Of a stretch of DNA of 64,000 nt, positions 1 through 64,000 are shown in pieces. The number at the start of each line of letters is the position of its first letter. The stretch's first letter is position 1. The notes beneath the pieces are model-generated. The model ran no database searches. It saw nothing but the letters and a program-made list of their open reading frames with translations, and was not told the origin of the DNA. The translations under genes were made by a program, and so were the position numbers. This stretch comes from Sulfurospirillum deleyianum DSM 6946 (GTDB lineage: Bacteria; Campylobacterota; Campylobacteria; Campylobacterales; Sulfurospirillaceae): assembly GCF_000024885.1 (NCBI RefSeq), contig NC_013512.1, forward strand, positions 1,674,001-1,738,000. Direction: 5' to 3'.

Positions 1-606
1 GTTCACCAATCTATCTGGAAAGATGGCAAAAACTTGTTTTACAAAGCAGGTGAATACGCAAACCTCAGCGATATGGCACGTTGGTACATCGGTGGTATTT
101 TAAAACATGCACGTAGTGTTGCGGCATTTACAAACCCATCAACCAACTCTTATAAGCGTTTAATTCCAGGATTTGAAGCACCTTCCATTCTAACGTACTC
201 TATGCAAAATCGCTCAGCTTCATGTCGTATTCCTTACGGTGCAGGTGAAAAATCAGTCCGTGTGGAGATGCGCTTCCCAGACTCAACAGCGTGCCCATAC
301 CTTGCCTTCTCAGCCATGCTTTTAGCGGGTATTGATGGTATCAACACCAAAACAGAGCCTATTGGTCCAATGGATGAGGATTTATTTGAATTGACACTTG
401 ATGAAATCAGAGAGAAAGGGATTAACCAAATGCCTCATACACTCAGAGGTTCTCTTGAAGCTTTGATTCGTGACAATGAGTATCTTAACCCTGTGATGTC
501 TAAAGAGTTTATCGATACCTACCAACACTACAAATTTGAAACACAAGTCTGGCCAGATGAGGCAAGACCTACGGCATTTGAATTTAAAACCATGTTCTCA
601 TGCTAA
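1..606 (+). CDS. glnA: Glutamine synthetase type I, C-terminal part (5' end outside window)
   Basis: ATP-dependent synthesis of glutamine from glutamate and ammonia in the cytoplasm. The reading frame is open from base 1 ([17 protein letters not shown]), so the gene starts upstream of the window. Visible family blocks are [26 protein letters not shown], the [19 protein letters not shown] helix and the C-terminal AFEFKTMF. At the site where enterobacterial GlnA has the adenylylated tyrosine (NLYDLP), this protein reads DLFELT, so Phe replaces Tyr; the Helicobacter enzyme is known to lack the Tyr too. Control by GlnE-type adenylylation is therefore unlikely. A hairpin terminator follows the stop directly. 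Family identification is secure. Confidence 0.97.
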
Positions 607-611
607 TCTTA

Positions 612-650
612 CAAAGGGGATAAATTCCCCTTTGCTTCTTCTTCTTTTTT
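612..650 (+). terminator. Rho-independent terminator of glnA
   Basis: Nine-base-pair stem CAAAGGGGA / TCCCCTTTG (612-620 and 626-634) with a 5-nt loop, followed by a pyrimidine-rich tract (cttcttcttcttttttc). It lies between the convergent glnA and PBP1A genes. Confidence 0.8.
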
Positions 651-664
651 CACACTTTTTATCA

Positions 665-674
665 TTACATGTAA
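665..674. repeat. TTACATGTAA palindrome, intergenic copy
   Basis: One of 28 exact copies of this 10-bp palindrome in the window. This copy sits in the 70-bp gap between the convergent glnA and PBP1A stop codons, 30 bp after the glnA terminator stem. Confidence 0.9.
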
Positions 675-677
675 CCC

Positions 678-2603
678 TTAGAAAATCAAACCGCCCTCTT
701 CTTTAAGCTCTTTATTGCTCGATTTTGGCAGAGGAGAGACATCGGTAAAATACTCCATAACACCATCTATTTTTCGAGCACTGACCCCTTCTGGCATACT
801 AAACTTACGGGTTGTTTCAGGATGTAATTCAAGGTATTTACTCATAAAATGTTTAAACGCAGGAGCTGCCGCACGTCCACCTGTTTCACTGCGTTGCATC
901 GGCGTATTATTATCATTCCCGTACCATGTTAAAACTTCAATATCAGGAGAAAAACCACAAAACCATGCATCGACATTGTTATTGGTTGTTCCTGTCTTTC
1001 CAGCAATTTCAATCCCTGCTACTTGTGCGTTACGTCCAGTTCCTCGATTGACCACCTCTTTGAGCATATCCAGCATCAAAAAACTCTGCTTTGGAGAAGT
1101 TATCTCTGTGTTTTTGGACTCATAGACTCGCTCTTCCCCGTAACGATTGACCACTTTTTTCACCAATAAAGGCTCTACCTTTACCCCATAATTAGGGAAC
1201 ATCGAATAAAAAGAACTAAATTCTAAAGGCGAAATGCCAAAGGTTCCTAGAGCAATAGAAAGATCCATAGAGAGATTTTTAAAACCATCTTTCACAAACT
1301 CTTTATAAACACTATCCAATCCCAATAACGAGAGAAGATTGATGGTTGCGAGGTTGCGAGAATGTACTAACGCTTCTTTGAGGGTAATCAATCCCTCAAA
1401 ATTATTTTCATAGTTTCGAGGTGTCCATGTCTCATCTGTTTCGCTGTTCACATACGTTCGTGAAATATCTGGAATCTCACTTAAAGGAGAGTACCCCCAA
1501 TCTAACGCCTTTTGATATAAAAAAGGCTTAAAACTAGAACCTGGTTGGCGTTTGCTTTGGGTCGCTCGGTTGAAACTGCTTTTTGCATAATCCAATCCCC
1601 CAACCAAAGCCAAAATATTACCTGAGTTATTTTCAACGACCACGATTGCGCCATTGAGTTCTGACGTATCTGTCTTTTTCCCCGCACGAGAGATCATCCC
1701 CTCATAACCCACTTTGAGTGATTCTTGCGCAAGCTGTTGAAGTTTCAAATCCACGCTCGTATAAATCTGATACCCTCCACGCTTAATATCTTCATACTCG
1801 GGTAAAAGCGTTTTAATAACTTCATCCACCACATACGGTGCACGATTGCGAGTGAGAGTTTCATCGTAAACAACAGGGTGTTCCATCATTGCTTTGGTAT
1901 ATTCACCCTCACTAATCCATCCAATCGAATGCATACGATTTAAGACTTGATTGGCTCTGCCCAGTGATAAATCCATATGACGGGTTGGGTCATACGAACT
2001 AGGTGCTTTGGGAAGCCCTACGAGCATCGCAATCTCTTTTAATGTCAGCCTATCCAAAGGCTTTTTAAAATAACCAAGGGCTGCGGTCTTAATCCCATAG
2101 TAGCCATGCCCAAAATAGACATGATTGAAGTAACGCTCTAAAATCTCTTCTTTACTAAGCTCTGCTTCAACCGTGTATGCCAAGACAGCCTCATTAATCT
2201 TTCGTGACAAGGTTTTTTGACGTGTTAAAACCGTATTTTTAATGAGCTGTTGCGTAATCGTACTTGCCCCTTCAACCAATTTCATCGCTTGAATATCTTT
2301 GATAATGGCTCGAAAAATCGCTTCAATATTAATCCCCCCATGTTCAAAAAAAGAGGTGTCCTCCGTCGCGACCAAAGCTTCAATCACACGAGCAGGAATC
2401 TCATCATAAGGCACATATAAACGATGTTCTTCTTCAAAAAGATTTGCCATTAATTCGCCATTTCTATCATAAATCTGCGTCGTAATCTTTGGCTTATAAT
2501 CAATAATTTTATTAGCATCAAAACGTACTTGTGCATATAAAAAGAGTACCGCTAACACTACGGCAAAAATAATCATTGAAAAAATTGTTACTATATATCT
2601 CAC
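678..2603 (-). CDS. pbpA: Penicillin-binding protein 1A, bifunctional transglycosylase/transpeptidase
   Basis: Class A PBP that polymerises lipid II and cross-links peptidoglycan at the outer face of the inner membrane. One N-terminal anchor (residues 4-24) is followed by the GT51 domain with catalytic Glu81 in ATEDTSFFEHGG and the EGASTITQQL motif (111-120). The transpeptidase domain has SSFK (Ser356, Lys359), SRN (415-417) and KTGT (536-539). Length of 641 aa is normal for the family. Its start codon overlaps the upstream ABC gene stop in an ATGA, so translation is probably coupled. bioF followed by PBP1A is also the Helicobacter order. The gene symbol is by analogy to Campylobacter. Confidence 0.95.
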   Translation of the reverse strand: MRYIVTIFSMIIFAVVLAVLFLYAQVRFDANKIIDYKPKITTQIYDRNGELMANLFEEEHRLYVPYDEIPARVIEALVATEDTSFFEHGGINIEAIFRAIIKDIQAMKLVEGASTITQQLIKNTVLTRQKTLSRKINEAVLAYTVEAELSKEEILERYFNHVYFGHGYYGIKTAALGYFKKPLDRLTLKEIAMLVGLPKAPSSYDPTRHMDLSLGRANQVLNRMHSIGWISEGEYTKAMMEHPVVYDETLTRNRAPYVVDEVIKTLLPEYEDIKRGGYQIYTSVDLKLQQLAQESLKVGYEGMISRAGKKTDTSELNGAIVVVENNSGNILALVGGLDYAKSSFNRATQSKRQPGSSFKPFLYQKALDWGYSPLSEIPDISRTYVNSETDETWTPRNYENNFEGLITLKEALVHSRNLATINLLSLLGLDSVYKEFVKDGFKNLSMDLSIALGTFGISPLEFSSFYSMFPNYGVKVEPLLVKKVVNRYGEERVYESKNTEITSPKQSFLMLDMLKEVVNRGTGRNAQVAGIEIAGKTGTTNNNVDAWFCGFSPDIEVLTWYGNDNNTPMQRSETGGRAAAPAFKHFMSKYLELHPETTRKFSMPEGVSARKIDGVMEYFTDVSPLPKSSNKELKEEGGLIF

Positions 2604-3295
2604 GTTCTAAAACTCCTTTGTCTAAATCCTGAGCTTAAAAGCTGCTTCGTATAAGCCTCTTTTGGAGCCACTAAAATCTCTTTTGTTTTTCCTTGCTCAA
2701 CTATTTTCCCTTGCTGAATAATCCCTACCTCATCACAGAGATCTTCCACCGTTGCAATATCATGCGTCACAAATAAAAGATCAAATCCCAATGATCTCTG
2801 TAAGCTTTGAATCAACGAGAGAATCACCCCTTTACTTCCTTCATCCAGCGCCGTAGTCGGCTCATCCAATAACAACAAACGTGGTTTCAAACTTAATGCC
2901 ATAGCGATAATCAACCGCTGTAACTGTCCACCACTAAGCTCAGAAGGAAACCGCTCTAAAAACGAAGCTTCTAAACCAACCATCTCCAAATAAGCAACAC
3001 TGACATCTTTTTCTTGCATAAACTGCTGCCCTATTTTGGTTAAGGGAGAGAGTGCGGTAAAGGGATTTTGAGGAACCAATGCCACACTCTTTCCTCTTTC
3101 AAGGGTATAGGAAGCATCATACTCCAAATGCAGTGTGAGCTCTTTTGGTAACATCCCTAAGAGTGCTTTGAGGGTCAAACTCTTACCACTCCCACTCTCC
3201 CCAATAAAGGCAAAAGTATGCTGAAACGAAAAAGAGATATCAACTAATACTTTCTCGTGACTCTCAAGTTTCAGGCTTTTACATGTAAAGCTCAA
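2600..3295 (-). CDS. ABC transporter ATP-binding protein, oligopeptide/nickel (Dpp/Opp-like) type
   Basis: A single ATP-binding subunit of 231 aa. Walker A GESGSGKS (32-39), Q-loop Gln75 in VPQNPFTALSP, signature LSGGQ (120-124), Walker B LLLLDEP with Asp144-Glu145 and switch His177 are all present, so it should hydrolyse ATP. The NPFTALSP stretch after the Q-loop is typical of the peptide/nickel importer ATPases. No permease or binding protein is adjacent; it sits between bioF and PBP1A with ATGA overlaps on both sides. The substrate cannot be read from the sequence. Codons 3-6 (FTCK) are written by a TTTACATGTAAA palindrome. Confidence 0.85.
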   Translation of the reverse strand: MSFTCKSLKLESHEKVLVDISFSFQHTFAFIGESGSGKSLTLKALLGMLPKELTLHLEYDASYTLERGKSVALVPQNPFTALSPLTKIGQQFMQEKDVSVAYLEMVGLEASFLERFPSELSGGQLQRLIIAMALSLKPRLLLLDEPTTALDEGSKGVILSLIQSLQRSLGFDLLFVTHDIATVEDLCDEVGIIQQGKIVEQGKTKEILVAPKEAYTKQLLSSGFRQRSFRT

Positions 3296-4386
3296 ACATC
3301 ACCCTTTTTCAACACATCACACAAAGATTCTAGGGATTCTAAGGATTCACCCAACTGAGGAATAATCCTTAAAATAGGCTTCTCAACCGTAGGCGGACGA
3401 ATAGCCCCCACTAAAAATCCCTGCTCCATCAATAAACGTTGTACCCCTAAAGCATCCACGCCCTCTTTAAGTGGATAGGCACAAATAAGCCCTTCAATGC
3501 TCATGCCCAACGCACGGGCAAGAAGTGCTTGACGTTGCTCTATCTCCGCTTTAATTTTTGCTCTATTTTTCAAAAGGTATAAAAATCCCTGATACCCTAA
3601 GGCAATATCAAATAAAGAAGGTGCAGTGGTATAAATCAATGCTTTTGCACGATTTTGTAAAAAAGAGGCGATATGTTCAGAACATAAAATATACGCTCCA
3701 TAACTGCCTAAGGCCTTTCCTAACGTGCCCATTTTGATATGATTAGGCTTGGGAGTGATTCCAAAGTGATCAAATACACCCCGAAGATTTTCACCCAAAA
3801 CCCCTACACTGTGTGCTTCATCAACAATTAAAATGGCATTGTAGCGATCGGCTACCTCAAAAATTTCAGGATTTAGCACATCCCCACTCATCGAGTAAAT
3901 ACCCTCAACAGCAATAATCACACGATTGTGTGTATGGGTATTGATAAGATGTTCAAGATGAGTGGCATCGTTGTGGCGAAAGAAAAGCAGTGTTGCATCT
4001 ACCCGTTTCGCAGCAACTATGCCACTGGCATGGTACTCTTCATCTAAAATTAACACATCTCGTTTTCTAGGCAAAGCTTCAATCAACGAAAAATTCGCTA
4101 AAAAACCACTCCCACAGACCAAACCTGCTTCAAAACCGTTGGTACGTGTTAAAAAGGATTCAAACTCTTCATGGATAGGATGATAGCCATTGACCACCAT
4201 AGACGCTTTGGAGGCATGGGTTTTATACATGGAAACTTGCGTGACGGCTCGATTGAAGAGTGCTTTTTTCTGCGCAAAACCCAAATAATCATTGGAGCAA
4301 AAATCAATCAACGTCTCATCGAAGAGCCTTCGTGTACGTGTGCGATTTGATTTAGCAATAGCGGCTAATTCATTGTGATACATCAT
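3292..4386 (-). CDS. bioF: 8-amino-7-oxononanoate synthase / AOS-family PLP enzyme
   Basis: PLP-dependent decarboxylative condensation of L-alanine with pimeloyl thioester, an early step of biotin synthesis. The alpha-oxoamine synthase fold shows through the N-terminal FCSNDYLG, the loop around GSGFLANF, the cofactor motif VDEAHS (Asp189, His192) and Schiff-base Lys224 in GTLGKALG. Length of 364 aa is slightly short of the E. coli enzyme. Two consecutive ATGs open the frame (4386 and 4383), so the start could be one codon later. No other biotin genes are adjacent, so another AOS family reaction cannot be excluded, but bioF next to PBP1A is conserved in Helicobacter. Confidence 0.88.
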   Translation of the reverse strand: MMYHNELAAIAKSNRTRTRRLFDETLIDFCSNDYLGFAQKKALFNRAVTQVSMYKTHASKASMVVNGYHPIHEEFESFLTRTNGFEAGLVCGSGFLANFSLIEALPRKRDVLILDEEYHASGIVAAKRVDATLLFFRHNDATHLEHLINTHTHNRVIIAVEGIYSMSGDVLNPEIFEVADRYNAILIVDEAHSVGVLGENLRGVFDHFGITPKPNHIKMGTLGKALGSYGAYILCSEHIASFLQNRAKALIYTTAPSLFDIALGYQGFLYLLKNRAKIKAEIEQRQALLARALGMSIEGLICAYPLKEGVDALGVQRLLMEQGFLVGAIRPPTVEKPILRIIPQLGESLESLESLCDVLKKGDV

Positions 4387-4389
4387 ACA

Positions 4390-4944
4390 TTAAGATAAAA
4401 AAGGAATGAGCTTCTCAATGCTAAGCCCCATGGCTGTACTCTCAAGTCCCACCACTTCTTCAATGTAAGATTTACAAAACCCTTCCACCATACACGCTCC
4501 TGCTTTGCCTTTCCATTCATCCCCTTGTAAATAGGCTTCAAGAGAAGCTTTATCAAAAGGTTTAAAACGGTAGTGTGTCGCACTTAAATCCATCATCTCG
4601 CATTTGGCGGACTTATACATCATACACGTTAAGATGCTCACACGACTTCCACTTTGACGCTCCAAAATGCGTCTTGCATCCTCTACATCTTTGGCTTTTC
4701 GAAGAATTTCTCCATGAGCGGTGACGACCGTATCGGCACATAAAACAGCTCTATCGAGTGCATAAGAAGCAAGATAGCTTTGCATTTTACCCTTGGTCGC
4801 ATGATACACAAAGTGTGCGGGATTTTGAAGGCTTAACTGCTCTTCATCAAATCCACACTCCCTTTGAATAAAAGGAATACTATGCGCCCTTAAAATTTCC
4901 GCTCTCGTTTGTGAAGATGAGCCTAAAACGATTTGTTGCATCAT
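4390..4944 (-). CDS. maf: Maf-family nucleoside triphosphate pyrophosphatase
   Basis: House-cleaning hydrolase that converts non-canonical or excess NTPs to NMP and pyrophosphate. The N-terminal LGSSSQTRAEIL (S-x-x-R motif), the CADTVV block and a lysine in GKAGACMVEGF fit the family; the last block is usually closer to GKAGGY. 184 aa is typical. The gene overlaps the upstream membrane protein start-to-stop and is followed 3 nt later by bioF. The order alaS, maf, PBP1A, with additional genes here, recalls Campylobacter. The paralogue subclass (dTTP/UTP versus m7GTP specificity) cannot be decided here. Confidence 0.9.
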   Translation of the reverse strand: MMQQIVLGSSSQTRAEILRAHSIPFIQRECGFDEEQLSLQNPAHFVYHATKGKMQSYLASYALDRAVLCADTVVTAHGEILRKAKDVEDARRILERQSGSRVSILTCMMYKSAKCEMMDLSATHYRFKPFDKASLEAYLQGDEWKGKAGACMVEGFCKSYIEEVVGLESTAMGLSIEKLIPFLS

Positions 4945-5447
4945 TAAAACCCTCGTAAAATAACACCGAAATAGCCTGAAATGGCGGCTAAAAGAAGGTT
5001 TAAAGGAATCAAATAACGCACAATCAACACAACATTTTCTTCCACTTCTATATAATTCTCTTCTACCATTCCCTTTTGGGCTCTTCGGTATTTTAAATAC
5101 ATGTAAAGCATATTAAACGCAATAAACGTCCACAATGCCTCTTTGGTATGCACCATCACATTCGTTAAAGGATTTCCCCCTCGAAAGCCAAGCCCTATAT
5201 GCATAAAAACAGATGTAGCGATAATAAAAAACATCATCGGAAGTGAAAAAAGCATGTAACGTTCTACCATCTTCATGCAATTTTCAAACCGTATTTTCAT
5301 ATCAGAGATCTCTTTTTGAATAGGATGAATCACAAAACGTACTGTAAACATGCTCCCAATCAGTAGCGCTGCACTGATAACATGTAAAAAGATAATAATC
5401 CTGCTGTAATCACTAAAACTTTCAATAAAAAAATCTCGCATCCTCAA
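4944..5447 (-). CDS. Integral membrane protein of unknown function, four predicted TM segments
   Basis: I do not recognise a specific family. The 167-aa protein has hydrophobic segments near residues 15-40, 68-88, 105-122 and 143-165, joined by short loops. Histidines occur in or near segments 1 and 2 (FLHVISA, FMHIGLG), an arrangement seen in CopD-like and other small haem or metal membrane proteins, but this is only a resemblance. It lies 3 nt after alaS and overlaps the maf start by 1-4 nt, so it is almost certainly expressed in the alaS unit. Confidence 0.8.
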   Translation of the reverse strand: MRMRDFFIESFSDYSRIIIFLHVISAALLIGSMFTVRFVIHPIQKEISDMKIRFENCMKMVERYMLFSLPMMFFIIATSVFMHIGLGFRGGNPLTNVMVHTKEALWTFIAFNMLYMYLKYRRAQKGMVEENYIEVEENVVLIVRYLIPLNLLLAAISGYFGVILRGF

Positions 5448-5450
5448 GCC

Positions 5451-7991
5451 TTACAAAAGGGATTTGGCGTATGCCAATGCAGCATTTTTCGCCTCTTCAA
5501 CCCTAGAGGCATCCTTACCTCCAGCTTGTGCGAAATCATCCCTTCCACCACCACCACCACCAACGATAGGGGCAATCTCTTTAATCCATGCTCCCGCTTT
5601 AATTGGTGCATTTTTAACACCTGCGGCAATAAGCACTTTATCCTCTTTAACTTGCAATAATAACACCGCCACAGACTCTTTCTCATTTTTCAAATCATCA
5701 ATCCGTGCTTTAATATCCCCCGCACCTAAAACATCCACAATCAACTCTACACCGTTTACATGTAAAGATTCAACGGCTTTACCTGCTTGAGCATTAAGCG
5801 ACTCTACTTCTGTTTTTAAGCTCTTAATCTCTTCTTTAAGACGGTTAATACCAATCAACGGTTCTTTGTGTTTCACACTCTCTTTAATCGCTTCCATCTC
5901 CGTGCGTAATGCTTGTGCATACGCTAAAGCAGCCCCTCCACAAATCGCTTCAATACGACGAACTCCTGCGCTGACACCACTCTCTTTTAAAATGAAAAAG
6001 CTTCCAATGTTCGCCACATTTTCCACATGCGTTCCACCGCACAGCTCAATACTCGCATCGCCAAAACTCACCACACGCACTTCAGAGCCATATTTTTCAC
6101 CAAAAAGCGCCATAGCTCCGCTTTTTTTTGCCTCTTCAATATTCATCAGTTTTGTCTCACCCGCAACACCACTTGCAATGATGCGATTCACAAAAGCTTC
6201 AATATTTGAAAGCTCTTCATGACTCAAGGCTTTTGGATGGGAGAAGTCAAAACGCAAACGCTCTTTTTCTACCAAACTACCCGCTTGGGCAACATGATCA
6301 CCTAAAATGGTTCGCAAAGCACTATGCAATAAGTGTGTTGCACTGTGATGCTTTTCAATTTCTAAACGAGAAAGATCCACAACAAGTGCTACCTCATCGT
6401 TTACATGTAAAGGTTTTTCAAGCTCTACCAAGGAGAGATTTAAATCAAAAAACTTCTTGGTATCGAGCACTTTACCATACCCTTCAATACTTCCTTCATC
6501 ACCACATTGACCACCACTCATCGCATAAAATGGCGTTTTTTCAAACATGACCCAGCCGTTTTCGTCTAAGCTCTCGACCTCTTTAAAATTTTCATCCAAA
6601 AGGGCTAAAACCTTTGTTTTAACCTCTTTTTGCGTATAGCCTACAAAGGTATTTAAACCAAATTTCTCTAAAAGCGGTTTAAACTCGCCATGCGTTGCTT
6701 TATCGCCACTGCCTTTCCATGAGGCTTTTGAACGTGCTTTTTGTTCTGCCATTAATGCTTCAAACTCCGCTTCATTGACACTTAAACCTTTTTCTCTGAG
6801 CATATCCGCCGTTAAATCGAGTGGAAAACCATAAGTATCGTAAAGTTTAAATGCCACTTCCCCGCTAAACATCGCTTTGGTATTGGGTAGCTCTTTTTCA
6901 AATAACTCTAGCCCTGAAGCAATCGTTGTAAAAAAGCTCTCCTCTTCGTTTTTAATCTGCTCCGCCACACCCTCTTTTTTAGCGACCAAATAAGGGTATT
7001 GTTTGCCCATAAGATCACATAACGTATCTAAGAGTTTGTACATAAAAGGCTCACGAAGTCCTAAGAGATAACCATGACGTACAGCACGGCGTAAAATACG
7101 TCGTAAAACATAACCACGTCCCACACGACCAAAGCTGACTCCTTGTGCCACTAAAAACGCAACAGAGCGAATATGATCAGCAATAACTCGGTAACTGGCT
7201 CCTGTTTTATACGCATAAGCTTTACCGCATAGTTCTGCTACTTTACTCGTCAAAGGGATAAACAACGATGAATCGTAGTTACTAAAAACACCCTCTTGCA
7301 CTGCGGTCACACGCTCCAATCCCATACCTGTATCAATCGAAGGCTTAGGAAGGGGATGTAAATTTCCCTCTTTATCACGTTCATACTGCATAAACACGAG
7401 ATTCCAAATCTCTAAAAAACGATCCCCATCGCCACCCATGTAATCTTCTGGCGTATTAAAATTCTCCGCTCCTTGGTCAATAAAAATCTCACTACAAGGA
7501 CCACAAGGACCAGTATCGCCCATTTGCCAAAAATTGTCTTTATCCCCAAAACGCATGATACGAGAGGCATCAATATGCTTTATCCATATCTCCTCCGCCT
7601 CATCATCGCTCTCATGCACCGTTACCCAAAGCTTCTCTTTAGGCAGTTTTAACACTTCAGTCACAAATTCCCACGCATGAGAAATCGCATCCTCTTTAAA
7701 ATAATCTCCAAAAGAAAAGTTACCCAACATCTCAAAAAAAGTATGATGACGTGCGGTATAACCGACGTTATCTAAATCATTATGCTTACCACCCGCACGA
7801 ATACATGTCTGACATGTCGTTGCACGTGGAGGGTTAGGTCTGGGCACTTCACCTGTAAAAACACTCTTAAAAGGAACCATTCCCGCATTGGTAAACAGTA
7901 ACGTCGCATCATCAGGAACCAGTGGTGAACTCTCAATGACCTTATGACCTTTTTGTTCAAAAAACTTTAAAAACTCAGCTCTAACATCCAT
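5451..7991 (-). CDS. alaS: Alanyl-tRNA synthetase
   Basis: Class II synthetase charging tRNA-Ala. At 846 aa it has the normal architecture: catalytic core from residue 1 ([29 protein letters not shown]), tRNA-recognition region, editing domain with zinc-binding HHSATHLLH and ELCGGTHV, and a C-terminal domain with six glycines then RDDFAQAGG. It is the first gene of a minus-strand unit (alaS, membrane protein, maf, bioF, ABC ATPase, PBP1A) with gaps of 3 nt or overlaps. Two copies of TTTACATGTAAA lie in the coding sequence (5755-5766 and 6400-6411), both read as Leu-His-Val-Asn. Confidence 0.98.
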
Positions 7992-8054
7992 CTTTTCGTC
8001 CTATTCTATTATGAAAAATTCATCTATTTTAGCTAAAAAACCTAAAGGGCACCA

Positions 8055-10007
8055 TTAAAGCTTACAGCTCTCATTTAAACGATACCCAACAACCCACCAT
8101 CCAAGCGTTAGAATAATAGCGCCTAAAAAGCCATTGAAGGTCAATAAACAAAAAAGCCCGATAACCATCGCAATCATTCCTAAGATATAGCTTCCTGAAA
8201 GCACCGCAAAAAAGGCAATCACACTCCCTGCGATACCGCTATAATTGAGATAAATCACCTTCCCTAAGATAGCTCTGAATTGACATATGGGCAACAAAGG
8301 CTCTGTGGCACACACACTCACCAGCGACTCTTTAACATAAATGCCCTCTTTGATAAGCACAAATACAATAGCACTCGCAATCAGCACTAAAAAACTTTTC
8401 GTAATGCCACACAATTTGGCACGAGATAGCCACAACGTAGATCCAAACACAACAACTAAAACCACCCAATTCAAAGCAAATCCATTACGAGCGCTCTCTT
8501 GTTGTAGCACCACCAGCGCACACACAAATAAGCTCAATCCACTCATTTTTTCCATCATCCCATTGAGCGCCAAACGCTCCGTACTCATATAGGAGAGCGC
8601 ATAACTCATGGCAATAATCGCTAACACACCCAACTCAAAATTAAGATAACGTCCATCAAAGGCTAAAGAGAGTGCCATAATCAACACAATGCTAACGCTC
8701 AATAAATGCAACACATCTTCCCAAAAGGTTTCTCCTTTGGGGGCACTCAATGTTATCACTTGCATACATCGCATCATTGAACCACGCATTGAAATCTCAT
8801 CGGTCATCACATATTGCACCACTTTAAGCCACAAGATAAAGGCAACACTTAAACAAACAATCGCCCATGCGTACTCTAAGGTATTGCGAGAAACAATCCA
8901 ATACATATTGGCTTGCCACGCAAGTGCGACAGCTCCACCAAACAAAGAAATAAACCATATGGGTGCTTTTTTACAGCTACATGTAGGCAGTCCCCACAGC
9001 CAAATCAATCCGACAAGAGACAACATAAAACTTCCTAAAAACAGCCAAAGGGCATTGGGAAAATTAGAGACAAATCCATGCAAAATATGCTTATCCATAC
9101 GGTTAGCATCAAAAAGTCCCCAATATCCGCCAACGGCTCCCTCACTCAAACGCTTCCACGGCTGGTCAAACGCTTCGATAAAGTTGTACTTCCAACCATT
9201 CTCTTCTGCCATTTTGACAAAACCACGTGTGAAAATAGCTTGATTGAGCGCACTTGGATACGCACCTTCTCGCATTCGCCCCTCACTTGGCCACCCTGTT
9301 TCCCCAATGACAATCTCTTTATCATTAATTTTCTGTGTCATTTCATCATAAATATTTTTTACATGTAAAAGGGCTTTATCCACGCTAATGGGCTGATCTT
9401 CCCAATAAGGCAAAATATGAATTGTCACACGATCCACTGAGGGAGCAATTTCAGGATGTTTATTCCAAAACTCCCAAACATCAGCATACGTTACCTTCAT
9501 ATCAGGCAAAGCACGTTTGACTTGTTCAATATACCCTACCAACTGAGAAGCACTCACATCACGGCGTAAAAGCGCTTCATTCCCCACCACAACAGTTTCA
9601 ACACTTTCTCGATACTCTTTGGCTAAAGCAATAACAGTATCAATCTCTTTTTGCGTCATTTTTGCATCATTACTGATCCAAGCACCTAGCCATAATTTCA
9701 GCCCATGTTTGCGCGCGATTTCAGGAAGTGCCTCAAGCCCAACACTCGAATAGGTACGAATACAGTTGGTCAAAGTCGAAAGTTTTGCCAAATCCCCTTC
9801 CATCTGCTCTTTAGAAGGTCGAAATCCTTTAGCGATATCAAACGGTGAGTCATCTTTCCCAAAAGGGGCGTAAGAGAGACATTGTAACTTTACATCATCA
9901 GGTAAGGTGATCAAATCATTGGAGGGCTTTGCCATCCAAAACCAAAACAACCCCAACGAGAGAAACATGGTAATGTAAAAAAGAACGATTTTAACGGCAT
10001 GACTCAT
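8055..10007 (-). CDS. GH17-family beta-glucan-active membrane protein
   Basis: 650 aa. An N-terminal membrane anchor (residues 5-25) leads into an extracytoplasmic GH17-like domain (about 40-320) with both expected acids: acid/base Glu144 in VVVGNEALL and nucleophile Glu236 in VIGETGWPSEG. The block EAFDQPWK...GGYWGLFD is shared with the GH17-GT2 fusion at 52575-55109. Residues 330-645 are almost all hydrophobic and form roughly ten TM helices with no recognisable glycosyltransferase. GH17 enzymes hydrolyse or transglycosylate beta-1,3-glucans; the bradyrhizobial Ndv proteins are the closest functional model I know. A role in trimming or branching a glucan made by the 52575 product is inferred. 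Own promoter at 10037-10042. Confidence 0.82.
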   Translation of the reverse strand: MSHAVKIVLFYITMFLSLGLFWFWMAKPSNDLITLPDDVKLQCLSYAPFGKDDSPFDIAKGFRPSKEQMEGDLAKLSTLTNCIRTYSSVGLEALPEIARKHGLKLWLGAWISNDAKMTQKEIDTVIALAKEYRESVETVVVGNEALLRRDVSASQLVGYIEQVKRALPDMKVTYADVWEFWNKHPEIAPSVDRVTIHILPYWEDQPISVDKALLHVKNIYDEMTQKINDKEIVIGETGWPSEGRMREGAYPSALNQAIFTRGFVKMAEENGWKYNFIEAFDQPWKRLSEGAVGGYWGLFDANRMDKHILHGFVSNFPNALWLFLGSFMLSLVGLIWLWGLPTCSCKKAPIWFISLFGGAVALAWQANMYWIVSRNTLEYAWAIVCLSVAFILWLKVVQYVMTDEISMRGSMMRCMQVITLSAPKGETFWEDVLHLLSVSIVLIMALSLAFDGRYLNFELGVLAIIAMSYALSYMSTERLALNGMMEKMSGLSLFVCALVVLQQESARNGFALNWVVLVVVFGSTLWLSRAKLCGITKSFLVLIASAIVFVLIKEGIYVKESLVSVCATEPLLPICQFRAILGKVIYLNYSGIAGSVIAFFAVLSGSYILGMIAMVIGLFCLLTFNGFLGAIILTLGWWVVGYRLNESCKL

Positions 10008-10036
10008 GTCATAATGCTCCTGTATGAAATGGTGCG

Positions 10037-10042
10037 ATTATA
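10037..10042 (-). promoter_or_regulatory. Probable sigma-70 -10 box for the GH17 gene
   Basis: Exact TATAAT on the minus strand, about 30 bp before the GH17 start codon at 10007. No convincing -35 box, as is common in Campylobacterota. Confidence 0.55.
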
Positions 10043-10063
10043 CAAAAAAGGAGTTTAAAGCCT

Positions 10064-10073
10064 TTACATGTAA
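10064..10073. repeat. TTACATGTAA palindrome, intergenic copy
   Basis: Exact copy between the divergent GH17 gene and the 59-aa gene. It lies just upstream of the minus-strand -10 box, where a bound protein could affect either promoter. Confidence 0.9.
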
Positions 10074-10123
10074 GCATTGTTTTCTTTTCTATGCTAGACT
10101 TTTACATGGAAGAAGGAGGATAG

Positions 10124-10303
10124 ATGGGAAAAATCAAAAAACTCTGTAGACTCAAAAAAGATGAGATAAAAGCCCTGATGAAAAAGGTGATAAAAATCGT
10201 CTCAAAACCAAAATTTATCTGTGAAAAGTGTGCACGTGTAGCAAAAGAAGAAAAATACCTCTGTCATGCACTCGTACTCAAAATCAAAAAGGAGAAACTA
10301 TAA
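10124..10303 (+). CDS. Small basic four-cysteine protein upstream of hemH
   Basis: A 59-aa frame preceded by a very strong ribosome-binding site (AGAAGGAGG, 5 nt before the ATG). Its TAA is followed directly by the hemH ATG (TAAATG), so the two are surely co-translated. The protein is lysine-rich and has Cys8, a CxxC pair at 34 and 37 (FICEKCARV) and Cys47 (YLCHAL). This suggests a small metal- or redox-active protein. I do not know a family for it. A link to haem or iron supply is inferred only from position. Confidence 0.75.
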   Translation: MGKIKKLCRLKKDEIKALMKKVIKIVSKPKFICEKCARVAKEEKYLCHALVLKIKKEKL

Positions 10304-11242
10304 ATGGCACAAAAAGCGTTAATACTGCTCAATATGGGAGGTCCAAACAACCTCGATGAAGTGAAACTTTTTTTAACCAATATGTTCAATGATAAAAATA
10401 TTATTACAACCAAAAGTGCTTTATTACGTCGTTTTATTGCGTTTATGATTACTGCGTCACGGACAAAAAAAGCACAAGCTAATTATGCCAAACTAGGCGG
10501 TAAATCCCCATTGGTTGGCTATACACAAAAGCTGGTGGATAAACTCCAAAAAGCCCTTCCTTCTGTTCATGTCGATTTTGCGATGCGTTACACGCCCCCT
10601 TTTTGTGAAGAGGTTATTCGTAAACTCCTTGAGAAAGAGATTCATGAAGTCACTCTCTTACCGCTCTATCCACACTACTCTTCAACCACAACCAAATCAT
10701 CCGTTGAAGATTTTATGGAAGTCGCACATCTTCTTGGCTACCATGGAAAAATCAACGTGATTGATCGTTTTTATGAGGATGCCTCGTATAACCAACTTCT
10801 GATTCAAAAAATCAAAGAAACGTTAGGCAAACACGATGCTTCAAACTTTGAATTGATTTTTTCAGCCCACTCACTTCCTCAAAAAATCATCGAAAAAGGC
10901 GATCCTTACCAAAGAGAAATTGAGTTACATGTAAAGATTTTAAGTGAACTATTGGTGCAGCAAGGTATTCATTTTCACGGCATTCATCTTGCCTACCAAT
11001 CCAAACTAGGACCTCTAAAATGGTTAGAACCCTCCTTAGAGCAAAAACTCTCATCCCTTGAAAACAAAAATGCTCTGATTGTTCCTATTGCGTTTACGAT
11101 TGATAATTCAGAAACAGAGTTTGAACTGAGTATGGAGTATGCAGAAGTAGCGCACCATTTAGGCTATGAGCATTATCTGGTTGCGAAATGTCCGAATGAT
11201 GACGATGCTTTTGTCAGTGCAATTAAGGGACTTTGTTCGTAG
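10304..11242 (+). CDS. hemH: Ferrochelatase
   Basis: Inserts Fe(II) into protoporphyrin IX, the last step of protohaem synthesis, at the inner membrane face. 312 aa with LLNMGGPNNLDEVKLFL at the N-terminus, the YTPP block, catalytic-site FSAHSLPQ, YQSKLGPLKWLEP and the acidic FTIDNSETEFELSMEY region, all standard for the family. Translation is probably coupled to the 59-aa gene immediately upstream. The last 20 bp overlap the end of the convergent ftsI gene. One TTACATGTAA (10925-10934) is read as Leu-His-Val-Lys. Confidence 0.97.
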   Translation: MAQKALILLNMGGPNNLDEVKLFLTNMFNDKNIITTKSALLRRFIAFMITASRTKKAQANYAKLGGKSPLVGYTQKLVDKLQKALPSVHVDFAMRYTPPFCEEVIRKLLEKEIHEVTLLPLYPHYSSTTTKSSVEDFMEVAHLLGYHGKINVIDRFYEDASYNQLLIQKIKETLGKHDASNFELIFSAHSLPQKIIEKGDPYQREIELHVKILSELLVQQGIHFHGIHLAYQSKLGPLKWLEPSLEQKLSSLENKNALIVPIAFTIDNSETEFELSMEYAEVAHHLGYEHYLVAKCPNDDDAFVSAIKGLCS

Positions 11243-13022
11243 CTTCTTTTATTTGAATCTCAGAAGACGGCGTTAAATAGCCGTTTTCTACCAATTTTTC
11301 CACCACTTCTTTAAAGACAGGCACCGCACTTTGCGCCGCAAAATAAGCATGCCTTTTTTTCGCTTCTCGTACCAAAACACCTACCGTATAATGGTTGGTT
11401 TTATCGTTCACAAATCCAAAGAAAGAGCCGTTGTAACTGCGTACGTATTCACCACCTTCTGCAATATGCGCCGTCCCCGTTTTCCCACCAATTTCAAGCC
11501 CATCCATACGGGTTCCTTTTGCCGTACCTTCTTGAACAACTTTGATAAGAATTTTTTGTATCCGTTTTGCGACAGCCACAGGCACCACTTGATTCACAGG
11601 AGGTTTTTCAGGAAAAAGCTCTTGCCCTGAAGGAGAGACAATTTTTTTGACTAAATGGGGCGTTGAAATGCGTCCATTGTTGTTAAACACACTGTACGCT
11701 TTTAAAATTTGTATAAAAGTGGCATTCATACCATATCCATACGCAACGGTTGCTTTATAAATTGCAGCATTAAAACGATTCATCGCAGGAATCACACCAG
11801 GATTTTCAAACGGCAAATCCACACCACTTCTAAGCGAAAATCCAAAATCTTTTAGTCCCTGATAAAACTCAACCGCATCAAGCTTTTGTGCTAAAATAGC
11901 TGTTCCTACATTGCTCGATTCAACAATAACGCCTTCTGCTGTTAACGTATCTGCTTTATGGGTATCTTTAATGATTTTTTTACCCAATTTATAACTACCA
12001 CCATGGACATTAACAATGTCATACGGATTGACTTTATTGGCTTTTAAAAGAAGAGCAAAGGCTATCGGTTTTAAAACCGAACCGGGTTCGTAGATATACT
12101 CTACGGCGGATATATTTAACGCCCCATAATCTTTCTTTTCAATCAGATCAGGATTAAAACGGTTGCTAGAGGCTAACGTTACAAGTTCTCCCGTTTCACT
12201 GTTCATAACGGCAACCATAATCTCTTTAGCGTCTAATTCATTTTTGTGTTTGTCCAAAAGATTTTCAAGAATTTTTTGCATTCGTAAAGAGATGGTTAAA
12301 TGGACATCATACCCATCAAAACGTCTCTCAGAAAAGCTATTTCCATCCAAAATAATCGTATTTGCAATATCACGAGCCCCCGTCACTAAAGAGTCTTGTA
12401 CCGAAGAAAGTTTATCTTCATAATAACGCTCAATGCCCTTAACACCTGTTGTTTTGGTAATATTTTTATACTCTTTTTTTCGTACATACCCCAAAATAGG
12501 TGTTGCCGAATCAACAGAGGGATAAACCCTATCCTCACCACTTTCAACAATACTTAACCCATGTAAAAAAGCCACACCCGTTTTAGGATCTTCAAAACTT
12601 CGGAAGACTCCTAATTTATAAAGTTTACGAGAGAGTTCTTGAAGGTATTTTGCATTTTTTGAATTAATACGATAAGAGAGAATGGTATTGCCCACATTAC
12701 TTTTTAGGGTTGCGGCAACGGCTTTAGGGTCATCCCCACTGTAAAGTGAGTAGAGTTTAACAAACAAATCCACTTTTTTAGGGTCAATATTTCGGGTATC
12801 CACAGACGCTTTGTAGAGTTTTTGACTTGTCGCTAACTTAAAACCATCCGCACTAATAATATTTCCACGCAATGCATGATTGACCTCTTTGTGTTCTAAA
12901 CGAGGAAGCCTTCTATCAATGGTTGCCCAATAAAAAAGGGTTCCTAAAAAAATAAGAAACCCTAAAAGTACAACAACAAATAAAAAAAGAATTTTGATTT
13001 TTTTAGCGTCAGAGTGTTCCAT
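11223..13022 (-). CDS. ftsI: Peptidoglycan transpeptidase FtsI (PBP3 / class B PBP)
   Basis: Monofunctional D,D-transpeptidase of the division septum, partner of FtsW. One N-terminal TM (about 10-33), a dimerisation/pedestal domain, then the catalytic domain with SVLK (Ser315-Lys318), SSN (369-371) and KTGT (514-517), counting from ATG 13022. A TTG at 13031 would add three residues, but neither start has a clear Shine-Dalgarno sequence. It is last in flgB-flgC-fliE-ftsI, the same arrangement as in Helicobacter, so a division enzyme may share a flagellar promoter. ftsW, its usual partner, lies divergently 1.5 kb away. Confidence 0.94.
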   Translation of the reverse strand: MEHSDAKKIKILFLFVVVLLGFLIFLGTLFYWATIDRRLPRLEHKEVNHALRGNIISADGFKLATSQKLYKASVDTRNIDPKKVDLFVKLYSLYSGDDPKAVAATLKSNVGNTILSYRINSKNAKYLQELSRKLYKLGVFRSFEDPKTGVAFLHGLSIVESGEDRVYPSVDSATPILGYVRKKEYKNITKTTGVKGIERYYEDKLSSVQDSLVTGARDIANTIILDGNSFSERRFDGYDVHLTISLRMQKILENLLDKHKNELDAKEIMVAVMNSETGELVTLASSNRFNPDLIEKKDYGALNISAVEYIYEPGSVLKPIAFALLLKANKVNPYDIVNVHGGSYKLGKKIIKDTHKADTLTAEGVIVESSNVGTAILAQKLDAVEFYQGLKDFGFSLRSGVDLPFENPGVIPAMNRFNAAIYKATVAYGYGMNATFIQILKAYSVFNNNGRISTPHLVKKIVSPSGQELFPEKPPVNQVVPVAVAKRIQKILIKVVQEGTAKGTRMDGLEIGGKTGTAHIAEGGEYVRSYNGSFFGFVNDKTNHYTVGVLVREAKKRHAYFAAQSAVPVFKEVVEKLVENGYLTPSSEIQIKEATNKVP

Positions 13023-13034
13023 GGAGGCCAAAAA

Positions 13035-13331
13035 TTAAATTTGCGTTTTAGAGATCTCTTTATAAGCACTCAGTGCTTTATTTCGAATCTCTAACATCAA
13101 TTTCATACTGGTCTCAGCTTTGTTAATCGCAATGGCAGCTTGATGCAAATCTTTCACTTCGCCGGTGGCAAGATCTGCCATAGCACGATCCCCTTTAACT
13201 TGCGTATCGTTAATTTCATCAATAGAGTTTTGTAGAATTTTTGAAAAATCCTCTCCCACTGATTCTGTTTTCGTAAGAGTCGCATTAGAGGTATTTGTCA
13301 ATGATGAAAGTTTATCAATGCTATTGTACAT
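13035..13331 (-). CDS. fliE: Flagellar hook-basal body protein FliE
   Basis: Adapter between the MS ring and the proximal rod, exported by the flagellar type III system. 98 aa with the characteristic C-terminal helix: DLHQAAIAINKAETSMKLML then RNKALSAYKEI. It lies 20 nt after flgC and 12 nt before the ftsI ATG, in the flgB operon. Confidence 0.94.
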   Translation of the reverse strand: MYNSIDKLSSLTNTSNATLTKTESVGEDFSKILQNSIDEINDTQVKGDRAMADLATGEVKDLHQAAIAINKAETSMKLMLEIRNKALSAYKEISKTQI

Positions 13332-13351
13332 GACTTATCTCCTCACACTTT

Positions 13352-13843
13352 TTATTTTAAAATATCAATCGCACTTTGTGCAATCGCTTTTGCGCTTTGA
13401 AACGCTGAAACATTGGCTTGATAAGCTCTCGTCGCTTCAATCAAATTCGCCATTTCAATAACAGGATTAATGTTTGGATACGCCACATAACCCTCTTCGT
13501 TTGCATCAGGATGAGAAGGCTCATATTTGTAAGTAAATTCACTCTCATCACGTACCACTTTATCCACAACAACGCTCATTATAGCAGGATTGGCATTTTC
13601 TTGCAAAAAAGCGTCATCCAAGGGATTCTCGTATTCGAGCATATTATTATTTTCTGCAATTTTTTCATTGAGCGTTTTACTAAAATCAACCGCTTTAAAG
13701 ACAACATCTTTGCGCTGATACGGTCCACCCTCACTGGTGCGTGTTGTATTCGCATTGGCGATGTTAGAGCTAATCAAGTCCATACGAAACCGTTGCGCAG
13801 AGAGTCCATAACTGCTAATGTCAAAACTACTTAAATATGCCAC
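13352..13843 (-). CDS. flgC: Flagellar proximal rod protein FlgC
   Basis: Rod subunit of the flagellar basal body. The 163-aa protein has the N-terminal rod motif (FDISSYGLSAQRFRMDLISSNIAN), an EGYVAYPNINP block and the C-terminal NLIEATRAYQANVSAFQSAK. It lies 9 nt downstream of flgB and is surely in the same transcript. Confidence 0.96.
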   Translation of the reverse strand: MAYLSSFDISSYGLSAQRFRMDLISSNIANANTTRTSEGGPYQRKDVVFKAVDFSKTLNEKIAENNNMLEYENPLDDAFLQENANPAIMSVVVDKVVRDESEFTYKYEPSHPDANEEGYVAYPNINPVIEMANLIEATRAYQANVSAFQSAKAIAQSAIDILK

Positions 13844-13852
13844 TGTTTATCC

Positions 13853-14287
13853 TTATATTTTCTCAGAAGACTCTAAAACACTTTTGAAAATCAAACCATT
13901 TTTACGTAACCCTGACATCAGAGCATCAAACATCATAGCATTTTTACCCAACTCAGATGTTTCCACATCTAAATCGACCGTATTGCCATCGTTTCGAGCC
14001 ATATGCCCGTCTCTAAGATAGAGTGTCGATTTTGAACTATCAAAATCCGTGATGCCTTTTAAATGACTGGTATCTGTTTGTGCCATTTCCAATGTATCTG
14101 CGGTACTATTCTGCCCATAAATCTCTCTCTTCTTTTCAATTAAAGCACTTTCAAAATCAATATCTCGTGCCTTATAAAAAGGGGTATCAATATTGGCAAT
14201 ATTACTTGAGATAAGGTCTTGACGCATCGCTCTTGCATTCAAGCCCGCTTCTAACAACTGATTTGATTTAGAGGTAATAATCGCCAT
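13853..14287 (-). CDS. flgB: Flagellar proximal rod protein FlgB
   Basis: First gene of the flgB-flgC-fliE-ftsI unit. 144 aa with the rod signature AGLNARAMRQDLISSNIANIDTP near residues 14-36. A sigma-54 promoter at 14320-14337 lies 33 bp upstream, which fits the middle class of flagellar genes in Campylobacterota. A TTACATGTAA palindrome sits inside the predicted leader. Confidence 0.95.
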   Translation of the reverse strand: MAIITSKSNQLLEAGLNARAMRQDLISSNIANIDTPFYKARDIDFESALIEKKREIYGQNSTADTLEMAQTDTSHLKGITDFDSSKSTLYLRDGHMARNDGNTVDLDVETSELGKNAMMFDALMSGLRKNGLIFKSVLESSEKI

Positions 14288-14296
14288 GTTTAACCT

Positions 14297-14306
14297 TTAC
14301 ATGTAA
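14297..14306. repeat. TTACATGTAA palindrome in the flgB leader
   Basis: Exact copy between the sigma-54 promoter and the flgB start, about 10 bp before the ATG. It overlaps the region where the ribosome-binding site should be. Confidence 0.9.
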
Positions 14307-14319
14307 TGTGCTCTAGACA

Positions 14320-14337
14320 AGCAAATTTTATTCCAAA
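14320..14337 (-). promoter_or_regulatory. Sigma-54 (RpoN) promoter of the flgB operon
   Basis: The minus strand reads TTGGAATAAAATTTGCTT. The -24 GG and -12 GC are exactly 10 nt apart, matching the RpoN consensus. Position 33 bp before flgB and the flagellar target both support it. Confidence 0.8.
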
Positions 14338-14385
14338 TAATGCCATAATAAGGTTTAATCTATTTTAATGTACAATCTTACAAAC

Positions 14386-14551
14386 TAGACTTCTTGCATC
14401 ACCCTTGAAAAGATAAAGAGTTTATTTAGAGTGCATTAATTTTTAAAACTCAAAATTGAGTCATAGCCGTAGCTATGGCGATGTTTTTAGTTTTAAAAAG
14501 TGATGTACTATAAGCGATACTCTTTTTTCAATGGGTTATGAAAGAGGTCTA
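14386..14551. repeat. MITE-like 166-bp imperfect palindrome between flgB and ftsW
   Basis: The left end reads TAGACTTCTTGCATCACCC; the reverse complement of the right end reads TAGACCTCTTTCATAACCC (16 of 19 match). Similarity continues inward with small gaps (TTGAAAA, ATTTTTAAAACT against CTTTTTAAAACT, CATAGC), so nearly the whole element folds on itself around the central GCCGTAGCTATGGC. It contains no gene. I found no second copy in the window. Confidence 0.7.
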
Positions 14552-14577
14552 CTATATCATTAACTTTTTAAGAAGCC

Positions 14578-15738
14578 ATGGAAACAGATAAAATACTTTT
14601 TTCACTTTGTACTTTTGCCATTTTTGTAGGGATTGTTTTTTCACTCTCCTTACCTGTGTTTACAACCCTTTTTTTCGACTATTCAGAATATCACTTTTTT
14701 ATTCGACAGTTTGCAGTCGGCATGATTTGCGTGACAGTCATGTGGATGCTCTCCCAACTCGATCCTGATAAATTCCTCAGTACGATTGGGTTTACGATTT
14801 TTTTGAGTTGTCTTTTTTTAATGGGCATTATGCACTACCTTCCCGAATCTCTTGTCACTTCCGCAGGTGGTGCAAAACGGTGGATTCGTCTTCCAGGTTT
14901 TTCACTCGCTCCTGTTGAATTTTTCAAAATAGGATTTGTCTATTTTCTTGCATGGAGTTTTGCGAGAAAGCTTAACAACAATAAAAAAACGCTCACGGAA
15001 GAAATCAAACTCATCTTGCCTTATATCGCTGTTTTTATTTTGGTTATTTATCTCATTGCTGTGATGCAAAACGATTTAGGACAAGTGGTTGTTCTTGCAT
15101 TAACCCTCGCAGTAATGGCATTTTTCGCAGGAACCAGCTTACAACTCTTTATGTTAGCCATTTTAGGCTCTGTGTTTGTCTTTTTAATTGCTATTTTTAG
15201 CTCAACTCACCGTATTATTCGTATTAAAACATGGTGGGCAACCATACAAAACATGGTGCTCTCACTTTTTCCTGAGAGTATTGCCTCCGTTTTAAGAGTC
15301 GAAGATGCTCCTGAACCCTATCAAATTTCGCACTCCTTAAATGCCATTAAACACGGTGGCGTTTTTGGCGAAGGTATTGGCAATGGAATGCTTAAACTAG
15401 GCTACTTAAGTGAAGTTCATACCGATTTCGTTTTAGCGGGTATTGCTGAAGAGATGGGTGCGCTAGGCGTTACGGTACTTACTCTCGTAATTATTACCAT
15501 TATTTATCGTATTTTTAAGATTGCCTCACGAAGCCCTAATAAGGTCTATTATCTTTTCTCTTTAGGCATAGGTCTGCTCATCGTCTTTTCATTTTTGATG
15601 AATTCGTATGGCATTACCTCTATTACACCCATTAAAGGTATCTCTGTTCCTTTTATAAGCTATGGAGGAAGTTCTATCTTAGCGCTTTCTGTTGGCATTG
15701 GAATGGTACTTATGATTAGTAAAAAGGCAAAATTATGA
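14578..15738 (+). CDS. ftsW: SEDS-family peptidoglycan glycosyltransferase FtsW
   Basis: Polytopic inner-membrane lipid II polymerase of the divisome. 386 aa with about ten TM segments and the SEDS landmarks: GGAKRWIRLPGFSLAPVEFFKI near residue 100, NDLGQ in the middle, and the C-terminal KGISVPFISYGGSS. It overlaps murG by an ATGA. Divergent from the flgB-ftsI operon, which gives the same ftsW/ftsI neighbourhood as Helicobacter. RodA is the alternative assignment; linkage to murG and ftsI favours FtsW. Confidence 0.9.
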   Translation: METDKILFSLCTFAIFVGIVFSLSLPVFTTLFFDYSEYHFFIRQFAVGMICVTVMWMLSQLDPDKFLSTIGFTIFLSCLFLMGIMHYLPESLVTSAGGAKRWIRLPGFSLAPVEFFKIGFVYFLAWSFARKLNNNKKTLTEEIKLILPYIAVFILVIYLIAVMQNDLGQVVVLALTLAVMAFFAGTSLQLFMLAILGSVFVFLIAIFSSTHRIIRIKTWWATIQNMVLSLFPESIASVLRVEDAPEPYQISHSLNAIKHGGVFGEGIGNGMLKLGYLSEVHTDFVLAGIAEEMGALGVTVLTLVIITIIYRIFKIASRSPNKVYYLFSLGIGLLIVFSFLMNSYGITSITPIKGISVPFISYGGSSILALSVGIGMVLMISKKAKL

Positions 15739-16763
15739 TAGCAATTACAGGAGGAGGAACTGGAGGGCACTTAGCGATTGCAAAAGCCATCAAAGAAGAA
15801 CTCAATCGCCGTGGCATAAAACCCATTTACATTGGTTCTACCTCAGGTCAAGATAAAAGCTGGTTTGAAAACGATGACGGATTTGAAGCAAGCTATTTTT
15901 TAGAGAGTCAAGGCATTGTCAACAAAAAGGGTCTCACGAAACTCTTTTCACTCTTAAATATCATCCGTTCTGCTTTTACATGTAAAAAACTTTTTGCCAA
16001 ACATCACATTCATGCAATCTTTTCTGTAGGAGGCTATTCTGCAGCCCCTGCTTCTATCGGAGCGCTTCTTTTAGGACGACCTCTTTATATCCATGAACAA
16101 AATGCTATTCATGGTAAACTTAATGCTGTGTTGAAACCTTTTGCAAAAGCTTTTTTTAGCTCGTATGATACACAAGCAACCTACACAAACTACCCTGTAA
16201 ATCAAATTTTTTTCACACTTGCAAAAGAACATCACACCCTTCAAACGATTATCTTCTTAGGAGGAAGTCAAGGTGCAGCATTTATCAACCAACTGGCGCT
16301 AAAAATGGCAAAAATACTTCATAAGGATGGCATTTCTATTATTCATCAAACAGGAATCAAAGAGTTTGCAACAATCCAAGATTTTTATAAACAAGAAGGT
16401 ATTCCCGCAGATGTGTTCGCTTTTTCTAAAGAAATAGCCAACAAATTACGTCATGCCGATTTTGCAATCAGCCGTTCAGGCGCAAGTACGTTGTGGGAAC
16501 TGTGTGCGGCAAAAATTCCAGCTCTTTTTATTCCCTATCCACATGCAGCAGCTAATCATCAATATTTTAACGCAAAAGTGCTTGAAGAGAAAAACTTAGC
16601 ACTGCTTCTGGAACAAAAAGAGTTATATGATGTTGAAGAAGTCTATCAAAAAATAAAAACACTAGATTTAAATAAAATTTCTCAAGAACTTGATACTATG
16701 ATTCAGCCCAATGGTGCTAAGGAAATTGTTGATACTATATTACAAACATTACCCAAGGAGTAA
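15735..16763 (+). CDS. murG: UDP-GlcNAc:lipid I N-acetylglucosaminyltransferase MurG
   Basis: Peripheral inner-membrane GT28 enzyme that makes lipid II from lipid I. 342 aa. Glycine loops ITGGGTGGHLAIAK at the N-terminus and FLGGSQGA in the second domain, HEQNAIHGKLN, and the donor-site SRSGASTLWE are clear. It starts in the ATGA overlap with ftsW and is followed by the GNAT gene after 2 nt. A TTTACATGTAAA at 15975-15986 encodes Phe-Thr-Cys-Lys. Confidence 0.96.
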   Translation: MIAITGGGTGGHLAIAKAIKEELNRRGIKPIYIGSTSGQDKSWFENDDGFEASYFLESQGIVNKKGLTKLFSLLNIIRSAFTCKKLFAKHHIHAIFSVGGYSAAPASIGALLLGRPLYIHEQNAIHGKLNAVLKPFAKAFFSSYDTQATYTNYPVNQIFFTLAKEHHTLQTIIFLGGSQGAAFINQLALKMAKILHKDGISIIHQTGIKEFATIQDFYKQEGIPADVFAFSKEIANKLRHADFAISRSGASTLWELCAAKIPALFIPYPHAAANHQYFNAKVLEEKNLALLLEQKELYDVEEVYQKIKTLDLNKISQELDTMIQPNGAKEIVDTILQTLPKE

Positions 16764-16765
16764 CT

Positions 16766-17224
16766 ATGTTAAAAGAGCTTATCGTTCGTATTGCAACCCG
16801 AGATGATGCCACAAAAATTGCAGAATTTAATGTTCTTTTTGCCAAAGAAACGATTAATAAAAATATCCCCTTAGCATTAACCACAGAAGGCGTTCATCAA
16901 GTCTTCGCAAAATTTCACAATGGTTTTTATCTGCTCGCTTCTCTGAATGAGACGATTGTAGGTATGACAATGATTACACGTGAATGGAGCGACTGGAGTA
17001 ATGGAGCTTTCTACTGTATTCAAAGTATTTTTGTAACAGACCATAAGCATGAAAAAGAGATTCATGATGCGCTCTTAGAAAAAGCAAAAACATTAGCAAA
17101 AGAACATTATGATGTATGTGGAATACGCTTATATGTCCATAAAGATGATAAAGAGACACAAAAAATGTATGAAGAGTTAGGATTACAAAAAACACCATAC
17201 AGACTATTTGAAGAATTATTTTAA
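16766..17224 (+). CDS. GNAT-family N-acetyltransferase
   Basis: 152-aa GCN5-related acetyltransferase. The fold is visible as the N-terminal VRIATRDDATKIAEF, a central strand ASLNETIVGMTMI and the C-terminal CGIRLYVHKDDKETQKMYEELGL. It is third after ftsW-murG with a 2-nt gap, so it is probably co-transcribed. The substrate is unknown. The acetyl-CoA-binding loop is not canonical (IFVTDHKHEKEIHDALL in place of a Q/RxxGxG/A motif), so acyl-CoA binding should be confirmed. Confidence 0.8.
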   Translation: MLKELIVRIATRDDATKIAEFNVLFAKETINKNIPLALTTEGVHQVFAKFHNGFYLLASLNETIVGMTMITREWSDWSNGAFYCIQSIFVTDHKHEKEIHDALLEKAKTLAKEHYDVCGIRLYVHKDDKETQKMYEELGLQKTPYRLFEELF

Positions 17225-17229
17225 GGAAG

Positions 17230-17306
17230 TGGTGCGCTCGAAGGGACTCGAACCCCTGACCGTTGGTACCGCAAACCAATGCTCTATCCATCTGAGCTAC
17301 GAACGC
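17230..17306 (-). tRNA. tRNA-Arg (GCG anticodon as read)
   Basis: 77 nt with acceptor stem GCGTTCG/CGAGCGC, D-loop TAGCTCAGATGGATAGAGC, anticodon arm TTGGT-TTGCGGT-ACCAA giving GCG, TTCGAAC T-loop and an encoded CCA. It lies 39 bp after the 5S gene of the first rRNA operon on the same strand and outside the duplicated segment. It is probably part of that transcript. The second operon has no such tRNA. Confidence 0.88.
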
Positions 17307-17344
17307 ACATCATTTATTTTTGAGTTAAATCATAAGGAGATACG

Positions 17345-17463
17345 AACTGGCAGCGACCTACGTTTCCATCCCAGTAAGGGAGAGTATTATCGGCGATGAA
17401 GAGCTTAGCTTCCTGGTTCGAAATGGGACAGGGCGTTTCCTCTTCTCTAGAGCCACCAGAATC
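17345..17463 (-). rRNA. rrf: 5S ribosomal RNA, copy 1
   Basis: The minus strand carries the conserved core CCCATTTCGAACCAGGAAGC and the complementary ends CTGGTGGC...GCTGCCAG. Boundaries are approximate to a few bases. Confidence 0.9.
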
Positions 17464-17599
17464 GTGAATTAAATCTATTTAGCAGTATAGCGAAATAGGC
17501 TTAATTCACCATTCTTCAGGTGAGTTTAAAATTGTCTAGTCAACAAAGCGCTTTACACTTAATAAGGAAGTGAAATAGCATTATCATACGTAATAATAT

Positions 17600-20512
<2,913 letters not shown>

Positions 20513-20642
20513 GTATTCTAATGCACATTTCACTCCCTTATTAAATGTAATGAAACATTAAACAAGTTGTAAATTGTTTTTTTTGCGTTTTGTTGACTTT
20601 GACAATAATAATTTAAATAACATCTTTATGTTCTTTCATCAA

Positions 20643-20666
20643 ATGGCAAAGCCATCTTAAAGAACC
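20643..20666 (-). promoter_or_regulatory. boxA-hairpin antitermination module in the 16S-23S spacer, copy 1
   Basis: In transcript order: boxA-like GGTTCTTTAAGA (20655-20666), then hairpin ATGGC-TTT-GCCAT (20643-20655). The same boxA with a different stem and the same TTT loop occurs in the operon leader. Confidence 0.6.
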
Positions 20667-20746
20667 AAACCTAAAGCACAACGCACATGCATCGTATCAT
20701 AAGTTTTAGAACACAAACTTAGACTAAAAAAGTCTAATAACAACTC

Positions 20747-20756
20747 TTACATGTAA
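20747..20756. repeat. TTACATGTAA palindrome in the tRNA-Ala/23S spacer, copy 1
   Basis: The only place where the palindrome enters the rRNA operon: 54 bp downstream of tRNA-Ala in transcript order. The mature rRNA genes contain none. Confidence 0.9.
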
Positions 20757-20809
20757 AAACTGTTATTAAACTTCTTAAGATCTTCTTGAACAATGTTTAC
20801 CATAAAAAA

Positions 20810-20885
20810 TGGTGGAGAATAGCGGGATCGAACCGCTGACCTCCTGCGTGCAAAGCAGGCGCTCTCCCAGCTGAGCTAATTCCCC
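20810..20885 (-). tRNA. tRNA-Ala (TGC)
   Basis: 76 nt in the 16S-23S spacer. Acceptor GGGGAAT/ATTCTCC, anticodon loop TTTGCAC giving TGC, GGTTCGATCC T-arm and encoded CCA. Confidence 0.95.
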
Positions 20886-20886
20886 A

Positions 20887-20963
20887 TGGTGGGCTTAAGA
20901 GGACTCGAACCTCTGACCTTACCCTTATCAGGGGTACGCTCTAACCACCTGAGCTATAAGCCC
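20887..20963 (-). tRNA. tRNA-Ile (GAT)
   Basis: 77 nt. Acceptor GGGCTTA/TAAGCCC, anticodon loop CTGATAA giving GAT, encoded CCA. It is separated from tRNA-Ala by one base. Confidence 0.95.
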
Positions 20964-21052
20964 CTCTTTCATTCAATCTCTCAAAACTAAATAAGCAACC
21001 AAGCCATTCTCGCCCGAGACACCATTGTGAGATAGTGTCTCTTATACTCTAG

Positions 21053-22558
<1,506 letters not shown>

Positions 22559-22892
22559 TAAGTTTGTTCTTTTAGCAGACAGCAAAGCTGTCTTAAAGAA
22601 CCAAATACTAAAGCACGAAGCAAAGCTTCTGTATCTTAAGTATCCTTCATAAATGAAGTGTTGATTATTATCTCTTTGTTTTTGAAGAGGTGATAATCTC
22701 TTACTTTTTTGCGTCCTGGCTTTGGTCGCTTATTTAGATTTCAAAGATTGAATTTAACATTGTTAAAATGGTAATGAACGTGAAGCAAATTCCCTACTTT
22801 GGGTACTTCTCTTTAACCCCGTTCTCTCAAACGAGGACGAAATTATATGGCAATACACCTTAAAAGAAGGTTAAAAGAATAAGAAGACTCTT
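22559..22892 (-). promoter_or_regulatory. rRNA operon promoter and leader, copy 1
   Basis: A gene-free stretch upstream of 16S. The probable -10 box TATAAT lies at 22842-22847 with no strong -35. Near the 16S start the transcript would carry boxA GGTTCTTTAAGA (22591-22602) followed by the hairpin AGACAGC-TTT-GCTGTCT (22577-22593). About 240 bp of AT-rich leader separates promoter and boxA. Confidence 0.65.
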
Positions 22893-22953
22893 ACTCTTTT
22901 ATCTAAGAGAATATAAAGCTCTTTATCTTTAAAAAATAGACTCTTTAAGCTTT

Positions 22954-23196
22954 TTATTTAACCTCAATATCACTTTTAATAGACTCTAATATTTTAGGAC
23001 CAATTCCTTTTACATGAACTAATTCATCAATCGTGTTAAATTTACCTTTTTGCGTACGGTACTCTACAATAGCCTGAGCTTTTTTCTCACCAATCCCTCT
23101 TAAAGAACTTAACTCACTCAAAGATGCACTATTAATATCCACTTTTGCCCACAAAGAGGCTACCAAGAATAAAAAAAGCATAAAAAACTTTAACAT
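22954..23196 (-). CDS. comEA: ComEA-family helix-hairpin-helix DNA-binding protein
   Basis: 80 aa. A cleavable-looking signal peptide (FFMLFLFLVASLWA, about residues 4-17) precedes the tandem helix-hairpin-helix of ComEA: VDINSASLSELSSLRGIGEKKAQAIVEYR and then IDELVHVKGIGPKILESI (shown here as two stretches). Members bind double-stranded DNA in the periplasm during natural transformation. The gene lies alone in the 574 bp between two rRNA operons, in the same direction as both. It has AAGGA as ribosome-binding site and two possible -10 boxes (23225-23230, 23259-23264). Competence in this organism is inferred, not shown. Confidence 0.88.
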   Translation of the reverse strand: MLKFFMLFLFLVASLWAKVDINSASLSELSSLRGIGEKKAQAIVEYRTQKGKFNTIDELVHVKGIGPKILESIKSDIEVK

Positions 23197-23224
23197 TCAC
23201 AATCCTTTTCATTCAAATATTTCA

Positions 23225-23264
23225 ATTATACTAATACAAAATCTTTAAATATGTGTTAATTATA
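23225..23264 (-). promoter_or_regulatory. Two candidate -10 boxes upstream of comEA
   Basis: TATAAT occurs twice on the minus strand, at 23225-23230 and 23259-23264, 29 and 63 bp before the comEA ATG. comEA therefore need not depend on read-through from the upstream rRNA operon. Confidence 0.5.
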
Positions 23265-23367
23265 GAATCCATAAGATGCCAAAATTATAAAATAGGAATA
23301 GAGTTTAAAAAAGTAAATAAAAGCACCATTAAAAAAGGATTTGAGGGAGGATAAATAGATTAAAGAA

Positions 23368-23409
23368 GTGATAGCATTATTTTTGAAAGTGATAGCATTA
23401 TTTTTGAAT
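23368..23409. repeat. Two tandem copies of a 21-bp unit
   Basis: GTGATAGCATTATTTTTGAA followed by one more base occurs twice head-to-tail (23368-23388, 23389-23409), differing only in the last base. It lies between comEA and the second rRNA operon. Confidence 0.85.
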
Positions 23410-23498
23410 AAGAGAGATTGATATTTGAAATAATATTTAAAAAAACTGAATTAAAAGATTAGGGAGTTTATTTTTGAGTTAAATCATAAGGAGATACG

Positions 23499-23617
23499 AA
23501 CTGGCAGCGACCTACGTTTCCATCCCAGTAAGGGAGAGTATTATCGGCGATGAAGAGCTTAGCTTCCTGGTTCGAAATGGGACAGGGCGTTTCCTCTTCT
23601 CTAGAGCCACCAGAATC
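23499..23617 (-). rRNA. rrf: 5S ribosomal RNA, copy 2
   Basis: Same sequence as copy 1, shifted by 6,154 bp. Ends are approximate. Confidence 0.9.
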
Positions 23618-23753
23618 GTGAATTAAATCTATTTAGCAGTATAGCGAAATAGGCTTAATTCACCATTCTTCAGGTGAGTTTAAAATTGTCTAGTCAACAA
23701 AGCGCTTTACACTTAATAAGGAAGTGAAATAGCATTATCATACGTAATAATAT

Positions 23754-26666
<2,913 letters not shown>

Positions 26667-26796
26667 GTATTCTAATGCACATTTCACTCCCTTATTAAAT
26701 GTAATGAAACATTAAACAAGTTGTAAATTGTTTTTTTTGCGTTTTGTTGACTTTGACAATAATAATTTAAATAACATCTTTATGTTCTTTCATCAA

Positions 26797-26820
26797 ATGG
26801 CAAAGCCATCTTAAAGAACC
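26797..26820 (-). promoter_or_regulatory. boxA-hairpin antitermination module in the 16S-23S spacer, copy 2
   Basis: Same boxA and TTT-loop hairpin as in copy 1 (26809-26820 and 26797-26809). Confidence 0.6.
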
Positions 26821-26900
26821 AAACCTAAAGCACAACGCACATGCATCGTATCATAAGTTTTAGAACACAAACTTAGACTAAAAAAGTCTAATAACAACTC

Positions 26901-26910
26901 TTACATGTAA
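26901..26910. repeat. TTACATGTAA palindrome in the tRNA-Ala/23S spacer, copy 2
   Basis: Duplicate of the 20747 copy inside the second operon. Confidence 0.9.
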
Positions 26911-26963
26911 AAACTGTTATTAAACTTCTTAAGATCTTCTTGAACAATGTTTACCATAAAAAA

Positions 26964-27039
26964 TGGTGGAGAATAGCGGGATCGAACCGCTGACCTCCTG
27001 CGTGCAAAGCAGGCGCTCTCCCAGCTGAGCTAATTCCCC
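26964..27039 (-). tRNA. tRNA-Ala (TGC), copy 2
   Basis: Identical to the copy-1 spacer tRNA: TGC anticodon and encoded CCA. Confidence 0.95.
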
Positions 27040-27040
27040 A

Positions 27041-27117
27041 TGGTGGGCTTAAGAGGACTCGAACCTCTGACCTTACCCTTATCAGGGGTACGCTCTAACC
27101 ACCTGAGCTATAAGCCC
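27041..27117 (-). tRNA. tRNA-Ile (GAT), copy 2
   Basis: Identical to the copy-1 spacer tRNA: GAT anticodon and encoded CCA. Confidence 0.95.
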
Positions 27118-27206
27118 CTCTTTCATTCAATCTCTCAAAACTAAATAAGCAACCAAGCCATTCTCGCCCGAGACACCATTGTGAGATAGTGTCTCTTATA
27201 CTCTAG

Positions 27207-28712
<1,506 letters not shown>

Positions 28713-29046
28713 TAAGTTTGTTCTTTTAGCAGACAGCAAAGCTGTCTTAAAGAACCAAATACTAAAGCACGAAGCAAAGCTTCTGTATCTTAAGTATCCT
28801 TCATAAATGAAGTGTTGATTATTATCTCTTTGTTTTTGAAGAGGTGATAATCTCTTACTTTTTTGCGTCCTGGCTTTGGTCGCTTATTTAGATTTCAAAG
28901 ATTGAATTTAACATTGTTAAAATGGTAATGAACGTGAAGCAAATTCCCTACTTTGGGTACTTCTCTTTAACCCCGTTCTCTCAAACGAGGACGAAATTAT
29001 ATGGCAATACACCTTAAAAGAAGGTTAAAAGAATAAGAAGACTCTT
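28713..29046 (-). promoter_or_regulatory. rRNA operon promoter and leader, copy 2
   Basis: Gene-free. Same elements as copy 1: -10 box at 28996-29001, boxA at 28745-28756, TTT-loop hairpin at 28731-28747. The -10 box lies only about 50 bp after the pseudopilin stop on the same strand, so the pseudopilin transcript may run into this promoter. Confidence 0.65.
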
Positions 29047-29050
29047 CTGC

Positions 29051-29710
29051 TTATAAAATATGTGTATATCCTGTCTCTGGTTCTATGGCAATAATAACAT
29101 TTGTGGTTCCATCTCTTAAAGTAATTGTGATAGGAGTTGTAACTACTCTATCAACAGAACTAGCTATTACTCCAGCATTTCCAGCATTTGTATCTCCTCT
29201 ATACGGTCTGCCCAGTGGATCAAAGAGGATTCTATCTGCAGTCGAACCAGTACCACCCCCTGCAACTGCAATTTGCGTAACGCCATAAGTGGTTGTCAAA
29301 TCTAATTTTTGATTCATAAATTCTTTTTTTTCATTATTAAAAAAAGAGGTTGTAGGGGTTCCGATAAGATATTGAATAGGATTTAAAGGGTCTTTTGCAA
29401 CTTCAATAATACCGCCAACAGAAGCATTAGGATTACCATCACTATTAATATCAGACATAATGGCATACGATTGCACACCACCAGCCGTTGAAAAACGAAT
29501 TTGCCAACGTTTTCGATACCATGTCGCATCATTGAGATCAAACTTATCATCCATCATTGCCAAATGTTGTGTGTATCGTATATGACTAACGAGTTGGTCG
29601 GCGGCTTCACGTAAAGGATTACGAGAAAAACTTGAAACAGCAACATACGCCATAATACCTACAACTACAATTACAAAAACAAGTTCTAACATCGTAAATG
29701 CTTTTTTCAT
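29051..29710 (-). CDS. Type II/IV pseudopilin with prepilin-type N-terminal signal
   Basis: Class III signal at the N-terminus: MKKAFTMLELVFVIVVVGIM. Prepilin peptidase would cut after Ala4, leaving Phe as +1 and Glu at the conserved +5 position. A single hydrophobic helix is followed by a soluble domain of about 190 aa. I chose ATG 29710 because it has AGAGGA upstream and gives a normal short leader. The longer frame from 29731 (MMKEDTA...) overlaps the upstream gene by an ATGA. It may belong to a type II secretion-like, type IV pilus or DNA-uptake pseudopilus; no other pilus gene is in the window. Confidence 0.85.
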   Translation of the reverse strand: MKKAFTMLELVFVIVVVGIMAYVAVSSFSRNPLREAADQLVSHIRYTQHLAMMDDKFDLNDATWYRKRWQIRFSTAGGVQSYAIMSDINSDGNPNASVGGIIEVAKDPLNPIQYLIGTPTTSFFNNEKKEFMNQKLDLTTTYGVTQIAVAGGGTGSTADRILFDPLGRPYRGDTNAGNAGVIASSVDRVVTTPITITLRDGTTNVIIAIEPETGYTHIL

Positions 29711-29727
29711 CGCCGTATCCTCTTTCA

Positions 29728-30915
29728 TCAAAGGGCATAAAGGTAGAACGTTTGTATCGTTTTACCATAATACTTAATAGATATTTCTTCGTATCCTTGA
29801 GCAATCTCTTTTTTGGTAGATACTTTATGCCTACCACCTTCTTTAACACCATAAAATGCCAAACGTATCGCCAATTTTTTATCGTTTAAAATAACCCTCT
29901 CTATCCCTTTATCTTTTAATGCTTGAGACAATTCCTTAGCACCATGATACTTAGCTGCAAAATGTTTAGAAGAATCTTCCATAAACAGATAAAGTGGTGT
30001 ATGAAAAAAACTAACCATTGTATTGATAAAAAGCGTTACCATAACAAATCCAAAAAGTGCTGAATGCCATTTACGAAACGCTGGTAATCGTACCCGATAA
30101 CTATTGAAAAACACTTTGACCATCAAAGGAATCGCTAAAACAACAAAGGGAGCAAAATCTTCCATCATTAATCGTTGCCTTAAAGAAAGCAGTAAAGAAA
30201 CAATCAAGGAGAAAAAAGAGATGTACCATAAAAGATTCTTTTCTTCTTTTACCAAAATACGATACAGCGCATAAACGAAATAAATAAATAAAAACGGTGA
30301 AAAAATAGCAGCATAAACCCCTAATGTATCAACAAAATACCCTTTAGGTTTCCCGCCTGTATCAAACCCATACAGATACATTGATACACCAAATAAAAGT
30401 AAGGTCAAAAGAATCAGCTCTGTTTTACGTTTAAAAATAGCAAAAAAGAAGAGTGCAATATAAAAGATGGCAAAAGAGTTGTCTAAAAAAAGCGTTATTC
30501 CAAGAAGCCCATAAGAGACACTTTTATACTCTCTAAGATAAGCATACGTCACTAATAAACTCAAAAAGATAACAAGAATACTATTGTTCACCAGCAAAGC
30601 AACGCCATTGACCCCTGGTAAAAAAGCATAAATGCTTACAGAAAGAAGACGATCCAGTGGCTTTTTTAAAAACAAAGCACCAATCTGGTACATCAAAACA
30701 ATAGAAGCTAAATGCAAGAGAATAAACGGTAAACGCAAAGCAAAGTCATTTTGCCCCAAAAAGTGTGTCGAGAATGTTACAAGATAATGAATAACATTGG
30801 TTCCATGAAAAAAGATTTCTGCTTCATCATAACTAATCGACAAAATTTGTGTTTCATATGCCAATAATAGGCTACTTAGAAGGAGTAAAAAGGTTAAATA
30901 AAGACGCTCTCTCAT
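29728..30915 (-). CDS. GT-C-fold (GT39/ArnT-like) membrane glycosyltransferase
   Basis: 395 aa, about ten TM helices. After the first helix an acidic pair in a periplasmic loop (SISYDEAEIFF, residues 26-36) matches the Asp-Glu motif of dolichyl/undecaprenyl-phosphate-sugar-dependent GT-C enzymes. FALRLPFILLHLASI resembles the second conserved region. The last 100 residues form a soluble periplasmic domain. The acceptor is unknown: lipid A, a surface glycan or a protein. It is placed 3 nt after pabA and next to the pseudopilin, so pilin glycosylation is one possibility, as inference only. Confidence 0.7.
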   Translation of the reverse strand: MRERLYLTFLLLLSSLLLAYETQILSISYDEAEIFFHGTNVIHYLVTFSTHFLGQNDFALRLPFILLHLASIVLMYQIGALFLKKPLDRLLSVSIYAFLPGVNGVALLVNNSILVIFLSLLVTYAYLREYKSVSYGLLGITLFLDNSFAIFYIALFFFAIFKRKTELILLTLLLFGVSMYLYGFDTGGKPKGYFVDTLGVYAAIFSPFLFIYFVYALYRILVKEEKNLLWYISFFSLIVSLLLSLRQRLMMEDFAPFVVLAIPLMVKVFFNSYRVRLPAFRKWHSALFGFVMVTLFINTMVSFFHTPLYLFMEDSSKHFAAKYHGAKELSQALKDKGIERVILNDKKLAIRLAFYGVKEGGRHKVSTKKEIAQGYEEISIKYYGKTIQTFYLYAL

Positions 30916-30918
30916 AGC

Positions 30919-31488
30919 TTATAGTTTTAAAAAATTATTTAAGATGGCATGTCCATGCTCACTTAAAATAGATTCAGGATGAAACTGTACCCCATAAATA
31001 GGCTTATCTTTAATTTGTAACGCCATAATTTCATGGTCATCCATACTGTACGCGGTTGGAACAATAACCTCAGGCAAACCCTCTTTTTCAACAATTAATG
31101 AGTGATAACGGGTGGTTGTAAATGTTTCAGGAAGCCCATCAAATAAACAACTATTGTGCAACTGTTTGGTTTGAGATGTTTTCCCGTGCATCATATTTTT
31201 TGCACGAACCACATTTCCACCAAAGGCTTGACCAATCGCTTGATGCCCCAAACAAATACCTAAAATAGGGATTTTCCCACCAAAATGTTTGATAACATCC
31301 AAACTCACCCCTGCTTCATTGGGTGTGGCGGGACCTGGAGAGATAATAATTTTTTCTGGATTTAACGCTTCAATCTCTTCAAGGCTTAATTCATCATTGC
31401 GAATCACTTTTAAATCTGCTCCCAACTCTAAGCAATACTGCACAATGTTGTAAGTGAAACTGTCATAATTATCGATCATTAAAATCAT
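30919..31488 (-). CDS. pabA: Class I glutamine amidotransferase subunit of aminodeoxychorismate/anthranilate synthase
   Basis: 189 aa. Releases ammonia from glutamine for a chorismate-using partner. The catalytic triad is Cys79 in [10 protein letters not shown] with His170 and Glu172 in GVQFHPES; the N-terminal [12 protein letters not shown] and [12 protein letters not shown] are diagnostic of this family. No trpE or pabB is adjacent, so folate and tryptophan roles cannot be separated; one subunit often serves both. First gene of a three-gene minus-strand unit with the GT-C protein and the pseudopilin. Confidence 0.9.
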
Positions 31489-31640
31489 TTATTTTCCCAT
31501 GGAAACAAGCTAGTTTTGGCAATCATAACACGCTTTTGCTTAAGAATTCACTACCAACTAAGAAGACGATACTATTAAAAATCAATTAAAGAAAATCGGG
31601 ATATACTTCTTCAAGTACGTCTATTAAGGTTTAAAAAACA

Positions 31641-33500
31641 ATGCAAAAATGGGGCACTTTTCTTACTTTTATCACACTCCTCATTTTTTCTTCATCCTGC
31701 TTAAGTCTCTGTGCCCAAGAATCTTTCCTACCCCAAACCCAAAGTTCTACACAGACACTTTCTCTCACTCTCCTTTTTTTTCTCTTCCTCATAGGTAGTA
31801 GCATCGGATTTTATCGTTTAAAAAGACAACTGCGGAAACGAAAATTGACTGAAAAAAAGCTCAAACGCTCCAATGAACGCCTACAAAAAATGATGGAAGA
31901 ACTTAAGATTGCTATTAAAAAAACGGCAGATGCCCATCAAATCAAAAGCCAATTTCTTGCTAACATGAGCCATGAACTTAAAACACCCATGAATACGATT
32001 ATTGGAATGGGCGAATTATTGGTTCATAAAAAATTACCTGAAAAAGAGCAGCGTTGTTTACATAAAATTGTCGAATCAGCCCATCACCTTATGGATATCA
32101 TCAACGATATTCTTGATTTTTCAAAAATAGAAGCCAATGCCATTGAACTTAAAACTGTCTCGTTTGATCTTGAAAAACTTTTACTCTCTTTAAGTGAACT
32201 TTTTCGTATCCGTGCCCAACAAAAAGGGATTGAATTACTCATAGACCTTGATAAAGCGACCAATCATCCCTATAAAGGCGATCCCAAACGGCTTAAACAA
32301 GTCCTCTTTAACCTCCTTTCAAATGCGGTTAAATTTACACAAAAAGGGGAAATTCTTTTAAAAGTTTCGCTTATCGAAACCCAAGATGAGAATGAAATCG
32401 TTCACTTTGCCATTAAAGATACAGGGATTGGGATTGAGCCTAAACAAACCAAAGACCTTTTCAACGCCTTTTCACAAGCAGATATGTCCACAACCCGTCA
32501 CTATGAAGGAGTGGGACTGGGGCTTTCTATCGCACAAGGGCTGGTCTTGATGATGGGTGGAGAAATCCAATATAAAAGCACACTAGGAGAAGGAAGCACC
32601 TTTTGGTTCGAAATTCCTCTGCAAAAAGATCAAACTGACACCATCGTAAAAACACCTGCACGTTTTTCTTCTCTCAATGTTTTAATCGTTGAACCCAATC
32701 ATACTGCCCTTAAAATTTTCGAAACCATTCTAAATGATTTTGGGGTGACGTGCTTTACATGTAATCATGCAACAGATGCTTTAAAACAGTTAGAAAGTGG
32801 TCTGCAAATCCATGCTGTCATGCTAAGTTGTTCAAGTGACTCACTTGAGAACATCACACTGTTTCATACCATCAAACACCGATTTTGGAATAAAATCCCT
32901 ACGATTTTAGTGATGAATCCCCATGAAAAAGAGCTTATTCTCTCAAAATTAGGGGCAAGTAAACCTTATAAGATTCTTTTAAAACCATTGACAGCTTCGA
33001 TTTTGTTTGAAACCGTTGCAGAAGTGAGTCAAAACACATTTCAAGAGGTTTCACTTTCCAAAAGCAATCCAACAGCCCTTTATAAATTAGCCGCATTACC
33101 CAATATTCAAGATGAAAAACAACGTGAAAAAATAGCTTTTGATATCTTTGCCACAGAGGGCATTCACGCACATTATGCCATTGAGTCTTTAGGTGGCAAT
33201 CACTCTTTCTATCGTGAATTATTGAAAATTTTTGTCAGCGAACAATCCTCTTTTTTAAAATCCTACCACGCCTTAGCTCGTGCAAATGACACCATCGCAA
33301 CCAAACGAATGTGCCATACGCTTAAAGGCATCAGCGCAACACTGGGGATGGAAGAGCTCTGCACCCTCGCCCAATACGCTGAGTGTTTAGAACATCCTTT
33401 GCCTACGGATTCGACACTCCTAGAAGAGATTGAACAAAAAATTGCTCATTATACGCAGATGATTTGTACGCTCTATCCTTCTTTACATGTAAAGGGATAA
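31641..33500 (+). CDS. Membrane histidine kinase with degenerate receiver and Hpt domain
   Basis: 619 aa. Two TM segments (6-24 and 41-58) enclose only about 16 extracytoplasmic residues, so there is no real periplasmic sensor domain. A coiled coil (65-100) precedes HisKA with His111 in MSHELKTPMN, and the ATPase has NLLSNAVKF (Asn227 region), DTGIGI and GLGLS. Residues 345-460 look like a receiver, but the acidic pair is IVEPN and the phospho-acceptor position reads VMLSCSS (Ser396); only the C-terminal Lys (LLKPL) is kept. An Hpt domain with His559 in CHTLKGISATLG ends the protein. Phosphate should therefore pass to a separate receiver. Confidence 0.9.
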   Translation: MQKWGTFLTFITLLIFSSSCLSLCAQESFLPQTQSSTQTLSLTLLFFLFLIGSSIGFYRLKRQLRKRKLTEKKLKRSNERLQKMMEELKIAIKKTADAHQIKSQFLANMSHELKTPMNTIIGMGELLVHKKLPEKEQRCLHKIVESAHHLMDIINDILDFSKIEANAIELKTVSFDLEKLLLSLSELFRIRAQQKGIELLIDLDKATNHPYKGDPKRLKQVLFNLLSNAVKFTQKGEILLKVSLIETQDENEIVHFAIKDTGIGIEPKQTKDLFNAFSQADMSTTRHYEGVGLGLSIAQGLVLMMGGEIQYKSTLGEGSTFWFEIPLQKDQTDTIVKTPARFSSLNVLIVEPNHTALKIFETILNDFGVTCFTCNHATDALKQLESGLQIHAVMLSCSSDSLENITLFHTIKHRFWNKIPTILVMNPHEKELILSKLGASKPYKILLKPLTASILFETVAEVSQNTFQEVSLSKSNPTALYKLAALPNIQDEKQREKIAFDIFATEGIHAHYAIESLGGNHSFYRELLKIFVSEQSSFLKSYHALARANDTIATKRMCHTLKGISATLGMEELCTLAQYAECLEHPLPTDSTLLEEIEQKIAHYTQMICTLYPSLHVKG

Positions 33501-33505
33501 TTCAA

Positions 33506-34648
33506 CTATACCCTCAGACGTTTTTTGAAAAAAAGAAGCAAAAAAAAGAGTATAAAGACGATACAAGAGAGCAAAATAATAAAACTGTTCCATCCCAAAT
33601 ACTCAAAAAAGACACCAGGGGCGAACGTCCCAATCGTCCCTCCTGAATAATAAAAGGAGAGGTATAAACCATTAGAAATGGCACGTTTCTCATGGGCATG
33701 TTTATTCATCCATCCAGACGCAACAGAGTGAATAATAAAAAATCCCGCACACACCACAAACATTCCTAAAAACATCACCGTATAATTTGAAATATAAAAC
33801 AACTGTAAGCCAAAAAGATAAATGAGTAAACCTATTAAAATCGCCTTAGTTTCATTACCAAAAAGTTTAATGATCCACAATACACGAATAGAAATCATAA
33901 AACCTATCATGTATCCTGCGTACATCATGCCTACTTTACCATAACTGACATTGTTACTTAAGGTTTGTAGCTGAAACGGCAAAAAATTTAGCAGTGCTTG
34001 AAACACAAAAAAGACAAAAAACATAAGAAGAAAAAGAATTAAAAACGTCTGATTACGACAGACACTTAGAATCTCCATCAACTTTGGCTTGACAAAGTCC
34101 ACTTTGACCTCTTCACTTAGATAATGCAAAGCAAAATAAACGGCAATTAACGCCACACCCAATAAAATAAAAAAAAGTCTCCAACCAAATACATCGCTGA
34201 TAGCCCCTGAGAGCAATCGTCCTAAAAATCCACCTAAAATCGTCGAACCAATATAATATCCAATGGATTGTTGAACCCTATCTTTAGGCGCCATAAATCC
34301 TATATAGCTCATCAAAGAGGTTAAAATCGCAGGAATCAAAAGCCCTTGCAATGCTCGAATGGCAATCAAATACGCATAGTCATAACTAAGAGCAAACACT
34401 AACTCTAAAAGACCTAAAAGTAAAACCGCATTTCTTAAAAAGCGTTTTGAGGAGAAGGTTTCTAAAATATAACCATAAAAAATAGGCGCAAAGCCAAGAG
34501 GTAACATAATCGCAGTGGTAAACATCACCGCTTCAAAACGGCTTAGGCTAAACTCTTTTTCAAAAAGAGGTTGGATGGGTTGCGCCGCATACAAGGAGCA
34601 CAGCGCCAACATTGTGCAAATATAGACAATCAGGCGCTGCTTTTTCAC
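33506..34648 (-). CDS. Major facilitator superfamily transporter
   Basis: About 380 aa from GTG 34648, with 12 TM helices. The first cytoplasmic loop, YGYILETFSSKRFL, is a loose version of the MFS A-motif. IRALQGLLIPAI and the central break after YLSEEVKVDF support a drug- or metabolite-exporter type. The open frame extends to 34777, but that would run deep into gpt and adds residues unlike a transporter. GTG 34648 gives a sensible N-terminus (MKKQRLIVYIC) but lies inside a hairpin stem. The 3' end is 5 bp from the convergent kinase gene. Substrate unknown. Confidence 0.82.
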   Translation of the reverse strand: MKKQRLIVYICTMLALCSLYAAQPIQPLFEKEFSLSRFEAVMFTTAIMLPLGFAPIFYGYILETFSSKRFLRNAVLLLGLLELVFALSYDYAYLIAIRALQGLLIPAILTSLMSYIGFMAPKDRVQQSIGYYIGSTILGGFLGRLLSGAISDVFGWRLFFILLGVALIAVYFALHYLSEEVKVDFVKPKLMEILSVCRNQTFLILFLLMFFVFFVFQALLNFLPFQLQTLSNNVSYGKVGMMYAGYMIGFMISIRVLWIIKLFGNETKAILIGLLIYLFGLQLFYISNYTVMFLGMFVVCAGFFIIHSVASGWMNKHAHEKRAISNGLYLSFYYSGGTIGTFAPGVFFEYLGWNSFIILLSCIVFILFFLLLFFKKRLRV

Positions 34649-34663
34649 GAAAAATGCGTGAAA
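34643..34663 (-). promoter_or_regulatory. Hairpin over the proposed MFS start codon
   Basis: TTTCACG / CGTGAAA stem with a 7-nt loop. The proposed GTG start is in one arm and the gpt stop lies 1 bp away. It could couple MFS translation to gpt translation. Confidence 0.4.
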
Positions 34664-34664
34664 G

Positions 34665-35114
34665 TTATTTGTATTTATCAATCTGGAAATCCCAGAAAAA
34701 CTCAATCCACTCTGTCGCTTCTCGTGCAGCAAAATCAGGACGTAAAAGTGCTTTTTCTTTATAAAAAACAGCCGCAACTTTCAAATCAACCTCAGGGTAC
34801 TTTTCGCCCAACACACGTTTAATCTCAATCATCGTCTCGCCACTGTCAATAATATCATCCACAATCACAACCCGTTTAGCTTTACTAAGGTCTGGAATAT
34901 TGAAAATATTAATCGTATCAAGCTTATGGGTCTCTTCATAATGAATGGAATTAATGGAGTACAAAGCTCTCATCTCCAACGCTTCTGAGAGAAAATGCCC
35001 TAGGGTCATTCCTCCACGAGCAACGGCTAGAATCACATCGGGGGCATACGGTTTGATTTCTTTGGCTAAATGATTTACATCTACTTTAAATTCTTCATAA
35101 CTGTAATAACGCAA
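34665..35114 (-). CDS. gpt: Xanthine/guanine-type phosphoribosyltransferase
   Basis: Purine salvage enzyme joining a purine base to PRPP. 149 aa with the PRPP-binding signature VVIVDDIIDSGETM (about 82-95) and the ILAVARGGM loop near residue 30. It is directly downstream (1 nt) of a purine-type permease, which supports uptake and salvage of the same bases. Preference between xanthine, guanine and hypoxanthine cannot be read off. Confidence 0.85.
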   Translation of the reverse strand: MRYYSYEEFKVDVNHLAKEIKPYAPDVILAVARGGMTLGHFLSEALEMRALYSINSIHYEETHKLDTINIFNIPDLSKAKRVVIVDDIIDSGETMIEIKRVLGEKYPEVDLKVAAVFYKEKALLRPDFAAREATEWIEFFWDFQIDKYK

Positions 35115-35115
35115 C

Positions 35116-36405
35116 TTAATGTCCTTCCTGTACGATAAATACGATTAAACTTACAAATGTTAAAAATAAAATGCCAAAATTGACATCTTTAAACTCTTTT
35201 TTAATTAACTTAATCAGCACATATGAAATTAAGCCAAACGCTAAACCGTTAGTAATGGAAAACGTCAATGGCATCATCACAACAATTAAGAACGTAGAAA
35301 CGGCAATGGCAGTATCTTTAAAATTGACATGAGAAAGCTCACTAAACATCAACACACCGACCATCACTAAAACGGGATAAATAGCATTTTCAGGAATCGC
35401 TTTAAACAGTGGCATCATAAAGAGTGTTAAAATAAAACAAAGACCTGTAACAACCGCTGTTAATCCTGTTCGTCCACCCTCTTCGACACCGCTCGCACTT
35501 TCAACGAATGCGGTTGTGGTTGAAACACCTACCACCGCACAGGCTGTACTTGCTAAGGCATCAATTTCAAGTGTTTTCTGAAGCTCTTTTCCATCATCTT
35601 TAAATAAACCCGCACGATATCCAACACCCGCAAGAGTTCCCAACGAGTCAAATAAATCCGTGATTAAGAAAGTAATAATGACAGGGAGCAATGAAAGTTT
35701 TAAAGCACCTACAATATCCAGTTCAAACGCAATGGGAGCAACAGAAGCAGGCAGTGAGAAAAATTCTGTTGGATACGCCCCAATCCCAAATGCCCAGCCC
35801 ACAATCGAAGTTAAAAGTACGGCTAAGATAAAAGCACCTTTGAGTTTCCATGAATAAAAAGCAAAAACAAGCACCAAACCCACAACACCTAAAAGAACTG
35901 TTGGGTTTTTAAAGTTACCCACACCCACTAAAACCGCTGGATTTGCAACCACCATGCCCATACTTTTGAGCCCAATAAACGCAATAAACGTTCCAATACC
36001 CGCACTAATCGCTCGACGCAAATCGTGAGGCACACTACGCATAATCCATACACGAAGCGGTGTTAAAGAGAGCACTAAAAACAACAATCCTGAAAGAAAA
36101 ACAACACCAAGAGCTGTTTGCCAAGGCACTTTCATGCCCAAAACAAGTCCAAATGTAAAGTATGCGTTAAGCCCCATACCCACGCTCATTGCAATAGGAG
36201 TATTTGCCCAAAGACCGTTTAAGATAGATGAAAAAATGGTGATTAACGCTGTTGCAGTAATCAACGCATCCATTGGCATGCCTGCTTTACTCATAATAAT
36301 AGCATTGACAGGCACAATATACATCATGGTTAAAAATGTCGTAAAACCAGCTGTAAACTCCGTTTTAACATTGGTACCATGTTTTTCAAGTTTGAAAAAA
36401 TCCAA
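35116..36405 (-). CDS. NCS2/AzgA-type purine permease
   Basis: Proton-coupled purine uptake across the inner membrane. 429 aa with about 12-14 helices. AzgA/PbuG-family blocks visible are GFTTFLTMMYIVPVN near the N-terminus, SVGMGLNAYFTF, ITFLITDLFDSLGTLAGV and STTTAFVESASGVEEGGRTG. The following gpt gene supports guanine/hypoxanthine/xanthine as substrate. Confidence 0.9.
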   Translation of the reverse strand: MDFFKLEKHGTNVKTEFTAGFTTFLTMMYIVPVNAIIMSKAGMPMDALITATALITIFSSILNGLWANTPIAMSVGMGLNAYFTFGLVLGMKVPWQTALGVVFLSGLLFLVLSLTPLRVWIMRSVPHDLRRAISAGIGTFIAFIGLKSMGMVVANPAVLVGVGNFKNPTVLLGVVGLVLVFAFYSWKLKGAFILAVLLTSIVGWAFGIGAYPTEFFSLPASVAPIAFELDIVGALKLSLLPVIITFLITDLFDSLGTLAGVGYRAGLFKDDGKELQKTLEIDALASTACAVVGVSTTTAFVESASGVEEGGRTGLTAVVTGLCFILTLFMMPLFKAIPENAIYPVLVMVGVLMFSELSHVNFKDTAIAVSTFLIVVMMPLTFSITNGLAFGLISYVLIKLIKKEFKDVNFGILFLTFVSLIVFIVQEGH

Positions 36406-36426
36406 GGTATATCCTTTTATTAAATA

Positions 36427-37491
36427 TTAATACTGTTTCAATTCATTGTACAAGCTATCTCGCTCAACGGGGGTAAACCCACTGGTCTGAATCAGCTCTA
36501 AAATGTTCTGTAACCCAAGTCCTTTGGCACTCTTCGCACCTGCTGCGGACTGAATGGACTCCACTTCAATGGTGCCATCCAAATCATCCGCCCCATACTC
36601 CATTGCGACAAGGGCTAAATTAATCGTTGAAGTTGCCCAATACGCCTTAATATGCTCAATGTTATCGCACACTAAACGGCTAATCGCAAAGGTTTTTAAA
36701 ATCTCACTGGAACTCAAAAAATCTTCTACATGTAAATAGTTATTATCACGCTGATACACCAGAGGAATAAAGGCATTAAACCCGCCTGTTTTATCTTGCA
36801 ATTCACGCAAACGAATCATATGGTCAATGCGGTGTTCACGCTTTTCCACATGCCCAAATAGCATCGTAGCATTCGACTCTTTGCCTCGTTTGTGCCACAA
36901 TTCATGAATATGCAACCACTCCTGTGAGCTCACTTTCCCTTTACAGATATAATCCCGCACCGCTTCATCAAAAATCTCCGCACCGCCACCAGGCAAGGAA
37001 TCCACACCGTGTTCTATCATTTTATCAATGAGCTCATCAAAGCTAAGCCCATACTGTGTCGCTAAAAAGTTGATTTCGGCTGCGGTGAGTGCTTTTACAT
37101 GTAACGAAGGAAAACGCTCTTTGATTTTGGAGAAAATTTCCAAATACCACGCTAAACCTGTATGAGGATTGTGTGCGGAAACAATGTGCACTTCCGTGAT
37201 GGGGCTATGTTTTAGTGTGTTTTCAAGCGCACTTAAAATCTCATCATGGCTCATGGTATAAGGGTTGGGATTTTTTCGATTCGCCGAAAAGGCACAAAAT
37301 TTGCAGATATCTTTGCAGATATTCGTAGGATTAATATGTCGATTAACATTAAAAAAGACTTTGTTGCCATGCAATGCTCTTCGCTTTTTGTTCGCATAAT
37401 GTCCTAGCGTAAAAAGATCCAAATCATACAAGGCAATACCATCTTCAAGACTCAATCTTTCATTGTTTTCTAATTTTTCAATAAGTGTCAT
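36427..37491 (-). CDS. mqnE: Aminofutalosine synthase (radical SAM)
   Basis: Radical SAM enzyme of the futalosine route to menaquinone; it joins a SAM-derived adenosyl unit to 3-(1-carboxyvinyl)oxybenzoate. 354 aa. The [4Fe-4S] motif is CKDICKFC (Cys59, Cys63, Cys66), preceded by the MqnE-typical NRHINPTN; ALTAAEINF, SLPGGGAEIF and ATMLFGHVE follow. MqnC is the nearest alternative, but NRHINPTNIC favours MqnE. No other mqn gene is adjacent. The pathway fits menaquinone-dependent anaerobic respiration in Campylobacterota. A TTACATGTAA at 37095-37104 encodes Leu-His-Val. Confidence 0.9.
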   Translation of the reverse strand: MTLIEKLENNERLSLEDGIALYDLDLFTLGHYANKKRRALHGNKVFFNVNRHINPTNICKDICKFCAFSANRKNPNPYTMSHDEILSALENTLKHSPITEVHIVSAHNPHTGLAWYLEIFSKIKERFPSLHVKALTAAEINFLATQYGLSFDELIDKMIEHGVDSLPGGGAEIFDEAVRDYICKGKVSSQEWLHIHELWHKRGKESNATMLFGHVEKREHRIDHMIRLRELQDKTGGFNAFIPLVYQRDNNYLHVEDFLSSSEILKTFAISRLVCDNIEHIKAYWATSTINLALVAMEYGADDLDGTIEVESIQSAAGAKSAKGLGLQNILELIQTSGFTPVERDSLYNELKQY

Positions 37492-37560
37492 GATATGCTT
37501 TCAGAGAGAAATAAAGAAAGATTTTAGCCATTTTTTTATAAAGAGAGGTTAAAAGAGCGA

Positions 37561-37592
37561 AAAAATAAAAAGGAGCAAATTGCTCCTTTTTC
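37561..37592 (-). terminator. Rho-independent terminator after trpB
   Basis: Stem AAAAGGAGCA / TGCTCCTTTT around a 3-nt loop, followed on the minus strand by TTTTATTTTT. It lies just past the trpB stop and before mqnE, which therefore needs its own promoter. Confidence 0.8.
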
Positions 37593-37595
37593 TCT

Positions 37596-38807
37596 TTACA
37601 TGTAATTCTCAGGAGGAAAATTCTCTACCACAAAATCAATATCTTTATCGCCTCTTCCGCTTAAGTTCACCAAAATAGACTCATAGGGTTTTTCTTTGGC
37701 AAGTTTCATGGCAAATGCGACAGCGTGCGCACTCTCAAGAGCTGGAATAATCCCCTCATAATGGCTTAAATCGTAAAACGCCTGAATGGTCTCTTTATCA
37801 TCTGCTATGCCTACTTTGGTGCGTGAAATCGAATTAAGATAGGCGTGTTCTGGTCCAACAGAAGGATAATCCAATCCACTCGCAACCGAGTAAACTTCCG
37901 CAGGTTCACCTTGATCGTTTTTAAGCATAATGGAGTTAAAGCCATGCAAAATTCCCTCACTCCCATAGGTCAAACTAGCGGCATGTTCACCCAACTTCGT
38001 CCCTCGTCCACCTGGTTCTACCCCGTACATTTCACACGAATCATCGATAAATGCAGAAAAAAGTCCCATGGCATTACTGCCACCACCCACACACGCTACG
38101 AGATTATCAGGTAAATTTCCCGTCATCTCTAAAAATTGCTCTCTGGCCTCAATGCCCACAACACTTTGAAAATCTCTTACCATTTTAGGAAACGGATGAG
38201 GACCAACGACTGAGCCAATACAATAAATAGAATTTTCTGGGTCTTGTAAATACGCTACAAACGCTGAATCCACCGCTTCTTTCAGTGTCTTTGCTCCAAA
38301 GCTCACGGGGACTACTTTTGCGCCTAAAACACGCATACGCACGACATTGGGATGCTCTTTAGCGATGTCCACTTCACCCATGTGAATCTCACACTCCAAC
38401 CCAAAGTACGCAGCAGCTGTTGCCAGTGCCACACCATGTTGCCCTGCTCCTGTTTCAGCAATGAGTTTTTTCTTGCCCAAATATTTGGCTAAGAGTGCTT
38501 CGCCCATACAATGGTTAAGTTTATGCGCTCCTGTGTGATTTAAATCCTCACGTTTGAGATAAATTCTAGCCCCACCCACATACTCACTCAAACGCTTCGC
38601 ATAATACACAGGCGTAGGTCTGCCTTGGTAATGCTTACGAATGTCACGAAGTTCCCTGATAAAATTGTGCGAATTGCCAATGGTCAAATACGCCTCTTCA
38701 ATCTTTTTAAACTGCTCCACCAATTCTGGAGGCAAATAAGCCCCTCCAAATTTTCCAAAGTAACCCTGTGCATCAGGAAACGCTCTTAAATAAGGCTTTT
38801 GAGTCAT
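37596..38807 (-). CDS. trpB: Tryptophan synthase beta chain
   Basis: PLP enzyme condensing indole with serine. 403 aa from ATG 38807, chosen because AAGGAT precedes it and the family N-terminus ([16 protein letters not shown]) follows; the open frame upstream to 38903 is not conserved-looking. Schiff-base Lys96 in [18 protein letters not shown], the phosphate loop GGGSNAMG and C-terminal LSGRGDKDI are present. trpA and the rest of the pathway are not adjacent. The last codons TAC-ATG-TAA (Tyr-Met-stop) are created by a TTACATGTAA palindrome, and a second copy lies just upstream of the start. Confidence 0.94.
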
Positions 38808-38818
38808 GTTTATCCTTT

Positions 38819-38828
38819 TTACATGTAA
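38819..38828. repeat. TTACATGTAA palindrome between trpB and glnD
   Basis: Extended form TTTACATGTAAA at 38818-38829, about 11 bp upstream of the trpB start and next to its ribosome-binding site, in the divergent trpB/glnD region. Confidence 0.9.
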
Positions 38829-38885
38829 AGATTTTTTGCCTATAAATTGAGCATTCTCAAAGGGAAGGCAAAAGCACTTTTGGTG

Positions 38886-38891
38886 TATTAT
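38886..38891 (+). promoter_or_regulatory. Candidate -10 box for glnD
   Basis: TATTAT within gtgtattataacg, 31 bp before the glnD ATG. There is no clear -35. Confidence 0.4.
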
Positions 38892-38921
38892 AACGCACTC
38901 CAATGAAATTAGGAAAAGCGC

Positions 38922-41456
38922 ATGGAAATTGAAGAGATAATTGAAGATTTAATCGAAAAAAATGCCAGTGATTTTGAAATATCCAAAGTGATTAAAGAGC
39001 ATATTAAAACCTATTTAAGCTCTTTAAATGAGATTTTTGTAGAAAATCAAGGCAAAGACTTTCTCGTCAAACATACTAAAAAAATTGACCAATTTATGCT
39101 CATTATCTATAAATATACCCTACGCAAATACTTCGGTAATTACATGCCTTTTGCCAACGCTATTCCTGTGGTACTTGTGGGAATGGGAAGTTATGGAAGA
39201 GAAGAGTTATGCGTTTACTCTGACATTGATTTAATGGTGGTTTACAAAGCCATTCCAGGGTACAACATCGAACCACTCATCCAATCCATGCTCTACTTAG
39301 CGTGGGATGCGGGGATGAAACTAGGACACCGAACACATAAACTTGAAGAATTAGTCACAGCAAGCAATCAAGACCTAACCATCAAAACCGCCATGCTTGA
39401 ATCGCGTTTTTTATGTGGCTCCAAAATCTTATGGATGGAGACGGAGCGAGAACTGCTGAAGCTTCACAAAACCGATAAAGGCGATAAAAAAGAGATTATC
39501 CTGCAAATTATCGCCGCCAATGAGGCACGCAGAGCCAAACACCCCATGAGCATGGAACCCAACATTAAAGAAGGCGTGGGTGGGCTTAGAGATGCCCATG
39601 CTCTTTTTTGGATTTGTAAAATTCTTTTTGGAAGTATTCGCATTAAAGATAGAGTGCCTGAAATTATTAACGAAGAGGAGTATAAAGAGTTTCGAAGTGC
39701 CTTAGAGTTTCTCTACCGTGTGCGCTCAGCACTTCATCTCAGTGCGAAAAAGAAGCAAGATATTTTAAACCTTGAGTACATCCCCGATGTCGCGACAAAA
39801 CTGGGCTTTGAAAATAAGATTTTGAAAAATGCCCATATGCAACTCGCCTCTCGAACCCTTGCTTCCATGCACACCGTAGATGTTACATGTAAAATCTTTA
39901 TGCGCAAACTCACTGCCTCACTGTTTTTATATCCTAACTGCCTTAATGCGCTTAAAAAAGGACGCATACACAAAGGACTTTATGTTGCCAATCACACGGT
40001 ATATGCTTCGCTGAAAAACCCAGCGCCTAAACTCTCACTCGTGCTAGAGCAACTCCAATGCTTTGATGATGCCTCTTTAGATTTTGATATCAGTTATGTA
40101 CATTACATCAAAAACGCCATCTATCCGCCACACAATACACCTAAAACCTATAAACAGTTTTACGCTCTTTTGTTTCAACCCAACGTCTATGCCCTCTTTA
40201 ACCTTTTGTATGAAGCCTCGTTATTGCCTCAGCTCATTAAACCTTTCCGCCAGATTTTAAACCTTGCTCAGTTTGATGGGTATCATAAATTGCCTGTGGA
40301 TATTCACTCCTTACATACCTTGTACCATTTGGAAAATATTCAAGATGATTTCATTAAAGCGCTTTTTGATGACCTCTGTCCTGAAGGTCGTGCCATGCTC
40401 AAACTGGTCGCTTTTTTACACGATGTGGGCAAAGGCAGAAAAGAAGACCACAGTGAACTAGGAGCAAAAATTTTTAGAGCGTATGCCTCAAAATTGCATT
40501 TCCCCGAAAAAGCGATTGAGATGGGCTCTCTCATTATCAAGTACCATACCCTCATGAGTAACACAGCGTATCGAGAGGACATTTACAGTGAAAAGGTCGT
40601 CCTTTCGTTTATCTCAAAGCTACAAAACCCTCAAGCGCTTAAATTGCTCTACATTCTCACCTATGCCGATATGAACGCAGTCAATAACAATATTTATTCA
40701 GGATTTATCGCCAAACTGCTGCGTGAATTTTACCAATACAGCATGGAGATGTTTGAAAAAGAGGAACTGATTGATGAAACGACCAAACGCCTACGCAAAG
40801 AGGCGAGTCTTAAAAAAAGTCCAGAGTTTTTGGAACTTTCTAAACCTTTGCAAAAACGTATTCTATCGATTCCTTCCAATTTTTTCTTTTTAAAACTCAA
40901 ACCCAGTGAAATTATCTCTATCGCCCAACAAACCGATGAAACCTCCATGGATTTTTACCACTACACCATCCGCAACGAAGATCATTTAAGCATTCAAGTC
41001 ATTCGAGGACTTGAATTTAACATTGGCTACCTTTTAGGCAAACTCTCCTACTTAGACCTCGTCCAAATGGATATTTACAAACTCTTTGATGGCAAGAAAT
41101 ATTTTCAAATTGATTTTAATGAAAAGGTCGATGAGAGCGATATAGCCTACATCAAAGAGCTGTTGGAAAACTCGTTTGACATGAGCAAACGCACGGTACT
41201 CAAAAAACCTGTGATTTTAAAAGGTGAGATGAGTATTGATTTTGACCACTCCAAATCTTACGCTTTGATGCAACTCAAAACGAAAAACCAACAAGGGCTT
41301 ATGGCGTACATGATGAGCATTTTTGATGAGCATGGCATTGATATTGCTATGGCAAAAATTCAGACCATTAAAAACCGAACCCGAAACCTGCTTTTAATTG
41401 AAAAAACAGCCCGTTTATGCGACAATGGGCAAAACATTTTAGACTATTTTTATTAA
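38922..41456 (+). CDS. glnD: PII uridylyltransferase / uridylyl-removing enzyme
   Basis: Glutamine sensor that adds or removes UMP on PII. 844 aa. Nucleotidyltransferase motif [16 protein letters not shown] (Asp101, Asp103) near residue 90-105; [13 protein letters not shown] about 100 residues later; HD hydrolase [18 protein letters not shown] near residue 500; two C-terminal ACT regions (about 690-844) for glutamine. It is followed by glmS after 13 nt, which links two glutamine-related functions. GlnA in this window has lost the adenylylation tyrosine, so GlnD output probably goes through PII targets other than GlnE. Confidence 0.95.
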
Positions 41457-41469
41457 GAAGGTAACCATT

Positions 41470-43281
41470 ATGTGTGGAATTGTGGGCTATATTGGCACAA
41501 AAGAAAAACGTGATTTTCTCATTCACGGACTTAAAGAACTTGAATACCGAGGGTATGATTCAGCAGGCATTGCTGTCTTAAAAGAAGGAGAAATTAGCTC
41601 CTTTAAAGCCACAGGAAAACTCTCCAATTTAGACCATAAAACTGAAAATTTCAGTTCATCAGGCTTTGGTCTTGGCATTGGGCATACCAGATGGGCGACC
41701 CACGGTAAACCCACAGAAGCCAATGCCCATCCTCATTGGGGTGAATTTTCATACATCATTCACAATGGCATTATCGAAAACTATAAAGAGATCAAAGATG
41801 AACTTCTCAAAGAGGGAATCACATTTCTAAGCCAAACCGATACCGAAGTAGCGGTGCATCTTTTTGAGAAAAATGTCCGTGAATTGGGAGATTGTTTTAA
41901 GGCATTTGAGAAAACCATCGCCTCTTTGCATGGAGCGTATGCTATTTTACTCATTACCAAAAAAGCACCTGATGTTATCTTTTTTGCAAAAAATGCCGTC
42001 CCCCTTTTACTAGGGAGAAGCCCTGAGCATGAAGTCTATTTTAGCTCTTCAGATGCCCCTTTAATTGGGCATGTCAATGAGGTTGTCTATTTGGAAGATG
42101 GGGAGTATGGTTGGGTCGAAAAAAATGCCATTACCCTGATTAAAAACAACACAAAACAACACCTTGATTTTAAACCACTCACCCACGATAAACTCAGTGC
42201 CCAAAAAGATGGTTATCGCTACTTTATGGAGAAAGAGATTTACGAGCAATCTATCGTTGTGGGCGAAACCTTAATGGGACGTATCAAAGAAAATACCATT
42301 GTTCTTGATGAACTCTCGCATATTGATTTTAGCGCTATTGATGCGATTAAAATCTGCGCATGCGGTACCAGTTACCATGCAGCCCTTAGTGCGTGTTACA
42401 TGTTTGAACGCCTCTCAAAAATTCGCACTAATGTAGAAATCGCCAGTGAATTTCGCTATAAAGAGCCTTTACTCGACCCTAAAACGCTTTTTATCGTTAT
42501 CTCCCAAAGTGGCGAAACCGCCGATACGCTTGAAGCACTCAAAATGGCAAAAAGAGGCGGTATGCCAACGCTTGCTATCTGTAACGTCGATAACTCTTCG
42601 ATTGTTCGCACTGCTGATGCGACGATTCTTACACGTGCAGGCATTGAAAAAGGCGTTGCCAGTACCAAAGCATTTGCGACACAAGTTATTACGCTGTGGC
42701 TTCTTAGCCTTTATGTCGCTCAAATTAAAGAGTGTATCGCACCGGAGCGATTGAATGAAGAGATTAGTGCGCTTTTAAAAATTCCTTTAGTACTCAAAGT
42801 CAATGAGCAAACCCACGAAAAAATTCGCCGTCTCTCTAAACGCTACTTGCATGGACACGGTTTCTTTTTTATCGGAAGAGACCTCTTCTATCCTTTAGCC
42901 CTAGAAGGAGCGTTGAAGCTCAAAGAGATTAGCTACCTTCATGCTGAGGGGTATCCAGCAGGAGAGATGAAACACGGACCGATCGCCCTTGCCGATAGTG
43001 AACTTTTCACCATTGCGCTCATGCCTAAAAACCTTCTCTACGACAAAATGAAAAGTAACGTCGAAGAGTTAGGGGCAAGGGATTCAACCCTTTTAATCAT
43101 TAGTCCAGAACCTTTTGATTTGGCCGATGATTTTATTAAAACCAATGCGCATACACACATGATGGGTGAGTTTTTTGAGATGATGCTCATTACCCAGCTC
43201 TTAGCGCTAGAAATCTCCATCCGTTTAGGCAATGATGTAGACATGCCACGTAACCTTGCCAAAAGCGTTACCGTAGAATAA
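41470..43281 (+). CDS. glmS: Glucosamine-6-phosphate synthase (isomerising)
   Basis: Makes glucosamine-6-P from fructose-6-P and glutamine, the entry to UDP-GlcNAc for peptidoglycan and surface glycans. 603 aa. Met-Cys start with Cys as N-terminal nucleophile (MCGIVGYIG), glutaminase motifs GYDSAGIAV, HTRWATHG and HNGIIENY, then two SIS domains (CGTSYHAAL, SQSGETADT, STKAFATQ) and the C-terminal AKSVTVE. Neighbours are glnD upstream and a radical SAM gene whose ATG overlaps the glmS stop. No glmS ribozyme is visible in the 13-nt gap. Confidence 0.98.
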   Translation: MCGIVGYIGTKEKRDFLIHGLKELEYRGYDSAGIAVLKEGEISSFKATGKLSNLDHKTENFSSSGFGLGIGHTRWATHGKPTEANAHPHWGEFSYIIHNGIIENYKEIKDELLKEGITFLSQTDTEVAVHLFEKNVRELGDCFKAFEKTIASLHGAYAILLITKKAPDVIFFAKNAVPLLLGRSPEHEVYFSSSDAPLIGHVNEVVYLEDGEYGWVEKNAITLIKNNTKQHLDFKPLTHDKLSAQKDGYRYFMEKEIYEQSIVVGETLMGRIKENTIVLDELSHIDFSAIDAIKICACGTSYHAALSACYMFERLSKIRTNVEIASEFRYKEPLLDPKTLFIVISQSGETADTLEALKMAKRGGMPTLAICNVDNSSIVRTADATILTRAGIEKGVASTKAFATQVITLWLLSLYVAQIKECIAPERLNEEISALLKIPLVLKVNEQTHEKIRRLSKRYLHGHGFFFIGRDLFYPLALEGALKLKEISYLHAEGYPAGEMKHGPIALADSELFTIALMPKNLLYDKMKSNVEELGARDSTLLIISPEPFDLADDFIKTNAHTHMMGEFFEMMLITQLLALEISIRLGNDVDMPRNLAKSVTVE

Positions 43282-44162
43282 TGTCACACTCTTTTTTTCG
43301 TGTTTATGTCGAATTAACCAATATTTGTGGGTTGAAGTGTAGCTTCTGCCCACCCAAAATTCTTCCCACGCAAACAATGTCCCTTCCCTTTTTTGAACAC
43401 ATTTTAGGTGAACTTAAACCCTATACCAAAGAGATTGCTTATCATGTGGCAGGGGATTCATTGGCGCTTTCTAACGTGGAAGCGTATTTAGATCGCACCC
43501 ACGCATACGGTTTTAAAGTCATCCTGACCACGAGTGGTTATTTTTTGAAAAACCATTCGCTCACAACTTTATTCCATCCAGCGATTAAACAAATTAACAT
43601 CTCGCTTAACAGTTTTAATAAAAACAGTATGCCGCTCTCTTTTGAAGACTATATGAAGCCTATTTTAGAGCTCTGCCATGCGAAACAAAAGGAGAATAAA
43701 TCTCTGTTTATTAACCTTCGTTTATGGAACAGAGATGAAAACAACAGCGACCAAGCCTTTAATGAGATGCTTTTTAGCTATCTGGAAAATGCCTTTAAAA
43801 CCCCTTTACATGTAAAGCAGATTCAAGAAGAGAAACCTCGCTCTATCAGACTTCAAGAAAAAGTACGTCTGCATTTTGATGACTATTTTGAGTGGCCTTC
43901 TCTTCACTCCGCTCACCACTCAGATGGAAAGTGTTTAGGGCTCTCTTCTCATTTTGGGATTCTCTCCAATGGAGCGGTTGTTCCTTGTTGCTTGGATAAA
44001 GATGGCGTGGTTGTTTTGGGCGATTTACATGTAAACTCTCTAGCCTCCATTTTAGAGGCTCCTCGCACACGTGCTATCATTGAAGGGTTTAAAGCAAACA
44101 AAGCCACAGAGCCTCTTTGTCAAAAATGTACCTATAAAAACCGTTTTAATGAGGAAAAGTAA
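43281..44162 (+). CDS. Radical SAM/SPASM-type protein of unknown substrate
   Basis: 293 aa. CGLKCSFC gives the radical SAM CxxxCxxC (Cys16, Cys20, Cys23), and GDSLAL stands in the SAM-binding region. A C-terminal cysteine-rich section (DGKCLGLSS, VPCCLDKDG, EPLCQKCTYKNRF) looks like a SPASM or twitch auxiliary-cluster domain. It overlaps glmS and the HIT gene by one base each (TAATG), so all three are translationally coupled. I cannot name the reaction. Two TTTACATGTAAA palindromes lie 219 bp apart within it (43805, 44024), read as Leu-His-Val-Lys and Leu-His-Val-Asn. Confidence 0.82.
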   Translation: MSHSFFRVYVELTNICGLKCSFCPPKILPTQTMSLPFFEHILGELKPYTKEIAYHVAGDSLALSNVEAYLDRTHAYGFKVILTTSGYFLKNHSLTTLFHPAIKQINISLNSFNKNSMPLSFEDYMKPILELCHAKQKENKSLFINLRLWNRDENNSDQAFNEMLFSYLENAFKTPLHVKQIQEEKPRSIRLQEKVRLHFDDYFEWPSLHSAHHSDGKCLGLSSHFGILSNGAVVPCCLDKDGVVVLGDLHVNSLASILEAPRTRAIIEGFKANKATEPLCQKCTYKNRFNEEK

Positions 44163-44536
44163 TGTCAACAAAACTCTATGAAAATCCATTTTTTTATGTC
44201 GAAAAAGAGGAGTCCACGATTCCGTGGGTCAAAATTTTTACACAAAAGCCCTATAAAGAGTTAAGCGACTGTGATGCCACAACGCAACACCAAATGCTAC
44301 AAGCGATGCTCTGTACCGAAGAAATCATGAGAGCCTATTACCATCCTACCAAAATTAATATCGCTATGTTTGGCAATTATCTGCCCCATCTGCATATTCA
44401 TGTGATGGCACGTTTTATGGAAGATTCACATTTCCCTGAGTCGATGTGGGGCATTCAACAAAGAGAATCAGCCATTAAACTCCCTAATTTTGAAGATTTT
44501 GCAACACTTTTGAGCAAAAAGTTATCGAACCTCTAA
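44162..44536 (+). CDS. HIT-family nucleotide-binding hydrolase
   Basis: 124 aa with the histidine-triad motif HLHIHVMARF (His76, His78, His80). HIT proteins hydrolyse or transfer nucleotidyl groups from adenylated or dinucleotide substrates. The first histidine of the motif follows Pro (LPHLHIHV), the normal arrangement. The start overlaps the radical SAM stop by one base. A functional link to that enzyme is suggested only by coupling. Confidence 0.88.
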   Translation: MSTKLYENPFFYVEKEESTIPWVKIFTQKPYKELSDCDATTQHQMLQAMLCTEEIMRAYYHPTKINIAMFGNYLPHLHIHVMARFMEDSHFPESMWGIQQRESAIKLPNFEDFATLLSKKLSNL

Positions 44537-44608
44537 GCTTTTGGGTAAAATTTAATCTCTCATTTGCTAAGCTTTAGCCTTAAAATTAATTTAAAACAAA
44601 GATTCTGA

Positions 44609-45916
44609 ATGAAAAAACGCTCGTTTGCCTTATTTTTATTACTCTGTGCCAGTTCTACGTTTAGCGCCGATTTGCACTACTCTCTCATCAAAAAAGAGAG
44701 TGGTAAAACCAATGAAAGTACCCTGCTAGTTATAGGAGGCATTCACGGCGATGAACCTGGTGGCTACTTTGCGCCCATGCTATTAGCCAAACACTATACC
44801 ATTCAAAAAGGCAACGTTTGGATCGTTCCTAATCTTAATTTTGATAGCATCGTCAAAAACAGACGTGGCACCTATGGTGATATGAACCGTAAATTTGCCA
44901 AAATTGAAACAAAAGATAAAGATTTTGAAATTGTCTCTGACATCAAAAAACTGATTCTTGATCCCAAAGTTGATTTAACTCTCAATCTCCATGATGGACA
45001 AGGGTTTTACCGTGCAAAAAACATTGACAAAAATTTTAACCCCAAAGCGTGGGGACAGGCAACCATCATTGACCAACAAAAGATTCCGGATGCCAAATAC
45101 GGCAATCTTGCGGAAATTGCGAAAAAAGTCAATCAAGAAACCAATGTTGATTTAATCGAAGATGTGCATGAATTTAACGTTAAAAACACGAACACCAAAG
45201 ATAAAGATAAGGCGATGCAACAAAGCCTGACCTATTTTTCGATCACCAATAATAAACCTGCATTTGCGATTGAAACGAGTAAAAATATTACCGATCTTTC
45301 GCATAAAGTCTTTTATCAACTGAAAACCATTGAAAAATTTATGAAAGTCATGAACATCGAATTTACACGTTCATTTGAATTAGAAGAAAAAGTCATTGAA
45401 GAGCTTTTGAAGGATGTGGGGATGTTAGAAATTCCTCCGACAAAAATCATGCTCAATCTCTCAACGCTAAAGCCTTCTATCCGCTTTTTCCCCATTAACA
45501 AAGCAGATTTTCATTACCACAGTGAAAATCCTTTGGTGGCCATCATTCACGATAAAAATGAGTATAAAATCATGAATGGCAATAAACTCATTTCAACGCT
45601 AAAAGCCGATATGATGGAGTTTGATAACTCTTTAAATGAGATTAATCTCCTCCTAGATGGAAAAAAATCAACCGCAAAAGTGGGAACGCTGATTCAAGCA
45701 CGTGAACATTTCGAAATTGCCCCCATTCAAGGATACCGTATCAATATTATTGGGTATTCCAAAGAGGGTGTACTCAGTGAAGAAGGCATCAAAGTGGAGC
45801 CTAGTGTCCTGATGAAGTCCTATGCGATTGACAAAGAAGAGACCACCTATATGGTACACTTTTACAAAGATAAAAAGTTCTGTGGTATGGTCAATATTCA
45901 GTTTATTCAACATTAA
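44609..45916 (+). CDS. csd4: Cell-shape M14 carboxypeptidase, Csd4/Pgp1-like
   Basis: Periplasmic DL-carboxypeptidase that trims peptidoglycan tripeptide to dipeptide; in Helicobacter and Campylobacter it is needed for helical shape. 435 aa with signal peptide 1-20 (FALFLLLCASSTFSA). Zinc ligands fall at exactly the Helicobacter positions: residue 46 in GGIHGDEPGG, Glu49 and His128 in LNLHDGQGFY. Helicobacter Csd4 has the unusual Gln46; here it is His, the canonical M14 ligand. YGDMNRKFA and NPKAWGQATIIDQ are also shared. The C-terminal two regions after residue 260 match the accessory domains of that enzyme. Confidence 0.88.
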   Translation: MKKRSFALFLLLCASSTFSADLHYSLIKKESGKTNESTLLVIGGIHGDEPGGYFAPMLLAKHYTIQKGNVWIVPNLNFDSIVKNRRGTYGDMNRKFAKIETKDKDFEIVSDIKKLILDPKVDLTLNLHDGQGFYRAKNIDKNFNPKAWGQATIIDQQKIPDAKYGNLAEIAKKVNQETNVDLIEDVHEFNVKNTNTKDKDKAMQQSLTYFSITNNKPAFAIETSKNITDLSHKVFYQLKTIEKFMKVMNIEFTRSFELEEKVIEELLKDVGMLEIPPTKIMLNLSTLKPSIRFFPINKADFHYHSENPLVAIIHDKNEYKIMNGNKLISTLKADMMEFDNSLNEINLLLDGKKSTAKVGTLIQAREHFEIAPIQGYRINIIGYSKEGVLSEEGIKVEPSVLMKSYAIDKEETTYMVHFYKDKKFCGMVNIQFIQH

Positions 45917-45937
45917 ACCGTTTTACAAAGGGGCATC

Positions 45938-47170
45938 GTGAGTACCTACATCGGAAGACAACCTATCTTCGATAAAGAGGGTGAATGTCTAGCTTATGAA
46001 TTATTGTATCGTTCGTGTGAATTAAGCAACGTTGCAACCTTTAAAGATAACGCAAAAGCAACGGCTAGAGTCATTGTTAATCTCATTCATACCATAGGAT
46101 TTCGCTCCATCATAGGCACCAAAAAGGGATACATCAATCTTGATGAATCCATGCTCTTTAGTGATGCCCTTTTACTCTTGCCTCCAGAATCTTTTGGATT
46201 TGAAATTTTAGAATACACAAAAATCTCCAATGAACTGATTGAAAAAGTGGCAGAACTTCATGCGAAAGGCTACACCTTCTCCTTAGATGATTTTGATTGC
46301 AGTGAGAAGATGTTTGAAACGTACACGCCTTTATTCCCTTATATAAAACTGATTAAAGTAGATATTCAGGCTATTGGCGTAGAAAATCTTGCCCCTGCTC
46401 TTGCCAAACTCTCTTTACATGCCATCCCTTTATTGGCAGAGAAAATTGAGACTCACGAAGAGTATATGAGCTGCTTAAACTACCCCTTCCACTTTTTTCA
46501 AGGTTATTTTTTTGAAAAACCTGTCATTTTAAGTGGAAAAAAAATCGAACCTAGCACACTCAACGCACTCCACCTGATTCAATGCATGCAAACCAATGAT
46601 GATATCGCCTTTGTCACCCACAAATTTTCTACGTGTCCAGACCTTGTCTATAACCTTTTACGCCATGTCAATTCAGGAGCATATCACTTTAAAACAAAAA
46701 TCACCTCTATTCAACAGATGATTACCCTCTTAGGTCCCAAAAGAATTCTCTCATGGCTAGGACTTTTTTTATACGGAACTCCCCATGAACGCCCTTTTGG
46801 AGTAGAAATCTACAACAATGCCAAATTTAGAGCTAAAGCCATGGAAGAGTTAGCTCTTTGTTGCCAACACTCTGAACTTTCACACAAAGCCTTTTTGATT
46901 GGAAGTCTTTCCTTAATTGATACCTACCTGAGTATTCCAATGCTTGAATTTTTGAACCATGCCCATTTGGACGATGAGATTAAAACGGCACTGCTTTTTA
47001 AAGAGGGTTTTTTAGGAAATCTCTTGCACATTGCGGTGGAGATGAACCATAGCACCAACATCAAAGAGAGCCTGAAGAGGATGGAAAAGACACCGTGTTT
47101 TACAGTGGATCAACTTTATGAGACCTGCCAAAAAGCACTCTTATTTGTGGAAGAAACCGCATACGAATAA
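45938..47170 (+). CDS. EAL-HDOD (YuxH-type) signalling protein, EAL domain degenerate
   Basis: 410 aa from a GTG start. The N-terminal half is an EAL fold: YIGRQPIFDKEGECLAYELLYR, with YELL in place of EAL, INLDESML, SLDDFDCSE and KVDIQ. Several catalytic residues of active phosphodiesterases seem to be missing, so c-di-GMP hydrolysis is doubtful. The C-terminal half is HDOD (THKFSTCPDLVYNLLRHVNS, ITSIQQMITLLGPKRI). Such proteins are regulatory scaffolds; the partner is unknown. It is 21 nt after the csd4-like gene. A TTTACATGTAAA within an 18-bp palindrome follows the stop. Confidence 0.87.
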   Translation: MSTYIGRQPIFDKEGECLAYELLYRSCELSNVATFKDNAKATARVIVNLIHTIGFRSIIGTKKGYINLDESMLFSDALLLLPPESFGFEILEYTKISNELIEKVAELHAKGYTFSLDDFDCSEKMFETYTPLFPYIKLIKVDIQAIGVENLAPALAKLSLHAIPLLAEKIETHEEYMSCLNYPFHFFQGYFFEKPVILSGKKIEPSTLNALHLIQCMQTNDDIAFVTHKFSTCPDLVYNLLRHVNSGAYHFKTKITSIQQMITLLGPKRILSWLGLFLYGTPHERPFGVEIYNNAKFRAKAMEELALCCQHSELSHKAFLIGSLSLIDTYLSIPMLEFLNHAHLDDEIKTALLFKEGFLGNLLHIAVEMNHSTNIKESLKRMEKTPCFTVDQLYETCQKALLFVEETAYE

Positions 47171-47187
47171 TCTTTACATGTAAAGAT
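47170..47187. repeat. 18-bp perfect palindrome centred on TTACATGTAA, between convergent genes
   Basis: ATCTTTACATGTAAAGAT lies in the 29-bp gap between the EAL-HDOD gene and the AEC transporter. It could act as a weak bidirectional terminator or as a protein site. It has no T-tract. Confidence 0.8.
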
Positions 47188-47199
47188 AAAATGCCTCTT

Positions 47200-48111
47200 T
47201 TAAAGTAAAGGGGTAATGAGTAAAAGTGTGCCCATACACGCTAAGGTTTGCAAGGTAATAATCGAAGCCATTAACGCAACATCTCCACCCAATTCTCGCG
47301 CTAAAATGTACGCAGATGTTGCGGTCGGCATCGCCGCAAACACAACACCAATGCTCAAACTCATACCCTCTAAACCAAACAAAAGCCCTAAGCCATACGC
47401 CAATAGAGGAAATAAAACTAGTTTAGCCACACTAGAGACAACCAACTCTTTTTTCGCATGTTTAAGATATTTAAGCTCTAAGCCAACCCCCACAGATAAA
47501 AGCCCCATAGGAAGTGCTGCATGACTTAAAACCGCAATGCCTTTTAAAACAAACAGTGGCATTGGATTGCCTAAAAAATTTAAAAAACCACCCATCACAC
47601 ACGCACCAATCAATGGATTTTTTACAATGGTTTTCAAAAATCCACGAAATGAGAACTTCCCTTCGCGTATATAAAAAGCAAAAACACCTATGCACAAAAC
47701 ATTGATAAACGGAATAGCAAACGCCATAACAATCGCTGCTAGAACCAACCCTTCTTCATGGTAGATGGCATTTACTAACGCTAAAAAAACATAGGTATTA
47801 AAGCGAATACCCCCTTGAACGATGGAAGTGAACGCTTTTCTTTCAAAATGCAAAAAAAGATTGAGCAGAATTAAGATGAGTAAAATAAGAAAAACACCAC
47901 CCAGAGAGCTCATCACAAGATTGAACGTATAACGAAGATCAATCTTTGCGACGCTTAGCTCATACACTAGGAGCGAGGGCATAAGAACATAATAGGTAAA
48001 CCTATCCATTTTCGGCCAAAAATCTACCGATGGAAATGCCATATGTTTAAAGACATATCCTGTAAAAATAATCAAACAAATCGGTAAGAGCGCATTTAAA
48101 ATATAAGGCAT
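47200..48111 (-). CDS. AEC-family (auxin efflux carrier-like) transporter
   Basis: 303 aa, ten predicted TM helices in two halves of five, as usual for the family. Typical features are the N-terminal LPICLIIFTGYVFKHM and the C-terminal AMPTATSAYILARELGGD. Members export organic anions such as malate. It is 2 nt after the SUI1-like gene. Substrate unknown. Confidence 0.87.
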   Translation of the reverse strand: MPYILNALLPICLIIFTGYVFKHMAFPSVDFWPKMDRFTYYVLMPSLLVYELSVAKIDLRYTFNLVMSSLGGVFLILLILILLNLFLHFERKAFTSIVQGGIRFNTYVFLALVNAIYHEEGLVLAAIVMAFAIPFINVLCIGVFAFYIREGKFSFRGFLKTIVKNPLIGACVMGGFLNFLGNPMPLFVLKGIAVLSHAALPMGLLSVGVGLELKYLKHAKKELVVSSVAKLVLFPLLAYGLGLLFGLEGMSLSIGVVFAAMPTATSAYILARELGGDVALMASIITLQTLACMGTLLLITPLL

Positions 48112-48113
48112 TC

Positions 48114-48452
48114 TTATCCTTTAAAACGAAATCCCTCATCTTGCAGAAAGGTTTTAAGTTTTTCACGGCATTCACCTTGAAACTCTAACCACTCTTCTTT
48201 ACATGTACCGCCACTGCCCAATTTTTTCTTAAGCAAAGAACAGAGTTTTAAAAGTACCTCTTTTTCAAGAAAAAAAGGACCGGCAATCGAAACAGGTTTT
48301 CCCTGTCGTTTTTCCATTTTAAGCACCAAAAGATGTTTTGCAGGCACTTTTATCTCAAGAGGCGAAGAAGAGGTTTTTCCCTCTTCAAACTGCCAAGCAC
48401 TATCGTTGTCTAAAGCACTTCCTAGCGTAAACGGAGCGTCTTTAGCGGCCAT
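48114..48452 (-). CDS. SUI1/YciH-family translation initiation factor-like protein
   Basis: About 112 aa. The eIF1-like core is visible: HLLVLKMEKRQGKPVSIAGP, then LLKKKLGSGGTCKEEWLEFQG and a C-terminal LQDEGFRFKG. Bacterial members bind the ribosome but their role is unsettled. ATG 48452 has AGAGAG upstream and overlaps the ABC-F stop by 11 nt; ATG 48473 is also possible (AAAGG upstream, 32-nt overlap). It forms a unit with ABC-F upstream and AEC downstream. Confidence 0.82.
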   Translation of the reverse strand: MAAKDAPFTLGSALDNDSAWQFEEGKTSSSPLEIKVPAKHLLVLKMEKRQGKPVSIAGPFFLEKEVLLKLCSLLKKKLGSGGTCKEEWLEFQGECREKLKTFLQDEGFRFKG

Positions 48453-50037
48453 AGGTCTCTCTAAAAGCTTCATAATCGCCTTTAAAATCTGTCATTGTGC
48501 CATCAGGATGTAACTCGATAATGCGATTAGCAAAGGCATCAATCAGTTCTCTATCGTGGGTCACACAAATCACATTGCCTGAAAATTTAAACAATCCCTC
48601 ACCTAAAGCAATAATCGCTTCCAAATCAAGATGGTTATTCGGCTCATCAAGAACTAAAAAGTTTCCTTTTTCCAACATCATTTTTGAAAGCCCAATACGG
48701 TGTTTTTCCCCACCGCTAAGCTGACTCACACTTTTTTTCTGCTCTTCTCCAGAAAAAAGCATACGCCCTAAACATTTTCGAATTTCATCCAAATCTTTCT
48801 TTGCATCATACTGCTGTAACCATTCAAAAAGTTGTAAATCACCACTAATCATATCGGTCGTGTTTTGAGGAAAATAGCTAGGAATAATCGTCGCTCCCCA
48901 CTTTACGCTACCCGCATCTTTTTCCAACTGCTCCATCAAAATATTACACAGCGTTGTCTTACCCACACCGTTATGTCCAATTAAAGCAATTTTATCGCCT
49001 TTTTCAACTTTAAAGCTGATATTATGAAGCACCTTCTGATCGCCATAGCTCTTCTCAATGCCTTCAACATCTAGCACTTCATTGCCAATGTCACGTCCTG
49101 CACGAAACACAATACTCGGATCACGTCTGGAAGAGGTTTGAATATCTGCGATATCCAGTTTTTCCAAACGCTTTTGACGAGAAGTTGCCTGTTTGGCTTT
49201 AGACGCATTAGCGGAGAAGCGGCGCACAAACGCTTCAAGTTCTTCTTTCTCTTTAAGCTTCTTGTCTCTGTCCATCTCTTGTTGCTTAGCAATGAGATTT
49301 GCCGCTAAATACCACTCATCATAGTTGCCTGTAAATTCACGAATCTTTTTAAAATCCACATCTAAAATGTTGGTCACAACCGCATTTAAAAAGTGTCTAT
49401 CGTGGGAGATAACCACCATGGTTCCCTCATGGCGAATGAGTTGCTCTTCTAGCCATGAAATCGCTTCCAAATCGAGGTTGTTGGTTGGCTCATCCAAAAA
49501 GAGGACATCAGGTTTTGGGTAAAGCACTTGCGCTAGCAAAATTTTAAACTTATCGCCACCGGTTAGTTCACTCATCAAACTCTCATGCATGGAGACAGGA
49601 AAGCCTAAAGAGGCAAGAATTTTTTCAATATTCACATCCACTTCATACGTTGGGTCTTCTTCTGCACAAATAATCTCTAATTCCGCCAAACGGTCATTGA
49701 CTTTTTCATCATTAAAATCACCCGTAACATACAAGTGCTCTTTTTCTTTAATGGCGTCATACAAACGCTTATTGCCATACATAACGGCATCTTTTAACGT
49801 GTAATCCTCAAAAGCGTATTGATTTTGTCCTAAAACGCCCACACGTAAGCCATTTTCAATCGAAAGATTGCCACTGGTTGGCTCTATCTGACGGGATAAA
49901 ATCTTTAAAAACGTTGTCTTTCCAGCACCATTTGCGCCAATAAGACCATAACGCTTCCCTTTGTCCAATTTTAAATTGATATTTTCAAACAATAATTGAT
50001 GCGAAAAACGCATCGTCAAGTTATTCACTTCAACCAT
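48442..50037 (-). CDS. ybiT: ABC-F family ribosome-associated ATPase, YbiT-like
   Basis: 531 aa with two ATP-binding cassettes and no TM region. Cassette 1 has GANGAGKTT, a LTGGDK-type signature and LFLDEPTNNLDLEA; the inter-domain linker FVRRFSANASKAKQATSRQK is the ABC-F P-site tRNA-interaction region; cassette 2 has GHNGVGKTT, LSGGEKHR and LVLDEPNNHLD. The extended Walker B of cassette 2 reads EPNN rather than EPTN. YbiT is the closest E. coli member in length and linker sequence. ATG 50037 was chosen over 50061 because AGAGAG lies just upstream and the protein then starts like its relatives (MVEVNNLTMRF). It probably helps stalled translation. Confidence 0.9.
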   Translation of the reverse strand: MVEVNNLTMRFSHQLLFENINLKLDKGKRYGLIGANGAGKTTFLKILSRQIEPTSGNLSIENGLRVGVLGQNQYAFEDYTLKDAVMYGNKRLYDAIKEKEHLYVTGDFNDEKVNDRLAELEIICAEEDPTYEVDVNIEKILASLGFPVSMHESLMSELTGGDKFKILLAQVLYPKPDVLFLDEPTNNLDLEAISWLEEQLIRHEGTMVVISHDRHFLNAVVTNILDVDFKKIREFTGNYDEWYLAANLIAKQQEMDRDKKLKEKEELEAFVRRFSANASKAKQATSRQKRLEKLDIADIQTSSRRDPSIVFRAGRDIGNEVLDVEGIEKSYGDQKVLHNISFKVEKGDKIALIGHNGVGKTTLCNILMEQLEKDAGSVKWGATIIPSYFPQNTTDMISGDLQLFEWLQQYDAKKDLDEIRKCLGRMLFSGEEQKKSVSQLSGGEKHRIGLSKMMLEKGNFLVLDEPNNHLDLEAIIALGEGLFKFSGNVICVTHDRELIDAFANRIIELHPDGTMTDFKGDYEAFRETYGR

Positions 50038-50103
50038 AAACTCTCTCTTTAGTTTTTTCAAAGATTATAGCCAATAGGTGCTTTTATAAGCCTTGTATTC
50101 TCT

Positions 50104-50109
50104 TATAAT
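50104..50109 (+). promoter_or_regulatory. Candidate -10 box for the GGDEF-EAL gene
   Basis: TATAAT in the divergent ABC-F / GGDEF-EAL region, about 70 bp before the GTG start. The -35 is not recognisable. Confidence 0.45.
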
Positions 50110-50175
50110 TCATCTTTTTTTTAGTCAAAAAAATGCTACAATGCTTCTGGAAACCTTTTTATTTAAAGGAGATTC

Positions 50176-52464
50176 GTGGCAATTATCAAAAAAAATATTT
50201 GGTTTATTTTTTACGTTTTATGCGTAACTGCCACCTTCTTATTTGGTGTGCTTTGCTATGTTACATGGCAAAATACCTCCCAAAAGTATCAAGCTTCCCA
50301 AGAGAATATTGTCGAACTGATGGCGAACGCCACACACTCTTTGTTTGATACCCACGAACGACTCATTGATATTTTAGGCTCAGCTATCCTAGAGCATATA
50401 GATGATAAAAACCCTAAAATTGCCATTGACAAACACGCACAATCCCTACTTCAAAATCCTGAGATGGTTGCCCTAGGTGTCACAACACCACAAGGAGATT
50501 TTATCTACGCAAGTTCTGATGATAATCCCAAAAATATACCCAATCTCCTTGCCCTTCCAGAAACACGAGACTCTTTCATTCAAGCATTGGCATCTCATGG
50601 CATGGTTTTTGGACGCACCTATTTTTCACCCCCTTTACAAAAATGGGGTATGCCCATTCGTAAAACGATTCGCAATGAAGCAGGTGAAGCACAATTTGTT
50701 ATTACCACGGTACTGAAACATACCAGCACCTTTGATGCGCTTTTAACCACGTTAAAACACCGTCACTATCTTAATCTCTCGGTGATAAGAGACCATGACT
50801 TCCATTACCAATACCATTCCAATGGGCATAAAGATTACGAAAAAGTTTACAACACGCCTTTTCCTCAATCAACCCTCGAAAAACTTTTTACAACCATTTT
50901 TGATCGCTATGGTATCACCCCTAGGGAGCTCAAAGAGAACCAACTTTTAGTCTCTTCTGTATACCAAGAAGGAAAAAAAGGCTACTACCTTGCTTCATTA
51001 AAATATAATCACACCTACCATCTCTGGACACTTTCTCAAACACCGCTTAGCGTTATCGTGAAAGATTTTACTCAAAAAGTTTCTCTTTATTTTCTAATTT
51101 TTGTAGCGATTGGTAGTATTTTCTTTTACCTCTTCCGTCTTATTGCCAAAGCAGAAGAGAAACGCCATGCTGATTTAATCGAACAAGCAACCCATGACCC
51201 ACTGACCTTACTTCCTAATCGCCACTTTTTACATCAAAACATCCACCAATGGATTTATCCTAAGGCCCCCATGTTTAGTCTTTTATATATTGATATGGAT
51301 TATTTCAAAAATATCAATGATAGTTTTGGGCACCATTTAGGCGATGAAGTTCTCATTGACATTGCCAAACGACTCGCACAGATAGCCCCCAAAGATTCTT
51401 TAATCGTACGGCATGGAGGCGATGAGTTTCTTCTTTTAACGCATATGTATGAACATCACGAACTGTTGAGCTTCGCCTCACACCTCATCGAGTCTCTTTC
51501 TCAACCTTATGAAATTCACCAGTTTCACTTTACTATTGGTGCGAGTGTGGGCATTGCCCGCTATCCTGAGCATGGAGAAACCCTTGATGCTTTACTTCGA
51601 GCCTCCGATATTGCCATGTACACCTCCAAAAAAATTAAAAACAGTGCCCATATTTTTGCCAATGAGATGCAAGAGGGCTTTTTAAAAAATATCACCATGG
51701 AGCAAGAACTTAGAAAAGCCATCAAAAATAATGAACTTTTTATGGTTTACCAACCGCAAGTCGATACACAAGGAAACGTTTTTGGCGTTGAAGCTTTGGT
51801 ACGATGGAACAGCACAGCTTTTGGAAAACTCGTACCTCCAGACCAATTTATTCCTTTGGCCGAGGCGACAGGATTAATGCCTAAATTAGGTCGTCTGATT
51901 TTTGAAACCGCTTGCTATGATATTGCTGCGCTTGAGCAAGAACTCAAACGAAGTTTACAAATTTCCTTAAATGTTTCCGTGCGTCAATTTATGGATCCCC
52001 TATTTTTGGAAGATTTGTTAAATATATTGGATAAAACAGACTTACATACGCTCAATATCACACTAGAAGTCACGGAAAATCTTTTTATTGAAGAGTTACA
52101 CTATATAGTGCCTCTCTTAGAAAAAATCAAATCCTTAGGCATTCAGATTTCTATGGATGATTTTGGTACAGGCTACTCGTCTTTAAGTATGTTGCGCCAA
52201 CTGCCTATTGATGAGCTTAAAATTGATAAAAGCTTTGTCTATACCATTGATAAAGATGAAACATCCGCTAAAATGGTGCAAAACATCATTACCATCGGTA
52301 AAAACCTCAATATGCACATCTTAGCAGAAGGCGTTGAAACCCAAGAACAAAAAGAGCTTTTAACAGCTTTTGGATGTGATCGTTTTCAAGGATACTATTT
52401 CTCAAAACCCTTAAATAAAGAGGCGTTATTAGCATTTCTTAAAAGTTCAGCTTTTTACATGTAA
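50176..52464 (+). CDS. Membrane GGDEF-EAL protein (c-di-GMP synthase/phosphodiesterase)
   Basis: 762 aa from a GTG start preceded by AAAGGAGAT. TM helices at about 9-30 and 302-322 enclose a 270-residue periplasmic sensor of a Cache-like type (GVTTPQGDFIYASS, GMPIRKTIRNEAG, YYLASLKY). The GGDEF domain is intact (DMDYFKNIND, GGDEF 414-418), as is EAL (EAL 539-541, DDFGTGYSSL, LKIDKSF, AEGVET), so either activity is possible. It ends Phe-Tyr-Met-stop, with TAC-ATG-TAA supplied by a TTTACATGTAAA palindrome. The GH17-GT2 gene follows after 110 bp, which suggests control of glucan synthesis. Confidence 0.95.
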   Translation: MAIIKKNIWFIFYVLCVTATFLFGVLCYVTWQNTSQKYQASQENIVELMANATHSLFDTHERLIDILGSAILEHIDDKNPKIAIDKHAQSLLQNPEMVALGVTTPQGDFIYASSDDNPKNIPNLLALPETRDSFIQALASHGMVFGRTYFSPPLQKWGMPIRKTIRNEAGEAQFVITTVLKHTSTFDALLTTLKHRHYLNLSVIRDHDFHYQYHSNGHKDYEKVYNTPFPQSTLEKLFTTIFDRYGITPRELKENQLLVSSVYQEGKKGYYLASLKYNHTYHLWTLSQTPLSVIVKDFTQKVSLYFLIFVAIGSIFFYLFRLIAKAEEKRHADLIEQATHDPLTLLPNRHFLHQNIHQWIYPKAPMFSLLYIDMDYFKNINDSFGHHLGDEVLIDIAKRLAQIAPKDSLIVRHGGDEFLLLTHMYEHHELLSFASHLIESLSQPYEIHQFHFTIGASVGIARYPEHGETLDALLRASDIAMYTSKKIKNSAHIFANEMQEGFLKNITMEQELRKAIKNNELFMVYQPQVDTQGNVFGVEALVRWNSTAFGKLVPPDQFIPLAEATGLMPKLGRLIFETACYDIAALEQELKRSLQISLNVSVRQFMDPLFLEDLLNILDKTDLHTLNITLEVTENLFIEELHYIVPLLEKIKSLGIQISMDDFGTGYSSLSMLRQLPIDELKIDKSFVYTIDKDETSAKMVQNIITIGKNLNMHILAEGVETQEQKELLTAFGCDRFQGYYFSKPLNKEALLAFLKSSAFYM

Positions 52465-52574
52465 AGATTGATACCTCATTTTTTAAACAAAATTGTTGTA
52501 AAATCATTCGATTTTTGCGACTATTTTCAAACATCCGTCACACAAAATCTACCATATCCTTTCGGAGCACTCGA

Positions 52575-55109
52575 TTGAAATACTTTAAATATGTCCTACT
52601 TTCAATGATTTTAAGCTCTCTTGTACACGTTTTTTTATGGACAAGAGGTGGCGATAAAATCGTTACATCTCCTCAAATTGGAGACAAGATAGAATCCCTC
52701 TCTTACACACCATATCGGGGCTTTGAAAAAGCACCTAAAAGCGATGAAGAGATTGCGCAAGATATGAAAACCGTTGAAAATATTGCACGTAAAGTCAGAA
52801 CTTACGCCATTGATGATGCCAAACGGGTTTTGAGCAATGTGGACGATACCAAGCTTAAAGTTGATATTGGACTATGGCTTTCAGGCGATAAAGGAGCAAA
52901 CGAATATGAAATGGAGAAGCTTTTTGAATTAACCAAATTTTATTATCCTCGCATTGCTTCTATCATTGTAGGAAACGAGGTACTTTTACGTGCTGATTTA
53001 ACACCTGAAGAGCTGATGGAGTACATCGACCGTGTTTCCAAACGTACCCGTATTCCTGTCACCACAGCAGAAGTTCAACATGTCTGGCTTACCAATAAAG
53101 AATTGGCTAACCATGTTGATTTTATCAATGTCCATATTCTTCCTTACTGGGAGAAAATCCCTATAGAGCAAACCCTTGCTTTTGCCAAAGAAAAATACGA
53201 CGCCATCGCTGAGATGTATCCTAAAAAGCCCATTACTATCGGGGAGTTTGGTTGGCCTAGCAGTGGATACAACAACGAAAAAGCTGAAGCCACACTCACC
53301 AACCAAATTGCTGCTATTACAGGCTTTTTGGAAATGGCACGTGAACTGAAATGGAGTTATAACATCGTTGAAGCATTTGATCAGCCATGGAAAGGGGTTC
53401 ATGAGGGAAGTGTAGGACCATACTGGGGGCTTTTTGATATTAACAAACAACCTAAATTTCACTTTGTCAAGCAGACGATTTTAAATCCTCTCTGGCGCTA
53501 TCAAATGGCAGCCTCTGTTTTCTTTGGTCTGCTCCTCACTTTCTTTGGACTTCGCAACCAACGGGTCAACTTTGCTCATGCGCTTACCTATGGTTTTGCA
53601 GCGCAAGCGATGGGCTTTGGTATTGCTATGGCAGCCACCTATCCGTTTATTTACTACATGAATTTTGGTATGTGGGTCATGTGGACCATGGGAATTTTTC
53701 TAATGATTCCTTTGGTGATTATCACCCTTGCAAAGATTAATGAACTCTTTAAATGTACCCTAGGCATTGCTCCTAAACGCTTAGCTCCTCTGAATCTCAA
53801 ATCGGATCATGTTCCTTTTGTCTCTATTCATGTTCCCGCCTATAAAGAACAACCTCATGTTCTTATTGAGACCCTAGATTCACTTGCAAAACTTAAATAC
53901 ACCAATTACGAAGTTTTAGTGGTCATTAACAACACACCTGAGGAGTTTTACTGGAAGCCGATTGAAGAGCATTGTGCAAAACTAGGTGAAAAATTTGTCT
54001 TTTTAAACATTACATGTAAAGGGTTTAAAGCAGGTGCGCTCAACGAAGCACTTAAATACACCCATGAAAAAGCAGAAATTTTAGCGGTCATTGACGCAGA
54101 TTATGTTGTGGGTGATAACTGGCTGATTGATTTGGTTCCTTTGTTTGATGACCCAAAAGTTGCCCTTGTTCAAGCGCCGCAAGACCACAGAGATGGCAAT
54201 GAATCACTGATAAAACAAGCCATGAATGCCGAATATGCAGGATTTTTTGATATCGGAATGGTGGAGCGAAATGAAGAAAATGCCATTGTAGCGCATGGAA
54301 CGATGCTTATGGCACGCCTTTCCGCTATGCATGAAGTGGGCGATTGGACAACCTATACCATCGTGGAAGATTCCGAGCTGGGTCTTCGTCTTTTTGAGGC
54401 AGGATACACCGCACACTACACGAACAGGCGCTATGGCTGGGGATTATTACCTGACACTGTGGAAGCCTTCCGAACACAACGCCATCGCTGGGCATACGGA
54501 GCTATTCAAATTTTAAAACGTCATTGGCGTCATTTTATGCCTTCATCCAAAACGTTAACGCCCTACCAAAAATATCATTTTGTAGCGGGTTGGTTCTTCT
54601 GGCTCTCCGATGCCTTTGGTGCTATGACCGCATTTTTAAATATTTTTTGGGTTCCCTTTATTATTTTTGTAGGCGTCACCATCCCAACGCTTCCTTTAAC
54701 ACTACCGATTGTCGTCGCCTTTTTGGTCAACATTTTACATGCCTTTATTTTGTATCGCACACGGGTTAAAATGGGCATTAAAGAGACTGTTTTAAGTGCG
54801 ATTGCCTCTATGAGTTTGCAGTTGGTTATCTTTAAAGCCGTCTATGATGGATTTGTTAAAGATGGTCTTCCTTTTAAACGAACTGAAAAAGGTGGCAATA
54901 CTAAAAAAACCAATACCAATCCCATCCGTCATGAGATGATTTTAGCAAGTTTGCTGACCATCGCCTTTTTTGCGCTCTATTTCACCAACTTTACACGCAT
55001 TACAGAGATTTATGTTTTTGCCTTTACGTTGCTGATTCAAAGTATCCCTTATTACTCAGCGATTATCTTACGTATTATCGAGCTTCAATCCCTTAAACCT
55101 AAAAAGTAG
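52575..55109 (+). CDS. GH17-GT2 fusion: putative processive beta-glucan synthase with glucanase/transglycosylase domain
   Basis: 844 aa from TTG 52575, chosen for GGAG 7 nt upstream; the frame stays open to TTG 52515. After an N-terminal anchor comes a GH17 domain with Glu135 (IIVGNEVLL) and Glu224 (TIGEFGWPSSG), then helices (about 310-390), then a GT2 domain with Asp507/Asp509 (VIDADYVVG), TIVEDSEL (about 595) and QRHRW (635), the motifs of processive synthases, and four to five C-terminal helices. This architecture is similar in parts to rhizobial/pseudomonad Ndv glucan synthases. It probably makes beta-1,3 or 1,3/1,6-glucan and remodels it outside the membrane. No PilZ domain is visible. 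Shares its GH17 block with the protein at 8055. Confidence 0.85.
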   Translation: MKYFKYVLLSMILSSLVHVFLWTRGGDKIVTSPQIGDKIESLSYTPYRGFEKAPKSDEEIAQDMKTVENIARKVRTYAIDDAKRVLSNVDDTKLKVDIGLWLSGDKGANEYEMEKLFELTKFYYPRIASIIVGNEVLLRADLTPEELMEYIDRVSKRTRIPVTTAEVQHVWLTNKELANHVDFINVHILPYWEKIPIEQTLAFAKEKYDAIAEMYPKKPITIGEFGWPSSGYNNEKAEATLTNQIAAITGFLEMARELKWSYNIVEAFDQPWKGVHEGSVGPYWGLFDINKQPKFHFVKQTILNPLWRYQMAASVFFGLLLTFFGLRNQRVNFAHALTYGFAAQAMGFGIAMAATYPFIYYMNFGMWVMWTMGIFLMIPLVIITLAKINELFKCTLGIAPKRLAPLNLKSDHVPFVSIHVPAYKEQPHVLIETLDSLAKLKYTNYEVLVVINNTPEEFYWKPIEEHCAKLGEKFVFLNITCKGFKAGALNEALKYTHEKAEILAVIDADYVVGDNWLIDLVPLFDDPKVALVQAPQDHRDGNESLIKQAMNAEYAGFFDIGMVERNEENAIVAHGTMLMARLSAMHEVGDWTTYTIVEDSELGLRLFEAGYTAHYTNRRYGWGLLPDTVEAFRTQRHRWAYGAIQILKRHWRHFMPSSKTLTPYQKYHFVAGWFFWLSDAFGAMTAFLNIFWVPFIIFVGVTIPTLPLTLPIVVAFLVNILHAFILYRTRVKMGIKETVLSAIASMSLQLVIFKAVYDGFVKDGLPFKRTEKGGNTKKTNTNPIRHEMILASLLTIAFFALYFTNFTRITEIYVFAFTLLIQSIPYYSAIILRIIELQSLKPKK

Positions 55110-55175
55110 TGGCTATCGCCACTGCTTTTCAATGCAGGTGTGTAAAAAAAGATATGCCCAAAAAGCATATTTTTG
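55108..55175 (+). terminator. Two consecutive hairpins ending the glucan synthase transcript
   Basis: First stem AGTGGC/GCCACT (55108-55123) overlaps the stop codon and is followed by GCTTTTC. A second, ATATGC/GCATAT flanked by A- and T-runs (about 55145-55175), ends in TTTTTGTTT. Confidence 0.65.
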
Positions 55176-55190
55176 TTTCACTCTCTTTCA

Positions 55191-55217
55191 TTGACTTCGC
55201 TATTTTCATGCTATACA
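55191..55217 (+). promoter_or_regulatory. Candidate sigma-70 promoter for the AOR operon
   Basis: TTGACT (55191-55196) and TATACA (55212-55217), spacing 15 bp, about 44 bp upstream of the AOR ATG. The spacing is short, so this is tentative. Confidence 0.4.
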
Positions 55218-55260
55218 CTTCTTATATCATGGGTTTATAACCAAAATATAAGGAGTTAAA

Positions 55261-56997
55261 ATGGCAGATTTAATCTATCGTGTCAATATGACCAATCTTA
55301 GCTTTAAAATCGAAGAAGTGCCAGCAGAATGGCTAGGTCTTGGTGGTCGAGCCTTAACCTCAACCATTGTTGCCAAAGAAGTTGATCCTGAGTGTCACCC
55401 TTTAGGACCTAATAATAAACTCGTTTTTGCACCAGGACTACTCTCAGGAACCAGCGCCTCTAACTCAGGTCGTAACTCCTGTGGGGCGAAAAGCCCTTTA
55501 ACCGGTGGTATTAAAGAATCAAACGTGGGTGGTACGAGTGCTGGTATTATGTCAAAGCTTGGCGTTAAAGCGTTGATTATTGAAGGCTTGCCTAAAAATG
55601 AAGAGATGTTTTACCAATTACATGTAACCAAAAATAACGTTGAATTTATTGAGGTTCCTGAGCTTGTTGGACTTGATAACTACGCTGTATTGGATGCGAT
55701 GGCAGCAAAATATGACAAGAAAGTAGCGGTGATGACCATCGGTCGCGTGGGTGAAATGCGTATGAATCTTGCCAATATCTCCGTTAAAGACCCTAGTGGA
55801 AAACTCAGAAGTCACGGACGTGGAGGGCTTGGTGCCGTTATGGGTTCGAAAAAGATTAAATGTATCACCGTTGATGCAGAAAACTACAAAGAAGTGACTA
55901 TCGCTGATCCTGAAAAATTTAAAGAAGCGAGTAAAATCTTTACCAAAGCGCTTCAAGAAAATCCTATCAGCGGTCAAGGGCTCCCTGCATTTGGAACCAA
56001 TGTCCTTGTCAATATCCTCAATGAAGCAGGTGGTCTTCCTACCCGTAACTTTAGAGCGGGAAATTGGGAATTTGCTGAAAATATCTCTGGTGAAACGATG
56101 GCAGAAAACATCAAAGCACGAGGTGGAAAAACAACACACGGTTGTCACGCAGGTTGTGTCATTCAATGTTCACAAGTCTATAACGACAAAGATGGCAACT
56201 ACCTCACTTCAGGATTTGAGTACGAAACCATTTGGGCACTGGGTGCTAACTTTGGCATTAAAGATTTAGATTTAATCGCCAAAATGGATGGCTTGATGGA
56301 TGATTTAGGCGTAGATTCTATCGAAGCAAGTGTTACATTAGGTCTGGCGGTTGATGCGGGAATTTTAGCCTATGGCGATGGCGAAAAAGCCTACGAGCTC
56401 TTATCGAAAGATTTACCCAATGGAACCCCCATAGGTCGCATCATTGGCAGTGGGACACATATTCTTGGTAAAATTTATGGTTTGGTGCGTGTTCCAACCG
56501 TTAAAGGACAAGGTATTCCTGCGTATGAACCCCGTGCCGTTAAAGGTCAAGGCATCACCTATGCGACTTCCACGATGGGAGCAGATCACACTTCAGGATA
56601 TGCTGTTGCTACGAACATTCTTAAGAGTGGTGGGTATGTTGATCCGCTTAAAAAAGAGGGACAAGTTGAACTTTCTCGAAACCTTCAAATTGCAACCGCA
56701 GCGGTTGATAGTACAGGTATGTGTATCTTCGTTGCCTTCCCAGCCCTTGATGATCCAAAATGTCTCCCTGCCTTAGTCGATATGATTAACGCACGTTTTG
56801 GCGCTAAGCTTACGATTGATGATGTCGTCAATTTAGGTAAGACTATCCTTAAAAGAGAACATGAATTTAATATCAAAGCAGGTCTTAACAGCGCTGAGGA
56901 TAGGCTACCTGAGTTTATGAAATACGAAACCCTTCCTCCGCACAATGTGGTTTGGGATTTTACAGGAGAAGAGATTGATGCATTCTGGAATTTTTAA
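55261..56997 (+). CDS. Aldehyde:ferredoxin oxidoreductase-family tungsten enzyme
   Basis: 578 aa, whole-length AOR family. Oxidises aldehydes, or in reverse reduces acids, with a tungsten bis-pyranopterin and one [4Fe-4S] cluster. Visible parts are the N-terminal LGLGGRALTS and GRNSCGAKSPLTGGIKESNVGG (pterin region, quoted as family block), cluster cysteines Cys295, Cys299 and Cys303 (GCHAGCVIQC) with distal Cys488 (STGMC), and MGADHTSGYA. AAGGAG 7 nt upstream makes the start clear. A MoaD-like gene overlaps the stop. No ferredoxin or electron-transfer subunit is adjacent, so the electron partner must be elsewhere. The aldehyde is unknown. Confidence 0.93.
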   Translation: MADLIYRVNMTNLSFKIEEVPAEWLGLGGRALTSTIVAKEVDPECHPLGPNNKLVFAPGLLSGTSASNSGRNSCGAKSPLTGGIKESNVGGTSAGIMSKLGVKALIIEGLPKNEEMFYQLHVTKNNVEFIEVPELVGLDNYAVLDAMAAKYDKKVAVMTIGRVGEMRMNLANISVKDPSGKLRSHGRGGLGAVMGSKKIKCITVDAENYKEVTIADPEKFKEASKIFTKALQENPISGQGLPAFGTNVLVNILNEAGGLPTRNFRAGNWEFAENISGETMAENIKARGGKTTHGCHAGCVIQCSQVYNDKDGNYLTSGFEYETIWALGANFGIKDLDLIAKMDGLMDDLGVDSIEASVTLGLAVDAGILAYGDGEKAYELLSKDLPNGTPIGRIIGSGTHILGKIYGLVRVPTVKGQGIPAYEPRAVKGQGITYATSTMGADHTSGYAVATNILKSGGYVDPLKKEGQVELSRNLQIATAAVDSTGMCIFVAFPALDDPKCLPALVDMINARFGAKLTIDDVVNLGKTILKREHEFNIKAGLNSAEDRLPEFMKYETLPPHNVVWDFTGEEIDAFWNF

Positions 56998-57224
56998 TGC
57001 ACATTGTTGTTAAACTCTTTGCGCAATACCGTGAGGGGCGATTTAAAGCTGAAGAGAGAGAATACAAAGAAAATACCTCTGCACAAGAGGTGATTGATAC
57101 ACTCCATCTTGAGAGTGTCTCTCCTTTGGGTGTTTTAATGGTCAACGGAAGACATGTTGATGTGAACTACATTTTACAAGAGGGTGATACCATTGCCCTC
57201 TTCCCAAAAGTAGGTGGGGGTTAA
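56997..57224 (+). CDS. MoaD/ThiS-family sulfur carrier, C-terminal GlyGly
   Basis: 75 aa with a beta-grasp pattern and the tail LFPKVGGG, so the thiocarboxylate-forming Gly-Gly is present. It overlaps the AOR stop by one base (TAATG), so it is surely expressed with it. This points to molybdopterin/tungstopterin dithiolene sulfur insertion for the AOR enzyme. A thiamine role is less likely from context. Confidence 0.88.
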   Translation: MHIVVKLFAQYREGRFKAEEREYKENTSAQEVIDTLHLESVSPLGVLMVNGRHVDVNYILQEGDTIALFPKVGGG

Positions 57225-57496
57225 TGCTCTTTAAGACCAGAGAGTAACCTGTATGAACCAGGTGTTCCTGGAGGTAAAAGAGCCACTCTATCTCCTTCTT
57301 TAAGCAGTGTCTCTTTCGATGTAACCGTATGATTTAAAAAAACGGCTTCCACCTCATTTTGCTCAAGCCCCAAAGAATCAATCAAATCACAAATGCGTGT
57401 TTGTTCATTGATACGCCACTGCGCATCCAAATAGGGAATCCCCTTTTGTTTGAGTTTCTCACGTAAAAATGAAAAAGCATTGAGTATAATGTACAT
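57221..57496 (-). CDS. Second MoaD/ThiS-like protein with C-terminal extension
   Basis: 91 aa on the opposite strand. The beta-grasp pattern (YIILNAFSFLREKLK, ICDLIDSLGL, VFLNHTVTSKETLLKEGDRVALLPP) is followed by GTPGSYRLLSGLKEH instead of a terminal Gly-Gly, so it either is processed or does not carry sulfur in the usual way. The two MoaD-like genes converge, and their TAA stops lie on opposite strands of one TTAA (57221-57224). Its promoter is shared divergently with the ThiF-like gene. Confidence 0.75.
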   Translation of the reverse strand: MYIILNAFSFLREKLKQKGIPYLDAQWRINEQTRICDLIDSLGLEQNEVEAVFLNHTVTSKETLLKEGDRVALLPPGTPGSYRLLSGLKEH

Positions 57497-57504
57497 GGTT
57501 ATCC

Positions 57505-57516
57505 TCTCTTAAGAGA
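57505..57516. promoter_or_regulatory. 12-bp palindrome TCTCTTAAGAGA in a divergent promoter region
   Basis: Perfect palindrome in the 60 bp between the minus-strand MoaD-like gene and the ThiF-like gene. It overlaps the AGAGAGGA ribosome-binding region of the former. Possibly an operator, but it may be chance. Confidence 0.35.
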
Positions 57517-57556
57517 CTAAAATTAGAGGTATAGTATAACGTATGCAGGAGAGATT

Positions 57557-58351
57557 ATGCAGTGTTTAGAATTTTTACGTACTCACCTTATTGAGGGTTT
57601 TTTACCACTTCAAACCAGTTTTGAAGCCATGAAACACTTTACATGTAACTTTCGTGATGTTGAGCAATGCGCTCTTGAAAACAACATTTTGCCGTTACGA
57701 TACAAGCGAAATCAAAAAACATTCTCAACGCAAGATCAATATACCCTTTTTAAAGCTAAAGTGCTGATTGTAGGGTGTGGAGGATTGGGTGGATTTGTCA
57801 GTGAAATGCTCGCACGCATTGGTGTAGGAGAGCTTATTTTGTGCGATGGAGACGTTTTTGAAGAGCACAATCTCAACCGCCAAAACTTTTCATCCATTAA
57901 AACACTCGGACGCAACAAAGCCGAGGTACTCAAAGAAAAACTTGAAGAGATAAATCCAGCGTTACATGTAAAAACAAAAACAACCTTTTTACGCCTTCCA
58001 GAAGAGCGTGAACTGCTAGAAAAAGTCGATGTGATTGTCGATGCGTTAGACAATCCCAACCTTAAATGCCTTCTTGCTTTATGTGCACAAGCCATCAATA
58101 AACCTTTTGTTCATGCCGCTATTGGTGGATATTACAGCCAATTTGCAACCCAAACAACCTTAGAGCATCTCTACGCTCAAGAAGGCGATGGTATAGAGAC
58201 GCAATTAGGCAATCCTTCGTTTACGGTCTGCTTTGCTGCCTCAATTCAAAGCGTAGAAGTGGTAAAATTACTTTTAAAGAAACCTCACTTAACACACTTT
58301 TTAATGGGAGATTTATGGGAATATGAAATGACCCATCTTTCATTACGCTAA
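57557..58351 (+). CDS. ThiF/MoeB/HesA-family adenylyltransferase (E1-like)
   Basis: 264 aa. ATP-dependent adenylation of the C-terminus of a MoaD/ThiS-like protein. The nucleotide-binding part is clear: VLIVGCGGLGGFVSEMLA, LCDGDVFEEHNLNRQNF and VDVIVDALDN. The N-terminal 60 residues are extra compared with MoeB. The paired CxxC zinc motifs of MoeB are not visible. Its likely partners are the two MoaD-like proteins next door. Two TTACATGTAA palindromes lie 323 bp apart within it (Phe-Thr-Cys-Asn and Leu-His-Val-Lys). Confidence 0.86.
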   Translation: MQCLEFLRTHLIEGFLPLQTSFEAMKHFTCNFRDVEQCALENNILPLRYKRNQKTFSTQDQYTLFKAKVLIVGCGGLGGFVSEMLARIGVGELILCDGDVFEEHNLNRQNFSSIKTLGRNKAEVLKEKLEEINPALHVKTKTTFLRLPEERELLEKVDVIVDALDNPNLKCLLALCAQAINKPFVHAAIGGYYSQFATQTTLEHLYAQEGDGIETQLGNPSFTVCFAASIQSVEVVKLLLKKPHLTHFLMGDLWEYEMTHLSLR

Positions 58352-58370
58352 CATCAGTAAAGGGATAGAA

Positions 58371-59588
58371 ATGAACGGATTGAAAGAGAAACTTTATACA
58401 TTTAATGCGCTCTGTTTAGGAGCCATTTTAGCGATAGGGTCTCTTCTTTATTTTAAACTGATTCCTTCTTACTTATACTATTTTTTATGGCAAAGCACCT
58501 TTGCTTTTTTAGTGATTGCTATTGGATTAAGTATTTATTTTAATAAAAGTAAACTCTTTACGTTACTCCTTTTTCCACTCTTTTACAATCTTGCACTCGC
58601 CTTTCCAAACACTTTTTTTACGCACTTAAGCGGTAAAGCCTTTTGGCACATCGCACCCCTTAGCTGTGCCATTGGGTATCTTTTACTCTATGCCCTACAA
58701 GAACGAGGACTTTTTAGCCTTTTTGGCTTACTGCGTAGTGGTATTGCTCTAGGTATTTTAGGCATCAGTTATTATGGATTAAACCACTTTTCATCCAACC
58801 TGCATACAGCACTCAACACCCCTTTATTACCAACTTTTTTACATAAAATCACGCAAGCAAGTGACTTTATTTTTATTCTTTCTATCATTGCGTTACTCTT
58901 TATTTTTCTCGTTTCTCTCCTCTTTGAAGCACAAACACAAAAAGCACCTTTTTGGATGCTTACCTCACTGATGTTCTCTTTTTTAGTGATGCAAGAAGCG
59001 CAAAGTTTTATTCTTTTCTCGTTGCTCAGTGCCTTAATTGCGATGAGTGCACTGGTGCATGATGCGTATAAAATGGCATACATTGACACCCTCACAGGTA
59101 TTCCCTCACGAAGAGCCCTTGAAGAGCGCTTTTTGCGCCTTGGTTCACGCTATGTGATTGCTATGGTGGATATTGATTTTTTTAAAAAATTCAATGACAC
59201 CTTTGGACACGATATCGGAGATGATGTCCTCAAGCTCGTCGCCAAAGAGTTAAACCATGTCAAAAATGGCGGAAAAGCCTTCCGTTATGGGGGTGAAGAA
59301 TTTACCATTCTCTTTAGTGGCAAGAAAAAGGAGGAGTGTATTATGGCACTTGAGGAGGTAAGAGAAGCCATTTTTCGTCGAGGTTTTGTCATTCGTGACA
59401 AAAATCGCCCTGCAAAATCATCTAAAGCAACGAAAACGAACCCTAGCCCTAAAAAAGAGCGTCTTTCAGTAAGTATTGGTGTAGCGCTTTCACAAAAAGG
59501 AAAAACGCCTCAAGAAATTATCAAAAAGGCAGATGACGCTTTATATAAAGCTAAAGAGAGTGGAAGGAATTGCCTTATTTGCTCATAA
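58371..59588 (+). CDS. Membrane diguanylate cyclase (GGEEF)
   Basis: 405 aa. About seven to eight TM helices (residues 10-225) act as a membrane-embedded sensor region, followed by a GGDEF domain with MVDIDFFKKFND and RYGGEEF (307-311). GGEEF is an active variant. The RxxD inhibitory site that usually sits a few residues before the motif is absent (VKNGGKAF). A basic insert (RPAKSSKATKTNPSPKKE) interrupts the C-terminal part before LSVSIGVAL. It is 19 nt after the ThiF-like gene, so it may share its transcript. Confidence 0.92.
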   Translation: MNGLKEKLYTFNALCLGAILAIGSLLYFKLIPSYLYYFLWQSTFAFLVIAIGLSIYFNKSKLFTLLLFPLFYNLALAFPNTFFTHLSGKAFWHIAPLSCAIGYLLLYALQERGLFSLFGLLRSGIALGILGISYYGLNHFSSNLHTALNTPLLPTFLHKITQASDFIFILSIIALLFIFLVSLLFEAQTQKAPFWMLTSLMFSFLVMQEAQSFILFSLLSALIAMSALVHDAYKMAYIDTLTGIPSRRALEERFLRLGSRYVIAMVDIDFFKKFNDTFGHDIGDDVLKLVAKELNHVKNGGKAFRYGGEEFTILFSGKKKEECIMALEEVREAIFRRGFVIRDKNRPAKSSKATKTNPSPKKERLSVSIGVALSQKGKTPQEIIKKADDALYKAKESGRNCLICS

Positions 59589-59654
59589 ATTAGATATCTA
59601 ATCAGAGATTTATCTGCTACAATATGACGAAAAAAGTTATAAAGAGGTATCTAC

Positions 59655-59873
59655 ATGCACTCTGATTTACTCAAATGCTCTCTCGCAGAATGTAAAGCAC
59701 GCTTATGTGATGCTCACACGATGAGCTTGGAAGAACTAGAAACCTATGCCACTCGCTGTTCGACATGCGGTAATTGGATACTCAAAGATAATGCCGTGGC
59801 AAACACCACCTATCTTAAGATAACAACCCTTTGGGCAGAAAAATTTAATGAAGCATTATTAGAAAGAAAGTAG
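59655..59873 (+). CDS. Small cysteine-rich protein, putative zinc-binding
   Basis: 72 aa. Five cysteines: Cys8, Cys13 and Cys18 at regular five-residue spacing, then CSTC at 35-38. This could hold a zinc ion or an iron-sulfur cluster. GAGG-like ribosome-binding site (AAAGAGGTA) precedes the ATG. I recognise no family. It ends in a strong palindromic terminator shared with dapD. Confidence 0.65.
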   Translation: MHSDLLKCSLAECKARLCDAHTMSLEELETYATRCSTCGNWILKDNAVANTTYLKITTLWAEKFNEALLERK

Positions 59874-59897
59874 CTCTTCGCCTATCCTTTCAGAAAG

Positions 59898-59927
59898 CAA
59901 AAGGGCTTTACATGTAAAGCCCTTTTG
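59898..59927. terminator. 30-bp perfect palindrome, bidirectional terminator centred on TTACATGTAA
   Basis: Every base from 59898 to 59927 pairs symmetrically around the palindrome at 59908-59917. The arms contain AAAAGGGC/GCCCTTTT, giving a GC-containing stem with T-runs on both strands. It lies between the convergent small Cys-rich gene and dapD. Confidence 0.85.
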
Positions 59928-59933
59928 AAGATT

Positions 59934-61151
59934 TTAGTGAAGCTCACTATTGAGTTTAATTTCTCGTTTGCTTCGTGTGGCTTGAATCATACCATTGACA
60001 CTGTTTTGACGGAAATGAATACCATGAAGACCTGCAAGTTCTAAGCCTTTAAAAAATACCATCTCTTCTTTTCCTGCTTTTTTCAGTTTTGCTTTTGGAT
60101 TAGCTTCTGCAATTTTTGCCAGTTCAGTAGCACTCACACCCACCTTTGTGCCTTCTAAAATAGCCATGCCCGCATCCACAATACAGCCATCTCCCAAAGG
60201 AATACCTGTCACAGAATTCGCACCTAAAAGTGTGTTTTCACCAATGCTTACAGGATTGCCGTTGGTTCCACTGAGCACTCCCAAAATACTCGCACCGCCT
60301 CCAACATCACTTCCACGACCAACCACAACCGAAGAACTAATACGTCCTTCAACCATCACCGCTCCGGTGGTTCCTGCGTTAAAGTTCACATAACTCGCCC
60401 CTGGCATAATGGTTGTGCCTGGATGTAATTGCGCACCCATACGCACTTTGCTGGTATCTAAAATACGAGTATTGTCCGCAGGAATAATATGCGATAAAAA
60501 GCGTGGAAATTTATCGACAGACTCAATGAGTGGGTATTCTCCTCGAAGTTTCATCTCGATTTCATGTTCTCTTAGCCACGCAAGTTCAAGTGGCTGACCA
60601 AACGACCATGCCACATTTTCAAGTACACCAAACGCACCTGTTAAATTAACCGTTCGAAGGGGCGCTTTACCTGTGGAGAGCGCATAGAGTTTCAAATAAA
60701 CTGCCTCAGGGCTTAAAGGGTTATCATCTTCAAATAAAAAGACGATGCGATACTCTTTTTTCAGTTTTTCTGTCTGCGCAATCCAATCCAACGCTTTAAT
60801 CACTTGAACATTTTTATGGGCATCACCAAAAGCAAGATTTAAATAAGGCGTAAAAGCATTCATCGCATTTTTAACAAATTTTTTCTTCACATCGTAGACA
60901 AATTCACTGCTACTAAAATCTACCTCAACACCTGTTGCTTGTAATGCTGCAATAAAAATAGCCGCACTTCCAAAATTTTCATTCCAGTTAACCACAGGAA
61001 AAGTAGCTTGAAGAATTTTCTCAGGATTGAGTTGCCCTCTATCAACCCTTGCAATACCAAAAGCAATCGGTTTTCTATACCCCTCTTGTGATTCAATCTC
61101 TTCAACTAATGCTTTAAAATCTGCTTCATCCATACTTAAACGCAACGCCAT
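59934..61151 (-). CDS. dapD: Tetrahydrodipicolinate N-succinyltransferase
   Basis: Succinylates tetrahydrodipicolinate in the lysine/meso-DAP pathway that feeds peptidoglycan. 405 aa, the longer DapD class rather than the 274-aa E. coli type. The C-terminal left-handed beta-helix with hexapeptide repeats is clear (MGAQLHPGTTIMPGASYVNF, VVGRGSDVGGGASILGVLSG, IGENTLLGANSVTG). The N-terminal domain includes AFTPYLNLAFGDAH. AGGAGACG precedes the ATG. Followed at its end by the shared palindromic terminator. Confidence 0.93.
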   Translation of the reverse strand: MALRLSMDEADFKALVEEIESQEGYRKPIAFGIARVDRGQLNPEKILQATFPVVNWNENFGSAAIFIAALQATGVEVDFSSSEFVYDVKKKFVKNAMNAFTPYLNLAFGDAHKNVQVIKALDWIAQTEKLKKEYRIVFLFEDDNPLSPEAVYLKLYALSTGKAPLRTVNLTGAFGVLENVAWSFGQPLELAWLREHEIEMKLRGEYPLIESVDKFPRFLSHIIPADNTRILDTSKVRMGAQLHPGTTIMPGASYVNFNAGTTGAVMVEGRISSSVVVGRGSDVGGGASILGVLSGTNGNPVSIGENTLLGANSVTGIPLGDGCIVDAGMAILEGTKVGVSATELAKIAEANPKAKLKKAGKEEMVFFKGLELAGLHGIHFRQNSVNGMIQATRSKREIKLNSELH

Positions 61152-61266
61152 AACGTCTCCTTTTGTGACAATTTAAAATGCTTTTTAATTAAGAGGATTC
61201 TTCCTACCCCCCCTATGCCCCTCTTTTTACAAAAAGGTTTATCAATGTTTTCCTACACCGTAGGAC

Positions 61267-62394
61267 TTATTTTGTTGAACACGCACTTGCTGCACCACCG
61301 TTAACACCGATGGTAGGCTGAATGGCTTCGTTACTAACACCACCCTCTTCATTCACTTTGTCAATGCATTCCCACAATTTTTTAGCTGATTCTTGGTAAC
61401 GTTTTGCTGTCTCACTCTCTGGGTGGAAGAAGCTTACAGGTTTTCCCGCATCGCCACCTTCACGCACGGCTGGCTCTATTGGAATTTCACCAATCACAAT
61501 CGTTCCAAACTTCTCTGCTAAAGGTTTAGTGGTTCCCTTACCAAAGATATCATACTCTTTATTCGTCTCAGGACAGATAAACCCACTCATATTTTCCATA
61601 ATACCTGCAATAGGAATGTGCAATTTTTGGAACATATCTAAACTTCTCTCGGTATCATCAAGGGCAACTTGTTGAGGCGTTGTCACACAAATACCCGCTG
61701 TAACAGGAACACTTTGCGCTAAAGTCAGTTGGGCATCACCTGTTCCTGGAGGCATATCGATAAATAACACATCTAAATCACTCCATAAAATATCACGCAA
61801 GAGTTGCTCAATCGCTTTCATAATCATAGCGCCTCTCCAGATCAGTGACTGACCACCCTCCATAAGTGAGCCCATACTCATCATCTCAATACCATACGCT
61901 ACAATAGGCTTTACTTTTTGTCCAACGACTTCAGGATGTTTATCAACCACACCCATCATACGAGGCACGTTTGGACCATAAATATCCGCATCCAAAAGTC
62001 CTACTTTTTTACCTTGACTTGCAAGGGCTATGGCTAGATTTACGGTCGTAGTTGTTTTACCAACACCCCCTTTTCCAGAGCTGACCATCACAAAATTTTT
62101 AATGTGTGGCGCCATATTTTTACCCGATTGGGAGTTGCTTTTCTCAACAGGAGGTTTAGGTTGTTTAACCACAACATCGACACGTCCCGCACCCAAAGCT
62201 TTAATCGCTTTTTCAATAGAAGCTTTTAACTCATCACCCACGTCTTTACTAGAAGAGACAATCTCTACTTCAACATATACATTTGATTCTGATACTTCAA
62301 TGGCTTTGACAAATCCAAACGTCACAATATCTTTTTCAAATCCTGGGTATTTCACCCCACTTAACTGTTCTTGCACTGATTCTTTATTTAACAT
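61267..62394 (-). CDS. mrp: Mrp/ApbC-type Fe-S cluster carrier ATPase, CxxC incomplete
   Basis: 375 aa. N-terminal DUF59/MIP18-like domain (1-80), then a deviant Walker P-loop SSGKGGVGKTTT (about 105-116), DADIYGPNVP and IDMPPGTGDAQL. Mrp proteins use a CxxC to hold a bridging Fe-S cluster; here the region reads NMSGFICPETNKEYDIFG, with Cys274 but Thr277 in the second position. A late cysteine (ASACSTK) at the C-terminus may substitute. Probably helps load Fe-S apoproteins. Alone in the strand, 115 bp upstream of dapD. Confidence 0.92.
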   Translation of the reverse strand: MLNKESVQEQLSGVKYPGFEKDIVTFGFVKAIEVSESNVYVEVEIVSSSKDVGDELKASIEKAIKALGAGRVDVVVKQPKPPVEKSNSQSGKNMAPHIKNFVMVSSGKGGVGKTTTTVNLAIALASQGKKVGLLDADIYGPNVPRMMGVVDKHPEVVGQKVKPIVAYGIEMMSMGSLMEGGQSLIWRGAMIMKAIEQLLRDILWSDLDVLFIDMPPGTGDAQLTLAQSVPVTAGICVTTPQQVALDDTERSLDMFQKLHIPIAGIMENMSGFICPETNKEYDIFGKGTTKPLAEKFGTIVIGEIPIEPAVREGGDAGKPVSFFHPESETAKRYQESAKKLWECIDKVNEEGGVSNEAIQPTIGVNGGAASACSTK

Positions 62395-62464
62395 TTTGAC
62401 CTCACATGCTTTTTAATAATGGCGGAATTTAACACAAAAAAGATAAAAAAAAGCTTTCAAAATG

Positions 62465-62470
62465 TATAAT
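62465..62470 (+). promoter_or_regulatory. -10 box of ispDF
   Basis: Exact TATAAT 30 bp before the TTG start of ispDF, preceded directly by TG. Confidence 0.6.
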
Positions 62471-62499
62471 ATCGTAACACTTCAGAAAAAGGACAAAGT

Positions 62500-63624
62500 T
62501 TGCCCGAAATAACCCTTATTATGTTGGGAGCTGGAAGTTCATCACGCTTTAATCAACGTGTTAAAAAGCAGTGGTTACGCATTGAAGAGACTCCATTATG
62601 GCTTTTTGCTACCCAAACACTTCAAACGCTTTTCCCTTTTACACAGACCATTGTTACCACGACACCTGATGAGATGTTTTACGCACAAAAATTTAGCCCA
62701 CATATCACCTTCGTTGAAGGAGGAGACACCAGACAAGACTCTTTGCAAAAAGCCCTTTTACATGTAAAGACTCCGTACGTTTTAGTCAGTGACATTGCAC
62801 GAGCGTGCATTGACCAAGCAATGCTGGTTCGCCTTTTGGCTGAAATGGAAAACGCCGATATCGTTGTGCCGTATTTACCGGTGGTTGATACCGTTGTTTA
62901 TGAAGAGAGTACCATCAATCGTGATGCCATCAAGCTCATACAAACACCTCAACTCTCCCAAACAGCATCTTTAAAAAAAGCCCTTCAAACAGGCGTTATT
63001 TATACAGATGATAGCAGTGCCATTAAAGCTATGGGTGGCAAGGTTGCTTATGTTTTAGGTCATGAGAAAGCCAAAAAGCTTACATGTAAAGACGATATTC
63101 CAACCATGGATTGCCTTCAAGCGCCTTCCAACAGAGCCTTAGTAGGATACGGATTTGATGTCCATGCGTACGAAGAAGGCAAAGCGATGATGTTAGGGGG
63201 TATTCACGTTCACGATACCATCGGCTTTAAAGCACATTCTGATGGCGATGTAGCGATTCACGCACTGATTGACGCTCTCTTAGGGGCGGCTGGTGCTGGA
63301 GACATTGGAGAGCTCTTTCCCGATAATGACGCCCGCTATAAAGATATTGATTCTAAAGTATTACTGAAGGAGGTGTGTACCTTTTTGCGCAAAGTAGGAT
63401 TTGAAATTACCCATTGTGATATCGCCATTATGGCAGAATTTCCACGCCTCAGCCCGTTTAAGGATGCTATACGCTTTTGCCTCGCAGACATCATGGAATT
63501 AAATCCTGTTCATGTCAATATCAAAGCGACCACAACAGAAAAACTAGGATTTGTGGGACGCAAAGAAGGTGTCGCAGCCAGTGCGACCGCTACATTACAC
63601 TATTATGATTGGACACATGTATGA
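62500..63624 (+). CDS. ispDF: Bifunctional IspD-IspF enzyme of the MEP pathway
   Basis: 374 aa, fused as in alpha- and epsilon-type proteobacteria. IspD part (1 to about 205): LIMLGAGSSSRFNQRVKKQW and VSDIARACI, cytidylyl transfer to MEP. IspF part (about 213 to the end): YGFDVHAYEEG, MLGGIHV, AHSDGDVAIHALIDALLGAAGAGDIG and the C-terminal TTEKLGFVGRKEG, making the 2,4-cyclodiphosphate. The start is TTG with AAAAGGAC upstream. It overlaps the regulator downstream by ATGA. Two TTACATGTAA copies lie 322 bp apart (62758, 63080). Confidence 0.96.
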   Translation: MPEITLIMLGAGSSSRFNQRVKKQWLRIEETPLWLFATQTLQTLFPFTQTIVTTTPDEMFYAQKFSPHITFVEGGDTRQDSLQKALLHVKTPYVLVSDIARACIDQAMLVRLLAEMENADIVVPYLPVVDTVVYEESTINRDAIKLIQTPQLSQTASLKKALQTGVIYTDDSSAIKAMGGKVAYVLGHEKAKKLTCKDDIPTMDCLQAPSNRALVGYGFDVHAYEEGKAMMLGGIHVHDTIGFKAHSDGDVAIHALIDALLGAAGAGDIGELFPDNDARYKDIDSKVLLKEVCTFLRKVGFEITHCDIAIMAEFPRLSPFKDAIRFCLADIMELNPVHVNIKATTTEKLGFVGRKEGVAASATATLHYYDWTHV

Positions 63625-64000
63625 AGATTTTAATTGTCGAAAATGAAATTTATCTTGCCCAAAGTATCGCCTCAAAATTAATGGAAATCGGACATCTATG
63701 TGAAATTAGTACCAGCATCAAAGACTCACTTAAAGATGAAAAATATGACGCCGTGCTTCTCTCTACCAATATCTCTGGACAAAATTTTTATCCTGTTATT
63801 GAAAAACACCGTAACTCCATTATCATTTTAATGATTTCGTATATCAGCAATGATACCGTCACCAATCCTATCAAAGCAGGTGCAAGTGATTATATTCAAA
63901 AACCCTTTATGATTGAAGAGTTGATTCGAAAATTACAACACCTCAATGAATACAAAAAACTCAAAAAAGAGAACGAAACCTATAAAGAGTATGTGAGTAA
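63621..64000 (+). CDS. HP1021-like atypical orphan response regulator, N-terminal part (runs off the window)
   Basis: The first 126 codons are visible: a receiver domain with acidic IVENE at the start and the Lys in IQKPF at about residue 94. The phospho-acceptor position reads AVLLSTN, so Ser48 replaces Asp. This, together with its position directly after ispDF (start in an ATGA overlap), matches Helicobacter HP1021, an atypical regulator adjacent to that organism's ispDF that binds the replication origin and acts in transcription. The DNA-binding half is outside the window. Confidence 0.85.
   Translation, partial: MKILIVENEIYLAQSIASKLMEIGHLCEISTSIKDSLKDEKYDAVLLSTNISGQNFYPVIEKHRNSIIILMISYISNDTVTNPIKAGASDYIQKPFMIEELIRKLQHLNEYKKLKKENETYKEYVS

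What the first reader, a model, noticed from the sequence alone, without database searches (positions are those of the whole stretch)
665..63089. TTACATGTAA, a massively over-represented palindrome of unknown function
I count 28 exact copies (one is the rRNA-operon duplicate): 665, 3279, 5756, 6401, 9359, 10064, 10925, 14297, 15976, 20747, 26901, 32755, 33483, 37095, 37596, 38819, 39883, 43806, 44025, 47174, 52455, 54010, 55618, 57639, 57962, 59908, 62758, 63080. About half extend to TTTACATGTAAA. With independent bases at roughly 40% GC, about 0.2 copies are expected in 64 kb, so the excess is over 100-fold. Copies are read in all three frames (Leu-His-Val, Thr-Cys, Tyr-Met-stop) and also lie in gaps, leaders and terminators, so protein sequence does not explain them. 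They occur on average every 2 kb, often as pairs 200-650 bp apart. Near misses are rare (36726, 8977). Candidates are a nucleoid- or chromosome-organising site, a methylation or restriction-avoidance site (core ACATGT/CATG), a DNA-uptake sequence (comEA and a pseudopilin are present), or a HIP1-like selfish palindrome.
Basis: partly seen in the sequence, partly recalled or inferred. Interest (0 to 1): 0.9.

Follow-up and report, generated by a model that had tools for sequence, protein, structure and literature searches.

The report
Genome-wide palindrome with phased bendable arms
A ten-letter DNA palindrome is planted about once every 2,000 letters throughout the genomes of Sulfurospirillum and some relatives, is preserved at matching places between species, and sits at the centre of roughly 200 letters of rhythmically bendable DNA, so an unidentified protein very probably recognises it, perhaps as a 'self' tag for DNA uptake or as a chromosome-folding site.

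Summary
In detail: exactly 28 TTACATGTAA at the stated coordinates (0.13 expected), 1,099 in the 2.306-Mb genome (reversed control 3), and 840-1,500 in most congeners. Other Campylobacterales have none, except a few species of one other family. It is not protein-coding, rRNA or composition: sites lie in all frames, are 3-4-fold enriched outside ORFs, and stay perfect in orthologues far more often than control 10-mers (e.g. 12/14 against 20%). New here: (1) dialects (CTACATGTAG in relatives); (2) erosion in two separate clades, with near-misses at all positions and conservation at background; (3) A/T content oscillating with an ~11.2-bp period, phased to the dyad, for at least 86 and up to ~125 bp on both sides (z = 25; controls near zero), the signature of bent or wrapped DNA; (4) an orphan NlaIII/IceA-type MTase, predicted CATG-specific (the core), absent from all four eroded genomes but also from some intact ones. 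Best reading: a bend-assisted recognition site of an unidentified dimeric protein, spread as a self-DNA tag (uptake signal, about 0.42), or a DNA-wrapping nucleoid site (about 0.33). A HIP-like class outside cyanobacteria; function untested.

The parts
665..674 (.). TTACATGTAA site, intergenic
3279..3288 (.). TTACATGTAA site, in ORF (phase 1)
5756..5765 (.). TTACATGTAA site, in ORF (phase 0, Leu-His-Val)
6401..6410 (.). TTACATGTAA site, in ORF (phase 0)
9359..9368 (.). TTACATGTAA site, in ORF (phase 0)
10064..10073 (.). TTACATGTAA site, intergenic, divergent genes
10925..10934 (.). TTACATGTAA site, in ORF (phase 0)
14297..14306 (.). TTACATGTAA site, intergenic
15976..15985 (.). TTACATGTAA site, in ORF (phase 1)
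20747..20756 (.). TTACATGTAA site in the 16S-23S spacer of the first rRNA operon
26901..26910 (.). TTACATGTAA site in the 16S-23S spacer of the second, identical rRNA operon
32755..32764 (.). TTACATGTAA site, in ORF (phase 1)
33483..33492 (.). TTACATGTAA site, in ORF (phase 0), near its 3' end
37095..37104 (.). TTACATGTAA site, in ORF (phase 0)
37596..37605 (.). TTACATGTAA site forming the last codons of an ORF (Tyr-Met-stop)
38819..38828 (.). TTACATGTAA site, in ORF (phase 0)
39883..39892 (.). TTACATGTAA site, in ORF (phase 1)
43806..43815 (.). TTACATGTAA site, in ORF (phase 0)
44025..44034 (.). TTACATGTAA site, in ORF (phase 0)
47174..47183 (.). TTACATGTAA site, convergent intergenic
52455..52464 (.). 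TTACATGTAA site forming the last codons of an ORF (Tyr-Met-stop)
54010..54019 (.). TTACATGTAA site, in ORF (phase 1)
55618..55627 (.). TTACATGTAA site, in ORF (phase 0)
57639..57648 (.). TTACATGTAA site, in ORF (phase 1)
57962..57971 (.). TTACATGTAA site, in ORF (phase 0)
59908..59917 (.). TTACATGTAA site, convergent intergenic, centre of the longer palindrome GGGCTTTACATGTAAAGCCC
62758..62767 (.). TTACATGTAA site, in ORF (phase 0)
63080..63089 (.). TTACATGTAA site, in ORF (phase 1)

Best explanation
SHOWN: TTACATGTAA is a genome-wide, actively maintained recognition element of about 10 invariant bp (core ACATGT, then TA, then the outer T/A), with a weaker symmetric extension CTT..AAG, at the centre of at least +-86 bp (up to about +-125 bp) of DNA whose A/T content is phased to the dyad every ~11.2 bp. 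INFERRED: a dimeric protein or symmetric complex reads the palindrome and needs or profits from easy bending of the flanks. INFERRED, most likely of the open readings: the element is a self-DNA tag, that is, a palindromic DNA uptake signal of the naturally competent ancestor of this family, accumulated by uptake-biased recombination (molecular drive). In most lineages its CATG core would also be N6-adenine methylated by an orphan NlaIII/IceA-type methyltransferase, by analogy with CtsM methylation-gated uptake in Campylobacter jejuni.
For: Density about 0.47/kb and even from origin to terminus. Observed/expected ratio at zero mismatches (RepSeq 169) is like the H. influenzae uptake sequence (183) and below N. 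gonorrhoeae (392) (PMC1939737). 32% of sites lie in the ~10% non-coding DNA, densest between convergent genes, a distribution familiar from uptake sequences (general knowledge). Dialects: CTACATGTAG 117-225 copies in relatives that have few TTACATGTAA, as in Neisseriaceae and Pasteurellaceae (PMC12616744). Orthologous conservation far above control. Dispensable: eroded in two separate clades. Helically phased AT blocks beside the core are known from the Pasteurellaceae uptake sequence (PMC12616744). Competence channel ComEC is present in 41 of 44 family genomes and a pseudopilin gene lies in the window. Orphan D12 MTase in most motif-rich genomes, predicted CATG-specific because homologues adjoin ICEA-family (PF05315) endonucleases; it is cleanly missing from its slot, with neighbours present, in all four eroded genomes. 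CtsM precedent: C. jejuni imports only DNA methylated at the palindromic motif RAATTY (PMC10046745).
Against: No known uptake sequence is palindromic to my knowledge. Arms are phased on both sides of the same sites with no sign of one-sidedness and reach much further than the two one-sided AT blocks of the USS. ComEC is also intact in the eroded genomes G009, G010 and G020, so loss of competence does not explain erosion. The MTase is absent from G017, G052, G048 and G056, whose sites are not eroded where sampled, so methylation cannot be obligatory; in G017 the two genes flanking the MTase slot are missing too, so a gap is possible there. One-mismatch forms are less enriched (RepSeq 0.58) than for uptake sequences (2.0-4.8). 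No reader protein identified, and no transformation data for Sulfurospirillum.
Confidence: 0.42

Rival explanations
1. Chromosome-architecture site: a dedicated symmetric protein (or a gyrase-like enzyme) wraps or loops about 150-250 bp centred on each palindrome, anchoring or relaxing supercoils about every 2 kb.
For: Palindrome plus symmetric, dyad-phased A/T arms of at least +-86 bp, period 11.1-11.3 bp, AA/TT in phase and GC in antiphase, z=25, also present in other genera (z=9.5) and in the window alone (z=7.8); ACATGT outside TACATGTA, CCATGG, GATC and AAGCTT are flat or weak. E. coli gyrase cleavage sites have a symmetric 130-bp motif with 10.75-bp GC periodicity in the arms (PMC6379681). 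Sites are under-dispersed at the 20-kb scale in two genomes and densest between convergent genes, where positive supercoils would meet.
Against: The function is dispensable: two clades lost the sites, whereas gyrase is essential. The E. coli gyrase motif is degenerate, not a fixed 10-mer, and its periodic arms end near 65 bp, while these reach 110-125 bp. Dialects and patchy distribution are unusual for a housekeeping site. No origin-terminus gradient.
Confidence: 0.33
2. HIP1-type by-product of methylation and repair: the CATG-specific MTase and an unknown repair or recombination process convert near-sites into perfect sites, with no separate function.
For: Same class of phenomenon as cyanobacterial HIPs, where an MTase specific for part of the palindrome is always found (PMC4390886). 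Orphan CATG-type MTase present in most motif-rich genomes, apparently acquired more than once, and absent in all four eroded genomes. Near-misses concentrate at the outermost base, as Elhai reports for HIP1.
Against: MTase missing in four genomes with maintained sites and present in G050, which lacks the motif. CATG not in TACATGTA shows no phased arms, and a repair by-product gives no reason for phased arms out to 100 bp.
Confidence: 0.14
3. Regulon-like or terminator function: operator of a transcription factor or a terminator stem.
For: 3-4-fold enrichment outside ORFs, and some sites are the centre of longer palindromes such as GGGCTTTACATGTAAAGCCC at 59908.
Against: 68% of sites are inside ORFs, spread over the whole gene length; about 1,100 evenly spread sites; phased arms in coding sites as well.
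Confidence: 0.05

Closest known systems
HIP1 and alternate highly iterated palindromes of cyanobacteria (Elhai 2015, PMC4390886)
   Same: Short palindrome with enormous over-representation, mostly in genes, near-misses mainly at the outermost base, alternate palindromes in relatives, MTase matching the core.
   Different: AT-rich CATG core, different phylum, MTase not always present, dyad-phased bendable arms of about 100 bp on each side (not examined for HIP1 in the sources I read).
USS of Pasteurellaceae / DUS of Neisseriaceae (PMC1939737, PMC12616744)
   Same: Density, over-representation at zero mismatches, dialects between relatives, bias to non-coding DNA, AT-rich blocks in helical phase with the core (USS).
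   Different: Palindromic, arms symmetric and much longer, one-mismatch forms hardly enriched, no uptake data.
CtsM/RAATTY methylation-gated DNA uptake in Campylobacter jejuni (PMC10046745)
   Same: Same phylum, orphan adenine MTase, palindromic methylated signal.
   Different: RAATTY is short and abundant (about 28,000 per genome in C. coli, PMC8627207); homology of the D12 MTase to CtsM was not tested; uptake here is hypothetical.
E. coli DNA gyrase motif / strong gyrase sites (PMC6379681)
   Same: Symmetric centre with arms whose G+C content is phased every ~11 bp.
   Different: Gyrase motif is degenerate and about 130 bp long; here a fixed 10-mer, arms up to about 250 bp in all, and dispensable.
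NlaIII / IceA1 (CATG) restriction-modification systems
   Same: The orphan D12 MTase is a relative of MTases that adjoin ICEA-family endonucleases.
   Different: No endonuclease next to it in S. deleyianum, and the longer palindrome is enriched, not avoided.

Membership tests
Highly iterated palindrome (HIP) class | Short palindrome over-represented at about 0.5-2 per kb genome-wide, in coding and non-coding DNA | tested here: met
   1,099 copies in 2.306 Mb, 68% inside ORFs
Highly iterated palindrome (HIP) class | Every genome with the palindrome has an MTase specific for part of it | tested here: not met
   D12 CATG-type MTase in 33 of 44 family genomes by protein search (a few of these only weak or fragmentary hits); absent in G017, G052, G048 and G056 with maintained sites. 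A different CATG MTase there cannot be excluded.
Highly iterated palindrome (HIP) class | Methylation of the core in vivo | not testable with these tools
   No methylome held; specificity inferred from family neighbours
DNA uptake sequence (DUS/USS) | Preferential uptake of DNA that carries the word | not testable with these tools
   No transformation data
DNA uptake sequence (DUS/USS) | Over-representation that falls gradually with mismatch load (1- and 2-mismatch forms enriched) | tested here: not met
   RepSeq 169, 0.58, -0.41 at loads 0, 1, 2 against 183, 2.0, 0.22 in H. influenzae; with a Markov model load 1 is 3.9x and load 2 is 1.0x
DNA uptake sequence (DUS/USS) | Competence machinery present | tested here: met
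   ComEC in 41 of 44 genomes; only this component was searched for, and eroded genomes have it too
DNA uptake sequence (DUS/USS) | Dialects among related genera | tested here: met
   CTACATGTAG in g19, G051 and G056
Strong gyrase site | Symmetric arms with ~10.75-bp G+C periodicity over about 17-65 bp from the centre | tested here: inconclusive
   Periodic arms found, but period 11.1-11.3 bp and range 9-125 bp
Strong gyrase site | Gyrase cleavage at the centre | not testable with these tools
   No Topo-Seq data
NlaIII/IceA restriction-modification | Cognate endonuclease beside the MTase | tested here: not met
   No endonuclease-like neighbour at the S. deleyianum MTase locus by inspection of the adjacent ORFs

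The most novel reading that the evidence does not exclude
A sequence-programmed bacterial chromatin: about 1,100 palindrome-centred, dyad-phased segments of roughly 170-250 bp, together covering perhaps 8-12% of the chromosome and imposed on coding sequence too, around each of which an unidentified symmetric complex wraps or loops DNA; the array can evolve dialects and can be lost altogether.
Probability: 0.28. Interest if true: 0.93.

Novelty: new variant of a known kind. Interest (0 to 1): 0.82.

Why it matters
Highly iterated palindromes have had no accepted function since HIP1 was described. This case adds what HIP1 lacked: long dyad-phased bendable arms that point to a bent or wrapped nucleoprotein complex, per-site conservation between species, dialects, and two natural losses with close relatives as controls. 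That makes the function directly testable by comparing G009/G020 with G012/G013 and by pull-down with core-only and full-arm probes. If it is an uptake signal, it is the first palindromic one I know of and links methylation-gated uptake with uptake sequences in one phylum; if it is a wrapping site, it is a new kind of bacterial chromosome organisation.

Tried and rejected
Chance, composition or sibling palindromes: rejected. Protein-coding cause: rejected, since phases 0/1/2 hold 107/38/4 sites and 32% lie outside ORFs. Restriction avoidance: wrong sign. Origin-terminus or replichore gradient: none seen. Beta-class N6/N4 MTase (PF01555): none in G000. C5 MTase (PF00145): no consistent pattern; absent in G016 and G015, which have over 1,200 sites. 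D12 MTase as an obligatory partner: rejected by G017, G052, G048 and G056, unless a non-homologous CATG MTase or, for G017, an assembly gap intervenes. Loss of ComEC as the cause of erosion: rejected. ATCATGAT of G050 as another dialect: enriched about 4-fold but without phased arms, so not counted. One-sided arms as in the USS: not seen. Phage carriage: viral contigs with the 14-mer are mostly single, chance-like hits; three loci have 3 or more copies at over 0.3/kb and were not examined. Literature: no paper in the library describes TTACATGTAA as an iterated bacterial element.
Full report
OBSERVATION. The genome that holds the window (one contig of 2,306,351 bp; the size matches S. deleyianum DSM 6946 from memory) has 1,099 copies; the same word read backwards has 3. 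Twenty 20-kb samples spread round the chromosome plus the window (464 kb) hold 219 sites, 6-15 per 20 kb, with no gradient between the two GC-skew switch points. At the 20-kb scale counts are more even than Poisson in this genome (variance/mean 0.41, P = 0.007) and in G013 (0.30, P = 0.013), but not below 10 kb in this genome.

ANATOMY OF THE SITE. The flank composition extends the palindrome symmetrically: T/A next to the 10-mer in 72-73%, then C/G (49%), with A (T on the other side) avoided. One-mismatch words are enriched only at the outermost base (CTACATGTAA 17 against 0.3, GTACATGTAA 10, ATACATGTAA 5 on both strands); the ACATGT core tolerates nothing detectable, and two-mismatch words are at expectation. 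This is the profile of direct readout by a highly specific dimer. 32% of sites lie outside ORFs that cover 90% of the DNA; convergent intergenic regions are densest (24 sites in 7.1 kb against 14 in 12.9 kb for ++ pairs). Inside ORFs the phases are 107/38/4, and sites are spread along the gene.

PHASED ARMS. The A/T content of the flanks, averaged over 448-457 sites from maintained members of the genus, oscillates in phase with the dyad: maxima near 12, 23.5, 34.5, 45, 56, 68 and 78 bp on each side. The amplitude at 9-86 bp is 0.054 against a null mean of 0.004 (z = 25). With sites closer than 160 bp to another site removed, each 22-bp window exceeds the 99% null out to about 130 bp, the best period is 11.2-11.3 bp, and AA/TT carries the signal with GC, CG and GG/CC in antiphase. 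Both coding and non-coding sites show it, the window alone shows it (28 sites, z = 7.8), and so do other genera (z = 9.5), the CTACATGTAG dialect genomes (25 sites, z = 3.0) and remnants in eroded genomes (z = 6.0). ACATGT outside TACATGTA, CCATGG and GATC show nothing; TTTAAA and TCATGA are weak (0.010 and 0.014). Both arms of the same sites contribute, with a slight positive correlation near the centre and no sign of one-sided use. The per-site effect is a statistical preference (about 0.6 s.d. per arm), not an absolute rule. The straightforward reading is DNA selected, or driven, to bend or wrap symmetrically about the palindrome; that step is inference.

MAINTENANCE. Between maintained species with 75-94% DNA identity in the aligned stretches, 64-100% of sites are perfect in the orthologue, against 10-68% of control 10-mers (S. 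deleyianum to G014 12/14 against 20%, P = 3e-7; to G013 7/11 against 10%, P = 3e-5; to G017 6/8 against 10%; G019 to G008 20/21 against 43%). Into G020 it is 1/8 and into G009 0/6, which is background; into G010 it is 3/7. The numbers per pair are small, but agree over ten pairs.

DISTRIBUTION, DIALECTS, EROSION. In 44 genomes of the family the counts run from 6 to 1,496. Genus g19 and G056 carry CTACATGTAG instead (117-225 copies in six of them). G009 (49), G011 (168), G020 (238) and G010 (412) have near-misses in numbers that rival or exceed the perfect sites (275, 370, 396 and 596 one-mismatch words before background), spread over inner positions too (small samples), whereas maintained genomes have them almost only at the outer base. 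In a tree of proteins around comEC these four form two separate clades, (G009, G020) next to motif-rich G012/G013, and (G010, G011). Across 298 genomes of the phylum TACATGTA is otherwise at background, except some members of family f17 (G227 848, G174 611, G162 608, G240 221). So the system is patchy and can be lost.

THE METHYLTRANSFERASE. An orphan D12-class adenine MTase (S. deleyianum genome 2136383-2137351, minus strand, outside the window) is present in most motif-rich genomes at a conserved place. Relatives sharing 47-49% identity with it sit directly downstream of ICEA-family (PF05315) proteins in Helicobacter magdeburgensis and Nicoletella. IceA1 is an NlaIII isoschizomer (general knowledge), so the predicted target is CATG, the centre of the palindrome. 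In G009, G020, G010 and G011 the slot and its neighbours are present and the MTase is absent. A tree suggests several acquisitions of this MTase type among motif-bearing lineages. But G017, G052, G048 and G056 lack it and keep their sites, and G050 has it without the motif. The association is therefore real but not obligatory; with two erosion events it could be coincidence. In G017 the flanking TAT protein and response regulator are missing as well, so an assembly gap is possible.

MECHANISM. Shown: specificity, conservation, dialects, loss, phased arms, a frequent MTase matching the core. Inferred: a symmetric reader protein and bending. Open: why the cell wants about 1,100 of them. Uptake tag (0.42): explains density, dialects, dispensability, bias to non-coding DNA, AT blocks in phase, and the MTase by analogy with CtsM; it does not naturally explain the palindrome, the long two-sided arms and the missing one-mismatch enrichment. 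Wrapping site (0.33): explains palindrome, arms, evenness and convergent bias; it does not naturally explain dispensability and dialects. Methylation-repair by-product as proposed for HIP1 (0.14): explains the MTase, not the arms.

NOVELTY. No paper found in the library describes this element (the library lacks most subscription journals). As a phenomenon it belongs with HIPs and uptake sequences; the dyad-phased arms and the two documented erosions make it a new variant rather than another member.

Noticed in passing
G162, G174, G227, G240, G207 (family f17): TACATGTA is also highly over-represented (608, 611, 848, 221 and 99 copies) in a few species of another Campylobacterales family, while their congeners are at background.
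   Followed up: partly
L197, L229 (records titled Sulfurimonas): Two Sulfurimonas-titled loci with the orphan-type D12 MTase beside tsaD also carry 3-4 TACATGTA in 9 kb, whereas 57 non-Campylobacterota MTase loci (461 kb) hold 1 (reversed control 8).
   Followed up: partly
L221 and L251/G024: The D12 MTase of MAG 'Sulfurimonas sp. KA11' is almost identical to that of 'Sulfurospirillum sp. Kmv13': recent transfer or a misnamed MAG.
   Followed up: no
L061, L065-L069, L284 (G050): Another CATG-core palindrome, ATCATGAT, is about 4-fold over-represented in G050, which lacks TACATGTA; it has no phased arms.
   Followed up: partly
window 17345-28715: Two tandem rRNA operons, 6,154 bp apart, identical in score and layout, each with a TTACATGTAA in the 16S-23S spacer next to tRNA genes.
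   Followed up: partly
window 29051-29731 (-): Pseudopilin-like ORF (KKAFTMLELVFVIVVVGIMAYVAVSS), a possible competence component.
   Followed up: no
G009:C1:67005-68975: One 686-aa open frame matches both a C5 DNA methylase (PF00145) and a D12 adenine methylase (PF02086): an apparent fused two-methylase protein in an eroded genome.
   Followed up: no
flanks of TTACATGTAA, seventh base from the dyad: G on one side is anticorrelated with G on the other (odds ratio 0.51, p = 0.001), although the average preference is symmetric.
   Followed up: no

Follow-up and report, generated by a model that had tools for sequence, protein, structure and literature searches.

Periplasmic glucans play a part in osmotic adaptation, in host signalling and in the binding of antibiotics within biofilms. 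Those of group 4 are made by NdvB, in which a GT2 glycosyltransferase is joined to a GH17 domain, together with NdvC (PMC10514313). In proteins of this type GH17 acts as a beta-1,3-glucan transglycosylase, according to the enzymology of isolated domains summarised in PMC11005184, and cutting and re-joining of the glucan by GH17 in the periplasm has been proposed for Pseudomonas NdvB (PMC10237404); the P. aeruginosa study PMC2997053 is also counted here for the ndvB/ndvC reading. The products of characterised GH17 homologues vary, both in linkage (beta-1,3, beta-1,4 or beta-1,6) and in whether the chain is elongated or branched (PMC11005184). An ndvC mutant of Bradyrhizobium japonicum has severely reduced beta-1,6 linkages (PMC4881576). 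For Campylobacterota, a homologue from Arcobacter butzleri ED-1 was modelled in 2023, in a paper that also drew a clade of Alpha- plus Epsilonproteobacteria (PMC10237404).

The window analysed here is a stretch of 64,000 nucleotides (positions 1,674,001-1,738,000) of the single-contig, 2,306,351-base genome of the sulfur-reducing bacterium Sulfurospirillum deleyianum DSM 6946. It contains two genes of this kind, an ndvB-like GH17-GT2 fusion and an ndvC-like gene, with the following features (nucleotide positions are those of the window).

50176-52464, plus strand: GGDEF-EAL gene immediately preceding ndvB, retained by only part of the Sulfurospirillum genomes
52564-52567, plus strand: GGAG, likely ribosome-binding site of ndvB, read directly from the sequence
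52575-55109, plus strand: ndvB-like gene, 844 aa, membrane protein with GH17 N-terminal to a processive GT2
NdvB residues about 3-22: N-terminal membrane anchor
NdvB residues about 26-320: GH17 domain, presumably periplasmic
52971-52979, plus strand: GNE (VGNE) motif of GH17 with acid/base E135, invariant in the NdvB alignment
53244-53258, plus strand: EFGWP motif of GH17 with nucleophile E224, invariant in the NdvB alignment
NdvB residues about 305-395: membrane helices between GH17 and GT2
NdvB residues about 413-660: GT2 domain, presumably cytoplasmic, followed by C-terminal membrane helices
54093-54104, plus strand: DADY, the D-x-D motif of GT2 (D507, D509), invariant in the NdvB alignment
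54477-54491, plus strand: QRHRW, processive GT2 synthase motif (residues 635-639), in 35/35 Campylobacterota NdvB
8055-10007, minus strand: ndvC-like gene, 650 aa, membrane-anchored GH17 protein
NdvC residues 2-26: N-terminal anchor
NdvC residues about 40-310: GH17 domain with glutamates E144 and E236
NdvC residues 318-649: multi-helix membrane region of about ten helices
8055-8432, minus strand: C-terminal membrane part of NdvC (about residues 526-650), absent from the compared NdvC of other phyla

The open frame of the ndvB-like gene begins at 52515, and the TTG at 52575 is its best-fitting start, because GGAG lies 7 nt upstream and the alignment of Sulfurospirillum NdvB orthologues begins at this residue. 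The GT2 assignment is unambiguous in Pfam (PF13641, 82.6 bits; PF13632, 83 bits), and the C-terminal part of the protein leads to cellulose synthases in phmmer. The GH17 domain stays under the Pfam cut-off (22.5 vs 28.2 bits); it is nevertheless secured by the match of the N-terminal part to 4wtp, the structure of a GH17 beta-1,3-glucanosyltransferase (phmmer, E 4.7e-20), and by the presence of both catalytic glutamates. The GT2 domain also has the VED motif, and the catalytic residues of the GH17 and GT2 motifs are invariant across the aligned NdvB, so that the protein has the NdvB arrangement of an N-terminal GH17 with both glutamates and a processive GT2 (D-x-D, ED, QxxRW). A hydrophobic anchor precedes GH17 and helices stand on both sides of GT2, as would fit a periplasmic GH17 and a cytoplasmic GT2 linked by a membrane channel; the AlphaFold model is poor (mean pLDDT 48, pTM 0.32, from a shallow alignment of 11 sequences) and was not used for topology.

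The fusion is homologous along its full length to named NdvB proteins and clusters with them, having 41-42% identity to the NdvB of Bradyrhizobium, 41% to that of Afipia and 37% to that of P. aeruginosa, with 54-59% in the GT2 core (57-59% for the alphaproteobacterial proteins). Full-length GH17-GT2 fusions of 36-42% identity were found in genomes of Bradyrhizobium, Afipia, Dyella and Humidesulfovibrio, the alphaproteobacterial ones being closest. When plasmids were searched by tblastn, more than 80% of the fusion was matched by a single record, in which a P. aeruginosa megaplasmid carries a gene annotated as ndvB (37% identity over 95%). An 847-kb conjugative plasmid (L070, NZ_CP131792.1) carries a chromosome-like P. 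aeruginosa ndvB-dapE block. Within Campylobacterota, one genome has two full NdvB fusions (G241:C1:474658-477213 and G241:C7:160315-162873) and no NdvC, and in family f17 an insertion seems to break up the GH17 domain of NdvB, with matches breaking at about residue 172-178 (around NdvB residues 171-179) and frames about 50 aa longer, at 890-942 aa (on G169:C13, G357:C1, G410:C11, G225:C4, G238:C77, G369:C39, G416:C125 and G283:C1).

The second protein has a GH17 domain above the Pfam cut-off (PF00332, 32 bits), also matching 4wtp in phmmer (E 5.9e-21). Its AlphaFold model is fair (pLDDT 75.7, pTM 0.71), and in a fold search with this model GH17 and other glycosidase barrels were among the top matches, the GH17 part matching 4wtp/4wtr (TM-score of 0.81 on target for 4wtp); the same search gave no match for the membrane region. 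Profile comparison shows homology between the multi-helix tail and the same region of NdvC from Parvibaculum (97%, E 1e-11), with 92% for Afipia NdvC (in a group that also holds Bradyrhizobium copies linked to ndvB) and for Dyella NdvC, and 60% for other Bradyrhizobium ndvC copies; no homology to deltaproteobacterial and Azospirillum proteins was detected by this comparison, and the NdvB tail, used as a control, gave 0.1%. The tail has 321-349 aa in Campylobacterota vs 221-266 in Bradyrhizobium, Afipia, Parvibaculum, Dyella and deltaproteobacteria, and the profile matches stop near tail position 225, the Campylobacterota NdvC being about 80-110 residues longer C-terminally. Extra ndvC-like genes away from ndvB were also observed in Bradyrhizobium (L071:10061-11602, on a B. 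barranii plasmid; L096, L114 and L166), and one of them lies close to insertion sequences on a conjugative plasmid.

Searched with PF00332, the complete genome gave only these two genes, and the original prediction of two GH17 proteins with common catalytic motifs, one of them fused to GT2, is borne out by the Pfam and phmmer matches and by the glutamate pairs of NdvB (E135/E224) and NdvC (E144/E236). The GH17 domains of NdvB and NdvC share 36% identity (BLASTP E 2e-54 over 331 aa), a likeness that therefore is not due to chance. The EAFDQPWK block, previously singled out as shared by the two proteins, is present in both but is not private to them, since EA[FIY]DQPWK occurs in 30/35 Campylobacterota NdvB, 34/34 Campylobacterota NdvC and 21/21 other NdvB. 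The GH17 domain of NdvC is 46-49% identical to those of Bradyrhizobium and Afipia NdvC vs 36% to the NdvB of its own genome. In a quick GH17 tree of 78 rows, with SH-aLRT but no bootstrap values and with long branches flagged by the program, all 29 NdvB are apart from all 49 NdvC (SH-aLRT 95), and Campylobacterota are monophyletic on both the NdvB and the NdvC side (SH-aLRT 100 each). As judged from this tree, the separation of the two types is older than the diversification of the sequences sampled from the two phyla, and an origin of NdvC as a recent duplicate of NdvB was rejected on this ground. The GH17 domain of the second protein is thus that of an NdvC orthologue and does not derive from the NdvB of its own genome; the C-terminal multi-helix region is homologous to that of NdvC as well.

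Both genes are present in the 23/23 Sulfurospirillum congeners sampled. The survey of co-occurrence that had been suggested with the original prediction gave a one-way pattern. Among 397 Campylobacterota genomes, NdvB was found in 51 and NdvC in 43, all 43 also having NdvB, with NdvB alone in eight; among 289 Alphaproteobacteria genomes, 58 had NdvB and 38 the NdvC type, again always with NdvB (38/38), leaving 20 with NdvB alone. These counts are phylogenetically non-independent, so that Fisher values overstate the evidence and the weight is placed on the one-way pattern in two phyla, which supports NdvC working on the product of NdvB. Besides the family of S. deleyianum, families f9 and f17 of Campylobacterota carry the pair.

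The 42 kb said to separate the genes correspond to a gap of 42.5 kb in the window, and the two genes are likewise distant in most Campylobacterota. The description of the system as split is thus correct for S. deleyianum but not general, since ndvB and ndvC are head to head, with less than 200 bp between them, in one genome of another genus of the same family (G025), where ndvC is directly followed by the same ABC-F gene that is upstream of ndvB in the window. A single genome does not allow the ancestral state to be deduced. Similarly, ndvB and ndvC are head to head in Nitrobacteraceae, with about 1 kb between them, and their matches are at most 1.1 kb apart in 17 Alphaproteobacteria genomes. 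In Sulfurospirillum, a GGDEF-EAL gene or other sequence fills the place between the ABC-F gene and ndvB, and ndvC is upstream of alaS; in a further genome (G017), ndvB adjoins the ABC-F gene without GGDEF-EAL between them. The GGDEF-EAL gene was considered as an operon regulator of ndvB and rejected, being absent beside ndvB in several Sulfurospirillum, and it is no fixed part of the ndvB/ndvC system.

The proposal of an Ndv-like beta-glucan system is supported, being the reading to which homology, domain architecture, co-occurrence and neighbouring genes all lead. Here it is proposed, with a probability of about 0.8, that S. deleyianum has an ndvB/ndvC pair of the type known for group 4 osmoregulated periplasmic glucans, working as synthase and transglycosylase. 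The cytoplasmic GT2 of NdvB would convert UDP-glucose, which is available because GalU is encoded in the genome, to a beta-1,3-glucan and pass it through its own membrane channel; its GH17 domain on the periplasmic side would then cut and re-join the chain and set free a short glucan that is probably cyclic. NdvC, as a second membrane-anchored GH17 transglycosylase, would act on the NdvB product and introduce or promote beta-1,6 linkages, as kinks or branches. Most likely, the product belongs to the group 4 osmoregulated periplasmic glucans and combines beta-1,3 with beta-1,6 linkages. What this scheme says on linkage and ring closure, on the part of NdvC in beta-1,6 bonds, on periplasmic location and on physiology is predicted from the characterised relatives. 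Because the GT2 sequence leaves the linkage unfixed, as also stated by the authors of PMC10237404, and the characterised GH17 homologues vary in product, the linkage made by either domain is not readable. The group 1 machinery gene MdoG/OpgG (PF04349) was absent from the genome in a search that recovered it in the E. coli control.

In Campylobacter, free oligosaccharides come from the Pgl pathway. The S. deleyianum genome also encodes an STT3/PglB-family oligosaccharyltransferase (L191; G000:C1:1796422-1797537, minus strand), and a Pgl-like N-glycosylation route may operate alongside the glucan system. A variant of group 4 glucan specific to Campylobacterota, occurring together with the Pgl free oligosaccharides or in their place, is conceivable, although rather improbable; the extra C-terminal membrane module of NdvC would lead to another linkage in this glucan or to its transfer to an acceptor in the membrane.

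The fusion could also make a beta-glucan that the NdvC-type protein, as a beta-1,3-glucanase, hydrolyses in turnover or trimming, instead of forming beta-1,6 linkages as a transglycosylase. GH17 includes laminarinases as well (PMC11005184), and NdvC is dispensable, as seen in the 8 Campylobacterota and 20 Alphaproteobacteria genomes with NdvB only; however, the closest structure by both sequence and fold is that of a beta-1,3-glucanosyltransferase (4wtp/4wtr), and the B. japonicum homologue affects beta-1,6 linkages (PMC4881576), which makes a purely hydrolytic role unlikely. Quite unlikely, too, is a GT2 producing a long secreted polysaccharide, similar to cellulose or curdlan, that GH17 trims or releases, with no osmoregulated periplasmic glucan at all. 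The likeness of GT2 to BcsA and PgaC and the GGDEF-EAL gene directly upstream, here and in some related genomes, would fit such a product. Against it, the fusion scores far under the cut-offs for PgaC (100 vs 422 bits) and BcsA (CelA; 94 vs 699 bits), it has no PilZ domain in Pfam, and its full-length homology is to NdvB; in addition, ndvB abuts the ABC-F gene without GGDEF-EAL in G017, and ndvC occupies that place in G025. The same low CelA score and absence of PilZ led to the rejection of a BcsA cellulose synthase identity for the fusion.

It is highly improbable that the two GH17 genes are functionally unrelated, brought together as a recent duplicate within the lineage or as a chance pair. 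Their distance, 42 kb here and also large in most Campylobacterota, would be in line with this, but the NdvB/NdvC split appears to predate the separation of the sequences sampled from the two phyla, NdvC never occurs without NdvB in the sampled genomes, and the pair is adjacent in the sister genus.

The ndvB/ndvC pair is best regarded as a system of known kind, and the prediction is testable, not surprising. The expectation that it would be new in this lineage needs correcting as regards the fusion: an NdvB-type fusion had already been reported for Arcobacter in 2023 (PMC10237404). No report of the glucan was found there. In the literature covered, which is incomplete and leaves out most subscription papers, PMC10237404 was the only paper found for glucans in Sulfurospirillum or Arcobacter, and for Campylobacterota no paper was found that describes NdvC as the partner, how it depends on NdvB, or the glucan itself. 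A complete pair in this branch makes it possible to test directly and at low cost for a class of glucans of which no report was found there, and bears on the idea that the periplasmic glycans of the lineage derive only from the Pgl pathway.

Among known systems, the cyclic beta-1,2-glucan synthase of rhizobia, also called NdvB or Cgs (PMC11842490), has only the gene name in common with the fusion, being a far larger (about 300 kDa) and different enzyme. Bgt17A of Rhizomucor miehei (4wtp), the best PDB match for GH17 by sequence and fold, is a soluble fungal enzyme without a membrane part. The NdvB of P. aeruginosa (PA1163 type) has the same architecture (37% identity over 95%, 54% in the GT2 core); however, it is more distant than the Bradyrhizobium proteins and its neighbour is dapE. 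The Arcobacter butzleri ED-1 Orphan homologue (Clade 3), AlphaFold-modelled in PMC10237404, shares the phylum and the PF00332-PF13641 architecture, and NdvC is not mentioned in that paper. Similarly to S. deleyianum NdvC, the B. japonicum NdvC carries the homologous multi-helix region behind a membrane-anchored GH17 and is found only with ndvB (34% identity over the full alignment), the S. deleyianum protein having the C-terminal extension of about 80-110 residues in addition. The NdvB of Bradyrhizobium and Afipia, a GH17-GT2 synthase of cyclic beta-1,3/1,6-glucan, has the same domain order, length class and catalytic motifs, with the 41-42% identity extending over 840-860 aa and 57-59% in the GT2 core, whereas the C-terminus of the S. 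deleyianum protein is shorter; there, ndvC is the head-to-head neighbour, in the same order as in G025, while in S. deleyianum it is 42 kb away.
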